Part shown: positions 1-64,000 of the stretch, piece after piece
How the letters are laid out: each line of letters opens with the position of its first letter
Position numbering within the stretch: the first letter of the stretch is position 1
Assembly (NCBI GenBank): GCA_030295235.1
Contig: AP026133.1
Span: 558,001 to 622,000, forward strand
DNA length: 64,000 nt
Direction of reading: 5' to 3'
From: Fistulifera solaris
Taxonomy: Eukaryota > Bacillariophyta > Bacillariophyceae > Naviculales > Stauroneidaceae
Translations under genes and position numbers: made by a program
Notes under the pieces: model-generated
Told to the model about the DNA's origin: nothing
Database searches by the model: none
What the model saw: the letters and a program-made list of their open reading frames with translations, nothing else

Positions 1-1
1 T

Positions 2-310
2 CCCACGAAAGTACGAGCTTTTTTAGAATCAGACGAATGGCAAGAGTACATTGGTCCCGAACAAGCCTTGTACAATGCCGTGAATCGAAGTTTGGATCGA
101 ACAATCGATGCCCTGGGGAAAGAGATCTTTGCGCAAAAGTTATTGGCTTATCGGCAAGCCATGAATGCTGTATCGCAACGTTGTCAGAACGTTCGATTTC
201 CATGTTCCGAATCGGGAGAACGTCGTTCTGCGACAGACTGCTTAGCGGCCGACATGGGATGCGGCTTCGAGTGTCTGGATCAAGTGAGCAACGAACTAAA
301 TCTTTGGTGA
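2..310 (+). CDS. 3' end of a cysteine-rich protein, possibly sulfotransferase-like (partial)
   Basis: An open frame enters from the left edge and ends in TGA at 310, giving about 102 C-terminal residues. The first half is helical and charged and contains the stretch LYNAVNRSLDRTIDALGKEI. The tail is a compact cysteine module with Cys at spacing CQNVRFPC, then DCLAADMGCGFECLDQV, ending NELNLW. The pattern of a helical LY..N region followed by a basic helix recalls the C-terminus of Golgi galactose-3-O-sulfotransferase-like proteins, and the Cys module suggests a secreted or lumenal protein. That family link is inference from memory of the pattern only, because the catalytic part lies outside the window. 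The overlapping frame at 37-474 has no supporting composition and is treated as a shadow. Confidence 0.55.
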   Translation, partial: PTKVRAFLESDEWQEYIGPEQALYNAVNRSLDRTIDALGKEIFAQKLLAYRQAMNAVSQRCQNVRFPCSESGERRSATDCLAADMGCGFECLDQVSNELNLW

Positions 311-789
311 AGAACGGTGTGCACTCAAGAGAACATCTAGTAGAGGTAGCAGCTAAAGAGCTATGTAGCGTCTCTAGCTCGTTTCCTGAGGTCTTGGGTT
401 TGGCTGTAATTGGAGATTGCGGAGCTCGGAGCTCGATGAAGTATTATTTGCCCGATAGTAATATGTACTTGTAATAAGCAGCCAACAGCCAACCTACGAA
501 TACGATGACTTAAATGACCGAAAGAACTGTATTTAGTGACTGATGCACAATAGACTGGAAATCGATGGGAAGCAATGAAGACACGACGACGTCACAAGCA
601 AAAATCTACTTGCAAAGCCTACCAAGTACTACGTATCAATCACCCACCATGATTAACGGCGAGTGTTTCTCTCAAACAAAATTCTCCTTGACCTTGTTTT
701 GAGGAGAACGAATGCGAATTCATCAATAACCAATCCACTCCTCCGCCTATCGTTACCTCTGCTGCGCGTTTCCTGTCTTTATCGAAAGC
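311..789. other. intergenic region
   Basis: 479 bases between the partial gene and the first SGNH-type gene. No convincing frame, RNA gene or repeat is visible. It should hold the terminator of the upstream gene and the promoter of the downstream gene. Confidence 0.5.
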
Positions 790-2602
790 ATGTCGCCATC
801 CTTGTCTCTGTGCAAAGTGGCGATTGTGGCCCTTTTCCTCTTTTTTTCTGCTTAGCTGCACTTCTCGGGCAACAACTTGCGTTTGACTCCAAGGCTTTAA
901 GAGTCCAAAAACCGGGAGCACAGAGTCCGACCAAGAGATATGACAATCTTTGCAAGATACTTGGTGATCAATCCCCCGCGTCGTTATGGGCCCAGAATCT
1001 GAGGAGTATCTTACAAGCGAGCCAAAGTCCTCTCGATGTAGATTATCAATTGCAGAATCCGACAGCGCAAGTACTGAAACTGATTACTCCCAGGCTACCT
1101 AGTGGGTTCAAATCAACTCCTCGTGACTGGCAAGCTCTGGAAAATGTGATCGAGATAACTAATCGAAGACTTGCCTACCTGAGTGCAAAAAACGAAGGTC
1201 AATTGATTGAGGAAGCCCGTCCTTTAAAGATTCTAGTTATGGGCGGGTCTGTGACAAAAGGGGTCAACTGTAAGACAGGTATTAAGGATTACCATGACGT
1301 TGAATGCAGTTGGGCGGTCCGTCTTGAAACATTGCTCAATAATTTGGCCGGTGATCGAGTGGTGGACGTACATTTGGCAGCGGTGGGTGGAACGAATTCG
1401 GCTACAGCGCAAGCCATGCTAGAGTATGATCTTTTACCAGAAAAGATGAGAGAGCCCGATATCATTATCAACGCCTACGCAACCAATGATATGCACATTT
1501 TGACGCTTCAAGAAGCGATGAGTCAAAATATCTCGTTGCGAGAGAAAATCTTTGGGATGGCGCAGAATTTTACACGCACCGCGCTCCAGCAATGCACTGA
1601 GGAAGGAAAGGCACCCTTACTTCTTTGGCTTGATGATTATTTGGGGAATGAACAAAGAGAAATACTCGCTACTTCGGATTTCATTCAAAGCCTACAAGTA
1701 CTCGCGGGCTATTACGGATTCGGACTGATGTCCTATGCGGATACGGTACGTGATCTTGTTTACGGCTCCACTACCGAGCGATCTTTTTCACCGCCCGGAT
1801 GGTACAAAAGGGACCCGAAATGAAACGAGAAATTCATCCACCATACCCCATGCATGTCGCGGTGTCGTATATTGTCGCCTACACCTTTCTGCAGTTCGCG
1901 TCGAATCACTGCGGCATGGAATCATGGAAAGTTACTTCGTGGGAGAACGATCTCGATTACTACGATGCGTCGATTCCAGATTTTCCTGGCACGAAAGGAA
2001 GTATGCATACTTTGGATTCGCCACCACTACCTCGACCAAAAGGACTCCCTCCTGCTTTGACCAGCAATCTCAAGTTGGACGACGTTTCAAGGCTGTGGCG
2101 CGAAGCGGCGCCGATACAGTGTGAAGTGGAAAAGGCAAACCGCGTTCGCTGTCCAGTCGGCTGGGTCAGTGGTTTCCGGCCGGACTCAAAGACGAATAAC
2201 ACCATGAGTTACTTTGCGCCATACATTCGGAAGCCTTTTGAATGGGAATGGCGGAACGACAAAGGGAAATTTGGATGGCTACCGACTCTCTCAAGTGGCG
2301 CAACGATGGCTTTTGACTTTCCTTTGGAGCAGGAGATCCATCGTATAGTTTTATTCTACATGAAGAGCTACGGGACATTGTGGGAAAGCTCAAAGTCACG
2401 ACTACATTTATACCTAGATGACGATGATATGGACGTCCCGTCTCTCGAATTGTTTTTACATGGCTTTCACGACAAAGAGACGAGTGAAGTCTATGTGAAG
2501 GAGGTGCAGCTAACACGCGGAGCGTCGAGGAGGCTTCAAATGACGGTTGAGCATGCAGCTGGGAAGACATTCAAGTTGATGGGATTCGCGATTTGCAGCT
2601 GA
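790..2602 (+). CDS. long SGNH-hydrolase-like membrane protein, tandem copy A (two frame breaks)
   Basis: First of three tandem paralogues. ATG 790 opens a signal-anchor that aligns with the N-terminus of the intact copy at 5836. Seen in order: hydrophobic anchor; SGNH-like domain with LVMGGSVTKG (nucleophile Ser in a GGS context) and AYATNDMH (N-D block); HPPYPMHVAV (candidate catalytic His); then a beta-rich C-terminal domain ending FKLMGFAICS. The frame breaks twice: at the T7 run 841-847 and around the A4 run 1806-1809. One added base at each gives a 604-residue protein collinear with copy C. The second break lies exactly between the Ser/Asn part and the His part. An assembly error is likelier than gene loss, because the protein is conserved on both sides. 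Likely role: carbohydrate or lipid ester hydrolysis or acyl transfer in the secretory pathway (inference). Confidence 0.7.
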
Positions 2603-3058
2603 ACTTGACGCCTCGGCACTTCTTTTGATAGAAACATACTTCCGTCTAATTTCGACATGATGCACGCTCGAAATATCACTAGAACACTCTAGCAGGTTCG
2701 AAAGTTGCTTTGAGACAAACAGCAAAAGAGCTCATCGATTAAATGTCAGTCGCTGTAAAGTATAGTCAACCGTGTATTATCATGAGTTGTTTTTATAAAA
2801 ACGATGCGGGCATTGCAAACGCTCCCATAGATGTTTGCATTCCACTTAGACTCATAATATCGCTAAACATAGACATTGCTCAAATGATTAGTGATTGGGC
2901 ATTCGTGGAAGTGACATCATCGTATAATGACCTTTTCCGCCTGTCACACGTCACACAACTCAGCGCGTGCCATTTTCTCTTTTGACAATTTTAGAAAACG
3001 ATGATTGTGTTGTCATCATAATCTCAACATTCGTTCCTCACTGACTATCGAACAAGGA
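2603..3058. other. intergenic region
   Basis: 456 bases between tandem copies A and B. No gene recognised; the small frame at 2743-2985 has no conserved character. It presumably carries the promoter of copy B. Confidence 0.4.
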
Positions 3059-4905
3059 ATGGAAGCTAGTAAAAACCCACAACGTCCCTGGTTGAATCTA
3101 AGAACGCAACTATTCGTTTTCCTGTCCCTGTTCTGCGCAGCGGACCTCTTTCGGCAACACCAAGCGTTCCAGACGAAGGCACCGGAAGTCTTTTTTACAT
3201 CATACTATCATGACGAATCCAGTCAACTCCCGGCTGCAGCAAATGACGGTATATGTGGCATACTCGGCAGTCAATCTCCTATGTCTTTATGGTCAAACCA
3301 CGTTGAGAATATTTTACGGGCCAGTCAAAGCCCTATCGACACAAATTTTGCTTTGAAGGATCCGACGGCCCAAGTACTAAAGATCATCACACCCAGACTA
3401 TACAATGGTCTCAAATCCCACCCACGTGACTGGCAATCACTTCAGAACGTGGTTGAAACAACCAATCGAAGACTCGCTTACCTGAAAGCAAAAAGAGACG
3501 GCCATTCGATTGAGGAAGCCCGACCATTAAGGATTCTTGTTATGGGCGGGTCCGTTACAAAAGGAGTCGGCTGTAAAACCAGCATCAAAAACTACAACGG
3601 TATAGAATGTTGCTGGGCTACACGACTTGAAACATTGCTAAACGGCCTAGTCGGTGATCGAGTGGTGGATGTACATTTGGCAGCGGTGAGCGCCACGAAC
3701 TCGGCGACGGGGCAAGTTATGCTGGAATACAACCTGATACCCGACGAAATGAGAGAACCCGATATCATCATCAGTGCGTATTCCACAAATGATATGCATA
3801 TTTTTACCATTAAAGAAGCCATGAGTCAAAATATCTCGTTACGAGAAAAAATATTTGGAATGGCGCAGAATTTCACACGCACTGCCTTGCAGCAGTGTAC
3901 AGAGGAAGGGAACACGCCGTTGTTGTTTTGGCTCGATGATTATATGGGCAATGAGCAATACGAAATATTAGGCACTTCGGAATTCATACAAGGCCTTCAA
4001 GTATTGGCCGGCTACTATGGTTTCGGCCTCTTGTCGTATGCGGATACAGTGCGTGATCTTGTTTACGGCACGACAACCGAGAGATCATTTTCACCAGCAG
4101 GGTGGTACAATAAGAGCCCAGATATGAAAAAGAGATCCATTCACCGTACCCGATGCATATTGCGGTAGCGTATCTTTTCGCATATACATTCCTGGAGCTC
4201 GCCTCGACATACTGCGGTCTTGAATCATGGAATGTGACAACATGGGAGAACAAAGTGGACTATTATAATGCAGCAGTTCCAGGACTCCCGGACACGCGAC
4301 AAAGTTCACAAACCTTGGACACGCCGCCCCAACCTCGCCCGAACGGACTTCCTCCTCACTTGGACTCCCACCTGAAGTTGGACAACATTTCGAAGTTGTG
4401 GAAGGAGGCTCGTTCAATGACGTGCGATGCTGACCGACCGAACCGGGTTCGCTGTCCCGTTGGATGGATCAGTGGCTTTCGACCGGATCACACTACATCT
4501 GACGTGATGAATTACTTTCAACCATACATTCAAGAGCCCTTTGAATGGGAATGGCGGATTCAAAACAAAAAGGCTGGCTGGCTACCCAAATCTGTGACCG
4601 GCGCTACGATGACGTTTAAATTTCCATTGGAACAGGAGATCCATCGCCTGGTATTGTTTTATTTGAAAAGCTATGGGGAAATGTGGGAAAATTCGAAGGC
4701 CGAGATAGAAATCTATTTGGATGAAGACATTGTCGATGACAACATCTCTCAAATTTCACTAAGTGGTGTTCACGATAAGAGGGCAAGCGAGATCTATTCA
4801 GAAGAAATCATATTGTCTCGTGGAGCGTCCAAGACGCTTCGACTCTCGGTCAGGCATACGGATGGAAAATTATTTAAGTTGATGGGATTCGCGATTTGCA
4901 GCTAA
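3059..4905 (+). CDS. long SGNH-hydrolase-like membrane protein, tandem copy B (one frame break)
   Basis: Second tandem paralogue. ATG 3059 (MEASKNPQRPWLNLRTQL) aligns with the start of copy C. Seen: signal-anchor around residues 15-35; LRILVMGGSVTKG nucleophile block; AYSTNDMH block; C-terminal YPMHIAVAY with the candidate catalytic His; beta-rich tail ending FKLMGFAICS. The frame breaks at the A5 run 4127-4131 just after an in-frame ATG codon. One extra A restores DMKKEIHSPYPMH and a length of 615 residues, identical to copy C. The break falls within the same short hinge as the second break in copy A. Clean conservation on both sides argues against an old pseudogene. Confidence 0.72.
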
Positions 4906-5022
4906 AATCGTCGCTACTTCTACGTCTTGCAAGCAAACTGTTTTATCGATTACATTTTCGACGGATTATTTTCTTCAAGTCGCAATGAGACAAGAATGAG
5001 CTCAGATTAATGCATAACGTCA

Positions 5023-5043
5023 GGGCATGCTTGTTGCATGCCC
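5023..5043. repeat. short perfect hairpin
   Basis: GGGCATGC, a 5-base loop TTGTT, then GCATGCCC: an 8-bp perfect stem located about 115 bases downstream of the stop of copy B. It could be a 3'-end processing or terminator-like structure, or simply an inverted repeat; no run of T follows. Confidence 0.5.
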
Positions 5044-5139
5044 TTCAAACTATGGGCATGATGACCAGCAGGACCTTATCACTTGACGACTTTGCGATAG
5101 AAAACATCTCTTCTCCAAATTCTTGTCCTGATCCAATCT

Positions 5140-5510
5140 GCCCTTTATTCTTTGAGAGGCGGCTCATGTTCGCTGCCATTGATTAGGGTATGGCTTTCGA
5201 CCTGATCACCCACTAGAAGACATAATGACTTGCTCATAGCAATGCATTCGATAATTCTTTAAGTGGATTTTTGGTTTGCCTGACTTCACAAAGTCTTTGG
5301 AAGGCTTGACGATTTCTAAAGAGCATTTTACGCGAAAAGCTATGAGGTGATATGAGAAAATTCACAGGCTGACGTAAAAGTGTAGCTGGAGGCGAGTATC
5401 CCATGCACTCTAGCGTTCCGCTCGCGGAGCGTCAAAGACTTAATTGACAGTTCAGCAAAGGGAAAACGAGCTAAAGTCATCGCTGATTATCTCCGTGGAG
5501 AAGCTTTGTG
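5140..5510 (+). pseudogene. decayed fourth copy of the long SGNH gene (C-terminal part only)
   Basis: Several blocks align in order with the 3' third of copies B and C although no open frame survives: GGTATGGCTTTCGACCTGAT at about 5187 matches the GFRPDH region; AAGCTATGAGGTGATATGAG at about 5338 matches the KSYGEMWEN region; and CTCGCGGAGCGTCAAAGACT at about 5421 matches the SRGASKTL region. Spacing between the blocks is shorter than in the intact genes, so internal deletions have occurred. The N-terminal and catalytic parts are not visible. This is a relic of the host's own gene array and shows the cluster once had at least four members. Confidence 0.65.
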
Positions 5511-5835
5511 AGGATTGAGTATAGCTTGTTTGTTGTTTGCTTCCTATTTTAACTAGCATGAATCATGACTCATGACGACTCCTCATAGTTTTATATCTAA
5601 GGACTCCGGCTCGCTCATACCAGGTACTGTTCCTGATAATTGGACATCGACACGATGACCCACCGGTCATTGTTGTCGTAGTATTATCTTGTACGCCAAC
5701 CCCAAGGGGAAATCACCGCGTGCTCGTATTTATCGCGATTTTCCCACAAATTCTTGTTAGGATCTTTTCAGCTTTTCAACCTTTCCTTTCAGACTTTCAG
5801 CCCTCTTCCAACTAGAGAGCTTGAGGCCGACAAAG

Positions 5836-7683
5836 ATGGAAGCTCTTCCAAAGACACAACGCCCCTGGCTGAGTATTCGGTCGCAGCTATTTGTGATATT
5901 GTCTATATTCTGCATGGCGGATTTATTGCGGCAATATCAAGCTTTTGATACGAAGGCTCCGGAAGTTTATTTCACAAATAATAGAGCAAATAACCAGACT
6001 GACCACCCGATAACCACAAAAGACGGAATATGCGGCGTTCTTGGCAATCAATCTCCCACGTTTTTATGGGCGAAGAATGTCGTGAATATTTTACGTGCCA
6101 GCCAAAGTCCTCTCGATACAAATTACGTTTTTCAAGATCCAACTGCCCAAGTATTGAAGATCATCACCCCAAGACTGCACAACAGTCTGAAATCAAGCCC
6201 ACGTGATTGGAAAGCCATGGAGCATGTGATCGAAACCACCAATCGAAGACTCGCTTATTTGAAAGCGAAAAGAGAAGGCCACTTGGCTGAGGAAGCACGA
6301 CCTCTTAAAATTCTCGTCATGGGCGGATCCGTGACGAGAGGGATGAACTGTTACACTCGGATCCGGCATTACGACTATAACAAGTGTTGCTGGGCTGCTC
6401 GACTCGGGACACTACTTAACAGCTTAGCTGGGGATCGAGTTGTAGATGTACACCTGGCAGCGGTGAGCGCAACGAATTCGGCGACAGGACAAGTCATGCT
6501 CGAATACAGCTTGTTATCCGAAGAAATGAGAGGGCCTGATATCATTATTAGTGCTTATTCAACGAATGATATGCACGTCTACACGATGCAGGAAGCCCTC
6601 AGTCAAAACATCTCGTTGCGAGAAAAAATATTTGGAATGGCGCAGAATTTCACCCGCACTGCCTTGCAGCAGTGTACAGAGGAAGGGAACGCACCGCTGC
6701 TATTTTGGCTCGATGACTATTTAGGAAATGAACAAAAAGAGATACTTGCCACTTCAGAATTTATCCAAGGGCTCCAGGTTCTAGCTGGCTATTACGGATT
6801 CGGACTGATGTCCTATGCGGATACAGTGCGTGACCTTGTTTACGGCACGACAACCGAGAGATCGTTTTCACCTCCAGGATGGTACAAAGAGGACCTTAAA
6901 ATGAGAAGAGAGGTTCACCCACCGTATCCGATGCACATAGCTGTCTCGTACATTTTAGCTTATACATTCCTTCAACTCGCGTCGACCTATTGTGGTCTCG
7001 AATCGTGGAATGTGACATCATGGGAAAGTAAATTAGACTACTACAACGCACAAGTGCCCGGATTGCCCAACACGCAAGTAAGTAAACAGAGCTTAGACAC
7101 GCCGCCCCACCCTCGACCGGAGGGACTACCTCCTCCTTTGAATTCCAGTCTTAAGTTAGACGACGTTTCAAAACTATGGCGCGAAGTTCCTCCAAATACC
7201 TGTGACGCTGAAAAGACACACAAAACTCGCTGCCCCATTGGATGGGTCGGTGCATTGCGACCAGATCACATTGCGGATGACGTATCAAGTTACTTCCAGC
7301 CGTATATTCGAAAGCCGTTTGAGTGGGAATGGACAATGGATAGGAAGAAGCCTGGATGGCTGCCTAAGTCGGCGGAGAACGCAACAATGACGTTCGATTT
7401 TCCTTTGCAACAGGAAATTCATCGTTTAGTGATATTCTACATGAAAAGCTATGGAGACATGTGGGAAAATTCGAAGGTCGAACTAAAAATCTATTTGGAT
7501 GACGAAACAGTTGATGAACACGCTCTTCGGCTTTCACTAAGTGGTGTTCACGATAAGAAAACGAGCGAAGTCTATGTTGAGGAAGTTGATCTACCTCGCG
7601 GAGCGTTAAGACGACTTCAAATGACAGTTCAACACGTAGCAGGAAAATCCTTTAAGCTAATGGGATTCGCAATTTGCAGTTGA
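5836..7683 (+). CDS. long SGNH-hydrolase-like membrane protein, tandem copy C (intact)
   Basis: Intact 615-residue member of the tandem array. The start is ATG 5836, which matches copy B; the TTG-extended frame upstream is not needed. Residues about 15-35 form a signal-anchor, so the protein is probably a type II or secreted protein. The catalytic-like domain spans about 40-400, with VMGGSVTRG (Ser about 165), AYSTNDMH (about 240-247) and HPPYPMHIAVSY (His about 367), corresponding to SGNH blocks I, III and V with the GDS motif replaced by GGS. Residues about 420-615 form a beta-rich module containing FEWEW and ending KLMGFAICS. The substrate is unknown. Relatives act on acylated carbohydrates, and the C-terminal module may bind sugar (inference). 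Confidence 0.8.
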   Translation: MEALPKTQRPWLSIRSQLFVILSIFCMADLLRQYQAFDTKAPEVYFTNNRANNQTDHPITTKDGICGVLGNQSPTFLWAKNVVNILRASQSPLDTNYVFQDPTAQVLKIITPRLHNSLKSSPRDWKAMEHVIETTNRRLAYLKAKREGHLAEEARPLKILVMGGSVTRGMNCYTRIRHYDYNKCCWAARLGTLLNSLAGDRVVDVHLAAVSATNSATGQVMLEYSLLSEEMRGPDIIISAYSTNDMHVYTMQEALSQNISLREKIFGMAQNFTRTALQQCTEEGNAPLLFWLDDYLGNEQKEILATSEFIQGLQVLAGYYGFGLMSYADTVRDLVYGTTTERSFSPPGWYKEDLKMRREVHPPYPMHIAVSYILAYTFLQLASTYCGLESWNVTSWESKLDYYNAQVPGLPNTQVSKQSLDTPPHPRPEGLPPPLNSSLKLDDVSKLWREVPPNTCDAEKTHKTRCPIGWVGALRPDHIADDVSSYFQPYIRKPFEWEWTMDRKKPGWLPKSAENATMTFDFPLQQEIHRLVIFYMKSYGDMWENSKVELKIYLDDETVDEHALRLSLSGVHDKKTSEVYVEEVDLPRGALRRLQMTVQHVAGKSFKLMGFAICS

Positions 7684-7806
7684 GATTCATTTGCGCCTTC
7701 ACGCTTCATAATAGAAAATGAACACGTTCACATTAAGAACCGACGTATCCAGCTACATCGTCGTGACTAATGATACCATCGATCGGGTAGAGAGCTAGTG
7801 CGCAAT

Positions 7807-8175
7807 CTATTTCTTCTCATTATCATCTGAATGATTTTGAAGCGACATTATTTGATCAAACATCTTTCTTCGCTTTGGATCTCGCAGATTGGTTTGCTGC
7901 ATCTTCACCACGGCTCTTGCTAGCGCCTGGTTCTTTTCCCGCTCTTCCTGTATTTTACCCATCAGATCTTCGATTTCTTCTAAATCTTGACTGTCGCAAG
8001 AATCGTCGCTATCGGAGTCGTCAAAACTCTTTCTCTTTCGATTATTATCCGACGAAGAATCGCTGTCATCGTCGGAGTCATCCGAATCACCATCGTCTCC
8101 GTCTTCACGCGCTTGTTCCGATAGACTGAGCCGCGCCATATCCGACGTTTCGTCTTTTGCATCTGTTAGACTCAT
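7807..8175 (-). CDS. small acidic Ser/Asp-rich coiled-coil protein
   Basis: 122 residues from ATG 8175, unrecognised family. Residues about 25-60 are a run of Asp, Ser and Glu with a short basic patch NRKRK. Residues about 65-110 form a predicted coiled coil (LEEIEDLMGKIQEEREKNQA) followed by DPKRRKMFDQIM. The charge pattern suggests a nuclear protein that could be phosphorylated by casein kinase II, but no function can be assigned. It lies convergently with copy C of the SGNH array, 123 bases apart. Confidence 0.6.
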   Translation of the reverse strand: MSLTDAKDETSDMARLSLSEQAREDGDDGDSDDSDDDSDSSSDNNRKRKSFDDSDSDDSCDSQDLEEIEDLMGKIQEEREKNQALARAVVKMQQTNLRDPKRRKMFDQIMSLQNHSDDNEKK

Positions 8176-8476
8176 ATTGGGGACAGTTTCGGCACTTTAT
8201 TCTTAACGATCTGGGGCTGGCTATCATATCACGAAGAGGCATCAACCGCAAAAGTTTAGTGCCTCATGCGCATTTCGTTTTCCACGAGGGCCTACAAATG
8301 ATTGTGCACCGAAGAACATACGCAGAACATGTCTGGATCTTTGATTTAATCACATCGGTACTAAAATCTAGGAAGAATACAGACACTATAGTTGTTGTCT
8401 ATGGTCTATACGAACGGAATAATAAGTCATTTGAAAGAATCATGTAGCACCACTATTCGCTACACTATGTGATCAA
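8176..8476. other. intergenic region
   Basis: 301 bases between the starts or ends of two minus-strand genes. It contains the 3' flank of the calpain gene and the promoter of the small acidic gene. No further feature seen. Confidence 0.4.
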
Positions 8477-9967
8477 CTAACAAATCCAGCAGACATTTTC
8501 TCTTGCCGACAACGTTTCATCGGTTGTGTGGTGCGCGACGTAAAGATTGATAATCCCTTTGCAGCAACACCAAAACTCGGCGCATCCTCTCAAATACCCC
8601 TTAAGAATACCTTCCAGTAGCAAGAGATGGATCAGTATGTATCAATAAGATTGCCTCACACAAATAATAGATAACTCTCTGACTTACCACAACATCCTTC
8701 GTCTTCGTGTCCATTCAAAGACCAATCACCAGCAGTTGTACGGTCGCAGATGTTCACACGGGTGTAGACTTTGCTAAAGTCTTCGAAGGACATCCAAAAC
8801 GCACCGTCATCTGCAGCAACGAAATTCAGCACTTTTGCAACTTCAGGGTGTTTTTTCCACATCGAACTCTTGTCCGACCATGCTCCCTTCCATTCGAAGG
8901 TTCCCCAAGGATTCCGCAGTTGAACTAGGCGAAACTCTTTTACTTGACGAGCTTGAATAATGGAGTAAGCGTGTCCAGCAACCAACCCTTCCTTCTCCAG
9001 CATTTGTTCTCCTGACGGTCCATCGGACTTTCCGTACTCTGTTTTGCCGATGCTGGCCGACATCAAAGCTTTTTGTTTATCATACTTCTTCAGCAGGGTC
9101 CACAATTGCTCGACTGTGTAGGTTTCTTTTGTCGATTTGAATCCACAAGCACGTTTGTCTTTTTTTGTCTTTCAGTGCTACCATGTCCTCCCTTTTCCAT
9201 CGAAATTGTTTGTTTTTCTTGTCCGGTTCTACCAAGGACATTTGAAATACCTTATCACCCGTCATACTGAGCCATCCCCAAAGTACAAAACCCCCATCCA
9301 GGGCCGTGTAACTTCCACAGAACTTCGCGTATGCTTTTTCGAGTAAAATGGCCCACAATTCATTGCCGTTTGGATGCATGAAACGGGGTTTGTTCGTTCC
9401 CTTGTGGCAAGGAATCCTGTCATCAATTGTAATAATCTGCCATTTTTCTTGAACCGGATCATAAATACGGACTTTGTACAGTCCTCGAGGATTGTATTCC
9501 TTGGTAATGAACAGATTGCGGATTGCGTGAGGGAACTCAGAAGCACAAGCGAATGCGGCCACCAGCCAGCAATCTCCCACAGCTCCTTGACAGAGATCAC
9601 TTGGTTCAATTTCTCCCTCAAAAAGTTGGGGGCGCTTTCCTTTGATCCCCTCAATATCTTGCGCACGGACCCATTCTGTATCCTTCTCCATAGCCTGAGC
9701 GCTTTGTCCCTTTCCACCGGTCTCTTGGTGAATACCGAGAGCCTTGGCACCTATAAACGATTTGTCTTCGTAAACGAACCAACAGGGTAACAGATACCGC
9801 CACAGACACCCGACCGTGAAGCGCTGACAAAGTACGCGCATGCAGGGCCCGCAATAAACTTGGAAGCTTCGAAACACCAGCGCGATCGGAGCTACAATAG
9901 GACAGCATAAGGTATTCCAGAAGAGCCCCGCATTTCCGGAAAAGAGGCTCGCACAGGTCGGAGCCAT
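8477..9967 (-). CDS. calpain-like cysteine protease, cysteine-rich ends
   Basis: Starts at ATG 9967. The N-terminal about 60 residues are hydrophobic and rich in Cys (likely membrane association or palmitoylation). The calpain domain shows the full triad: Cys in QGAVGDCWLVAAF, His in VAGHAYSII, Asn in LRNPWGTFEW. An intron at 8611-8687 (GT-AG) joins GCC to GILKGYLRGCAEFWCCCKGI, so the gene ends at TAG 8477 in another Cys-rich tail; without splicing the frame would run out in the intron. The frame breaks once at the T7 run 9160-9166 (one base too many). Corrected length is 470 residues. Calpains cleave proteins in a limited, usually calcium-controlled way; no EF-hand domain is present here, so regulation is unknown. 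Confidence 0.85.
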
Positions 9968-10329
9968 CTTTTGAAGAAGCAGAAGGATCAGATAGGATCA
10001 CAACTCTTGAATGAATTGAAGCACAATGAATGACTGGAAGGCGAACATATCCTTTTGAGCAAACCCATGATAGGTCTGTTCAGACTTTTTTCTTTTTGTG
10101 CTGCAAAACAAAAAAGGCGAAAGGTTCTCCGCGCAATGATACCAGTACCAGGTACTTAAAAAGTATTGCAACCCGAGAATCATCATCTCAAGGCTTATGT
10201 ATTCGGTACCGGATGGAGTACATTACATTGCGACGCTATGGATAATAAAGCCAGTTAGCGGAATTTGTGCAAATTGTCAATTGTAAATTCTTTCATACAC
10301 TTTATCGGCTTAACTTTGCTTATAGATGT
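9968..10329. other. intergenic region
   Basis: 362 bases between two minus-strand genes. It holds the calpain promoter and the 3' flank of the glycosyltransferase-like gene. No other feature recognised. Confidence 0.4.
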
Positions 10330-12790
10330 TCATTGGAGGTAAAAGAGCGGCAACTCAAGTGTCCTGTTCAATTGTTGCCGCTCCGTAGGTCCGTCTTGCC
10401 AAGTGCAACCATTTTTATTGGCGGCCGCTTTCGGAACTCCCGCAGTCCAATGGCGCACCGTGCATGTTAAGTTGCGACCAGATAGCAGCAGTCCCCATTT
10501 ACCGAATCCGCCCATATTGTAGGCTAGGCACTCTCCCATTGATATTATGTACAGATCTACGAACACGGCGTAGTAGTCGGAAGGTGACGTTGGTTGACTT
10601 GGTTTCAGATCCATGTGCAGCGGGTCTTTGTCATGAAGACGCGTTGCCACTGGTGTATTTCGCGACTTCCCGTACTCCACAGCAACCTCACGGGCGTATG
10701 CCGAGTCCGAAGCGAAGAAGAAAGGTCCGCCAGGCCGTAAGTGCGAGATGCAATTTAGCGAATTGACAGTCCAATTGTAGACTTTAGCTGGATCACGCCC
10801 GTGCTCTTCTAGCCCATATTGCGCTCGCAAGTGAACGCTCGAATATTCGTAAGGAATGAGCTCGAAGCCCTTCATCTCCGACTCGATCTGTTTGGCCACT
10901 TTGGGTGCCGGTGTGAAGAAGCTACGCCAACAATCTCGGTAATGCTGACGCAAAGCGTCTTCCGACTCACCTGATTGCAAAGCTTGCTCTTTGTAATACT
11001 TAGAGCCATGATCACTTATCTGTATGCGGGACATTATAACTGTTCGATTGGATTGTGAGTATGCCACCAGTCGGTCTAGTGTATGAATGCGATCTGCGTT
11101 GGCTTTGAGAATATCATGAAACCAATCGGGTACAACCCAGTTTACACCACCCACCGGCGGCACCAGAAACTCGGTCAAAATGCCGGTCGCTCCCAGTAGA
11201 GGAGCAGCAATCGATTGGTATTAGCTGCCACTCGCACCATTGCAGGTAACAGACGAAGACGATCCGAAGTTCCTCCACACTTTTCATCACTCTCCATGCA
11301 GGTCATGATTATATACCGTGTCTCATTCCAATTTTCCGGGCTCAATCGTTGCCGCTGTTCTGCATGCCAGTTAAAATAATCTTTCATCCATTGAGGTATC
11401 TGCGTCGAGTCATTCCATATTCTAGTGGACGCAATAGCTTGTGGCTTGGGGTGAACTACCTCGGCACGCAACAATAACAATGCACCATCTTCTTCTGATG
11501 TCAGTCCTCGCATAGGAGGAGGGAAGATTCTATCATTTGTTAGAACGTGGCTGCTAGTATTTCTAGCCCGAGTGTATGTGGTGGTCAAGCGGCACTCCGA
11601 CAACGAAATAGCCGTCATATGCTGTAATGCGCAAGAAGCGTTCTGACTCATGTAAGACGCCAATTTCCCGTAACCACCCATTCCATAACTAACGCATTTT
11701 CCCAATGACAAGACGTACAAATCGACAAACGCATCATAATATTCACTGGGCGACCTTGATCTCCACTGTATGGCCTTATCCAGGTGGAGAGGGTTTTGTT
11801 CGTGTTGCGGCGAAATGACATGATAACCCCGATGCGTTCCGTACTCTCCAGCCACTTGCTGTGCGTACGATGCATCCGATGCAAAAAATAGGTAGGGATA
11901 CTCGGCTTCCACAAATTGAAGGCTGCAATTCACGGCGTGACGTGTCAATTGTTCCAAAAAGCGCGGATCCCGTTCTTCGACATTGTACAAGGCTCGCAGA
12001 TGAGTCGATGGGTATTTCCCTACTTCCAGACCATTGTTGTTCATGTATGTTTGTATCCTTTTCGCAATCGGCGGTGCAGGAGTGAAAAAGACCCGCCAGC
12101 ATTCTGCAAATACTTGGGAAAAAGTGGGTTCGTCGGGCAACAAGGTATAGTCGTAATACACCTGTCCGTGATCATGCGCTTGAAATTTGACACGAAACGA
12201 CGGAATGGAGTGATTGGAAGCAAACGTGAGTATTTCATCTTGAACCGTAACACGCTCTCCTCCGCTTCCGTTCCAGTCCGGTGGCAAGCGCCAGTCGACA
12301 CCTCCCACAGGAGGCAATAAAATTCTTCCAACGGAGCCGGACGGCCCCATTGAAACAATAAGACTCGTTCTGACAGCGCCGCCACTCGTACCAAAAAGGG
12401 TAAAGTCATAAGTCGATCGGCCAGTCCGCCGCATTTGATGTATTTCGGTAAGCACGAAACTATCATGAGTCGATGATTGTTGTCGTTGTGAAAAAGAGAC
12501 TGACGCGCTTCTTTGTGCCATCTAAAATAGTCTTTCATCCATTCCGGCAATGTTTCCGAAGATTCCCATAAATCTGTAGTATCGATTTGATAAGAAGCAG
12601 ATGGTTGAACAAAAGACACCATCAACTGTTGATCATTTTCATTAGTAATGGTGACATTCGATGACGCAAATGAATGATTAGAACGGCCGTGATCCAAATG
12701 CGTTTGCATTTCCCACAAAACGACAAAATAAAGAAGGCCAATCGCTGTAAAAACAGCTTTGAGGCCTCCATTATTTATTTTATTCTTCAT
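10330..12790 (-). CDS. type II membrane protein with two tandem fucosyltransferase-like domains
   Basis: ATG 12790; one transmembrane anchor near residues 10-28 (LKAVFTAIGLLYFVVLW). Two copies of the same domain follow, each with PxWMKDYFxWH, CGGLADRLMTLP or CGGTSDRLRLLP, a G/ERPAPLEEFLLPPVGG-type motif, a HLRA motif, FFASD and a C-terminal VDLYxxSxGxCxxYxMGG block. The linker between them is Ser/Thr-rich and open. The CGG..DRL start, HLRA and final VDLY block resemble the xyloglucan and O-fucosyltransferase group, hence Golgi glycan transfer (moderate confidence). Two frame breaks, at A4 12319-12322 and A4 11177-11180, fall at the equivalent motif of each domain; one base added at each gives 820 residues. 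Confidence 0.7.
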
Positions 12791-13646
12791 ATTGTGATCA
12801 TGATGAAATGATTGATATTAGAGGAAGGAATGACTCTGTTTGGATTGCAACGAAAAACGAAAGACCGCGCGCATTCAATACTTGTTGTTAGACGCATCTT
12901 ATCCGATTACGGTGAGGGTTTGTTCTGCCCCATTCTCATCACTCTTTTCGAGAGTATAGAAGACCTTTCTCCACGACTGCTTTATGTTGGGTCATGAGTC
13001 ATGAGTAATGAAAAAATAGACTTCGGAGCCAGACGCTGCTGGTTGACCTCGTTTGTTTGGCCAGATTGAAATGTCTTACGTAAACTTAACTTGATTGAAA
13101 TAACGGTCGGCAGCTTTTTGACACACGCGTCGATGCTGGATGTTGAGACGTATCCCTATGTAATTAATTGTTTTGGTAAAATGACTATAGGCCAGAATGT
13201 ACTCTCAACTTTACCAAGACTGCATTTCTGTCATGAATCATTCTTTGTTCAAGCATGGTTACCATCCAATCTCCGTTCTTGGTGCTGAATTGGTAATCAG
13301 TCATTGGTTTCTATCTCTTTTCGCAGGCAGTGACCATGTACGAGACGATTCTTGATATGGAAGAGCCCTAGCAAATCGATATTGGCGACCTTTTCTATTT
13401 GAAGTCCGATTTTTACTCTAGTCCCGATTTACAGGGAAGTGAATAAGACGTCACACTTCGCAAGATCTCCTGCGCAGTACCGCACTAAAACGTGCGGCAA
13501 GAACGTCGTTGCAAACAACCCAACAGGAGACGCGACGATGAGAGCGATCTTTGTCCTCTTCCGCAGCAATCATTTGCTTTCTTCTTCTTTCTCTTTTTCT
13601 TCTTCTTCTTATTATTATTATCAATCACAAGAAGACTTTGATAAAC
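12791..13646. other. divergent intergenic region
   Basis: 856 bases between the divergently transcribed glycosyltransferase-like gene and CAND1. A near-palindromic TCATGAGTCATGAG lies near 12990. A pyrimidine-rich stretch of TTC and ATT repeats spans about 13578-13621 just before the CAND1 ATG, fitting a 5' UTR or promoter element. No gene recognised. Confidence 0.5.
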
Positions 13647-16600
13647 ATGTCATACAACAGTGTGAATAATCAAAACTCCGTCAATGTGACGGCGTTGTTG
13701 AAAAAGACGGAGCACTACGACAAAGACGAACGCTACATGGCCATTTCGGACCTGCGCGACTTTTTGAAGCGGCAAGAAGGAACGACGCACGATACCGCCA
13801 CGGAACGCAACATTTGCACGGCTGTCTTGCGTCTTTTGCACGACAAGTCGAATGATGTCCAGGCCATGGCTGTGAAAACATTGTCGGATTTACTCACTAC
13901 GGTACAGCAGGAGCAAGTCGTAGAAATTGCGGATTCGCTGGCGGATCAAGTGTTGGACAACAGTAAATCCGAATTACGCGATGTCTATTCGATTGGGTTG
14001 CGCACACTCGTCAAGACGATTCCCGCTCCCATGGGAGAGCGTGTTTCGCAACGTTTGGTGGGCCGGCTCCTGGATGGCATTCAATCATTGGAAGAAGAGA
14101 TTGTGCTAGCCTGTCTGGATACTTGGGCGGAATTGCTCACGCGGTTCGGATCTTCGGTAGTGCACGTATCACGACAGCATCAGCCTCTTCTCTTGCAATG
14201 CTTGAAGTTGTTGAACTCACCGACTCCCGTCATTCGCAAACGATCGGGAAATTGCATGGGAGTTCTCTCGACCGTACTCAGTGATGTGCTCTTGAATCAA
14301 ATGATTCAATCGCTACTCGAGCCTATTGAAATTCCCAAAAGCAAAGATCAGGATACGAGAGCCTGGATTCGGACCCTCTGTACCGTTTCGGGTTCTGTCG
14401 GACACCGCATGAGTCAGCAGCAAATTGATCGTATTCTTCATTTGTTCTTGCAGTTTACGAAACCGGCCGACGCGGTGACGGGAGATGACGAGGATGACGC
14501 CGAAATGGGGGTTACAACGGATGAACACGCGATCAATGTCGTGAATGAATTGCGTGAATCGTGCTTCATGGGATACGAGTCTTTCATCACGCTGTGTCCC
14601 AACGAGGTGCAACCGCACATGGATAAGATAATTCAAGCGGCGTTGGCTTATATGAGTTACGACCCGAATTACAGTTATGGTATAGATGATGAAGAGGACG
14701 ATGTAGCCGAAGACATCGATGGTGACGATGATGACGACGAAGAAAATGAATATGAAGAAGAGGAAGAAGACGATGAGGAGGAAGAAGACGACGACGACGA
14801 AAGCTGGAAAGTCCGTCGCAGTGCGATTCGTGCTCTCAAAGGAGTGGTGATTGCCTGCAGCAAAGATCCGACGCGATTGTGGACCAAGACTTACTCGATT
14901 CGGCAGGGAAAATCCAGTGTCGTGGCTTTGGCGATTCTGGGTCGTTTCCGAGAGCGCGAGGAAAACTGTCGGGTTGAGCTTATCGACTGCTTCAATCAGA
15001 TGCTCGCTTCTCTCGTTGCCGCGGACGAGAGGGGTGTCCTGCGTATTGCCAATGACGAGACTATGGATGACGAAAGCGCTTCTTCTATTGACTTCGGGCA
15101 GCTTTACACGTCCAAGCTTGTCAAGGCTTCCGAAAAGATTCTAGAAATAAAGAAGGGCAATGAACGCTCCAAATCTAGTGCGCTATCGTTGCTCTCGACT
15201 CTCTGCAATGTTCCAGGTGGGATAGGCTCCTCTAGTGCCATCTCTTCGGTCTTTAATCATATTCAAGTCTTCTTATCTTCATCGGGTGGGAAAGACGCCA
15301 CCGCGCACCGCGAAAGTACGAGCAAGGGCCTTCGTCTGGACGCACTGACCACTGTCCATGCCATCCTTTCGTCGAAGAACCATGATCCGGCATGGATGAG
15401 AGCTGACATTCAAAACAAACTTCTTCCCCAGTTATGTCTGTCGGTTCAAGAACAGTGGTATAAAGTCATTGCCGAAGCTTTGCGGTCTTTGGCACATGTT
15501 CCAATAATAGTTGTATCGGGGGTGGATCCGGCTTCCAAGGACTGCAAGGTGGTGGCTCAAATGCTGTATGATGCCATCCAGCCCTTGTTGGCAACGCATG
15601 ATGTTGATCAGGAAATAAAGGATTGTGCTCTTGATGCGTGTGCTGCCCTTCTAATGTTTATGAATGACAGCTTGTCGAATGAACAACGCGAAAATCTTTT
15701 GAAACTTTTATTGGATCGGATGCAGAATGAGACTACGCGCATTGCGGCCATCAAAACCCTTGCTGTAATTGCTGGCTGTTCCAACAAAATTGATTTGTCT
15801 CCGATTTTGGCGGAATCGGTCCGCTCCATGGGTTCGTTCTTGAAGCTCAGTAGCCGTTCGTTGCGGCAAACTGCTCTTGAAGCTTTAATTGTTGTGGTGA
15901 ACCATCATGGCAATTCTTTAAATGATCCGAGTGGAGACTTGTATTCTTCGGTCCTGGTCGATCTGGAAACTCTTGTCGTAGCGACAGATTTGCATGTGAC
16001 CCAACTCAGTTTGTAAGTTCTCAACATTTCTTGCCCCTGATTTTCTTTTCACCACTAATCATTGCTTTCTTTTAACGTCAGACGCGTCTGCGAAGCAATT
16101 CTGTCGGTGTGCCCAGCAGCGGGTGCTACATTCAGATCTAGTGTTTTAGGACGTGCTCTTGCGCTGTCCACGGCGTCGTCTCTTCAAGATACTGCTCTCG
16201 TGTCCTTGCTGGCTTTGTTTGAGCGGTCCATTACGAGCAGCGCAGTCGAATTCCAGGAATTATTCGAGAAATTACACCAGCAGCTCAAGCCTGATATGAG
16301 TAAGTCGGCAACATATCACTTAGCCGAATGTATTGCAGCTGCTGCAAGTGCAACTCGCCCGGAAAACACGAAGACTGTGCTGGACGGAGCTTTGGACGCA
16401 ATGAAAATTGCTATTTTGGATGAAACGGACGGTGCAAAAGTCAAGGACTTGCAACTATCAGTCCTCATCGCGGGCGACATTGGTCGCAAAGTAGATACAG
16501 TCGCTGTTTTTGGGGCCGATTTTGCGGATGCTTTAAGAGTTTCGTTTGTACGTCTCCTGGATCATTCTGTAGACGAATTGATGTACGCAGCGGCGTATGC

Positions 16601-17684
16601 TCTAGGGAACGCTTCAGTAAAGTCGCCATCCGTCTTTCTCTCGGAAATTGTCCAGCGTATCGACTCTAGCAATAAGAAACAGAAACATGTAGTGCTCTCC
16701 GCACTTCGTGACTTTATCAAGTGCGGGCAGAAGCTATCGGCGACGGATATTACGTCCGCCTCACTACAGAATATTTTGCCTCCCCTAGAGCATAACTGCG
16801 GCGATGCCGAAGAGGGTGTACGAACTATGGTCGCCGATTGTTTTGGTTCGCTAGCGTGTCTCCATCCCGATGAAGTTCTTTCAAAGTTGCAGTCCATCTT
16901 GTCCGCGCATTCCGAAATTTCCGCTCCCGGTGGAAAAATCCCTGAAAAAGATGAGATTTCGAAGAAGAATGCCTGGGTAAGCTGGACTGTCATTACCTCA
17001 GTAAAACAAGCTATCGCCGGAAAAGTGGATGCTGTAAAACTTGCTGCCGCCATGCCGACCTTCGTCGCAACATTGAAACAAGAGGAACTGTCGCTTAGAA
17101 CGACGGCCCTTCTTATGATCTACGCTTCTGTTCACCATCTGCCTCAAGCTATCACAGGTCTTCTGGATGGAATTATTTTCCCAGAGCTTTACCGAGTGGC
17201 GAACCTGAAACTTGAGCGTAAGGTCGACCTTGGGCCGTTCACACATACAGTAGATGACGCTTTGCCCCTTCGAAAAGCCGCACTAAGTATCTTTGCGAGC
17301 TGTTTGGAAAATGCTCCTGAATCTATGGACATAAACAAGTTTTTGCCAGTTCTAGCCAATGCCATGGGTGATGCTGAAGATATTCAATTGCATGCTCATC
17401 AAATTGTGATCTCCATGTGCGCGCGACAGCCTAGCTACTTAGTCGCTTCAATCGACACATTCGTGGACCCTCTCGAGAAAACCATGAACAAGAAACCGGG
17501 TCAAAAGACTGGCACTGAGCTCGAGCGCCTGAATGATTGGATTAAGAGCTCTATTCGCGTCATGATAGCTCTCAATGCATTGGATGGTGTCCCGAGCTCA
17601 GGTAAATTCGGTCAGTTTGTTGAGCGGACCAAATCAGATGCTAAGTTTGCGGAAAAAATTCGAACGATTGAGGAAGAGCGTTAG
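13647..17684 (+). CDS. CAND1: CAND1, cullin-associated NEDD8-dissociated protein
   Basis: Two exons, 13647-16012 and 16082-17684, with a 69-nt GTAAGT..CAG intron; 1322 residues, near the family's usual 1200-1250. The start is the ATG giving MSYNSVNNQNSVNVTALLKK; an upstream hydrophobic extension in the same frame is UTR. The protein is HEAT repeats throughout, beginning LLKKTEHYDKDERYMAISDL, which is typical of CAND1. Residues about 347-387 are an acidic Asp/Glu run in the place where family members carry an acidic loop. CAND1 binds cullin-RBX1 cores lacking NEDD8 and exchanges substrate receptors of SCF ubiquitin ligases in nucleus and cytosol. The frame is clean, showing that long genes in this window can be error-free. 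Confidence 0.92.
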
Positions 17685-18263
17685 TATTGTCGGCGATCTA
17701 ATATTGCTTTCTCAGTTTAGTTGTCATGACGATTAGCTCGTTTTATTTTGTAAAAATCGCATTATGTCTCATCCGCCGTAACAGTATCTCTCGTGGCTCC
17801 AGTTCTTAGAAATCTATCCGTACTCTCATACACGCCCCTACCCCTCAATGAACTTTTTTTCCCGTGTACCGACGCAAGGTGGACAAGGAATATCCGTTCT
17901 GAATGTAAAGCTAGCATTAAAACTATCCACTTTATCCGTGTTCGCGTTATGACGGGTGAGGGTATCACAGGCTTTCTTTTTTTCATGTTAGAATGAAAGA
18001 AATGTTTGTGTTGTCATTGTACCTGTCAATCTTACCGGGACTGGATTGGTTCGTGTTCCAGAAAGTCAAGACTACAGTTTAGGTGATAGTTCAAGCAATA
18101 CCTATAGCCCAATGTCTACACGACCCCTGTTGTTGTCGCTTTTATTTGCATTTTGCGTTTGCAGACTCGTCTTGATTTCGTTTCATTTTGGTCGTCAACC
18201 AAAAGGCTTACTACGCAGTATACGCCTTTCGTTTTATTCGCATTGATAGCTATTGCCATCAAC
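17685..18263. other. intergenic region
   Basis: 579 bases between CAND1 and the Roadblock gene, both on the plus strand. No recognisable gene; it contains the 3' UTR of the first and promoter of the second. Confidence 0.4.
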
Positions 18264-18612
18264 ATGACAGAGTCGGACGCAGGGGATCTTTCCATACAAG
18301 AATTGCAGGACACGGTGAGCCGCTTGGCATCGCACAAGGGCGTGCAATCGGTCCTGATATTGAACCGGGAGGGCGATATTCTAGCCGAAAGTATTGCCAA
18401 TTCTACGCCTTCATCATTAAGTGGAGATGATACACCGAAACACGATCTAGCAAAACAATCGCACAAATTACTCGCATCCGCACGGACGTACTTGCAATCT
18501 CTAGACCCCAACGACGAAGTTGCCTTCCTGCAGCTGCGATCCAAAAAAGAACCATGAAGTCATGATTGCACCACATGAAGGATATGTTTTGGCAGTTTCT
18601 AAGCGATTGTAG
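18264..18612 (+). CDS. DYNLRB1: dynein light chain Roadblock/LC7
   Basis: ATG 18264 gives MTESDAGDLSIQELQDTVSR, then the family core HKGVQSVLILNREGDIL and DEVAFLQLRSKK. As written the frame stops early at 18557, after an A6 run at 18543-18548. With five A the reading continues NHEVMIAPHEGYVLAVSKRL to TAG 18612, giving 115 residues and the complete LC7 fold. Roadblock proteins bind dynein intermediate chain and act as homodimers in cytoplasmic or intraflagellar dynein. Pennate diatoms lack flagella, so a cytoplasmic dynein role is the reasonable inference. A longer TTG-initiated upstream extension is hydrophobic and not family-like. Confidence 0.85.
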
Positions 18613-18738
18613 GAATATGTCGATCCTGGATGTACCAGTACACGCAAACAATGACCGTAGACAAAGTACGATTTGATAGTTTGATAGTCTAAAATCCGAA
18701 ATGTTGACTCGGAAATACGAATTATGTCTTAAACCATT

Positions 18739-20826
18739 CTAGTCAATCTCGACCACCTCCTTGGTGAACGTATGGACGGATGATGTTTGGCTGAAAATCG
18801 GACGCAGATCGTCGTCGTCGCTATCGTCGTCTAAGAGTTGGATGATCGGCCTGTTATCCTTCCTTTCCAGAGGAAGGAACGACTCGAGAGAACTAAGAAA
18901 GTCGTCTATATGACCTTCCGCTGCTATGAGGGAACAAGTTTCCGCTTTTTTCGCTCGCGGCGGATCCTTTATCAGCGATGGCTTTACAGCCGCTACCGTG
19001 GTTGATGTTGCAAGCTGCCCTAAGCGAGAGGATATGTTTTCGTCGTCACTGTCACTATCTAGCATTTGTATGATCGACTTTGCTGGAGAAGCGGAATAAA
19101 CGTTCGATTGTTGTCGTCTCGTAGGAGGTGAATTTTCAGGAGAATTTGAATACTTCTCAAAAATGCTCTCCATCGAATTGATTGCTAGGCCGACGGAATA
19201 GGACTTCGCCGTACATGTATTTGCGACAATCTGCTCATTCACGGGTGATGGATCCTTACGCACCAATTGTTCTGTATACGGTATGGTGTTTTGTTTTACA
19301 AACTGCGCAGCTGCACCAGCGGTGCTAGTTGCTGGTAAGGTGCCTTGCTTGTTCACGAGGGGCTCGTCATCTCTCATAGCCAACCCGTACGCCACATGCA
19401 ATTCTGCGGAGCTCCGAGGACCAACCTTGCTGGTCCGTGCTCCCTCGCTTACGACTACTTCCGACAAGAGCTCACACCGCTGGTATTTAGGTACCGAATC
19501 GTACGCCTCCAGCAAATGACAAGTCGTAGGATAGAGTTCTTGTAGGCGAACAATCTTTTGGCGTTCACTGTGCTGACTTGCTTGAGCATAAACCCATGCA
19601 AACTACCAACGCGCCGGTTGGTTATTTCTCGATCACGTTCGACAATGGCCTTCAATTCACTGTATGTCATGAAGCGTTGCGTACCAAAAGGAGGCGTCGG
19701 ATCACAGTCAAAAGTCATTTCCATTAATGACTGCATACGCTTTCGCCGATGACGACGGTTTTGTGCCAGAAATGCTCTTTCATCAGAGGGACGCACGTCG
19801 CTTTGAACAGCTACTTGACTAAAATTGGGTAGGGCTTCGGAGGAAGTAAAGACTGCGGGAAACGTCCTCTGCAGAATGCGACGATGCATTCGTTTCAAAG
19901 TAACAACAGTGTCATCCATGTGCTTAGTTTGAAGAATTTGAAAGCCCGTATGGAGTCGAATTTCCCATAACGCCGAAAGCAAAGTATCCGCCGGACACCG
20001 GTGCTGATCCTTTGTGATATCGCCCTCAATCAAGAATACAACTTGAGCAATTCCTGTTTCTTTCAGGCGCTTACGCTGTTCCATATAACGTGTTCCGAAC
20101 AGACTTGCTTTTAGATCTTCGGCTGATTTACGTTCCACAATGGTCCCTACCAGTAATTCTTCCACAACTTTTCCACCCTGCGTCCCCTGGGCGATCCAGG
20201 CCATATCCCCAATGGGCAAAGTTCTTTCTTCCGTTGGAATCCCCGATTGCTGACATGCCGACCGCATTTTATTTCGCTCTTGTTCTCTAACATCAATCAA
20301 TAAAACAACCCGCCATACCATTCGTTGATTCTTCCAATTCAATGCCCGGGCTTGTGCTTGCTCGACCGCCAATTGCTTTTTCGTCTTTTTTCTCCACCGC
20401 CGCCAGTTCAAATGTCCTTTTTCGTGAAGTTCCGTCATGGACTGCGGATTGATGATTAATACTACTTATTACAGTGGGTAAAGTTTTACGTACAATGCAG
20501 GATTCTCCGGCATCGGGTGAGACACCACTCATCACAACCGATGCCGCTTTTGGACGAGGCGTTTTTTCGGGAGGGACCATCATTTTTGCAATCGTCGGTC
20601 CCACAAACGGCAACGCCAATGCTTCATCGTACTTTACAACAGGATCTTTTGCTTTTTGAAGTGATTCAATGGCACGCTTCAAAGTGAAAACGAAGTTACC
20701 GTGCGCTCGTTCTTGTTTTTCAAGCAAACGATCCAGAGCGGCTTGATTGGCTTCGCACGTTGCCGTATGAAATTTGGGGCGTCCCGTTTTCTTTGTCGGA
20801 GGGCCTTTTTGATAAGGGTGCGGCAT
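18739..20826 (-). CDS. MUS81: MUS81-type structure-specific endonuclease
   Basis: ATG 20826 (MPHPYQKGPPTKKTGRPKF). Order of parts: N-terminal helix-hairpin-helix region (EALALPFVGPTIAKMM); linker; ERCC4 nuclease domain from about residue 195 with LLIDVREQE, GDMAWIAQG and VERKSAEDLKAS, which is the ERKxxxD metal-binding active site; C-terminal HhH region (VNAKKIVRLQELYPTTCHLL); and a long Ser/Asp-rich tail with two DSDSDDE-like motifs. Frame breaks at T6 20386-20391 (one extra) and T4 19556-19559 (one missing) are the only obstacles; correcting both gives 695 residues. MUS81 with an EME partner cuts 3' flaps, forks and recombination intermediates. The acidic tail, repeating I.LLDDDSDDDD-type motifs, is unusual and may be SUMO-binding (inference). 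Confidence 0.85.
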
Positions 20827-21233
20827 GTTTCGTGAAGAATACGTCCGATTTGATGAAGGAGAGTCAAAGAAAAACAATTGAGCATTAAATACTGGTAGTG
20901 AAGACTTTCATGGAAGGAGATGAATGACACGAAGCGGAAAGTAAATGCAACCTGCTGGCGCGGCTGGCGTTGCAACGGATAGCAACGGATGTCTGATAAT
21001 CGTTGACACTCATGACTGTTTCACTCGTGACGGGTTCCTTTTGAATATATGCGTGACGTCACTTCTTGACTGAGTCATACCCGCCAACAACAAGGCGACA
21101 ACAGAAAGAAAAAAACACGCCATTCGGATGATCACTGGATTTCGACAAGATATCATCCAAACGATCATTTCTTTATAGACTTCATATCTCACTAGAAAGT
21201 TCTCACCGTCCATCACAACGATATTAACCCGCA
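20827..21233. other. divergent promoter region MUS81/MsrA
   Basis: 407 bases between two divergent genes, so both promoters lie here. No repeats or small genes recognised. Confidence 0.5.
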
Positions 21234-22114
21234 ATGAAGTATTCGCGCACCGTCTGCACTTCTCTGATTGCCTTGACTTCGACCACGTTGGCATTTCGTA
21301 GTTCGTCGTCTACCTTTCTCGGTCAATCAACAATTCGTCAAGCCTCTCGTGTCATTCCGTATTCCACCACGACTCCCACTATGCTCTTGAGTAAATTGTT
21401 TGGAGGAGGCGCTTTCGGTACAGAGCGTATAGCCTACCAAAACTTGGATCATCCCGGCCCCGAATTGGCACAATGGGCCGAGCAGGGCAAAATGCCCGCC
21501 ACGTCGGAACGTGATCCCCACCTTGCGCTAGCTACTTTTGCCGGTGGATGCTTTTGGGGTTTGGAATTGGCCTACCAGCGTGTACCGGGAGTGCAATACA
21601 CGGCAGTCGGTTATGCACAGGGACCAGAAGAGTTTCCCACCTACAATCAAGTCTGTGCGGGTGCCACGGGTCATACCGAAGCTGTCATGGTGTATTATGA
21701 TCCGAAAGAATGTGATTATTCCAAATTGTTGGATACCTTTTTGATCGCATCGATCCGACGACTGTGAATGGTCAAGGACGTGATTTTGGGTGAGTCTTGT
21801 TCTCAATTTATGTGGTTCATTGTAGTGCGAATTCTTTTGCTCAACTTTCATTCGTCTCTCACTTTAAAATTTGCAGAAAACAATACCGGACAGGAATTTA
21901 CTTTCACACCCCAGAACAAGAGGCCATCGCACGAGCGCGCTTTGAGGAAGAGGCCAAAAAATACAAAAAGCCCATGGCAACGGAATTGAAAGCCGCAACA
22001 CCCTTTTGGCCAGCAGAAAAGTATCATCAGCAGTATTTGGAAAAGGGCGGACGCTTTGGAATGCCCCAGGATGCTTCCAAGGGCGCTACAGAGACCATTA
22101 GATGCTACGGTTAA
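21234..22114 (+). CDS. msrA: peptide-methionine (S)-S-oxide reductase MsrA
   Basis: Exon 1 is 21234-21789 and exon 2 21877-22114, with an 87-nt GTGAGT..CAG intron joining DFG to KQYRTGIYFHTPEQE. The catalytic motif GGCFWG is present in LATFAGGCFWGLELAYQ, followed by YAQGP and ATGHTEAV typical of MsrA. The N-terminus is a signal peptide with TLAFRSSSS at the cleavage site, so plastid import through the bipartite route is likely. One frame break at T5 21738-21742; six T would give LLDTFFDRIDPTTVNGQGRD and a 264-residue protein. The enzyme reduces methionine sulfoxide in proteins using thioredoxin and protects against oxidation in the plastid. Confidence 0.9.
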
Positions 22115-22295
22115 GATACTTTAAGAAGAGAAATGCATGTGCAAAATGTTTAAACTTCTTTATTCCGCGTTGTTGTTTCGCTACATGAGGCTTTGGTTCC
22201 TGTAGATAGGCAGGCAAGGCCAAGCCTAAAGTTCCAGGAACTTCAAAATACAATTAATTTGTAGATACAATTTGTAAGTATTGCCAAGTATGTGA

Positions 22296-23834
22296 TTAAA
22301 GAATGGTGGAATCCGAGGTATCCTCTTTGTCAAAATCGTGCATGACAATCGTATTGTCGGCACCATCACTGACGATTCGAGCACCATCAGTCCATATGGA
22401 GTTCAGCCACACCTTGTATCCCACAAACTGGTATAAGAACGTCATTCCATCGACGTCCCAAACGCGCACACTAGAATCCTGCCCGCCGCTTACAACAATA
22501 CCTGGGCGAGGACTGGAGAGACTACGCACAGAGGCAAGATGCCTGGATTCATATGCCTTGAGTGGTTTGAGAAATGGCCTTTTGGTGTCCACATTACCAA
22601 ACTCATCCAACCTGAGACGCTGCTGGAATAGGCTACCATCATTGCCACCACATACGATCGAGTATTGCTGAGTTCCTGTATTCTTTCCGCCAGTTTCGCT
22701 GTGGGCTACAAATGCACATGACTGAATAAATGCATTGGAAGACTTGCGTTCCATCGAGTCAAAAGGAGGAGTGAAGGAAGCAAGGGGCTGTCCACTTTCA
22801 TCATCTTCTAGTGAAATGAGTTCCACTTTTCCATAGGCAGTGCTCGCCACAGCGCATCCGAGCTCCGAATCAACATGCATGGCTACTAATGCGGCACTGA
22901 GCTTCCACGAATATTCCGGACTCTTGTGCAAAGCCAAGGGAAGTTCGTCGTCCAAGGGATAGCCCTGCACATGACCATCCGCAGTTCCTACCCAGAGATA
23001 CTCATCGTCCAGTTGCAATGCCACAACGAGAACTCCCTCGAGAGATTCCATCGACCCTTGGGAAACCAGTTGTTTTGAATCGGGATCATAGCCCCATAGC
23101 TGTACTCCACCACCTATATTTTCGTATCAGTAGATGATTCGCTTTGAGACTCATTTCGTTTCTCACAGATTGCACGGTTTGATCTTACACGCATAGTAGT
23201 CTGTCATTCCATTTCACAACTCACCTCGATCAGCCGAGCAAATTCTCGACCCCGAAAATGCCACTGCCAGTGTACCCCCGCCATCGAACGAGCCATACAA
23301 GAGACGTAGCGTCTGCTCCAAGTCGGCAGGAGACGCGAATGCTTCATCCGAATCGTCACTTTGTTGCTCGATCTCTGGTTTCAGATTGCTGGCAAGAACT
23401 TCTCCCGTTTCCAGATGAGTGACGTATAAATATCCTCGCGCACTACCACACACAGCTAGCGGGTAATCCACATCGAGTCTACGAACCCAGTCTGGTAAAA
23501 CGACGGCCACTTTGGAGGAACATGTAGCATTCTTCCACCGCGAAATTCTTTGTTCTTCTTGTTCGTCGAGTTGCGAAGCACGAGCTTTGAGACTTTCAAT
23601 CCATCTGGCCGAGTTACTACTGTCATCATCATTTCTCGATAAATTATCCTCTGGACTGTATCCCAAGCGCGTGCTTGGTTTCCGATGACCCTTCCATTCG
23701 GAATCCGTTGGGAATCGTCGGGTTGAGAACGTCGACCACGGTGCACGGCTGCGTTGAGGGACATTCACTTGGAAACTATCCGTCAACAAGAAAGCGTGCG
23801 CCGCTAATAAAATACCCCGTGTCAGTAAAATCAT
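22296..23834 (-). CDS. WD40-repeat protein with signal peptide
   Basis: Exon 1 23834-23225, intron 23114-23224 (111 nt, GTGAGT..TAG), exon 2 23113-22296; 475 residues. The start is MILLTRGILLAAHAFLL, a signal peptide with an HAF context, suggesting entry to the secretory route or plastid. WD-like blades are visible from about residue 115: WVRRLDVDYPLAVCGSARG, LWVGTADGHVQGY, SIVCGGNDGSLF, GIVVSGGQDSSVRVWDVDG and ARIVSDGADNTIVMHDF. Blades near the C-terminus are the most canonical, with GGQDSSVRVWD. A beta-propeller scaffold; the partner is unknown. No cofactor or catalytic motif is seen. Confidence 0.78.
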
Positions 23835-24337
23835 TATTGATAATCGTTTTTTCTTCTTTTCGATTGCAGACAAATACAATGATCCGCATAAGAACAGTCG
23901 ACCAGCTCACAGAAATTCAACCGAGCGTTTGGTGTTTGGTTTCCTTTCGGAATTCCGACATCACCCTACTTTTTGTTCAATTCAATTTGTCCGGTATTGA
24001 AGGAACAAGTTCTGCGATATTTGAATAGAAAGCACAAATGTCTGATCACACGTTTCTTAGTATAAGAAGATTGGCCATAGAAAAGTGACGAGCATTCGCG
24101 TTAAACTCCTTAATCATACTACGTACTAAATTAACGGATGACAAAGAGGGTAACTTTTTACAGAAACGTTGTGGAGTAGAGTTGTTGTTATTAGTCGAAA
24201 CAAAAACAGTGCGACTACAGTGTCGAGAGCGCACCATGTTGAAAAAATGAGTGCAAGCATCAGCCTCATCAGTTGAATACCAGGTACGGAGAAGTCATTG
24301 CTGTTCAGTTTTATCGTGTAAAAACGCCACAGCTACA
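23835..24337. other. intergenic region
   Basis: About 500 bases upstream of the WD40 gene (minus) and of the plus-strand reading frame at 24338. No clear gene. Confidence 0.35.
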
Positions 24338-24925
24338 ATGCAGAAACAACAACAAGAGATATTCGTCTTGTCCAATGAAGAGGAAACTGAAGAAGGAAAA
24401 AGTGATAACAAAGAAAACACTTTCACGCCGAACCTCAGCATTGGAAAACACTCTCCCTCACAGCATCGCTTTGATAGAATGTGAGACCAACTCGAATTTC
24501 AACTTAAAGACCGCTTTCAAAGCCCAACTGAATTGAAAAAGGGATTTGTCCAAGTTGGAGATAGGCATGGCTTTTTGGTGAGAAGGGAAGGCATGTCAAT
24601 TGTCTGCAACAGTGCAACCCCGAGCTCAGATGCGATTGCCCTTCTAAAATATCTTGCACGTTTCGCACTCATCCAAGGAACCAAATCAAAGTACCCGGAC
24701 AAGATTCACATTACTTCCATTTGTGCTACTCATGGCAATAGTTGTAATCCGGACGATCAACAACAACTAGAGCATTGTATTCAAGCTTCCGGTGCGATAA
24801 TAGACCGGACTTCAGAAGCCGTGTGGAAGGCGGTCGATCTGGCAAACAAGACCGATGTAAGTGCGAAAGATCTCCGCAACCATACTGCAGCCTGCAGTGC
24901 GCAAGAACTACGTGTTGACATTTGA
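24338..24925 (+). pseudogene. possible MULE/FAR1-type DNA-binding relic with one in-frame TGA
   Basis: From ATG 24338 one frame runs to 24925 except for a single TGA at 24482-24484. The first 48 residues are polar and acidic. After the TGA comes FQSPTELKKGFVQVGDRHGF, then VCNSA, KYPDKIHITSICATHGNSC and KTDVSAKDLRN. The layout (F.S..EL..GF then Cys, then a C..H..C group) resembles the N-terminal WRKY-like zinc-binding part of Mutator-like transposases and FAR1 proteins. No transposase core or terminal repeats are seen. It may be a fragment of a DNA transposon, a domesticated gene, or a gene with selenocysteine at TGA. The first is my preferred reading at low confidence. Confidence 0.35.
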
Positions 24926-25067
24926 CATTACCAAACATTGCTAACTTTCGGCAGTGGGTCAAAAGGATTGAAACGGTAACCAGGAGGACATCATTGAACC
25001 GAACGAAGTACACGGATATGGCTTGGTGATACATCGCATAAGACGCTTAAGAACTAGAAATTTTTAG

Positions 25068-26124
25068 TTATTTCTTTTTACCAAACAAGACTTCCTCAAA
25101 TTGCTTCCACAAGATACTAAACAGGATACCCTGCAATCCGTTGGCCAAAATTTTGGTTTCCAATCCACGAAAGAACAAGCCCTGTACACCCGACTCTTGC
25201 AAGACATTCTTGACGACTTGCACGTACGTCAGTTGCTCTGGATGGGACTGTTTATAGACTTTGACGACACGAATAGAGTTCGAACAAGTATCCGAGATGG
25301 CCGACGAGCAGAAACCCAAGAGTGCGCGGCGACCCAGCTCGGCCAATTGGGTGTCTTGTTTCGGAATTTTTTCCGACAGGTAGTTGTAGGTGGCAAACCA
25401 CTAGAGATGGAGAAATGACGGATGAGAAAGACAGTAAAGAAAAGGACGCAAAAACATGACAAACAAGCATTTACGTACCGGATAATGTCCAACAAACGTC
25501 GCACTAGCTGCAGCCAACGATCCGTTGTATAACGTGAACACGCCATTCAATTTGATTTTATCCACAACCGATGAGAATTTTCCGGTAACCTGCATCGTTG
25601 TCTTTACGGTATCGACTGGCATGAGGAAAATACGGAACAGAGCAGCCGCTCCACTGGCCGCCATGGTCTTGACACCGACATTGAGGTCCTTGGTCGACTC
25701 GAGACCATTGAGAGCGGTTAAAACACCGGTATTGGCCGCTGTATCACCGAAACGACTCAGCGGACCTTGAATCAAAGCAGGAAGCACACCACGGTAGAAG
25801 CGAGGAATACCTCCATCGGCATACAGCGTTCGGAGTGCCGTGGGGAAAGTAGTTCCATTGCGATATTGATAGTTGATCTATAGAAAAGGAGAGAAAGAAA
25901 AAGTGCAAAAAACACAATGATGAAAGAATTGAGGCAAATCAAACTTCTTTGTCAGCAAAGTGATAGCAAACGGAGACTCACGGTGGTTCGCATCCACATG
26001 AGAGCACCGACGTTAGCACCATAGCAATGGCTCCGGCCGTTCCTCCACGCAGAGCACTGGCGGCCGCCTTGTTCATCACTTGCGAGAAACTCAGCACCTC
26101 CTCTTTTTTCGAAGCGTCCGTCAT
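25068..26124 (-). CDS. mitochondrial carrier family (SLC25) protein
   Basis: Three exons on the minus strand: 26124-25982, 25877-25479 and 25400-25068; introns 25878-25981 (104 nt) and 25401-25478 (78 nt), both GT-AG. Evidence of family: FRIFLMPVDTVKTTMQVTG, which carries the PxDxxK signature of the matrix gate; FYRGVLPALIQGPLSRFGDT; LYNGSLAAASATFVGHYPWF; and GLFFRGLETKILANGLQG. About six membrane helices in three repeats; the first and third signature motifs are weaker. One base appears missing near 26017 in exon 1, where a GG would give GAIAMVANVGALMWMRTT; corrected length is 291 residues. The substrate cannot be told from the sequence. Location is the mitochondrial inner membrane or possibly another organelle. 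Confidence 0.8.
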
Positions 26125-26429
26125 TTTCTACTTGAAGATTGTTAACTCTTGAAAATGAAAATGTCTCTTTCAGGATTGGTAACAATGATGACGAAGATGA
26201 AGGAAGGGCGCAATGAACTTTATTGTTGTTCATCGTCAAATAAAGACGGCACAAGGCGATGTTGTCGATGAAATTGACCCAGGACGGCGCATATTAGAGT
26301 CAATAGAACAGTGGGAAGCTAAATAGCAAACGTCATCCATTTCCAAACGACCGTTCAACCTGTGCGTGGAGCGTGGAGGAATGAATTTCGTGCATGGTGT
26401 CTGTCTGCGCTCGGCTTAGTTTACTGTGG

Positions 26430-26480
26430 CCCAAATTGTAGTATCAACTTACCCACGACTGGATTTTTAGTCATGAGGCA
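26430..26480 (-). repeat. dispersed hairpin repeat, inverted copy 1
   Basis: Contains ACTGTGGCCCAAATTG followed about 20 bases on by CACGACTGGATTTTTAGTCATGAG shown here in parts (CACGACTG and AGTCATGAG), an imperfect inverted repeat. Related in opposite orientation to copies at 47.4, 47.6, 53.7 and 57.4 kb. Confidence 0.45.
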
Positions 26481-26639
26481 TTCATGGCTCTTTTAGGCAA
26501 GCGGCCTTGTTCTTGTTTATACTTTGAAATTCTACAACTAGGTTGTCGGAATGCAGCGCTAGCCATACTTGACATTTTTTCATTACGATTTTTACCCATC
26601 AATGCTGTCAGATGTCAGATGGTTCCGGCGCTTCGTCGT

Positions 26640-26690
26640 TTCACTGTGGCCCAAACTGCTGGTTCTAGGCACCACGACTGATTTCAGTCA
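26640..26690 (-). repeat. dispersed hairpin repeat, inverted copy 2
   Basis: CACTGTGGCCCAAACTG followed by CACGACTGATTTCAGTCACG, an inverted repeat with an 8-bp arm. It matches the stretch at 26430-26480 in order and spacing. Confidence 0.45.
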
Positions 26691-26894
26691 CGTTCTGCTG
26701 CGTTTTCGTGTTTTGTTGAAAATTGAAACACATCAGAAGCATTTATTTTTGACAATAACATAATATCGAATTGCCTATCAACACAAGTTAAATAGAATTT
26801 GTGTGATGTTGGATACGCATCGATATTTACCAGTCAATCGATCAGTCATCTTCAAAACAGCAAGGAACGTTTATTATTTTGCGAAAGGAGTTTG

Positions 26895-27581
26895 ATGACT
26901 GTCGCCCAACGACACCAGTTCTCTCTTATCTTGGCCATGTTGTGGAGGTTATTAATTGCGAGAGGAACAGTAGCTTTTTCGACCGCCGCTAATCCTCTTC
27001 TCAAGTCTTCACCCCATTTCTTCCGTGTCACTGGAAACGGCTGGTTAGTAAGGCTGCAACGTACCGCTTTTCTTCTCTCCGAACGAAGCGATTCCTTGAA
27101 TTTCCGCTTGTATTCGAGTACAACCCCTCGCAACAACAACAATGGCAGCAACAATCACGACAATTGGAAAGTTCCCGAATACATTGATATTCCCGAGGAA
27201 AACTTGGATTTCTCGTTTGTTCGATCTTCTGGTGCCGGCGGTCAAAATGTGAACAAAGTCAATTCGCAAGTCCAGCTCCGACTAAACGTAAACGAAGCCT
27301 ATTGGATCCCATACGAAGTGCGACAACGACTGATGCAGCAACAAGCCAATCGGATCAGTAAGGAAGGTGTGTTGACGATTGCGGCACAAGAGCATCGCAC
27401 ACAAGTGGCCAATCGCAAGGCCGCCATACAAAAATTACGCGACATGTTGTTGCAGGCGTGGCCTCGACCCAAAGAGCGGCGTATACGTCAGGGTATTTCG
27501 ATCAAAACAAAAGAGCAACGCAAAGAATTTAAACGTCGAAGGAGTGATGTGAAAGCAGGAAGAAAAAAGGTCGATTTTTGA
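26895..27581 (+). CDS. ICT1-type peptidyl-tRNA hydrolase / class I release factor domain
   Basis: 228 residues from ATG 26895 (an alternative ATG is 26937). The conserved GGQ motif is in FSFVRSSGAGGQNVNKVNSQ, which is diagnostic of class I release factors, and there is no stop-codon recognition domain. The C-terminus is strongly basic (RRSDVKAGRKKVDF), like mitochondrial ICT1/MRPL58 and bacterial ArfB, whose tail probes the empty mRNA channel. The N-terminal about 90 residues are basic, Ser-rich and low in acids, consistent with an organelle transit sequence. It hydrolyses peptidyl-tRNA on stalled organellar ribosomes. Frame intact. Confidence 0.87.
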   Translation: MTVAQRHQFSLILAMLWRLLIARGTVAFSTAANPLLKSSPHFFRVTGNGWLVRLQRTAFLLSERSDSLNFRLYSSTTPRNNNNGSNNHDNWKVPEYIDIPEENLDFSFVRSSGAGGQNVNKVNSQVQLRLNVNEAYWIPYEVRQRLMQQQANRISKEGVLTIAAQEHRTQVANRKAAIQKLRDMLLQAWPRPKERRIRQGISIKTKEQRKEFKRRRSDVKAGRKKVDF

Positions 27582-27772
27582 ATCACATTGATACTGTGTT
27601 GTTCAATCAACTCGCAAATGATTAAGCTAAGTAAATTGTTCTATTAAGCATATTAGTCATAAATATCAAATCAACTTCCATCATTGGACTTACTTCTCTG
27701 TTCTAAGCTTAAGTCGTTAAGTATCCGCAGCACAAGTAAATCTCTCACTCTTCCAGAATGAACACGCCATTC

Positions 27773-28285
27773 TTATTGAGTTTTCTTAGATGAATTCGTA
27801 TGAGTAGGCGTAGCTGTCGCCGTCATCCACAGCAACCATAGCGGAATCGCCAAGTACGGGAAATACAAACTGGTCAAGAGCACACGTTCCGTAAATGTCG
27901 CCACATGTTCCGATGCCCAAAACGATGTCAAGATCGGTACCAACGTTGTCGATGTATGTGCTCCGTAGGCGATACACGCGGACCGAAAGCCATCGGGATA
28001 CGTCGTCTGGTCAGATTGACTAAGATAATAGACCGCGACACAGAAGAATGGTAATTGAAAGCATAATTCTAGAACCACCAAGGACTGAAACCACAACAGG
28101 TTGCGAGCGTTGCCCATGAGAGGATCGTTGAATGTGGCGACTTCAAATTCTCCCAAATCAATCAAACATTGAGGAAAGAATGAAAGAGGAATGACAGCTT
28201 GTCCATCCAGGCCAAGGGTAAAGATAATGTGGGAAGCAAAGAATCCGAGAAGTATCAGACGAGTTGTGCCAGTGAATGCGTCCAT
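27773..28285 (-). CDS. EXPERA-domain membrane protein (TMEM97/sigma-2-receptor-like)
   Basis: 170 residues with four hydrophobic segments at roughly 8-28, 58-85, 100-120 and 135-155. It matches the EXPERA layout: a lumenal FFPQCLIDL-like loop after helix 1, a central NARNLLWFQSLVVLELCFQL helix with the conserved E, and a final YLAIPLWLLW helix. The tail KKTQ places a dilysine near the C-terminus, suggesting ER residence. TMEM97, EBP and TM6SF proteins of this fold bind sterols or regulate cholesterol handling; sterol isomerase activity would need the EBP catalytic residues, which are not clearly present. The role is therefore inferred as sterol or lipid binding. Confidence 0.78.
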   Translation of the reverse strand: MDAFTGTTRLILLGFFASHIIFTLGLDGQAVIPLSFFPQCLIDLGEFEVATFNDPLMGNARNLLWFQSLVVLELCFQLPFFCVAVYYLSQSDQTTYPDGFRSACIAYGAHTSTTLVPILTSFWASEHVATFTERVLLTSLYFPYLAIPLWLLWMTATATPTHTNSSKKTQ

Positions 28286-28595
28286 GGAGCTTCGGTCGCT
28301 TTTGTAAAAGAATTGCTTTGAAGTGAGTGGGTATTAAGACTAAGAAAGAAGGACTATGGATTGTTATTCAATACGATAAGCGATTGCTAATAATAAAAGT
28401 GGGAAATTGTGGATCGTCCGTCGTCGGATTTACTACGTGCAACTCCTTGCGACTAGCTAGGGGGGGGAGACAAACATGATGGCTTTATCTCAAAGTTCCA
28501 TCTAACCGCCGATCGCAAAAGGTTGATTTTCTTTATCCCTGAAAAACTAGAAAAACTATGGAGTGCAAACACAGGTTAATACTCTTTACTTCCAT
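28286..28595. other. intergenic region
   Basis: 310 bases between two minus-strand genes. A G8 run lies near 28462. Nothing else recognised. Confidence 0.4.
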
Positions 28596-29724
28596 TTAAT
28601 AGAAAACGCGCTGTTTACTCCGAATGCGACCGCGACAGATGGGGCATTGGGTGCGGACCGATCCAACACAGGAATCGCAAAGGCAAAGGTGTCCACACGG
28701 GATCAAAACGTTATTGGATCGCCGGCTCTGACAGACGACACACTCCGCAGCAGTAAAATTGGCATCCTCCTTCCAACGCAAAAAGCCTTCCACGTGGGCG
28801 CTCGAAACTTCCACAACACCACCTTCTCCAAGACCATTGGTCGTATCAACGACAAAAAGACTTTTTCCGTGTGCCACTCCTGAGAGAAGTGACACCATGA
28901 AGGACGCTCGACGGATGTTGAACTAGTGAGCCCACGGGCCGTTCCGGCACGTGGAGAACATCGTTAACGAAATAGACAAGACGACCGCCTGCATACTTCG
29001 AAGGGTCATTTAAGGCAATTTGCGATGTGCTGGTGGCATAGGGACCGTCACAGTGAAAGTTGATACAGGCATTGGTCGGACCATTTGTCATGCGAAGAGC
29101 TACTTTGGACCCGTCCCTTTTCGACACTTGTCGAAAAGCAAGTCGAAGTTTGGCTAATACGGAATTGGTGTATCTCCTTGATGAGCATACTCAAGAAGTT
29201 GCTTGAACTGCTCATCTGGGATCACGAGGCGCATGTCCACGCGATTGGGCGAAGCATCTGACTCGGTTGCTTCCCACATATAGTCGAGGAAGCTAGAGAT
29301 TAGCTCACATTGATCTGCGGTCAAAATTCCAGCATCTTGCTGATAGCAAAATGTGGTGCATAGACCTGCTCCCTCACTTTCGGCCTTTCTGCGAAGCAGA
29401 TCAAGGGGAATAGGTTCATTAGAACGTTGTTCATCCGTCAACATCAAATAGCGAATCAGGGGGGTCAGAAGGGTCGTTGTACGTAAAGGTGCTGATCATT
29501 CCACGCAACCTCAATACCAAATGAATGGTTGACCCTTCTGTGATATTGTAAGAAGCTAAAGTACATCCATCCTCAAGTTGTTTTCCTGCAAAAATGATAC
29601 GTTGTTGGTCTACGAGGATTCCTTCTGTTTCGGCTATCAGTATCTTCGTCGTTGCAACAATATCACGCTGATTAACGCAGATAGATAGTGTCTTTCCTGT
29701 TGATGTCTTGACGTAGATCTTCAT
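28596..29724 (-). CDS. ubiquitin / 2OG-Fe(II) oxygenase / RING finger fusion protein
   Basis: One locus with three domains. (1) Residues 1-75: ubiquitin with R42, I44, G47, K48, H68, V70 and LRLRG retained but residue 76 is Met, so it ends RGM and should not be processed. Lys 29, 33 and 63 are replaced. (2) About 90-275: 2-oxoglutarate oxygenase, with HxD in NFHCDGPYA, distal His in [10 protein letters not shown] and Arg in RSGTRKSLFVVD. (3) C-terminal C3HC4 RING from CVVC to CPICRGRI with PCGH. Frame breaks at G6 29459-29464 (one extra), near 29157 (one missing) and T5 28862-28866 (one extra); corrected length is 375. It probably hydroxylates a protein and attaches ubiquitin to the same target (inference). 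Confidence 0.82.
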
Positions 29725-30114
29725 GGTCTCTTATTCTTCTCCTTGCAAAGCAAATAATCTCTTACCAGGTACCGGTACCGGTACCGGTAGCAGGTATTGT
29801 AACACCGAGCTACTTTGTATTCTGCCGTGTGTGCTTTTCAAAGATAATGGCTTCTTTGCTTTTTTCTGCTCAAGTCGTGTGAGGAAAAAACCTGTGTACA
29901 CTTTGTAGTGTATACCCGCCTACGACCGACGTCAAAAAGTACCACGTTAGTCTGTCCATCATCAGAATTAATGGGCAATACCGGTACGAGAGTCGAGCGC
30001 TTTTCGGAGCCCCGTAGAATGATCAAATACTTGTACTTGCAATTTGCAACGAAACTTCCGACCTACTTGTATTTGATAATAGATCATTGCTTAGCGAGAC
30101 GAAAAACCATTAAC
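29725..30114. other. divergent promoter region with GTACCG repeat
   Basis: 390 bases between two divergent genes. At 29769-29790 the hexamer GTACCG is repeated three times within a larger near-palindrome starting CCAGGTACCGG. Apart from that nothing is recognised. Confidence 0.5.
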
Positions 30115-30789
30115 ATGCTGAGCAACCGTCTACGTCAAATACAACGCCAAAGCATTCGGGCTTTCAATTCCGAGGCAAAAATTTGGAATGTTTACCTTTC
30201 GGGTGAGTCGAGCTAAAGTCATTTTTGGGCAGCATGTCTTTGCCAAAGCAAGCAACTCACGTCAATGCCTTCTTTGCTCTGCCAACATCAGGCGAGATTC
30301 ATTCCGACTGGAGAAGTGTCATTGCGGAAGGACTGCAAAAGAAAAAATCTGCCCGTGCGACTAACTTCGCCGAACCTCATTCATGAAGACAGCGACGATT
30401 GTGGTGCCATCATTCTTGGTATGCAAGAAGAGCGGCCAAGCTGGGATCGATTGGGAGCGAGAATGAATGATATTCGTAACAAAACCTTGCTGTCCCAAGC
30501 TGATATCGTTGTGGTGCGCTTTGGAGACAAATACCGTCAATGGAATGCCGCATTTGATGCCGGGTATGCGGCGGCCTTGGGCAAACCTTTGATTACGTTG
30601 CATCCACCGGAAATTTCGCATATGCTCAAAGAAGTCAATGCTTCTGCTAATGTTGTCTGTGAAGAGCCAGAACAAGTAGTACAAACACTGGCTTATGTTA
30701 TTTTGGGAGAGTTACCTACAACACCAAAAGATGGCGATCGTTTTGTACCCATTGCCGATCGACTCGGCAAGGGAAATCCGAATCCGTAA
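30115..30789 (+). CDS. YtoQ family protein
   Basis: Exon 1 30115-30202 and exon 2 30292-30789 (intron 89 nt, GTGAGT..CAG). Splicing joins WNVYLSG to EIHSDWRSVIAEGLQKKN, which is the family's N-terminal signature. Then come EDSDDCGAIILGMQEERPSW, QADIVVVRFGDKYRQWNAAF and DAGYAAALGKPLITLHPPE. The fold resembles nucleoside 2-deoxyribosyltransferase, and related families act on nucleosides, but YtoQ itself has no proven activity. One frame break at A6 30342-30347: five A restores the reading and gives 194 residues. The first about 20 residues are basic and Gln/Ser-rich, fitting a mitochondrial presequence. Confidence 0.85.
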
Positions 30790-30828
30790 ATGCCACAATA
30801 TAATCTACATGCGATCAAGAATCTCTTT

Positions 30829-32057
30829 TTAAATGATTTCCATCCAGTCACCTCCCTCGCCACCTTGATCGTGGGCAGAATATTCCAAGATTCGAGCCAA
30901 CCAATCGGAAAAGAAGTCCATCCCCAACCAGTTGAGTGCTTCTAATTCTACTTTAAACTGCCGCATCTGACGAAGTTCTTCGATACGCCTATCGGGATCT
31001 TCTGCTGTAGCAATCCACCCGTGTGTTCCGCTGAGTAGATGTCCTTCCAATCGCTGCTCGTCAACTTCCGTCAATTCTTGAAAAACCTGCCTCGGCAAGG
31101 CTCTCCCCTCTCGTTCGAGCTGTTCAATTTGACACGGTCGCAATCCAATCCACTTCATTGGGACACCTACGTTGCTACTACGACGACTTTCTTGATAATT
31201 GTGCAACACCATGACCCCGAACGGATTACTATCACACACTCCGTATACTGGCAAACGGAGTACCCGATGCAAATGATGGACGCAAGCACGCGTTGCCAAG
31301 TCAGGAAAACCACGACCTGTCACAATGACACAAGGATACCGCTCAAAAAAGCGATCTTCGGACAAGCGTTTGTAAATTCCTTCTTTTCAACTACCAGAAT
31401 GCATTTTGCCGCGACCGTGGATATATCAAAGTTCAAACGCTGACCCAGCCATTCACTGCCAATGGTTGCACCTTGTATGGATTGCAGGTGCCGTCCATCC
31501 AAGACGCAAATGCCATCTTGCAGTAATTGCACATCACCCGTCCACCATCCCCGCGGCGATGCATGCAATCCCATGGCATGTCGAGGAACTCCCAACAGCT
31601 CGACTGCGTCCCAAATAGCGGCGCAGCATTCCTTGAAAGAAAAAAGTAGGGACATGGCAAGACATGATCATCATTTGTAAGCGATGCAGATTGTGCGCAG
31701 CCAACAAAAAGACACAACAAACCACTTCCACGGTTCCAAACTGACCTTGTGCGAACGAAAATGCGTGACATAAAAATAGTATACTTCACGCGTGGTTGTA
31801 GTACGGTTCGCTAGCAAAAGAGCATGACAATAAGAGAGCACTAACACAATGTTGGTGAAAGTGCGACATTGATTCCATTGACCAAATGCTTTGGCGATGC
31901 CGTTTCCTTTCAAGGCGGGGATTCGATTTTCGTCCAATTGATTCACTATATCATGAATCAACCTTTCGATTCGTGAAATGACAGTATCGGGTGTAACGTC
32001 TTCTTCGGACTCTTCATGGTTGACGTTCAATGACGCATCATCGACTTCGTTCGCCAT
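30829..32057 (-). CDS. SPO11: SPO11 meiotic topoisomerase VIA-like protein
   Basis: Exon 1 32057-31746, intron 31632-31745 (114 nt), exon 2 31631-30829; 371 residues after one correction near 31379 (a missing G in the minus-strand reading). The catalytic tyrosine region TREVYYFYVTHF is seen in exon 1 (winged-helix 5Y-CAP domain). The Toprim domain shows CILVVEKKGIYKRL with its metal-binding Glu, VIVTGRGFPDLATR, and GVCDSNPFG with the metal-binding Asp. The DxNPFG form matches plant SPO11-1 and SPO11-2 rather than archaeal TopoVIA. SPO11 makes the double-strand breaks that start meiotic recombination, working as a dimer with a TopVIB-like partner. Confidence 0.88.
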
Positions 32058-32791
32058 GTTTGCGGGACCGGACTCCTCTTGTTATGGATCGCTTGAAGTG
32101 ATTGCGATCCCTTTCAATCGATATCTTGCTATTAGTTTGACGAAAGTGAGTAGGAAATTAAATACAATGACTAATAAACGATTAATATCCAAGAGAATGA
32201 AAACGACGGATGCTCTCCATGGACGAGAAAATCATTTTTTGTTGCGAGAGATGGTTGTGTTGTCGATTTTCGGTCACGTTCCGACACCTACACGAGTTAC
32301 TCCCTATGAGCTCTCGATACTTTTTGTCTATACGGCGAGACTAATTATCTATAAGTAGGAAATTTAGCATTTAATTAATTTCGATGCAAAAGACAGCAAA
32401 GATAATATCATCTGCTGACCAGATTTATGTGTTGTAGTGATAGAGCGGAGGAGTGTTTCTACTCCAGTGTCTCCTGTTTTCAATTGCAACAAAAAAAACA
32501 TGTAAGTTAACAGAATGAAAGAAAAATGTTACGATCCACGTGATGTACAAGTCCACAAAGAAAGAAAAAGTACTCGATAGGTGTTTCGAACATGTTGCTT
32601 CTTCTTGCATACCAATTTGTGCACCAGAGCCATGATAATAAGTGCAACCTTTCGGCCGTCGACACTGGCTGGGATGCAAATTATGCTGACTACTTTGTTC
32701 AGCACAAAGCTCGCTTACCATGAGAAAAAGAAAGCCGCTGGTCGAAATCTGAAAAAGATCACAAGCGTCTTCCGCGACAGAGATATGATAA
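32058..32791. other. intergenic region
   Basis: 734 bases upstream of SPO11 and downstream of the small membrane protein gene. Open frames here are on the opposite strand to sparse composition and show no family. Nothing supported. Confidence 0.35.
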
Positions 32792-33034
32792 TCACGTGTG
32801 ATTGTGTTGACAATATCCTTCGCACTCTTTGCAGTAATTTTGACACATGCTGTGACAATCGAGATCATCGAATTCATAGGGAGGTGCAAACGCAATGGCC
32901 GAGGCAGCCAGTGCCGTTCCCACAAACATGAGTCCCAGAGGAGTGTGCGTTACGGGGGCGTGCACGGGATGATGAAGCGTCGCAAACCCGTGAGCATCCA
33001 CGGGGAGCTTACGGAGTACGTTGTTGAAGATCAT
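32792..33034 (-). CDS. small single-pass protein with Cys tail (hypothetical)
   Basis: 80 residues from ATG 33034. The N-terminus is basic-amphipathic (MIFNNVLRKLPVDAHGF), followed by a His-rich stretch, one membrane helix (LGLMFVGTALAASAIAF) and a C-terminal tail with six Cys spaced C-x3-C-x3-C-x2-C-x3-C (CHSMCQNYCKECEGYC). The size and layout fit a nuclear-encoded small subunit of a mitochondrial inner-membrane complex, but I do not recognise the family. It could also be a spurious frame. Confidence 0.4.
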   Translation of the reverse strand: MIFNNVLRKLPVDAHGFATLHHPVHAPVTHTPLGLMFVGTALAASAIAFAPPYEFDDLDCHSMCQNYCKECEGYCQHNHT

Positions 33035-33591
33035 GGTCGATGCTGAATGTTAAAGAGATACTCTACGTTGGAATTGATAGGTGTTGTTAAGTATTTTGTC
33101 GTACCAATTTATGCGGTTACCAGCTCCGTGCGAGCGCCGCTCTACACGACGGTGCCGACGATAGCCGTGTCACTGATAACTGAAGGTTCGCATCATTACT
33201 GTAGTGTGGAATGCATTACCGGAGTCTTGCTCTCGTTCTCATTCGAAAAAGAATGTGGACAAGAACTGCCTTTTCACGACGCCTGCTGCTGTCAGTATTA
33301 TTCATCCAAATGCGAACCACTGCTGTCAAGCAAATAAAACCGCAGTCAAAAAATGAGCGGTCGACGGTCATGCATAGTCGCGGTCGATGCTCGATGCGAT
33401 TTTTCGGGACTGATAAAAGCTGAGTCACAAGAAAAGTAACTTTTGGGAAATTAAGCCTTTAACCTTATTGTTTTTTGTAGCCCCCTTTCGCCGACGATGA
33501 TGCGATGCGCGACGACCATGGCGAAGAAAATATTATTATAGAAAGCAAACAAACCAAATCATCATCGTTTGTTAAATTTCATTAAACATAT
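33035..33591. other. divergent intergenic region
   Basis: 557 bases upstream of the SGF29-like gene. GATCGATGCTCGATGCG-like short repeats occur near 33380. No gene supported. Confidence 0.35.
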
Positions 33592-33597
33592 TTGATC

Positions 33598-34539
33598 ATG
33601 TCGAGTGGTGACGAAACTTACTTAGAATCATTTGTGGAGAGTCTCACAACGTTGCCGTATCAAGTGCGGCGGAATTTGGAATTGGTGCAAGATCTCGATC
33701 GATCTTATCAAAGTGATTTGGCCAAGCTTCAAGAGCTGTACACTGCTTATTTGCAGCAAGCGGAAGAAAAAGTTTTACAACTGGAAGTAGCACCGATGGA
33801 GACTGGTAAAGGAGTCCGCGTCATACGGAAAGAAGATGCCGAAAAGGCACCCATCATCATTCCCACCACGGCCGAACTCATGGCCTACACTTACGACGCC
33901 GACGCTATGCGTCAAATCGAGGCATTACAAGCCGATTGCTTGCAAAAGGCAGATGAAAAGGTATGTGTTGCACGGCAGGCATACGAATGGATTGACGCGG
34001 TAGTGGAGCGACTCGACGATGACTTGCAGGCGCTTTCGAAAATATTACAAGCGCAAGGAGAATTTCAACAGGAAGAGGTAGCGCAACCGAACGACTTGGC
34101 CGCGTGTCAATTGGGAACCGAATGGATTTTGGCCAAGGTATTGGAGTTTGATACAAAGACGAGAACTTATAAACTGGTTGACGAGGATGTCGAAAGCCAC
34201 AAAGGTACAATCGCGTCATCCCCACAGTTGTATTTGTATTTTCAATCGCTCTCTCCGTCCTCATCTTTCCCTCTTATTCTTCTTCTAGTATTTCATTTAC
34301 CAGAAGATCAGGTTGTCATCCTCAGAGGAGTGGATCGTCTGAGCAAAGGTGACACGGTGTTTGCCGTGTATCCGGACACCACTTCGTTTTACCAAGCCAC
34401 CGTTGTACAAGTGCCACGGAAAACAGCCGGTCAGAGTTCGCCGTTTGTCATTGTCAGCTTTATGGATGATTCCGACGAGTTTGGTGTAACTCACGACAAG
34501 ACAGTTCAGTTGCAACACATCATGGTGCCTCCCAAGTAG
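33598..34539 (+). CDS. SGF29: SAGA factor SGF29 with ING-like N-terminus
   Basis: Start ATG 33598 (MSSGDETYLESFVESL). Exon 1 ends 34204, intron 34205-34288, exon 2 ends 34539; 285 residues. Residues about 7-40 (SLTTLPYQVRRNLELVQDLD) match the N-terminal helical domain of ING tumour-suppressor proteins. Residues about 165-285 are the SGF29 double Tudor domain: WILAKVLEFDTKTRTYKLVD, the LPEDQVV link, KGDTVFAVYPDTTSFYQATV with aromatic residues expected to hold trimethyl-lysine, and VSFMDDSDE. The intron is 84 nt with no in-frame stop, so unspliced message would read through. SGF29 brings the SAGA acetyltransferase to H3K4me3 in the nucleus. Confidence 0.85.
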   Translation: MSSGDETYLESFVESLTTLPYQVRRNLELVQDLDRSYQSDLAKLQELYTAYLQQAEEKVLQLEVAPMETGKGVRVIRKEDAEKAPIIIPTTAELMAYTYDADAMRQIEALQADCLQKADEKVCVARQAYEWIDAVVERLDDDLQALSKILQAQGEFQQEEVAQPNDLAACQLGTEWILAKVLEFDTKTRTYKLVDEDVESHKGTIASSPQLYLYFQSLSPSSSFPLILLLVFHLPEDQVVILRGVDRLSKGDTVFAVYPDTTSFYQATVVQVPRKTAGQSSPFVIVSFMDDSDEFGVTHDKTVQLQHIMVPPK

Positions 34540-34952
34540 CGTACCTAAAACAACCACGTCATTTTCAAGTAATCAAGGCTGAAATGTCTTCCTGAAAAGT
34601 GCTGCCTGCATTACATGCATCATCCATTGTCGACCAACTCCATACTTGATACTCAATATCGTTTGGATCGCTGTTAGTTTGGAGTTGTATGAAATACTCG
34701 ACAGCATGGAGGTGCCCTATCCCATTCACCTTTCGCGTTCCGTCGTAAATTACTCTACCAGTTAGGTCTCAGTCTATTCCTATATGAACTAATCCGGAGT
34801 GATGCCAAATAGTTAATCATAACAGTGATTTCGGCTATAGATGGTGAAAGTAGTTTGATAATGAAATTACTAAAATCGATGCTCGTGTACAAACAAAGAA
34901 AGGAATTCGCTCTAAAGATGAGGCTCGAAAGATGTTTCTGCTAAATTTTCCT
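34540..34952. other. convergent intergenic region
   Basis: 413 bases between two converging genes, containing both 3' flanks. No gene recognised. Confidence 0.4.
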
Positions 34953-35938
34953 TTACAGAACAGCACCCGTCAAAGCAAAGAGCACGGCACTGGCAACCGA
35001 CGGTACAGCAAATCGCTTCTCCGAACTACTCGCACCCGCGCTTCCATCCGTGTCGACACCGCACACATTCGGTGAGCAAGGACGCTCCTCACGGAAAGAA
35101 CCCACACACGGTGCACCATTTTCCGAAGGCTTGGGATTATCGCACACACGAAATCGAGATTGAGTGTTTTCACAGCAGGTGTTGTACTCGGTCCATTCAC
35201 CCCATCCTCCGTTGACGACGACTTCACCTCCGCTCCCACCCGACGTCGGTTCTTCACCACCCGAAGTCGGGGTGGTTGGTTCACTCGGAGTTGGTGCCGT
35301 TGGATCACCCATACACACGCCAAAGTCTTCCGCAGCAAATTGAGTTGAGCAACATTGTTCTCGGGTTTCAAAGAGAGTCTGATTCTCGATCGACAATGGA
35401 ACTTCACAAGCACCCGTGGCAACATTAGCAAAGAAGCACTCGGTAGATCCATCCGTTCGTTCACACGGAATGGATTCGGTGGCATCTCCTACACACACAT
35501 TGGCATTGACGGACAAACAAGTTCGAGAGCGCGTATTGGCCAGGTTGCAGCACGGAGTATACTCGGACCATTCTGACCATCCATCGCTGCCGCATTGATC
35601 AAGTTCGCAAGTGAAGGGCAATTCGGAGGGACCCGCACAGAATGTTCCGCCGCCCGATGGTTCTGGATTGTTGCAAACGCGGATCTTTTTAATGAACCCT
35701 CCACAACATATGCCGTCATCCACCCAATCAGACCATCCTCCATTTACAACCTTTTGCAGTCAAAAATTGAGACAGATGAGTTAAAAGAAAACTATAATGT
35801 TCAACGGGGCCGCTTCACTTATATGAAACAAAACGAGAGGGAGAACGTCACACAACGATACTTTCGTGGCGAACAGACGGAACGTACCACCTGTGCTGAG
35901 ATAGAAGCACATCCGGTAATAAGCAAAAGAAGCTTCAT
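34953..35938 (-). CDS. secreted or GPI-anchored protein with three TSP1-like repeats
   Basis: Exon 1 35938-35891 encodes only MKLLLLITGCASISAQ, a signal peptide; intron 35751-35890 (140 nt); exon 2 35750-34953; 281 residues. Three thrombospondin type 1-like modules begin NGGWSDW, GSDGWSEWSEY and NGGWGEWTEY, each followed by a CC pair and further Cys. A Pro/Thr/Ser/Gly linker separates modules 2 and 3, with a region holding ECFFANVATGACE in front of it. The C-terminus ends in a hydrophobic stretch FAVPSVASAVLFALTGAVL, as in GPI-anchored proteins. Likely a cell-surface adhesion or frustule-associated protein (inference). Confidence 0.82.
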
Positions 35939-36539
35939 TCGTACAGCGTTTCGATTTTTCACGTTGATGCAAATTGTTGACGACGAGGCGTTGCTCGCTT
36001 TTCTACTCTAGATCGTTGTCAATGAAGGTGTTCCGTGAAAGGTGCTATTGTTGATTGTTGATGAAGGCATTCGTGTCATCATAAGTTCAAATGATCTTAC
36101 ATCCCAATGTCCACCGTTCCGTCGGACTGCGTAAGCCAACGGAGAAGAGGGACGAGTTTTATTGGCATTTTGGCAGCAAACTTGGTCGGGGATCCGGGAT
36201 TTGTGCCCATCACTGTCATAGTATAAAACATGACCTATTGATGTCTGATTACCGGAGCATCGAATACATAAAAGGCCTATCTTCGTTGAATTCTAAATGA
36301 TATTTTTTGTATGGAATAATTTAAAGAGGGAAAAGCGCTTGGCGCCAAATGCCAAACGAAAACGCCCGTGCCCTCTTTCACAATTCATGATTGAAACGGG
36401 ACGTTAAGTCGCGACGGCATAATCTTTTAGTCATTGTGCTTGCCTAACGTAGTTCCGTTGAAAATGTAAACAGCAAAGCGCTTAAATTCAATATTTAATA
36501 CGGGAAATGATTAACATAAAGTATTTTACTTTTTAAATT
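35939..36539. other. intergenic region
   Basis: 601 bases. The small plus-strand frame 36091-36300 has no recognisable content. Otherwise AT-rich with nothing supported. Confidence 0.35.
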
Positions 36540-38765
36540 CTAAAGAAACCAAGGAGCCTGCTCTTCAACGTAACGTCGATCAAGCGCCCTCATGGTAGGC
36601 TTCATGAACTCTCGGGGACGTTCATCGTCTACTAGAACTAGACGCGCGTCTAGACGAACATGGCGAATCGGTCTCCCGTCAATGTTCATTCTGCAATCCA
36701 TGTCTGCTTCAGGTTCGTCACAATATTCCAAACTAATGTCTTCTTGATCGGCAAATACCTTTACTTTGCGCGCAGGACCACAAGCCGATTGAAGAGCGTT
36801 CTCTGCCAGCATCAGCTGCCAAAACCGACCACCAATGGCGTCCACAGCTAAATGAGCCGACACCCACTGAAAGGCTCCAGCCAATATGGATTGAACACCA
36901 CGGTCACCCCAACAGCCCGCTCTCCACACAACTGTTTGGTAGCCATTGCGCTCTCCCAAATGCTTCATTACATCAACGGGTTCACCCCCTTCTATAGTTT
37001 CAACAACAACACCATATTCTTCAAGTTGCGCTTTCAGTTTCTGCGTTTTTCCGAGTTCGTCTTGAATAAAAGACATTTCCGACTTTGCCAACTTTTCGTA
37101 TTCGATCGCGGCTTGTGCGCACCGTTCGGCGTCTCCGGACTCGATTGCCATGGCGGCGGCTTGTGCTAACTCCGCACATTTGGCTGCGGCGTTGGCAGCC
37201 GCCAAAGCGGCCGCTCTGGCTCGTTCATTCAAACCTCTGCGCAACAAAACTCGGGTCTTTTTGCGTCCCGTGGCTCTCCAGAAAGACTCAACATCGACAC
37301 TTCTGGGTAAATTGGGATCTTTGTTTGATAGTGGCAGCTCTGGTAAGTCTGTGGCGTCCATAACAATGATTCGTTCAACACCCGCAGGCAGCTCTTCACC
37401 ATGGGTAGCTAGCCATTTCAAGCCATTGAGCCGTGCTGTTACCGACGTGTCGTCCGTTGGTCCATTTCCGGCTTTGGGAAATGTCGCAACTACAGCATCT
37501 ACTTGTTCGTACCACGGCATCATAGGAGATCCCATAGTCACAGGATCGCTCTCCAAACTTTCCTCTTCAAAATCAACGTTGAAAAAGTCACCATCATCCC
37601 CTTCGGGTGTGGTATCGGCCCAAATAACTTCCGGTGGCGGAGCGATTTCAAAGCGGCCCAGATCACGGTAACTTAGCTTTTTTCCATCTATTTCGGTACC
37701 AAAGGCATTGCCGTGACGTGCAAACGCCTGCACATTGTCGGACGCGACTACGGAACAGTGCAAGAATCCCAGTGGTCGTTTGAACTGACGAAAGTTATTG
37801 CGTGCCATGCGATGCAACTTGGAATTGGCCAAAATAGCATGATCCTCGATCACCGCTTTGCACAACGATTCACATGCCGTTCCTACAAAAACATCAATAC
37901 CTGCCGCATGCAGAGCGGATGCTCCCTTGAGAGCACGGGATTGAACAGGATCAGCGCAACCGATCACCACCCGACGTACGCCGGTCAATTGAATCAATCG
38001 TGTCATCGGAGGCAGGGCCGTCCCCTGCCTTTCGTTAGATGGCTCCAGTGTCACGTAGAGAGTGGATTGCGACAGTTCCCGACGAAAGGTTTCGTCTTCG
38101 GGCCACGAAACGCACCATTCGGAAAGCGGAGTAATGGATAAGCCCGCGTTTTCGAAGCACGCCCTGACTGCATGTGTGTTGTAATCACTTCTCCCGTGTC
38201 CCATAATCTTGCCTTCCGCGGAAACTAAAACGGCACCAATATCGGGCTGCGGGAAGGGGGATGAATCACTGATTATAATATGTTAGACTTTGGTAGAGCG
38301 TGCACTGTATCCAACGGACACGACTTACCCGGTAATGGCAGCATCGATAGCAAGGTGCATGAACTCCTCATCGCGGGCACTTTGTGCTGGATCGACGGCA
38401 GTTTGCGGCTCCTCCAAATTTTCTAATCTTTCTTCTAGTTTCGAAGCGGGTCCTTCTTCTTTTTTCGTAGAAGTGTCTTCTGCTGGTATGCTCTCCGAAG
38501 TTTCTTGCATACTCTTGGATGCGGCGGTCTCGTCCTTTTCCTCAACAATCTTGTCGGTATTCTTCTTGCCTACAATATCCCCTAATGCTTCCTTCCCCGA
38601 AAGCCCATTGACATCTTCAACGGATTTCTTGGCCATGATTGGCTGCATTTGGACCGCAACATGGAACGGAGTCCGCCGCCAGTTAGAGGGGGTAAAAGCG
38701 AGACTGCAGGTGATCAGCCAAAGGCTAGCAATTAACCCATGGGGTAAAAGAGTGCGTTTCATCAT
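36540..38765 (-). CDS. plastid RibD-like protein with degenerate deaminase site
   Basis: Exon 1 38765-38329, intron 38247-38328, exon 2 38246-36540, about 714 residues. Signal peptide ends TCSLA, followed by FTPSNWRR, a plastid bipartite signal. An acidic linker leads to a deaminase-fold domain: DEEFMHLAIDAAITG, PDIGAVLVSAEGKIMGHG, THAVRACFENAG and TLYVTLEPSNERQG. In active deaminases the last two read HAE and EPCxxxGxxPPC; here Glu and both Cys ligands are lost, as in plant PYRR. A long Ala-rich coiled coil sits in the second half. The splice as drawn is one base out of frame at the CCC after the acceptor, another likely homopolymer deletion. Role in riboflavin synthesis or as a pseudoenzyme is inferred. 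Confidence 0.65.
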
Positions 38766-39188
38766 TAGATTCGGCTTTCGAATTCCTCGTTTTAAATGAT
38801 ACTGAGTGGTAATTGACTAAAGAATCATAAAAATAGAATGGATTTGGAAAACTAATAGTGAATGATATGGATCAGTTTTTCGCGTGTCGCTGCTGACATC
38901 ACTCGTGACGCTCGTACGGCGACCGAACTAGGAATACTTTTTGGCGCCCTCTAGACTAGCCCTTTACCAGTATCATCTAAGTGTACTGATCAATAGCTTT
39001 TCATAAGATGCCGGTTGTCAAAAATAATATCAAAACCAACCTCATAAGTCCTTGTGTTGGTTCTTCCGACGTTAGACGAAGAGTGAATCGGGCAAGTTAT
39101 GCTTCGCCCCATTAGACCACAACAAACTGGATACTCTAACTATTATTACTATTTGATGAATCAATCGGCTGCTTTTGTCATTGCAGCT
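38766..39188. other. intergenic region
   Basis: 423 bases between two minus-strand genes. No feature recognised. Confidence 0.4.
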
Positions 39189-39853
39189 CTACTTTCCCTG
39201 AGCTGTCAGCCATTCCACTACTTGATCAATGTTCGTACATTGCAAGGCGGAGATTGGTAAAACAACCCAAGGCGTCTCCATGACATAATTCAGCTGCAAA
39301 GCCTCAATTAATTCCTGTTCACCGACATGATCGGGCAAATCGATTTTATTCGCCAGCACTAACAATGGCGTAGAGCCGATACTACCGTCGTCGAGTAATT
39401 TGTGCAATTCTTTTTTCGCGGCGGGTAGTTTGTTGGGTGCCGCTGCGTCCACTACATACAAGACAACGTCACATCCTTTCGTGTATCGAGACCATTCCGA
39501 CCGATATTGTTCCTGTCCTCCAATATCCCAGCATTTCATGTTCACTTGTCCCTTTTTAAAAACTTTGACATTGAGACCGATCGTCGGGACCGTTTCGACG
39601 GGTTCGCCATGTGCCAGAACGGATAGTAGAGTTGTTTTGCCACTGAATTACAAAGAATTAGTTATCAACAGAATGACAGATTCAAGAAAGGAAGAGACGT
39701 TTGTTTCAAACACATGAAGTTGAGCACGCAGTAAATGAACCAATCGCCAAAAATAGCACTTCGATCGCCTTACCTATTTTCTAGCCCAATTACCACTATG
39801 TCCAGCTTTTTCGTGTAAAATATTTCAAGTAATCGAGTTAGTAGAGCCCCCAT
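39189..39853 (-). CDS. ARL8: ARL8-type small GTPase
   Basis: Exon 1 39853-39774, intron 39643-39773 (131 nt), exon 2 39642-39189; 177 residues, frame intact. All G motifs are seen: GLENSGKTTLL (P-loop), VPTIGLN (switch I Thr), WDIGGQEQYRSEW (switch II), NKIDLPD and ISALQ. The start MGALLTRLLEIFYTK is an amphipathic helix like that of ARL8, which uses acetylation rather than myristoylation; Gly2 is present, so myristoylation is not excluded. The sequence of RYTKGCDVVLYVVDAA and ELHKLLDD is closer to ARL8 than to ARF1 or ARL2. ARL8 positions lysosomes or vacuolar vesicles on microtubule motors. Confidence 0.85.
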
Positions 39854-40265
39854 ATTGTTAATTTTGATTAATTAGCTTCTAGCACTCTTTTTAGGTTTTT
39901 TTATTATTCTGTTGTTTGCGTTTTGTGTCGTGTTTTTTTGTCGTCATGTTCGATGTTTTGTTATCCGGAAAATGACCATGTCGCATGGCGAGAAGCGGTT
40001 TTCATTTGCTAAGCACAGATACTGTTTGTATGGAGGATGGAATATAAAAATCTACCAGTATAAACTTTTGTGTAAGCGACCTTTTCCCCCGACTCGATAT
40101 CACTTATCAGTCACGAAAAGGGTCCATCAAAATGTATTGCGTCGTAGGACCTGTGTCGTAGAACCCCACCTGAAGGAATCAAAACACGAGATCATTTATT
40201 TTACAAGTGCATACTATCCGTAGCGTCAATGCGTTTTATAGAACGCTGGAGTTCGTGCTTCTATT
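39854..40265. other. convergent or tail-to-promoter intergenic region
   Basis: 412 bases between the ARL8 start and the ArsS-like stop. The T-rich plus-strand frame 39912-40223 is not supported. Confidence 0.4.
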
Positions 40266-41585
40266 CTAAGCGGTGGTCCCCTGACAGCTGGACCCCATAC
40301 CCGCCGTACAACCAAAGCAATGATTGTCGGTGCGAATCTTGTACTCCCGTAAATCAAAGGAATCAATGTCAAAGACCGAAAGATTATCCTTCAGTCCATA
40401 CCCTAGCTGCTGATTGAAATCGCAATCAAACAATTTTCCATCATAACCAACACTCACCAAATCACGACACATCAGCGTATCGAGTGTATCGGCATTAAAA
40501 TTTCGTACCAACAAGTCCATGTAGTCCTTCAGTTCATCGCGTCGGTGCAAGAAATCGGCAAACCGCTTAATCGGCATATTCGTAATGGTAAACAAGGAAT
40601 TGAACAAGATGCCAAAATTCTCTTCCAGTTGTTCCTTGTAAACGGTTTCCAGTTTTCCCTGCTCCGGCGGCAAAAAGGCACCCAAAGGATTGTAGACCAG
40701 ATCCAAACCCAGTGCTTCGTCTTTGCCGTAACCAGCTTCGTTCAATGCCAGCAAAGCCGCAATCGACCGCTCAAAGACACCATTCCCTCGCTGCTGATTG
40801 ACATTCTCTGACGAGTAACAAGGTAGACTCGCAATGACACGTACGCGATGATTTTTCAAAAAGTCAATCAAATCCTCTTGACCCGGCTCTTGCAAGACGG
40901 TTAAATTGCAACGATCGATGATTTCCAAATCGGGCCGCATGGAACGTGCCATGCTGACCAAGTAACGGAATTGCGAATTCAATTCGGGTGCTCCACCCGT
41001 TATATCGAGTGTTTCAATCGAAGGCGTTTTCATAAGCAAGTCCAGACACTGTGCCGCTGTTTCGGCCGTCATCATTTCTTGTTTGCGGAGTGGTGAACTC
41101 TCGACGTGACAATGATCACAGGCTTGATTGCAGTACAAACCAATGTTCAATTGTAAAATGGTGGGTAATTTACGATCAAAGTTGGCAGGTAAGAAATCGG
41201 AAAAGCGTTTGACTCCCAAATCATTGAGAGCGCGGCGACGCAGTGTGCGTTCTTCTTTGCTCATGAGAATGGGTTTCGGTTTAGTAGATGAATCTTCCAT
41301 GCCAGCCAGTGTTTGCTCGACGAGCGATTGTCCAAACAAGTCCTTGCGACGCCATTTTTGGGTCTTTTCGACACGAATCTTGTCAATTTCGACTGGTGTT
41401 TTTCCATAGTCAGGAAAATCGGATCGAGATGTGGAGGAAGTATTGCTACGATTTTCTTGAGTGGAAGATTGCAGTGCACTTGATGTTGCAGAGGTTGTGA
41501 AGAATCGAGCACGTCGTTGAGGGGCCGTGAAGCCGGAAGCCACGGAAAGCCACGACAGTAGTAGCGCCGAGAAAGAAAGCCGCAT
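40266..41585 (-). CDS. arsS: ArsS-type radical SAM protein (plastid-targeted)
   Basis: 439 residues, single exon, frame intact. MRLSFSALLLSWLSVASGFTAPQRR is a signal peptide with the GF plastid cleavage context. The radical SAM iron-sulfur motif CxxxCxxC is CNQACDHC in IGLYCNQACDHCHVESSP, followed by ETLDITGGAPELN (the GGxP-like SAM-binding strand). The C-terminal third has CRDLVSVGYDGKLFDCDFNQ and NHCFGCTAGMGSSCQG, the Cys cluster of the arsenosugar biosynthesis ArsS family, probably binding auxiliary clusters. ArsS adds a 5'-deoxyadenosyl group to dimethylarsenite-type arsenic, leading to arsenosugars. It fits marine algae, which accumulate arsenosugars. Confidence 0.88.
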   Translation of the reverse strand: MRLSFSALLLSWLSVASGFTAPQRRARFFTTSATSSALQSSTQENRSNTSSTSRSDFPDYGKTPVEIDKIRVEKTQKWRRKDLFGQSLVEQTLAGMEDSSTKPKPILMSKEERTLRRRALNDLGVKRFSDFLPANFDRKLPTILQLNIGLYCNQACDHCHVESSPLRKQEMMTAETAAQCLDLLMKTPSIETLDITGGAPELNSQFRYLVSMARSMRPDLEIIDRCNLTVLQEPGQEDLIDFLKNHRVRVIASLPCYSSENVNQQRGNGVFERSIAALLALNEAGYGKDEALGLDLVYNPLGAFLPPEQGKLETVYKEQLEENFGILFNSLFTITNMPIKRFADFLHRRDELKDYMDLLVRNFNADTLDTLMCRDLVSVGYDGKLFDCDFNQQLGYGLKDNLSVFDIDSFDLREYKIRTDNHCFGCTAGMGSSCQGTTA

Positions 41586-42026
41586 GAGTGAGAATGAATG
41601 AATGAATAAACGAAAGGGACTGAATGATAATAGATTATGATGGTTGCAACTGTATTTTTTACGTAATCAACAGATCTTTACCTGGAAACGGCGTTAAAAT
41701 TCAGCCTCGTCGTGGAGGCTACGTAGAAGCTTCTACTGGAGGCAGAATTTTAACGTCCTTACCTGGTATTGTCCGAAATTTTTTTACCTTCTTTTTCTGC
41801 GTCAGATTTGATTGGTTTCCATGGACGCCGCACTGGTATCCAAACCATTGCGACTATACCTCACTTTCACGTCAACTGTGCTTGCAACAGTGGAGTTGAC
41901 ATCCAAGTGATTCAGGCCAACCCAGTCCCGTGGAGCGAAATCAACCATATTATTTTACGGAGTCATCATTGTACTTTGCCTTGTCAAATCGTAACTTCAG
42001 ACCGCTTCACTTCATATTGCCTCACA
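41586..42026. other. divergent promoter region ArsS/TRIAP1
   Basis: 441 bases between divergent genes, containing the foldback element at 41678-41766 (separate entry). No gene recognised. Confidence 0.5.
41678..41766. mobile_element. tiny MITE-like foldback element with 8-bp flanking duplication
   Basis: Arms CGTTAAAATTCAGCCTC (41692-41708) and GAGGCAGAATTTTAACG (41739-41755) pair over 16 of 17 positions. Between them lies a perfect 14-base palindrome GTAGAAGCTTCTAC (41723-41736). The element is bracketed by the 8-base direct repeat TTACCTGG at 41678-41685 and 41759-41766. Terminal inverted repeats plus an 8-bp target duplication are the signs of a short non-autonomous DNA transposon, for instance of the hAT type (inference). 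It has no coding capacity. Confidence 0.6.
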
Positions 42027-42409
42027 ATGGGAAATCAACCGAGTTCCGCGACAGAGAATCCGTCCTCGGAGCCGCCAACTCTCGACGATACGGCAGCAGC
42101 GAACGTGCCTCCGTCAACGCGCTTGGATACGACACAAATCACTCGCCCCCAAAAGAAACGCGAGGGCATGGCATTGATTCAATACCGGTGTCGATCCTCC
42201 AAAGCCAAGTATGAGAAGTGCGTTTCCGATTGGTACGGTAATGAATTTATGAAAGGCGATTACGCGAATCAAGAAGAGGCGTGTGGGGACTTCTTTGAAA
42301 TGTACAAAAATGCGTCTTAAAAGGCGTACGGAAAGAATTCTGGGGCAACAAGAAGGAAAAACCCAAAGAAGGTAGCTTTTTGTCTGAGCTGGAAGATGAC
42401 GAGGAGTAA
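42027..42409 (+). CDS. TRIAP1/Mdm35-like twin CX9C protein
   Basis: ATG 42027 gives MGNQPSSATENPSSEPPT. The first CX9C is CRSSKAKYEKC. As written the frame stops at 42320 after CGDFFEMYKNAS, losing the second partner Cys. One A added to the A5 run 42306-42310 gives CGDFFEMYKKC, a perfect second CX9C, then VLKGVRKEFWGNKKEKPKEG and TAA 42409; 127 residues. Spacing and the WYGNEFMKGD segment match TRIAP1/Mdm35 (WFAEKFLKG). These intermembrane-space proteins, folded by Mia40, stabilise PRELI/Ups lipid-transfer proteins that move phosphatidic acid for cardiolipin synthesis. The N-terminal about 50-residue disordered extension is longer than in yeast. Confidence 0.83.
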
Positions 42410-42497
42410 GATTGTACCAAGGATGTGTTGCAAATAGAAAAATATAGAATGGCACTACAACTACAACCTATTTGACTCGCGAAACGATTCTTATTAT

Positions 42498-43407
42498 TTA
42501 CATGGAACGCAAAAGACCTCTCGCTCTGCTGGAATTTGGTCGAGCCTGCACGAACAAATTGTCTTCCCCCTGTTTGGTGTATTCTGACGTCGGGATCAAG
42601 ATACAGGACATCAAAGAACGCCTTGGGCGGCTTGGGCCCACTCTTTCGCCGCAACAAACGCGATGCCCACACCAGCAATCGCGTCAAAAACGTGGCTGGA
42701 ACGGGAATGTACAGTGACCATCGTTTGGGAATGAAAAAGAATCGACGAAAGGTGATTTTGGCGTATCGAAATTCCAAGGCTACGCGTTGTGGATTAATTG
42801 CCGTGGCTTTGATTTTGACGAGTAATTGTTCGATGATTCCGGGTTTGTTTTTGACGTTAGCACCCGGAATGAAGTCAATGATATTCGACATCCATCCGCT
42901 AACAGCATCCACTTCATTTCGAATAATGGCATCGCCGCGCTTGGAATTTTTGGAAAAGGCAGCATCGGCTGCTGTACTAAAGAGCAATTTCCAAGGTCCG
43001 TGTAAAGGACATTCTTCGGCGGCTTGTGGTGTCCCCCAAGCACGCGTGGCTTCTTGGGTGGGATTACAAGTGGCTAATTGGTGACATATGTTCGTGATAT
43101 CGTCCGCGACGACGCCCGTGGCATCGGAAATGGCATAAAAATTCACTTTTTGCGGGGCACGCGTTTGTGGATCGAGTTCACCACCTTTGACACCGTACTC
43201 AATGCTTGTTGGCGTAGTACCATCTAGTGCTTGAATGGCACGTAGTAGATCTATTTTCTGGAATAGTTGGGTTTTTAAGGCTTCGGCGTCATGGGATGCG
43301 CTCTCGATTCGTGTTGTGGTAAGGGGTCGCCGTGCGTGCGTCGGAGAAACAAACGAATGAACGTTTGCAATGATAGTATGAAAGAGCGAAAGTACTATGA
43401 ACTTCAA
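42498..43407 (-). CDS. plastid lipid-associated protein (PAP/fibrillin)
   Basis: The frame begins with a hydrophobic signal (MKFIVLSLFHTIIANVHSF read from TTG 43407); no ATG is available in frame, so the true start may be slightly different or lie in an unseen exon. NVHSFVSPTHARR gives the plastid cleavage context. Fibrillin features: LKTQLFQKIDLLRAIQALDG at the N-terminus, GPWKLLFSTAADA, FIPGANVKNKPG and VLYLDPDVRIHQTGEDNLFV. The frame breaks at the C5 run 42566-42570; four C gives TGEDNLFVQARP, the typical fibrillin ending, and stop 42498, about 302 residues. Fibrillins coat plastoglobules and thylakoid-associated lipid. Confidence 0.83.
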
Positions 43408-43874
43408 TTGTATGAGTCGTTTATTTTGTCTTTTTCGTTAGCATGTAAATTGAATGTGTTGTCGAGAGTCTCGTCGTCGTCACTAATACTTGGTAGGCAA
43501 CGCACTGATTGGGCAAGTGTTGTGGATGTTGTGACCAAATCGGCGACGGATTTGTCGCAGTCCTCGGGACGAGTTTTGAGTCAGCTGATGTCACATAGTC
43601 AAGAAGCTTACTTTACTGTATCAAAACAAGTTTGCTACAATTTGGCCCACATTTTCTCCAAAACTCCCTTCACACCGTTTCTGCTTCTGCCCCGCCCTCA
43701 GATTCGTTGGTTGCGCGCGCCGCCGCCAGATTTGATTTCGCTCGCATCGCTCGCTCATCTTCTTTCCATCGATCAGGAAGCAATGCTTCCTATGCATAAA
43801 ATAGTCATAACGTGCTTTGCTTGTCTTCCCTATAAAAACATACTAAATTCGTTTGAAAGTATTTGTCATAAAGA
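43408..43874. other. divergent promoter region fibrillin/BAR
   Basis: 467 bases between divergent genes. A plus-strand frame through it is an accidental opening that overlaps both flanks and is not supported. Confidence 0.45.
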
Positions 43875-45538
43875 ATGGGAAAAACACGAGTTGGAGCTAT
43901 TGTGCGCGAAGCGGTCGGTACCAAAGGCAGTGCCAACAATCAGAGTGCAGATCTGCAAGCTCTGACCGAAAAATACCGAATGTTCTGTAAGAATGTCAAA
44001 GGCCTGGTAAACTCGTTGCAACAACATCATGCTACTTTGGCTCAAATCGGGAAAACACGCTTAGCGGTACGTTTCTTTGCTGTACTTTTGTCGTTACAAA
44101 AATACTTCGTAAAACTTTTCGGATCTTTGATGCGACGCACTTTTGCTCACGTGCTTTGTATCCTTCAGGTGGCTCAAAGTGTCGCGCTTTTTAGCAAGAA
44201 CACTCCTTTGTGGGATGCTGGAGGGCAAATGCCTGGTGCCGATCGTCCAGCAGAGACAGTGTGTTCGTATGCATCGATTCATGATAAACTCGCCGCTAAA
44301 CATAACGGCTACGTGCAAAAGTATCAACAATTTGTCTTGCAATACGTTGTAGAATGGGAAAAAACCGTCACTACACGCGTCGAGAACGGTTTGAAAAAGG
44401 TTGAAGAACAGCGTCGGGAATTGAATCACTACCAAAAGAAGGTAGAAACACTGCGAACATCTTCCAACAAAGTCCTGACGTCCGGAAAATCACTAAAGGG
44501 AGAACAAGCCGAAAAGTTGAAACGCAACGAAGAAAAATTGATTACGGCCAAGCAATCGTACAATAAAATGTCGTCGGCATTGTGCATTCTGATGGATGAG
44601 ATTTCGGAGCGATATTGGCGTGACTTGCATCCCGTCATGATCAAGGCAACGCAATTCGATATGACAATTGCGTCGGATGAAGCCAAGATTACGGCCGAAT
44701 TGAATCAGGTGGTCTCGAAATTGAAGCAAGTGGCCGATCAGAATGGAATTACCGCTCAGGATCGTCTCAAAGATTTGGGTAGTTTGAATCCGGAATTGTT
44801 GTCGACGCGACCCGGCGGTGTGGCCGGATTTGCGGCACTCGAAGCGGATACGTCGATGCCGTTGGGTGGGTCTCCGTCCAGTGGAGGTATTTTCGGAACA
44901 GGAGGTGTCATTAGTCGCGACTCGTCGTTTGGAAGTTTCGACGTACCCCCGACGAGTGGAAACAGCAGCGGCTTTAATCCGATTCCGGCCATGGCCACCA
45001 TATCGCTTCAACAGCAATTGGCACCACCACCAACGCTCGATGATGTATACGGCAGTTCCATGTATGGGGCTCCTCCTGCTGCTCCGTACAATCCATCTGC
45101 ATCGTTTTCGGCTCCGCCTATGATCTCGTCGTTTGGTTCGGGCAGTTTCAGCGCGGATAGTACTTCCGGAGGAGCAGCGCCGCCCCGGCCGGTCCTCCTC
45201 CGCCGCCTCCACCGGGTGGTTATGGTCAAGCGATGGTATCCGCACCCGCCAGTATGTCCAGTCCCTATGCTTTGGATCCGTATGCGACGGCTCCTGCCCC
45301 GTCTTGGGGTGCTCCACCGACACCCAGCTCGCAATATTCCATGCCCCCGCCCCCGAACAACTTTGCTTCGGCATCTCCATCGTCGTCGTATGGAGCACCA
45401 CCGCCATCGTATGGAGCACCACCACCATCGTATGGGGGTCCGCCCGCGTATGGCAATGCACCTCCTCCGTACGGAGCACCGCCCAGTCCTTATGGGGCAC
45501 CACCGCCAGCGGCCAATAGCAACCCGTTCCATTACTAA
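43875..45538 (+). CDS. BAR/AH-domain protein with Pro/Gly/Tyr-rich tail
   Basis: Exon 1 43875-44066, intron 44067-44168 (102 nt, GTACGT..CAG, no in-frame stop), exon 2 44169-45538. After adding one C to the C4 run 45183-45186, the length is 520. Residues about 20-260 are a helical BAR-like domain: MFCKNVKGLVNSLQQHHATL, ENGLKKVEEQRRELNHYQKK and EKLKRNEEKLITAKQSYNKM. The tail is Gly, Ser and Pro-rich and ends in a tandem array of SYGAPPP units and NPFHY, in which NPF is an EH-domain ligand. BAR proteins sense or form curved membrane in endocytosis; the NPF motif supports that. The tail repeat is visible at DNA level as a 21-base unit near 45385-45440. Confidence 0.78.
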
Positions 45539-45666
45539 ATGAATGCGAATTATAATACCATTTCCACTACTATAAATACATTTTGCATCTCAGTTAGGAC
45601 TGTCTCATACTCAACGTATTTATTACGTAAATCGTTTTTCTTGTTTAACAACCCATGTGTGTACTA

Positions 45667-47048
45667 TTAAGGAAATCGTTGCACCGCCAAGGTGCTTCCG
45701 TATTCTTCATACTCCGCCTGACTCAACCACAATTGTTGGAAGCTACCCAAACTTGTCAATATACTTCCTCCAATCCACCCCGCCGATGTTCGTTCTTCCA
45801 AATAAGGACTGCAATGAATTTTGGGCGTAAATGCACTGGGCCAACGCAATCGACTGGACAAGGCGGGTGCTAATTGCGAGACTCCAGCCATTCCTCCCAC
45901 GAGAAGTATTTGGGAGGCCAGTTCTTTTCGCATGGGCACGTCACCTACTGCACTGAGCGATTCGTGTAGCAATTGATGCAACGGGGCATTTGAGAGTGTG
46001 GCATGGGGCGGCATAGTCGAGGAGGACTCGATAAAGGGTGTCGAGTCAGAAAACAAAAGTTCATGAACTTGACACATATCTTGTGATACATTCAAAGTCG
46101 TTCCATCCGGTAACTGATATCCCAACGGCGTCGTGGTATCCTCCAACGATGGCGAGGAAAAGGGTACATTCGTCGGTGGTGTCAGCGAAAGAGGCCACGT
46201 GTATTCACTGGTCCGAAATTCTTGAAACAAATCTTGCATGGCCCACCGATGGAAGGCCGAATTGTTGTTTGCTGACGACGTAGTCTGTCTGATTTGATAC
46301 CGCGGACGCAGTGTCGCTTGTTGTGACAAGGCCGCATGCCACAAAACATGATCCAACCAATCCCCACCTCGCCCATTTCGGCGTTGCGCTTGTTTCAACA
46401 CTAATCCATCGACGAGCGGTGTCACCCGACATCCTCCCGCCCCAAATCGACCACAGTCGCCGTTGACCGTCCCATAGCAAAGGCAGCCAACATAGGTGTG
46501 GGTGCCACAAAGAGTGCCGGACATTGCCAAGTTTCCATACATAATTCGGTCATTTGTTGAATCTGTTTGCGTTGATTGCTGGGACTGGCCAAGTCGGTAC
46601 ATCCCGGTGCAACAAGCAATAACGGATGCACAACGGGTTGATCGAGAGTACACGAATCATCGTTCATGGCCTCACTCTTTGTCTCGGTGTTCTTCGTTTT
46701 CAAAGATACGGGACGACTGCGATGTTTCGTCGCGTGCCGCACCATCATTCGTTCCAGTGCTTGTTCCCAGACACTTTGATAGGCATCCCAATCATACACA
46801 CATTCCCCTTGCGATAAATACGCCACCGGATCAATCAGAGGTGCATCATCTTTCATCGACGGTGGTTGCATCACGGTGCGAATCTCTGTCACTGGTGATT
46901 TGTAACACGAGGAAAGGACCTTCCCCGATGCCTCCACGCCTCGGGAAGAAACGACGTAACGGGGTGCATCATCCCCGCCGTACCCAAAACGAGCCACGTG
47001 ACTGCCCACATCGCCCACAAACGAACCAGTTTCGTCGCCGCAGTACAT
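45667..47048 (-). CDS. ARP4: actin-related protein ARP4 (BAF53-like)
   Basis: ATG 47048 (MYCGDETGSFVGDVGSHVAR). Actin-fold features: VGDVGSHVARFGYGGDDAPR (phosphate loop 1 position), LLLVAPGCTD, MGRSTATVVDLGAGGCRVTP (phosphate loop 2) and LLVGGMAGVSQLAPAL with the adenosine-site GG, then CSPYLEERTSAGWIGGSIL, the conserved actin-like WIGGSIL with nearby C-terminal helix. The frame breaks at C4 46440-46443; five gives VVDLGAGGCRV and 460 residues. A long Ser/Pro-rich insert lies around 280-340. ARP4 is a shared subunit of INO80, SWR1 and NuA4 chromatin complexes. Confidence 0.83.
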
Positions 47049-48025
47049 TTTGAATGTCAAAAAAAAGAAGTGTCGAAAATACTAGTAGGAAAAGGCGAGA
47101 AGAAGTAAAGTTTGCGGTGTGCTGTATTTATCATCAACTCGAGTTACAAATACTGCGAAAAAGTGGGAAAAAAACGCACTCGGCATCATCGTCATAGGGA
47201 TAAGGATACCAGTCGAAGGAACGAGGCAAGAAAACAATTTCGAAGCGTTTTGACGTAAAGTATCAATGCGTGCATGGCAATTGTTGCTAAGAACGATTGG
47301 ATAATGATAAAGAAATAGGTAGCTCAGCAAATTTGCAGAATGAACGGAGTAGAAAGTAACATAATCTAGCTTGGAAAAATCACGATTCATGACTGAAATG
47401 CAGTCGTGACGAAAAACCGTCAACACTTTGGACTATACCACGTGCTAAACTGAAGGAAATAATAGGAGGACGATTTTCACAAGGCGTCTCGACGTAACAA
47501 ATTGATGCGTGCATTGCAACTGCTGTTAGAAGAAGCACAATAAATATAGCAGCAGAACGGAAGTAAAATAACATTTTCTTGCTCGGAAGTATATCGATGA
47601 TTCATGATTGAATGCAATCGTGAAAACAAGGTCGCCTCAACATTGGTCTATTACACTACGTAGTAAATAAGGAAGAAATGGTTCTCACACCAAGCTATTC
47701 GATATAAATTCAATCTTACAGTGATAATGCCGTGCTATGAACAATTGAATTATGATGCAAATGACTGGAGCTCATTATTGAATTCATGACTAAAACTGAA
47801 GTCGTGGCAGAGTTTAGACTACAATTTAGTCTATAGTAAATACTGAAAAGACGTCCAAACGCAAAAAATCCAACACATGCAACCTCGCCAAGAAACTCCC
47901 ACAATATATTACTCGTATTTGCTTTCCGCTTTCGTCCTCTATCGTAAACCAATTATCATCCATTGAATTTCATTTGAAAGAATTGAATTTGCTTCTTGCT
48001 TACTCTCCAAACGGTTTGGTTCCTC
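47049..48025. other. intergenic region with degenerate tandem repeats
   Basis: 977 bases between divergent genes ARP4 (minus) and the plastid coiled-coil gene (plus). Most of it (47200-47850) is three diverged units of about 200-240 bases, detailed in the next entry. No gene is supported. Confidence 0.55.
47200..47850 (+). repeat. diverged tandem repeat containing the dispersed hairpin motif
   Basis: Two clear units, about 47200-47450 and 47455-47680, share in order GACGTAA..ATCAATGCGTGCAT, AGAACGGAAGTA-like and AACAT segments, then TTCATGACTGAAATGCAGTC with CGTGA and a CAACACTTTGG block followed by CTAT and GTAAAT. A third, poorer unit at 47690-47850 keeps ATTCATGACTAAAACTGAAG and TAGTAAATAC. 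The hairpin TCATGACTG/CAGTCGTGA is the best-conserved part. Confidence 0.55.
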
Positions 48026-49124
48026 ATGGCGATGACGACAAGATTATACACTCTTCTCGTCGTGTCACTCGGCATGGTCGAACCTCTGAATGCATGGCTA
48101 TCCAATGGGCCTTTACGGTTGTCATCGTCGTCGTTGTCGTCGGGCGTCATAAAAAGGACTTTTTGTACACAGCAAAGGCTACACACTAAGAAGAAGAAAA
48201 AACGAAGGAGAGGATGAGGAAGAGGATGACTCGGTGAATAGCAAGTCGGGAGTGGGCATGGAACGAGCGTTTCAGCAGTTGGAACAATTATCATTTTGCC
48301 GAACGACGACGACAACAACAACAACAACAATCGTTTAGACAACAAAAATGGTACAAAAATACAAGCATCAACGGAGGATTTACATCTGACGTCTACTTCC
48401 ACTCCGACACCCGAGCAAGAAGTATTGTTGTACAGAATATGGTGCAAGAATTGGAACAAACTACCGAAGAAGATTTGTATTCCAATGTCTTGCAGGACAT
48501 GGGCGGTGGTAGCGGTGCTTCCCTGAGTGTTAGTGCAACAGAGCAGGGAAAAACAGCCGATATTCCCAAGCCCACCACCAGCGCCGATTTTTGAATCAAG
48601 CGCTATCGGAGGCACTGCAACAAGTACAAGTCAATACGCCCAGTGCCGTCGATTCCATTCTCGATGACCCTGAATTAATGAATGAAATTGAAGCCATCTT
48701 TGAACGAGGCAATGCAAAGTTGTTGGAAGGCTTGGAAGCGGTCCGACGCGAACAGGAACAACTCACGAAAGCTAGTATAGCAGCCCAGCAACAAACGAAA
48801 GAAGAGGACGCTGAGACCCAGGCCCGACTGGACGCAGCGGAACGGTCGATGCAAAGCATGTTACAACGTGTGAATCAAGAACGGTCGAATGTTGAACAGG
48901 CTGTGCAAGACTTACAACGTGCCCAAGAACAAGAAGAAAACGTTCTTTTGAAATTAAAACAGAATCCACTGAAACAAGGTGCCTTAATTGGTTTCTTGTT
49001 GTTTTCGTTCCGGTCTTTGACGGACTCCTTTGCCGTTTTAAATGATCCTTCCCAAGATTGGGCGATGGCATTAGTGCAAGGTGCGATTGCGTTGGCCTGT
49101 GCGGCCGTCTTTTATTTGTTGTAA
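48026..49124 (+). CDS. plastid-targeted coiled-coil membrane protein (several frame breaks)
   Basis: One locus is inferred from ATG 48026 to TAA 49124. N-terminus MAMTTRLYTLLVVSLGMVEP continues LNAWLSNGP, a signal peptide with NA/W plastid context. Then an acidic and Gln-rich linker, VVQNMVQELEQTTEEDLYSN, SADFLNQALSEALQQVQ, a long coiled coil (about residues 210-310) and two C-terminal hydrophobic segments (QGALIGFLLFSFRSLTDSF and MALVQGAIALACAAVFYLL). Five breaks are needed: A6 48197-48202, T4 48294-48297, A5 48344-48348, near 48428 and T5 48588-48592; together they give an exact 365 residues. The family is unrecognised. The last 180 residues form a clean frame and are well supported. Confidence 0.55.
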
Positions 49125-49290
49125 TACGAGATAGAAAAGGATACCGCAATTCGAGACTAAGGACAGGAACACAAGAAGCAAAGCAGCTATAAATACAACC
49201 AGTTGTGTTATTTCTAATGCTTTAAGCCTCACATCGACGATGCGGTCTATTCTTTTTATAGCATCCTTTCAGTGAGTATTAAGCCATCAC

Positions 49291-49705
49291 TTACTTGTTG
49301 AAGGTCGAATCTCTGCCGAACGCAATTTCGTCTAATCCTTGTCCACTACGCTCATAGATACCTCCTCTTTCAATAAAGTTAGGACATGGTCGATACGCTT
49401 TGATGGGCCACCATGGTAGAACAACCGCAATGCCTCCCAATATTCTACAGCAAAGAATACAAGGTAAGTCGACAAAATCATGACTTCAGGCTAGAAATCG
49501 GATAATTCTATGCAGCGACGCACCTTCCACTTCCATCGCACATATCACACTCCGGGCACTTGACCGGTAGAGGAGTTTTTTCGGCTTGTGTTTCAGGCTC
49601 AGCGCTGAAGGGGTTCATTGCGAGGCGGTGATGGACGGCCAAGGGCGTAAAGGCCGGGACCTGTAGTGACAGAATAGCCAGGAGAATACAAATCAAGGAT
49701 CGCAT
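49291..49705 (-). CDS. small plastid-targeted protein with DnaJ-type zinc motif
   Basis: Exon 1 49705-49524, intron 49445-49523 (79 nt, GTGCGT..TAG), exon 2 49444-49291; 111 residues. Signal peptide MRSLICILLAILSLQVPA is followed by FTPLAV, the diatom plastid signal. The mature part holds CPECDMCDGSGRILGG, a CxxCxxC with CxGxGR of the DnaJ zinc-finger kind, then WWPIKAYRPCPNFIERGGIY and SGQGLDEIAFG. Splicing is needed to obtain GR-ILGG. DnaJ-like zinc-finger-only proteins (BSD2, PSA2 type) help fold or assemble plastid complexes, which is a reasonable guess here. Confidence 0.72.
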
Positions 49706-50250
49706 TCTTCTTTTTTACGGAGGCTTTTAAGCAATAAGAAAAGGTACGAGAGCTATGCTGCCTATTATACTCAATCGTTTTTCCTTTTCAGGTTTGTACT
49801 TGTATTATTTGTCATGGTCGCTTTGTTTTTCTTCAACCAAAAGCTTTCATATACTTTGTACCGTTCCGACAGATCCCCACGTACACACTTTCCACGCTTT
49901 TCAGTCCCTAATGATGATGACTAAATGCTTGGGTCCACGTGGAGTTAAGAAATGATAAGCGCAGCGGTACTAAGAGTTCTAACAAAGAGGAGGATCCCCT
50001 GACAACGTGTAAAGCTACGGTTGACGCGCATTTTTCCTGGACTTCAATGCGTCCGCCGTTCAAACGCAAGGTTTCAAGCATAGATCACAACAACGGAGGG
50101 AAACAACAAAGAAGCGGCTACGAATATATCTTCCTAGTCTCTCTGTTGTTATTTGAAAGAATATACTGAGCTACTTGTTGGGGGCTTGCTGTAAATTGAA
50201 AGATAGAGTAAAAAGAGAATCCTAGTTCTCTCAGCTCGAATATTCACTGG
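49706..50250. other. divergent intergenic region
   Basis: 545 bases between the small plastid protein (minus) and the transporter (plus). The frame at 49939-50169 is not supported. Confidence 0.4.
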
Positions 50251-51725
50251 ATGCATCTAAAGCTAATTTCCATCCTGTGGCTCTTTTCTTCGGCATTCGG
50301 ATCGAACAATCCAACGAGTTATCAAGCTCTCGGAAGTGCTCGTTCTCGTTCTCGATCAAATAGCCCCGTTCCTAGAATTGAATTGGCGACGCGTGGTGGA
50401 TTCTCCGATCTGTACGTTTCGTGTTTCTTGGCGTTTTCAAAAGAAAATAATTGACAATTTATAGCATGGCTGTGACTGTTGGTTTCGACACTCAAGGTCA
50501 CGATGCACACCGAGTGTCTTTTTTGTTTGTATGGATGCAGCTTTCATTCAGTCACTCCGTTTACTTTACTCAATTCTCATCCTGTCCCTTTTTTTCTCCA
50601 GTGAAACGGCGCATTCTCAAGAAGAAGACAAGTCGGTCGCATCCATTGAACTCAATAATACCGAGCCCACTCTAACCGATCCACTTGTGGTCCCTCCTCC
50701 TCCCCCCTGTAGTAGTTTCCTCGACGCCTCCTCGTAAGTTTGGTCCCTTTACCATGCCATCGACTGCCGCTATGCCCGATGCCGTCAAGCTCTTGATTGG
50801 AGCAGGTGGTATTTATGCGGCTTTCCTTTACTACGGATCACTTCAAGAAGACGTTTTTCGTTACACCGCCGCAGATGGAACTTCCTTCAAACAAGCTTGG
50901 TTCCTTCAAGTTCTGGAAGCACTCGCGAACGTGATCGTCGGCTTTATCGGTATGCAAATTGCCGGTGCGACGCAAGGAATTCCGCTGACCATGTTTGCTA
51001 TTTCTGGTGCAGCGCAAGTATCGGCGAAAGCATGCACTAGTTTGGCCTTGGCGAATGGCTTGAGTTTCCCCGTTGCTACCTTGGCGAAATCCGGAAAAAT
51101 GGCACCCGTCATGGCCGGGTCCTTGCTTTTGGGTGGTGCCACGTACGAATTGCGAGAATACTTGCAGGTAGCCTCCATCATTCTTGGTACGGCTATCGTC
51201 AGTATGGGAAAGAAGAAGGGTGACGGACCGGGTAGTTCTGCCATGGGTGTCTTTTACATTCTCCTGTCGTTGGCGTTGGACGGTGTCACGGCTGGATTCC
51301 AGAAACGATTGAAAGTCGAGACGTCCAAAGTCGGTGTCAAACCCAAGCCGTACGATTTCATGTACTGGACCAACTTGTTCATGCTCGGCACTGCTGCTGT
51401 CATTGCCTTGGTACTTGGTGAATTGAATACCGGATTGGCGTTCTGTCTCGGCAATCCCGAAATCTTGTCCAATATCATCAAATTTGCTATTTGCAGTGCC
51501 GTCGGACAGTCTTTCATCTTTTACACGATTGCTAGCTTTGATCCGTTAGTGCTGTCTACAGTGACGACGACGCGTAAGATCTTTTCGGTCTTGTTGAGTA
51601 TCTTCTTGAAAGGCCATCAGTTGTCCTTGGTGGGGTGGTCGGGTCTGTCAATGGCGTGCGCCGGTATTCTTTCGGAACTGCAACATAAGTCGCCCAAGAA
51701 AGAAAAGCACGAGCACAAGAATTAA
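50251..51725 (+). CDS. UAA/SLC35B-type nucleotide-sugar transporter
   Basis: Exon 1 50251-50411, intron 50412-50601 (190 nt), exon 2 50602-51725. One C too many in C6 50702-50707; five gives VPPPPPVVVSSTPPRKF and joins to MPSTAAMPDAVKLL; 427 residues. N-terminal signal peptide MHLKLISILWLFSSAFGS. About ten membrane helices follow, including GGIYAAFLYYGSLQEDVFRY, which is the SLC35B1/UTR2-like opening, DGVTAGFQKR and TTTRKIFSVLLSIFLKGH, the UAA family's conserved late helix. The lysine-rich tail KKEKHEHKN fits ER or Golgi retention. It moves nucleotide sugars or ATP/ADP across ER or Golgi membranes; exact substrate unknown. Confidence 0.85.
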
Positions 51726-51848
51726 TTATGCGATGGATGCCTCCTGTAGTCTGCGTCTTTCGAAAAATGATATAAGTAATGGAAAGAATTGGCATTTGAC
51801 GTCTAATGTAATTCGTATTGCTAGTACATCGAGTGACTAATGATTATT

Positions 51849-53324
51849 TTACATCGGCATCATACCGTCTCGTCGTTCCTCGGAAGACACACGATCCAAA
51901 AGTGCATTCACTCGTTTCTTCACCGTTTCAATTTGCCGAGCCGTGCCTTGAATCAGCAACACCTTGCGCAGCTGATCGACGTGCATTTTGGTGCCCGTCG
52001 CTCGTTGCATACTAATAATGGTTTGACCCCTACGCCCAATCACAATACCAACATGATTGCCCAACTCAATTTCGGCATCCAGCACTTCCACTCCCTCTGT
52101 TCCCTTGCGATCGTCCGTACCCAATCCTTGAGAACTACCTAATCGATTGCGTGCCCAAAATTTTGTTTGTCGATCGTTGCTCCCCGTGGCAAGCATATGA
52201 CCAGCTGGATGCCATTGCAGATCCCAAATGGCCATATCATGTGCAAAAGGTACTTTGGCCGCCGGTTCTTCAGAACCCTTTGCTCCTACATTCCAGAACA
52301 AGAGCGTCCCGTCCATTCCACCCGACGCAAATACGGTTTGATTCAGTGGATGCCAAGCGAGACTGGTGACTTCTTTGTTGTGACCTTTTAACGATGAAAT
52401 CTCCTTCATGGCACGAATATCGTACAATTTGATGACTTGATCACGCGATGCCGTGAGCAACCAGTTGCCGTTGTCATTCCATGCGACTTTCGTCACCGTG
52501 TTGCGATGACCGTAGAGAGTGCTCAAGCAATTCCCGGCACGGGGGTCCCACAGTTTGACTAAATTGTCTTTCGATCCAGTGGCAATGACGGAAGAACGGG
52601 GATGCCAATGAGCGCTTTTGACATCCCAGCCGTGACCTTCCATGACTCGTTCTTCGGTGTGTGTGGCCCAATCCCATACGCGGACGGTGGCATCATCCCC
52701 GCAACTGACAAACTTGGTATCGGCCGGTGAGAACGAAAGGGAGTGAATGGCTTGATTGTTGTGCGAGTCGATAGACTGTACAGGCGCGATACTGGGACTC
52801 CAGTATTTGATATTTCCCGCTCCGTCGGAGGTTAATAAATAGTTCTTGTTGTGACTCCAAGCCATCGACCGGAATGTTGTATCGTGCGCACTCATGATGA
52901 GCTCGAAACTAAAATGGATACCATCCCACAATGTGAATTCTCCTTCTTGATTTCCCGTGAGCAATCTTCGTCCTCCCGGTGTCCAGCTCAAACACAAAAT
53001 GGGTGTCGAATTCTTCGCGCGCGTGACATGAGCACAATACGTGAGATACAATTCCGAGGGAATGGGAGCGGCGACGTTCGAAATCGGTAATCCCATGCGT
53101 CGCAAGCAACTGGAATGCGGCTGCAGATACTCTGCCGAGTGACGCGTGTGATGACTGCGACATGCCTTGCGGAACAAGCGATTTTGCAAATCGATCACCG
53201 CCGGTGTATGAAAGTCGACGCATCGGCGAATTAAGTTGCGTTCGGCGGCTTCTTGCTCGGCGTCGTCGGCGGAAAGTCCACCAGGTCCCGGGCCTCCCGC
53301 ATTCGAAACTTTGGGAAGGGACAT
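51849..53324 (-). CDS. WDR33/Pfs2/FY polyadenylation factor with C-terminal KH domain
   Basis: 491 residues, single exon, frame intact. Residues about 28-60 ([19 protein letters not shown]) is the conserved WDR33/FY N-terminal segment. Seven WD blades follow from about 100 to 390: [80 protein letters not shown] and so on. Residues about 425-480 form a KH-type RNA-binding fold with the GxxG loop: [23 protein letters not shown]33 with CPSF30 recognises AAUAAA for mRNA cleavage and polyadenylation. The KH domain is not found in the yeast or animal protein and might contribute to reading an RNA signal (inference). Confidence 0.87.
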
Positions 53325-53556
53325 TGCTACTCTGTACTCCGTATCTGAATGGATAAGCTAATATGTTTCAATGAAAGGAATGGACCTTGTATACACAAAA
53401 AAATCTATTAAAAATATTGCTTGCAGCGGACGACGATACGGATGGAAAAATTCGGCCCGATTTTCTGTGTACCTAAAAACACCACTCTCCCAGAGATTCT
53501 GGTAACGTGAAAACTCAAAAACCGCAGATTTTCTGAGTACGGGATGACACTCCACA

Positions 53557-53661
53557 TCATGATCTGATGATGAAGATGATGATCGATAATCAATGAAGCG
53601 ATGAACGATGAATGATAATATTGATGAATGTCATCCAAGATATTTCTGTCGATGCTAAAGA
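53557..53661 (+). repeat. direct repeat, copy 1 (about 105 bp)
   Basis: Starts TCATGATCTGATGATGAAGA and continues GAAGCGATGAACGATGAATG to ATTTCTGTCGATGCTAAAG. It matches the stretch at 54220 over its whole length with scattered differences, about 660 bases apart. Confidence 0.75.
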
Positions 53662-53734
53662 AAATATTTTCATCGGAATAATTCTAATTTGAGCTCAAAC
53701 TAAGTTTGGATTGCTGTATGCGGAAATTTCGGGA

Positions 53735-53800
53735 TTCATGACTGAAATGCAGTCGTTGAAATAGGTCGCCTACACTTTGGGTCTATTGTAAATACGGAAT
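53735..53800 (+). repeat. dispersed hairpin repeat copy
   Basis: TTCATGACTGAAATGCAGTC, GTTGAAATAGGTCGCC, CACTTTGGGTCTATTGTAAA: the same order as at 47386-47445 and 47601-47675. Confidence 0.6.
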
Positions 53801-54219
53801 CAAACATTTTCGAAGGATTTCCGACCTATTGTCTCTAGGTCTACTAATGATGGAGTCTATTTATAAAAATGAATAACGTTGAAGGTATTTGCACCCTATT
53901 TAAGGCAATGATTGTCGACTTAACTCGAGCACACGGCGCACATGAGGGTCCTTATTCATATGGCAACCTTTCTAGTAGGATTTGGTTTGCATATTTTTTC
54001 GCTCTAAGCAAGTACTAGGGTTGCATTGCAAGAAGTTTATTTCCGGAGATATTTCCATAAAGTTATTAATGCGTCTCCTTAATAGAGCCGGTTCTACTAT
54101 CCTTACTTTCTTACGAATTCGAACTTTTCGCCGAGATCCCTCCTTTGAAAATCTGTGCGCTCTCGAGCCGCCGCAGCCCCAGCGATTCCAGCCAAGAAAG
54201 CTGGACTAATTGCGGTCTG

Positions 54220-54325
54220 TCATGATCTGATGATGAAGATGATGATTGATAATAAACAAAGCGATGAACGATGAATGATGATATTGATGACTTTTATTCA
54301 TAGATTTTTCTGTCGACGCTAAAGG
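54220..54325 (+). repeat. direct repeat, copy 2 (about 105 bp)
   Basis: TCATGATCTGATGATGAAGA, AAGCGATGAACGATGAATGA, TTTCTGTCGACGCTAAAGG: second copy of the repeat at 53557. It ends about 75 bases before the ankyrin-type pseudogene. Confidence 0.75.
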
Positions 54326-54399
54326 AAAGGCACATCAAGATTTCTCTAGATACTATGATCATCATGTTAAAACGAGTTTCTAAGGAACCTAAACCTACT

Positions 54400-55535
54400 T
54401 ATGATCGCAAAGGTCCCGTGCCTTCTTTTTGCCGTCTCTCATTTTCTCGAGAAAGGCGAGTCTCGTGATCATCGAACAACGAAGGGTGTGATTTTACATC
54501 ATCTCGTCGTTTCCAAAGTCTCGTCTCGTTCTATCCTTGCCCGAACGGTTCATGGAGAAATAATGAACGGTTGGTCACTTTTACAAGTGTTCTGCGAGAA
54601 AACCGGTGGCTTTTGTCGAAAGACGATTCGCCAATCGGCTACATTGGGGTTCGATCATGTTGACTGGAAAAGTCTATCGATTCATATGATTGCGGAGAAC
54701 ACGTGGTACCGCGAATTGCTTCCGTGGATTGCGGAGCACTATCCGTGGGTCGTTGAGCATGCATATTGTCAAGAGAGACCACCTCATCTGGAAATGTTAA
54801 AAACTATGTCCACGGTGAATGCGATTTGGAAACTGTAAAACGCTTTTAGGAATTATACCCTCAAGGCCTACGGGAGGAAGAACTATTCATGTCATTTGGC
54901 TATTAACCTCGATTCGTACGTTTGAAGGGAGGATTTGAACCCGAGGCGGAAACCTATATTTGGATTGCGTAACAATATTCCGAAAATAGGCCGATTCCTC
55001 ATCTGCGAACATGGTGATTTAAGTCGCCAGAAAGTAGATGATAAAGGAATTTTGCCAATTCACATGGTAGCGCGCCATTGCAACCGACTTCTGGTGCAGA
55101 AAATGATTCCTCTTATGATGAAAGCTTGTCCCGAGTGTGTTCTTGGAGAGACTGGCACATTACATCTAGAGCACCATTTATTAAAAAAATACACCCATCC
55201 ATTATCGACGATCTGGAAACCGATGAAGAAAAAAACTATGATCCCAAGTACCGCAAGATATGGCAAACGCGGCAACGCCATGTATCAGTGCAGCCCTACA
55301 TTCTCAACTCTCCTTGGGCCCTTGCGGAAGTCTTTTGCTTTTGGGCCCACTTACAGATAACCGATGTCTCACCAGCACGGTAGCAAACTATCCAGGGGCA
55401 CATAGCGAATACGTGTCGTGTTTTTGAAGGAGAAAACGTTCTTGACGAAGCACATCTGGAGGATTCTTACGACGGGAGCCACGAAAATTTGTATGAATCC
55501 GACAGCGATGAAGACTGTATAGCGCGGATATTTTG
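54400..55535 (+). pseudogene. degenerate ankyrin-like protein gene of a diatom multigene family
   Basis: Conserved pieces appear in order but in different frames and separated by stops: ELLPWIAEHYPWVVEHAYCQ, HLEMLK, FEPEAETYIWIA, HGDLSRQKVDDKGILPIHMV, YDPKYRKIWQTRQRHV and LYESDSDEDC. The layout (WxxEHYPWV, then a DxKGxLPIHxV ankyrin-like turn, then a basic RR..K helix) resembles a large diatom family of divergent ankyrin or leucine-rich proteins. At least three breaks are needed even allowing for homopolymer error, including plain stops, so this one is probably a true pseudogene. Immediate neighbours give no functional clue. Confidence 0.55.
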
Positions 55536-55691
55536 AGCCATGAACATTCGTGTTTTAGTATTTCAACGTAATTGTGATGCACATTCGTTTCTACTGAATT
55601 TAAGCTATTGTTGATATGCGTATCGATGTATGGACAATCGATTACCCTCCGCCAAGCCAGAAAATGAGTCTGCTACGTAGTTTCGGAAGTA

Positions 55692-57200
55692 TTACGGATT
55701 GGCGAGTAGATCGTTCTCGGCGCGCTTCTTGATGGTATTCAATTGCCCCAATAGTGTATTCGCTTTCACGAAGCTACTTTCCGATTTTGATGCCAATTGC
55801 CGTTGCTTATTGTTTGCAGTATGATAAATCAACGACCTAGAAAAACCTTCCGTGTCCAAAGAAATGATTCGTTGCATATTACAAGCATGCCGTACAGTCG
55901 ACAGCTGCATGCCTCCACTGTACCATTCTACATTGCGCATGTCCAGACCATCAAATCGGTAGTGAGGTGCTTCGTACGGGGGCAAGAATCCGCCCGCACA
56001 AATATCCGTATGCCATCGCCACAGCTGATCACGTGTCGCCATCCAGCCTCCTTGGTTGTTGATGTACTTGTATTCCAATGGCTTGGGTCGCTTCGCCTTG
56101 GGCCAGTAATCGTCGTTCCGATTACTCCAGTAATCCCCAATGACATCGCTGATATTCAAATTGTTCTGCGCCGGACCACGCTGTGTTAGAACCCAATGCA
56201 GCCAACTATCATCCGGCATTTTGCGGACCCCAAGTGGGAAGATATTGGTTTCCCACAGCATAAGTTGATCGGCCGTAGGCGACTCGGGAATGTGTGCGCT
56301 GGTCGTTTCTTTATGAACATGACAGCAGATTGTCGGATCGACCTGTTGCCGGCCTTCAGTGAACTGCAAATCCAAAGGGACCGGTCCGGTATCGGTTTGA
56401 GCGGGATAATTTTGTTCATCGAGTAGAACTTCGACACGAATGAATCCAGGAATAGTACGACGCAGCTGTCCTTTGGTCATGACACCGTGATAATTTTGTA
56501 TAGCATCTGTATGCGACACAATATAGGAAGGTGGATCTTCCGGAGCTTGCTCGTAAAGTCTTTCTAACTCGTCAGTGACTCGAATAAAATGATGGACATG
56601 TTCCGCTGTGATGAGCATATCATCTTCAAAATTGACAAAGACGTCGTAGTCCAGCAATTTGTCCTTGATGACAAAACGATGTTGCCGCGCCAAATGTAGA
56701 ATATCGTATCGTAATTTGGTAAACGGATTCTGTGCTGTATCGTACGCGAAAGGAGCCGCATCGTTCCACACTTCCAATCCGACCGAGTCGGGTAGTGCTC
56801 GACGAACCAAAGCTTCTCGTTCGGGCAGCAATGTGAAGTGGCAAATAAGATACAAATCTACATCATATCCAGCATCTACCATGGTCCGTATTCCTTCCGA
56901 AACGACCGGAATCAGTGTCAATTGCAGTCGATCGGATCCTTTTTCGGTATTCCGTGTTCCCGAGTTGTATTCATTCAAAGCAGTGACAATGTACAATATT
57001 TTCTTTCTCTGGGGCTGTTTGGCCGATTTACTCTGTAATTTCCTTCTTCCTGGGAAAGCAAATCGTCCTGGGACGGTAATTGTGGATTGTGATACGAAAA
57101 GAGCAACGATGAGGCCGATCATGGCGATCATGGTAGCAAGTCGCATCGGAGCTCGTCGACCTTTCATCGACTTGGAATGAACCCAGTTGCCTCCTTGCAT
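55692..57200 (-). CDS. type II membrane protein, glycosyltransferase-like
   Basis: 502 residues from ATG 57200, frame intact. One signal-anchor at about 22-40 (MIAMIGLIVALFVSQSTITV). The lumenal part begins KKILYIVTALNEYNSGTRNT and has VDLYLICHFTL, then VFVNFEDDMLITAEHV with an EDD metal-binding-like motif, SYIVSHTDAIQNYHGVMTKG and GGWMATRDQLWRWH. The alternating beta strand, then FEDDM and later GGWMATR, are reminiscent of nucleotide-sugar transferases with a D/EDD motif, but I cannot name a CAZy family. Conserved Cys near CNMQRI and ICCHVH suggest lumenal disulfides. Probable Golgi role (inference). Confidence 0.7.
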   Translation of the reverse strand: MQGGNWVHSKSMKGRRAPMRLATMIAMIGLIVALFVSQSTITVPGRFAFPGRRKLQSKSAKQPQRKKILYIVTALNEYNSGTRNTEKGSDRLQLTLIPVVSEGIRTMVDAGYDVDLYLICHFTLLPEREALVRRALPDSVGLEVWNDAAPFAYDTAQNPFTKLRYDILHLARQHRFVIKDKLLDYDVFVNFEDDMLITAEHVHHFIRVTDELERLYEQAPEDPPSYIVSHTDAIQNYHGVMTKGQLRRTIPGFIRVEVLLDEQNYPAQTDTGPVPLDLQFTEGRQQVDPTICCHVHKETTSAHIPESPTADQLMLWETNIFPLGVRKMPDDSWLHWVLTQRGPAQNNLNISDVIGDYWSNRNDDYWPKAKRPKPLEYKYINNQGGWMATRDQLWRWHTDICAGGFLPPYEAPHYRFDGLDMRNVEWYSGGMQLSTVRHACNMQRIISLDTEGFSRSLIYHTANNKQRQLASKSESSFVKANTLLGQLNTIKKRAENDLLANP

Positions 57201-57640
57201 TGTTGTCGTTAATTTTGTCTCTGTGAATCAAAGACACTGTACAAGATGAGGTAGATGGTTTCATTTGTTTTTAGTATTGTGACCTTGGTTGCTTGGCCAA
57301 AAGGCTCTTCGTCGTTTTTTATTTTCTGTTTCCGTCATGCGATGGCGCGGTCATTATTTATTTCTGCGAGAAATGACTCATGACTCATGACAGACTGATA
57401 ATGTTCAGTCGTGACAAGACAACACTTTGGGACTACAATACATGGAGCGGTATAGAAACCTTAACCCAAAATACTGCTTATGGCATGGTGAGACAACATG
57501 AATGAGAGAATTCGATGAACGCGATGTCGACACGATATCTTTTATTCGCTGCAGCACGCAATCGCGACCATGACACACATGATTTCAAACGTCAGTGTTT
57601 ACATTCATCTTTATTATGCCTTTACTATACAAGTAACTAG
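57201..57640. other. divergent intergenic region with hairpin repeat copy
   Basis: 440 bases between divergent genes. Near 57370-57440: GACTCATGACTCATGACAGA, GTTCAGTCGTGACAAGACAA and CACTTTGGGACTACAATACA, a further copy of the dispersed hairpin motif. No gene. Confidence 0.5.
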
Positions 57641-58495
57641 ATGAACATGGATATCGCTTGTATTATCTCCGCCGTACTCTTCTGGATCAGCGGCGGCTTT
57701 CGCGCCGCGCAAATGATGCAATGGAGAAGGCAACCCAATTTCAATTACATCATGTGGACGGATTTCGATGCGGAGTACCTCATACAGCAATGGGACTTTC
57801 GTATCGATCACCGTTCCTTCGAAATGGCGACAGGAATGATCAACGCAATTGCATGGTTTACCTTTGCTATTCCCATGCTCCATGTCGTTTGGTTGCAGTC
57901 GCTCAAAGGAAGACGCATAATCAGTATTCATGTCGCCATTGCGTTGATGGCGATTGGGGGCGCTGTGACGGAATTATTGGCGCGTTTGTTTTATATTGGC
58001 AGCACGTCGACGATGGAATGGATGGTCAAGGATTTTCAGCTCGAAAATTGGACCGAGAGTGCAGAAGGCGATCATTTGGGTTGGAAATCACTCGAAGTCA
58101 CGCATTTGGCCATCATGGGAGTCTTAACTTGGATTGACGCTCTCGAATATTTGTTTCTTTCCTTTATCTTTGCTTTCTTATTTGTTTCAGTCTGGCGTAA
58201 ATCGGAACGTTTGTTAGATGTCAAGTGGGCGAGGTTTGGAATGGTGCTCTCGGCACTTTCCTTGATTGATTTTGCTGCGGATCTCATGCGTTACCAGAAT
58301 TGGAGAAAGTATTCGCGCATTACTTTTGTGATCTCAGCTTTGAATCGTCTGGTTCTTTTTCCTGTTTGGCTTCTTTGGTTGGCAATTCAAATCCCCAAGG
58401 CCGAAGCGATTCTGGGAGAAGCATCGCAGCCAACGGAGGAAACGAAGAAGTTTTCTAGTAATCTGAACGACGACAGCAGCCATGTTGTTTCGTAA
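57641..58495 (+). CDS. multi-pass membrane protein of unknown function
   Basis: 284 residues, frame intact. About seven hydrophobic segments: residues 4-22, 68-90, 100-120, 155-182, 200-218 and 235-260 plus a weaker one. Charged positions inside membrane segments include EYLFLSF (Glu) and DFAADLM (Asp). There is an extracellular-type loop WTESAEGDHLGW. The C-terminal tail is polar (EETKKFSSNLNDDSSHVVS). No family recognised; the N-terminus MNMDIACIISAVLFWISGGF could be either an uncleaved signal or first helix. It overlaps no other gene and the composition is coding-like. Confidence 0.7.
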   Translation: MNMDIACIISAVLFWISGGFRAAQMMQWRRQPNFNYIMWTDFDAEYLIQQWDFRIDHRSFEMATGMINAIAWFTFAIPMLHVVWLQSLKGRRIISIHVAIALMAIGGAVTELLARLFYIGSTSTMEWMVKDFQLENWTESAEGDHLGWKSLEVTHLAIMGVLTWIDALEYLFLSFIFAFLFVSVWRKSERLLDVKWARFGMVLSALSLIDFAADLMRYQNWRKYSRITFVISALNRLVLFPVWLLWLAIQIPKAEAILGEASQPTEETKKFSSNLNDDSSHVVS

Positions 58496-59086
58496 TCTCG
58501 CGATGCCGAGTTAATCCGTAGATTCTTAAATTCATGTAAATATAGTCTTTTGCAAATTCTTCATCGTAACAATGAACATCTTTCTTCCAATCCAACAGGC
58601 CAGCACTGCGGAAAAGACGTGATTTATAGCAGTAACTAGTCGAATCATGAACTATCATATTGCAACTGGCTTTAAAGAGAAAAGTAATGAATATTGGTAC
58701 TCGTGTGATACTTTAGGTCCAAGCTAAATTGCACTCTAGTTTTCGCAACGGTCTAGACCGAACGGTACTCAAAAGATACGCTCGTGGGCTCGTCGGGGAG
58801 ACGTTTTTGTCAAGCGATTAACAAGAAGCGAAAGTGCGAGACGACAATAAATTATTGAGGTAAATGTGTCATCACAAAATATCTTATCTTTTTAGCACAA
58901 CTTGATTCCTGGTATTTTAAAAGAGTCTTGGGCGTTGTGTTGTGCGTACTCATTTCTACTTTGACGTTCCTGGCTTTCTATTCTCTAACGAAATTGCTAT
59001 CATCCCCCGTCAGGTTAACCAAGACTGCTTTGATATCTGCGGCGCCATTTTCTTGCAAACGTAATCTGCGTTACTACTGATATACG
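58496..59086. other. intergenic region
   Basis: 591 bases. The part at about 58990-59085 is homologous to 60610-60717 upstream of the second short SGNH gene (CATCCCCCGTCAG shared), so it belongs to the duplicated segment. Otherwise nothing recognised. Confidence 0.5.
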
Positions 59087-59728
59087 ATGAGCTCAGCATT
59101 ATCGCTTCCGCCGTATCGAGTCTTTGCTTTTGGAGATTCGTTGACGGCAGGAACATCGGGGTACGAACTTCACCCGTACGCTCCGTACCTTGAAACTTCT
59201 ATCAATGCCAATGATAAATTGAATGGAAGGGAAGTAATTGTTCAACATCTAGGTTTACCAGGCTGGACCGCGAAAAGAATGCTGAACAATATAGACAGCG
59301 GACGGGCTGGCCTACGTGCCGCCATCCGGAACATTCAAAACCCTTCACCATCTTTGGTCATCATTCTAGTGGGAACAAACGATCTGGGCAATAAATTCAA
59401 AGAACGCGAAATTACAGAAAATATATTAAAACTTCATCAAGTATGCTATGACGAAGGTGTGCCCCGAACGATAGCTATCGGAATTCCTCCTTCCCGTTAC
59501 CAGAGCGAGGATGCTGATGCTGCCCTATTGGCAAAGTCGATCAACTCCAACATAGAGAAATTCTGTCGTGAAAATCCGGAGAGATCTACATTTCATCCCT
59601 TTCCTTTTCCTTTTGAACTGGATGGCGAAAACTGGGATGAAGATACTCTCCACTTTTCTCGCATAGGCTATCAAACCTTAGGAGAGAGTTTGGTGAATGT
59701 TGTGATGGAATTACTCAATGCTACATAA
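59087..59728 (+). CDS. short SGNH/GDSL hydrolase, tandem copy 1
   Basis: 213 residues, frame intact. All SGNH blocks are present: FAFGDSLTAGTSG (block I, Ser nucleophile), GLPGWTAKRML (block II Gly), ILVGTNDLGN (block III Asn) and DTLHFSRIGYQTLGE (block V, DxxH with Asp and His). No signal peptide with this start. The relatives are acyl-CoA thioesterase I/lysophospholipase L1 (TesA) and rhamnogalacturonan-acetyl-esterase type enzymes, so hydrolysis of a small ester is expected. Related to the copy at 60658-61359 with about three-quarters of residues the same by eye. Confidence 0.88.
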   Translation: MSSALSLPPYRVFAFGDSLTAGTSGYELHPYAPYLETSINANDKLNGREVIVQHLGLPGWTAKRMLNNIDSGRAGLRAAIRNIQNPSPSLVIILVGTNDLGNKFKEREITENILKLHQVCYDEGVPRTIAIGIPPSRYQSEDADAALLAKSINSNIEKFCRENPERSTFHPFPFPFELDGENWDEDTLHFSRIGYQTLGESLVNVVMELLNAT

Positions 59729-60155
59729 CCACATTCGGAAAGGTGCTCGGCAATCTACAATCATCGAGTGTGTCTATCGAGCGACTCATATTGAAAGTAT
59801 TCTTGCTTGGAACGTAATGCGGATGGTTGCGGAACCTAGTAATGGAAAGAGACAGTACCATTTTGATCGATATCCCATCTGCGGGAATTGCGTAGTCGCA
59901 GCGATCCTTAAATTTAAGTTCCCACTCACACGAGAATTCTTTTCTGGTAGAGTAGCTCTAAACATTCATGATGATGCAGCAGCGGGACGGCCTTTTTCGA
60001 ATGTGGAATTCGAGTGGCGTCCGTGTGAAGCTGCAAGTAACCCAAGATGTGATTCTAAATTTCAAAAAGGCTACTTTCGGCTCTTGGAACCTATAGATCT
60101 TGGTCATACTTTTGTGAAACTTTGTCGAACAACGAATCTTTGTTCAATTCAATAG
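59718..60155 (+). CDS. unassigned reading frame downstream of SGNH copy 1
   Basis: 145 residues from ATG 59718, overlapping the SGNH stop by 11 bases. The second half is coding-like and Cys-containing: RYPICGNCVVAAILKFKFPL, VEFEWRPCEAASNPRCD and FVKLCRTTNLCSIQ. A decayed homologous stretch lies at 61375-61560 after SGNH copy 2, so the segment was duplicated along with the enzyme. The first about 40 residues look non-native, so the true 5' end may be an upstream exon or lost. Function unknown; it may be a fragment of a larger gene. Confidence 0.4.
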   Translation: MLHNHIRKGARQSTIIECVYRATHIESILAWNVMRMVAEPSNGKRQYHFDRYPICGNCVVAAILKFKFPLTREFFSGRVALNIHDDAAAGRPFSNVEFEWRPCEAASNPRCDSKFQKGYFRLLEPIDLGHTFVKLCRTTNLCSIQ

Positions 60156-60657
60156 GCCAGCGTCATGAAACGTGACATGCTTCTACAGTAATATCTTGCT
60201 AGATGGTAAGCAACATCATTCCGAAATTTTACGAAGTGTTCAAAGAGAGATAGAAATACGCCATTGATTTTGGCACCTTCCGTGATTCTGATTATAATTG
60301 GAGCTACCAGGTAAGCCATGCAAGGTACATGCTCCTTAGTTTTGTAAGGGACACGTCGGAACGGTACTCCAAAGATACTATCGCACAAAAATCAAAAACA
60401 TGGTAACGCACGCGAGGGGATCCTACTATTTGTTTTGCGAACATGAATCAACATGAATTATTTACCATTTTACTTGGTAGCAGCTTAAATTCCAGCTTGA
60501 ATATAATATTGTGAAGAGTCTTGGTCATCGCAATATGCGGGCAAGGTAAGTTCTGTGGCGACGTTCTTTGATAGCCATTTTCTCTGGCAGGAGACTAAAG
60601 TCGTCCCCCGTCAGATCATCGAAGACGTTCACTTTGATTTTCTGCGGCGCAGCTCTC
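60156..60657. other. intergenic region within the SGNH duplication
   Basis: About 500 bases. No independent gene; the distal part (from about 60610) is homologous to the upstream of SGNH copy 1. Confidence 0.45.
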
Positions 60658-61359
60658 ATGATATTGGCGTCGCTTCGTCAACAGATTGATAAAACAGCCC
60701 GTATAACTGTTAACGCAATGAGCTCAATGTCATCACTTCCGCCATATGGAGTCTTTGCTTTTGGAGATTCCTTGACGGCAGGAACATCGGGGTACGAACT
60801 TCACCCTTATGCACCTTATCTCGAGACTGCTATCAATTCCAGGGGCGGCATTAATGAAAGACAAGTCATTGTTCGACATCGAGGCTTACCAGGCTGGACT
60901 GCAAAAGAAATGCTGAACAATGTAGACGACGGACGGGCTGGCCTTCGTGCTGCCATTCGGAATATCAAAAATCCTTCGCTATCTTTGGTCATCATTCTAG
61001 CGGGCACAAACGATATGGGCTATGGATTCAACGAACAAGATATCACGGAAAATATATTGAAGCTTCATCAGGTATGCTACGACGAAGGTGTGCCCCGGAC
61101 GATTGCCATTGGGATTCCTCCTTCCGGCTACCAGAGCGTGCATGCCGATGCTGCCCGACTAGCAACGACTATTACCTCCAACTTGAAAAAGTTCTGTCAT
61201 GAAAACCCAGAAAGGGCTGCATTTCATCCATTTCCGTTTCCGTTTGTGAAAGATGGCGAGAACTGGGATGCTGATACTCTTCACTTTTCTAGAAAAGGCT
61301 ATCAAACTTTGGGAGAGAGTCTCGTAAATGTTGTGATAGAAGCACTCAAAGCCAGGTAA
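60658..61359 (+). CDS. short SGNH/GDSL hydrolase, tandem copy 2
   Basis: From ATG 60658, 233 residues, including a short hydrophobic start (MILASLRQQIDK); an internal ATG at 60718 would give 213 residues matching copy 1. An in-frame extension upstream of 60658 (back to a TTG at 60568) adds a hydrophobic FTLIFCGAALMILASL, which could be a signal anchor if an upstream exon supplies an ATG. Blocks: FAFGDSLTAGTSG, GLPGWTAKEML, ILAGTNDMGY and DTLHFSRKGYQTLGE, all catalytic residues present. The start is therefore uncertain; the enzyme is not. Confidence 0.85.
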   Translation: MILASLRQQIDKTARITVNAMSSMSSLPPYGVFAFGDSLTAGTSGYELHPYAPYLETAINSRGGINERQVIVRHRGLPGWTAKEMLNNVDDGRAGLRAAIRNIKNPSLSLVIILAGTNDMGYGFNEQDITENILKLHQVCYDEGVPRTIAIGIPPSGYQSVHADAARLATTITSNLKKFCHENPERAAFHPFPFPFVKDGENWDADTLHFSRKGYQTLGESLVNVVIEALKAR

Positions 61360-62077
61360 CCACACTTGTACATTTGGACTGAAAACCCTCCAGAATAGTT
61401 GAGCTTGTAAATCCAGAGGCCCCTCAGATTGAAATTATTCTTGGTTGAAACGTAAAACTGATGGCGGCGAAACCTGGTAATATAAAAATAAAACGAGGCA
61501 TAGAGCGCTTTGATCGGGAACGACGGGACTGGCTTAGTCTTAGCTCCCCCTAAATCTAAGTCGACGCAAACACGGAGATTGTTGTCTGGTCGTAGCTTTG
61601 ATCATTCATGGTTCATATGATGATGTGAGAGCACAGAGCACGTAGATGTGGATCGTGGAACTCTCTTATTTATTTGGCGTCCGCGCCAAGATACGACGTA
61701 CAAAGTACAAAGTACGCTAATTCTGTGGCCTAATCCTCAAGTACAAAGGAAAAAAAGTCCTATATAAGGCATGTCTAAGTCTTAAATACAAAGAAAGTAG
61801 GTAAAATGGAGACACCATGCACTATGCACGTCTTGGTCATAGTTTTAGGTTTTAGGTCGAATGAAGGTCATTTATTGTATTCCCTTCTGTTCTCTATTTT
61901 CATGATTAACAAATCAATGGCCTTAATGCCTTTCTAAGATAGGCAATAAGCTTTTGAAGTACAGGCGGTCTTGGATAATCTCCCAATCGACTTTCATAAT
62001 GTGACCGCACATGAATTTTTGGCCTCGCCGCAACCGAGATTCGAGCTCATAATTTTCACAAACCAAAACTTTCCACC
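61360..62077. other. intergenic region with decayed duplicate
   Basis: 718 bases. 61375-61560 keeps ATTGAAATTATTCTTGG..GAAACGTAA..GATGGC, related to 59790-59880, so it is the worn-out partner of the frame at 59718. A short repeat ACAAAGTACAAAGTAC occurs near 61700. The rest is unassigned. Confidence 0.45.
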
Positions 62078-62896
62078 ATGCTCTTTCGATCCAGTCTCGT
62101 CGCCGCCCTTTCGGCTGCTTTCCTTCAAAGCGCTGCAGCTGAAATCACGACCGATGTCGTTGGAAAAGCGGAAAGATCAAGATCTTCGACGCTGCCGGAA
62201 TCCGAGAAGACCGAAACGCCATCATGATGACAATGGACTTTCTCTACGAGTTGGACGCCAACGAGAAAATTGTTGGAAAGAAAGGCTCCCAAAAACACGG
62301 TACCCAAACTTTTGCCAACCAGCAGTTCACCTTTTCTGATGTCGAAGAGGTGACTTACTCCAACGTCACGGCAGATTACTTCTCCTTCGAGGCGAATGTG
62401 TACGAGGCCGGTTCCATCAAGGTTGAGACGTACGTTTTCCGTGAAGATGGTGTTATCACTACTAGTGCCGAAGAAACGTTTGATGTCTTTGCAGGCGACT
62501 TCAAGTTTTCCATTGAGCTCATTGATTGGAAATGGTGCGATCCCTGTGACAGCAATGAATATGGCGCCTTCGTTGATGTGGGTATCGAGTTGAAGGGAAG
62601 CAAGGCCGAGCCGTCCGAGGAAGACCTCGGTGGTGGCATCCCTGTCATCTTGTCCAGCAAGATTTTGGCCGATGATGTCGTAATTGACATGCCCGCCGGA
62701 TACCCTAAGGTTGTCTCCAAAGATGCCTACGACTTGGATGGAGATGGTGTCGAAGACGGTGATGGCGGTGGCAAGAAGCTCTTTATTTTCCGTTTCCCCC
62801 AAAGAAGGGGGTGCCGCCCTTTACGACTATGACCCGATCATTCGTACAGGTGGGGAAACCTGCGGCATCTTCTGTCGTGCCCTTCCTTGCTTGTAA
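62078..62896 (+). CDS. secreted protein of unknown function (two frame breaks)
   Basis: ATG 62078 gives MLFRSSLVAALSAAFLQSAAAE, a cleavable signal peptide. Body: KIFDAAGIREDRNAIMMTMD, FTFSDVEEVTYSNVTADYF, ELIDWKWCDPCDSNEYGAFV and FDLDGDGVEDGDGGG-like Asp motif (DLDGDGVED), with FIFRFPKEGGAALYDYDPII at the end. Breaks at A3 62172-62174 (one missing) and C5 62796-62800 (one extra); correcting both gives 272 residues ending CGIFCRALPCL. The repeating Thr/Asp-rich beta strands suggest an extracellular matrix-like protein and DLDGDG could bind calcium. I do not recognise the family. Confidence 0.6.
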
Positions 62897-62989
62897 TGTA
62901 AAAGCCCGAGGATGGATTCATAAGCGCATAACTTCAAATTACAATATTAAAAAGCAAATTACAAGCAAATACAATTTATCGATTCCACT

Positions 62990-64000
62990 TTAGTTATACC
63001 TTGATGCTTCGTGTAGTTCCAACTCATGGCCTGTGTTGTATTCGTTAGGGAACATATGCTGGTACTCAGACCCACCTGTCAGTCGTCTCACTCGTTCGGT
63101 CAAAATGCCAAATTTACCTTGTCGAATCACAAAAACGGATGCCACAAAACCGGCGACAAAAATCCAAAATAATTTACAAAACGACCCGCAAATTGTATTT
63201 GATGTTTCTCCGCCAGTTTGAGCAGGATATTGCTTCTTCTCCTTCGTAGGTGCAGGAACAGGCGACAGCGGATTCACGGGTGCAGCTACAGGTGAAGAGT
63301 TCGGCGAAACATTTCCCGATGGGGCAAAACCTTCTTTTCAACAAGATGAGTGTAATCGCAGTGGCTTTCTGCCCATCCTACTCGGTGGTTCTTTGTGTCA
63401 AACAAAACATCATGACCCATGATCGCGTTTGCGCCCAATAAGCTGCCACTTTGTGGAGGCTCTTCCATATTGAAGCGAGCATAATAAGCACCTGTTGCTT
63501 CACTTAGCTCCATGTAATGGGTTGGAGGAAGTGCTAAGAGCACATCGTACGGGTGTTCGGGGTCAAGGTTTCCAGCCAGACTGACAACTTTATTGGGGTC
63601 GCCGACTTCTTTATTTAGTTCAATGGCACCCTGTAATTGGAGAATGATTGTGGGCAATTTCTGAATCTGCTCGTAGGTTAGATAAACTGCTCTGTTGTTG
63701 TACGCTGACCCCGTCATGGACTTCCATACTTGCTGAAACGGTTCCGCGAGTTTGTTCGTAAGGTAAGTATCTGTAGTTCCTGACTCGATTATGACAGGGC
63801 CTTGATTAAGAGCTTCTTCCGATACATCGACTTGTATAATTTTTAAGCTGGGATCTGTCGAGTTGATAGAATCACCGCCTCCTCCTTCTCGTATATAAAC
63901 TTTTCGCAGCAGTACACCATAGCTTCGTTCCCAATCCTCATCGTGAAAGGTAAACACCATCGGAGTCAGGTGAAAACGATCGTCTGTACCACCCAATGTC
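62990..64000 (-). CDS. aspartic protease, membrane-anchored, 5' end outside window (partial)
   Basis: C-terminal part of a pepsin-like protease; the first lobe lies beyond the right edge. Seen: VFTFHDEDWERSYGVLL, the C-lobe active-site strand VIIESGTTDTYL, LGANAIMGHDVLFDTKNHRV and GWAESHCDYTHL. In typical members the active-site strand reads DSGTT; here the Asp is Glu. The A4 run 63326-63329 lacks one base; five gives VFAPSGNVSPNSSPVAAP and joins the C-terminal Pro-rich linker and one membrane helix (LFWIFVAGFVASVFVIRQ). So the enzyme would be a type I membrane protein. Whether it is active depends on the Glu. Confidence 0.78.

Follow-up and report, generated by a model that had tools for sequence, protein, structure and literature searches.

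Single-base frame breaks in a 64,000-nt stretch of the Fistulifera solaris reference genome are most probably nanopore consensus errors

Nanopore-only assemblies, as outlined in PMC8812927 for bacteria and in PMC8011154 for bacteria, viruses, fungi and metagenomes, contain insertions and deletions mainly in homopolymers, and these shift the frame of coding genes. We find the same in a 64,000-nt stretch of Fistulifera solaris (hereafter the window; contig AP026133.1, on C8 of the 51.7-Mb genome in the public record Fsolaris_ONT_v03reference). PMC5935921 and PMC13276009 describe the genome as allodiploid, and the window has a collinear, homoeologous second copy on contig C7, with 82–92% identity in 17 aligned blocks. 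The overall homology of chromosome pairs given in PMC5935921 is lower, at 75%; the aligned blocks omit unaligned parts. The chromosome-scale assembly of Maeda et al. 2022, as cited in PMC12159174, is printed with 62 sequences, compared to 61 contigs here. The titles and abstract openings found for F. solaris and frameshifts do not mention frame errors in this assembly. A preliminary description of the window reported about 30 one-base breaks, and we tested the 19 positions that it named, using the C7 copy as the reference.

The named breaks in the homoeologous copy

At 12 of the 19 named breaks, the C7 reading frame continues unchanged through the site, with the window one base out (4127, 9160, 11177, 12319, 19556, 21738, 29459, 42306, 42566, 45183, 46440 and 48588). 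Compared with C7, the window is a base short at nine of these and carries an extra base at three (9160, 29459 and 42566), in line with the earlier statement that missing and extra bases both occur. C7 has its own break elsewhere in some of these 12 genes (12258, 42352). Both copies are broken at five further sites (841, 18543, 20386, 30342 and 62796), in different runs or with different lengths within the same stretch, and a single named break (63326) is the same in both. At 50702, where the run is identical in C7, none of the three upstream frames looks coding (silent to amino-acid changes 4:10, 3:13 and 4:11), so this break is unsupported. Seventeen of the 19 named breaks are not common to C7, and the breaks are independent of gene and copy. 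Four more breaks were missing from the original list (1811, 31379–31390, 48430 and 62160; Table 1).

Table 1. Sites compared between the window and its second copy on C7 (window coordinates)
Positions	Strand	Feature	Observation
575..7683	+	Gene in three tandem copies	Two copies match GDSL lipase weakly
841..847	+	T-run break near 5' end	C7 also shifts frame here, with another length
1807..1811	+	One-base break, not in original list	C7 one base longer
4127..4131	+	A5 in window, A6 in C7	C7 open
9160..9166	-	Calpain-family gene; T7 in window, T6 in C7	C7 alignment and Pfam
11177..11180	-	AAAA in window, AATAA in C7	Lone T absent; run length not the difference
12319..12322	-	AAAA in window, AAGAA in C7	Lone G absent
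13542..17684	+	CAND1, two exons, single frame, unbroken in window
18541..18548	+	Roadblock/LC7 gene	Frame change at 18541-18548 in window, at 18523 in C7
19556..19559	-	ERCC4-domain gene; TTTT in window, TTTCT in C7	Lone C absent
20386..20391	-	Same ERCC4 gene, second break	Both copies shift frame; the extra length falls in a different adjacent run in each
21738..21742	+	Methionine sulfoxide reductase; T5 in window, T6 in C7	GT-AG intron follows
29459..29464	-	G6 in window; C7 run shorter by one	C7 open
30337..30347	+	A-rich site	Frame changes in window and C7, in opposite directions
31379..31390	-	TOP6A/SPO11 Toprim gene, break at 12-mer TTGAAAAGAAGG	Identical in C7; not in original list
42306..42310	+	TRIAP1-like (UPF0203); A5 in window, A6 in C7
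42566..42570	-	PAP/fibrillin; C5 in window, C4 in C7	TGEDNLFV in one frame in C7
45183..45186	+	C4 in window, C5 in C7
46440..46443	-	Actin family; C4 in window, C5 in C7	C7 alignment and Pfam
48429..48434	+	One-base break, not in original list	C7 longer
48588..48592	+	T5 in window, T6 in C7	C7 in one frame throughout
50697..50702	+	C6 in both copies	No break supported, as the frame upstream does not look coding
62157..62164	+	A4 in window, A5 in C7; break missing from original list
62792..62800	+	C5 in window, C4 in C7	C7 frame change in a later run instead
63330..63341	-	Frame break (originally named as A4 at 63326) at 12-mer TTGAAAAGAAGG	Identical in C7

Protein-family profiles mark the same joints. 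The halves of the calpain gene on either side of 9160 match Peptidase_C2 at 1–171 and then 174–296 in different frames, and those of the actin gene at 46440 match the Actin profile at 1–152 and 150–409, again in different frames. Among the three tandem copies, the first two are broken in the window (841 and 1811; 4127), and the third is open for over 640 codons. The break at 841 was judged by eye, as the frame model saw no coding there. Both the unbroken CAND1 and the fibrillin motif of the preliminary description are borne out, the motif by its reading in C7.

Segmentation of the aligned copies by frame, with no noncoding sequence between, gave 12 breaks private to the window, 19 private to C7 and 4 in both; across noncoding stretches, the numbers were 3, 5 and 9. 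On inspection by hand, 29459, 42566 and 48588 were private to the window instead of C7, and two of the four breaks scored in both copies lie at a poorly aligned gene end (53324–53373). The raw count for C7 is therefore too high and was not used as a rate.

Error profile of plastid and nuclear sequence

The plastid contig (C60) is a palindrome whose two inverted arms provide an internal control. Over the 30 kb of the arms compared (30,007 aligned columns), they differ by 153 gap openings and by 4 mismatches that are themselves run shifts, with no independent substitution. The gaps shorten arm B in 146 cases and arm A in 7, and 149 of the 153 lie in runs (of the 4 outside runs, three are clustered). 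Arm B is shorter at 16 of 19,666 runs that are 1–4 long in arm A, at 45 of 211 runs of 5, 56 of 79 runs of 6, 22 of 26 runs of 7, and 13 of 13 runs of at least 8; runs are longer in arm B seven times overall, and 91 of the 118 runs of at least 6 are shorter in one arm. Doubled, identical DNA thus disagrees nearly only at run lengths, and the error probability climbs with run length.

In the coding core of the nuclear alignment, the window and C7 are separated by 26 one-base, 1 two-base and 9 three-base gaps, compared to 120, 46 and 27 in noncoding sequence. Eleven of the 26 one-base coding gaps fall in runs of at least four, which make up 6.5% of positions (binomial P about 3e-7), and 11 of the 26 involve a lone base, so that the placement of the breaks "at homopolymers" describes a part of them only. 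Some of the breaks are lost single bases between runs, not run-length errors. At 11177, 12319 and 19556, the window is without the single base that parts like bases in C7 (AAtAA, AAgAA, TTTcT), and the run visible there is a product of the loss. The proportion of frame-shifting to in-frame gaps does not differ significantly between coding (27:9) and noncoding (166:27) sequence (P 0.13). We gave no weight to long A/T runs: those of at least 8 number 2 in the window against about 9 expected from a second-order Markov model, C7 shows no shortage of them (20 observed, 20.7 expected), and A/T runs on C7 are short only at lengths 6–7 (128 against about 171). Counting against consensus error as the explanation, the nuclear and plastid profiles differ, with extra bases at 3 of the 12 clearest window breaks and at 7 of the 153 plastid gaps.

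Selection, frameshifting and introns as alternatives

Real mutations in decaying pseudogenes, for example after hybrid genome doubling, would also break frames, and in an allodiploid genome, as described in PMC5935921 and PMC13276009, one copy could be lost. Relaxed selection was sought in the genes with breaks and was absent: the ratio of silent to amino-acid changes is 811:247 in the 27 segments beside breaks and 1465:423 in other coding segments, with 273:2682 in a wrong-frame control. Decay is further opposed by the five named sites at which both copies are broken differently, and by CAND1, which is open in the window yet has a private one-base gap near its 5' end in C7 (13701). Breaks of the same kind are present on other contigs, as 8 of 19 nuclear chaperonin copies (grouped by us) and one HSP70 copy on C9 have abutting matches in different frames. 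Pseudogenes are thus a very improbable explanation.

Programmed ribosomal frameshifting, in which ribosomes would change frame at slippery runs to give full-length products, is less probable still. The titles and abstract openings found for programmed frameshifting in diatoms hold no such case in nuclear genes. It would suit the two breaks that are identical in both copies (31379–31390 and 63326), both of which fall on the 12-mer TTGAAAAGAAGG with the motif GTTGAAAAGAAGG. However, 17 of the 19 named sites are not conserved between the copies, the breaks are of both signs, and the plastid arms differ at the DNA level. Genome-wide, TTGAAAAGAAGG has 35 sites and its A5 form 8. From open frames and translations, we classed the 35 by eye as 12 at a break, 6 read through and 17 unplaced. 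The 12 breaks lie in two codon phases, 8 in phase xTT GAA AAG and 4 in phase TTG AAA AGA, rather than in the fixed phase that frameshifting would use; at one of them (L042), no Pfam match was found on either side. Three of the six read-through sites fall within Pfam domains, namely in a ketoacyl-synthase pair and in a bromodomain, and the ketoacyl-synthase pair is read through in the first of these phases. In a pair of class II tRNA synthetases (93% identical), the A5 copy matches PF00587 at 48–178 in one frame, and the A4 copy matches it at 36–113 and 109–178 in two. Among the 39 extracted sequence pieces, six pairs matched each other. The 12-mer breaks genes in two phases and is read normally elsewhere, which suits a repeatable miscall but not programmed frameshifting. 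The A4:A5 proportion at this context (35:8) does not significantly exceed that at a local control pattern of TG, then four or five A, then G (70:24; Fisher P 0.51).

Some breaks thus recur at one short context, which places an identical false break in unrelated genes as well as in the two homoeologous copies. The two breaks identical in both copies are not what random error would predict, and it is the recurring-context argument only that covers them. A putative DNA base modification at the purine-rich TTGAAAAAGAAGG, disturbing the nanopore signal and causing the repeatable loss of one A, is an unlikely source of the miscall; if it were the source, the assembly errors would form an unintended map of modified sites.

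Unrecognised short introns are the least probable alternative of all: GT-AG introns exist here (after 21738 and at 39645–39773, for example) and explain frame changes flagged by segmentation across noncoding stretches, but the window-private breaks without noncoding columns between have coding sequence directly on both sides and a one-base difference from C7.

Consensus error in the reference genome

In summary, we attribute the breaks to consensus errors in a nanopore assembly that had been corrected with accurate reads either nowhere or only in places (probability about 97%), because the plastid copies disagree, most breaks are private to one homoeologue, selection is normal, splits occur on other contigs, and the 12-mer occurs in two phases. 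The preliminary description had likewise proposed an uncorrected long-read assembly, and the plastid arms, the C7 comparison, the selection ratio and the chaperonins agree with it. Base calling would misjudge run lengths, would drop lone bases between like bases and may repeat the same miscall at contexts such as TTGAAAAAGAAGG, and every such error would move the apparent reading frame by one. The name of the record and the error profile point to nanopore chemistry, and a single cause probably accounts for all sites. The living genes are presumably intact, and their transcripts would be too.

Errors in a public reference genome can split gene models; in this one, they can mislead gene models, gene counts and the search for pseudogenes or frameshifting. 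Were the density in the window to hold genome-wide, thousands of loci would have false breaks. The recurring 12-mer also means that agreement between two copies in one nanopore assembly is not independent confirmation.

The systematic sites that survive polishing, and the repeated regions with errors after short-read polishing, outlined for nanopore-only assemblies in PMC8812927 and PMC8011154, have their counterpart in F. solaris. It differs from them in that many nuclear gaps concern a lone base, and in that two homoeologous subgenomes and a palindromic plastid contig act as internal controls, by which the homoeologous copies and the doubled plastid reveal errors without any reads.

Frame breaks in the window and its homoeologous copy

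The assembly comprises 61 contigs with a total of 51,715,745 bases, and the window lies at C8:558001-622000. Most of it has a collinear copy at C7:679-747k, with an identity of 82-92% per aligned block, which is expected since Fistulifera solaris is described, in passages of PMC5935921 and PMC13276009, as allopolyploid or allodiploid with its chromosomes in homoeologous pairs. The window and C7 were compared over 17 alignment blocks, and the way silent and amino-acid changes are distributed was used to track the reading frame of each copy; doubtful sites were then inspected by eye in three frames, and introns with GT-AG ends, e.g. behind 21738, were distinguished from breaks.

The preliminary description named 19 single-base frame breaks. 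At 12 of these, the window is one base off and C7 holds one frame across the site; compared with C7, a base is missing from the window at nine of the 12 clearest sites and is one too many at three. Five other positions carry a break in both copies, but of different kinds, and the break at 63326 is present and the same in both. No break is supported at 50702: the window and C7 have the same run there, the sequence upstream has no frame that looks coding, and the site was therefore left out of the break count. Four more breaks, at 1811, 31379-31390, 48430 and 62160, were found beyond the named ones. Pfam bears out the breaks in families of sufficient length: the calpain pieces on either side of 9160 (profile positions 1-171 and 174-296) and the actin pieces on either side of 46440 (1-152 and 150-409) lie in different frames.

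Gene decay is very unlikely as the source of the breaks. Between the copies, the 27 segments taken as flanking window breaks show a ratio of silent to amino-acid changes of 811:247, compared with 1465:423 in the other coding segments and 273:2682 when the same segments are read in the wrong frame as a control. CAND1, which is open in the window, carries a private gap on C7. We infer that the genes are intact in the cell.

Other genes in the window
Feature	Position	Strand	Evidence
Open frame, 580 codons	36543-38282	-	Pfam Inv-AAD (AID/APOBEC-like deaminase), E 7e-7; strong conservation between window and C7 copies
Two adjacent GDSL lipase genes, probably in tandem	59081-61356	+	Also on C7, with cross-matches
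Open frame with thrombospondin type 1 domain	34956-35759	-	E 5e-7

Homopolymer runs, lost bases and a recurring 12-mer

Real indels are tolerated in noncoding sequence, where the window and C7 differ by 120 one-base, 46 two-base and 27 three-base gaps; the coding core has 26, one and nine, respectively. Runs of 4 or more make up 6.5% of positions, yet hold 11 of the 26 one-base coding gaps (binomial P about 3e-7); another 11 affect a lone base. At three sites, 11177, 12319 and 19556, the window lacks a base that stands alone between like bases in C7, and it is the loss of this separating base that produced the runs noted there. Not every break is a run-length difference.

The breaks at 31379-31390 (a TOP6A/SPO11-like gene with a Toprim match) and 63330-63341 (the break named at 63326) are identical in the window and C7, and both fall on one purine-rich 12-mer, TTGAAAAGAAGG. 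This A4 form occurs at 35 sites genome-wide and the form with one more A (A5) at 8, an excess that is not significant taken alone. All 43 sites were inspected. By eye, one frame ends and another continues at 12 of the 35 A4 sites, six read through and the remaining 17 have no class. Pfam backs five 12-mer sites; at three of them, in a bromodomain and the two members of a ketoacyl-synthase pair, the domain crosses the 12-mer without a change of frame, and in a class II tRNA synthetase PF00587 is divided between two frames in the A4 copy (36-113 and 109-178), whereas it runs in one frame (48-178) in the 93% identical A5 copy. A ribosomal frameshift signal at the 12-mer, which would require a single codon phase, is very unlikely: the 12 breaks occur in two phases (xTT GAA AAG in eight, TTG AAA AGA in four), which a miscall at the DNA level would allow.

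In a pair of 82% identical genomic pieces, L036 (C5:629531) and L060 (C6:594709), with A4 and A5 at the 12-mer, the frame is seemingly kept by the A4 copy and not by the A5 copy; this exception is possibly an extra base or noncoding.

Other contigs and the plastid arms

The breaks are not limited to the window. A genome-wide search for the chaperonin family gave 46 matches, grouped into 19 nuclear gene copies after leaving out those on C60 and C61 and two that are partial and lie inside long frames (C3:927034, C4:861637). Eight of the 19 copies, on C1, C3 (twice), C4, C15, C22, C25 and C26, are split into matches that differ in frame, cover consecutive profile positions and either abut to within 2 bases or share no more than 14. 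Those on C2 and C16, like a second C4 copy, are matched whole and are presumed to be partners of broken copies. HSP70 is split in the same way on C9 and not on C10.

The plastid contig C60 (232,645 bases), whose rbcL marks the genome as algal, forms a palindrome with its centre near 154 kb, and 30 kb of one arm was compared with its counterpart in the other arm. The 30,007 columns contain 153 gap openings, four of them outside runs, and four mismatches, all of which are runs that have shifted; arm B is the shorter one at 146 gaps and arm A at seven. Shortening affects 16 of 19,666 runs of length 1-4, 45 of 211 of length 5, 56 of 79 of length 6, 22 of 26 of length 7 and 13 of 13 of length 8 or more, and seven runs in all are longer in arm B. 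Because the shortening is nearly all in arm B and rises with run length, correction seems to have reached one arm but not the other. Short-read polishing is described as unreliable in repeated regions in a passage of PMC8812927, and this is probably what happened to the plastid arms. Chaperonin and HSP70 matches of the kind seen on C60 also occur on C61, and the two contigs look like duplicated copies of a single plastid genome, partly uncorrected.

In summary, the attribution of the breaks to an uncorrected long-read assembly is upheld by the disagreement of the duplicated plastid arms, the absence of most breaks from the homoeologous copy, the normal selection on broken genes, the occurrence of such splits on further contigs and the phase argument. 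A single cause would account for all sites, probably nanopore sequencing, whose systematic errors can survive polishing, as stated in part of PMC8011154.
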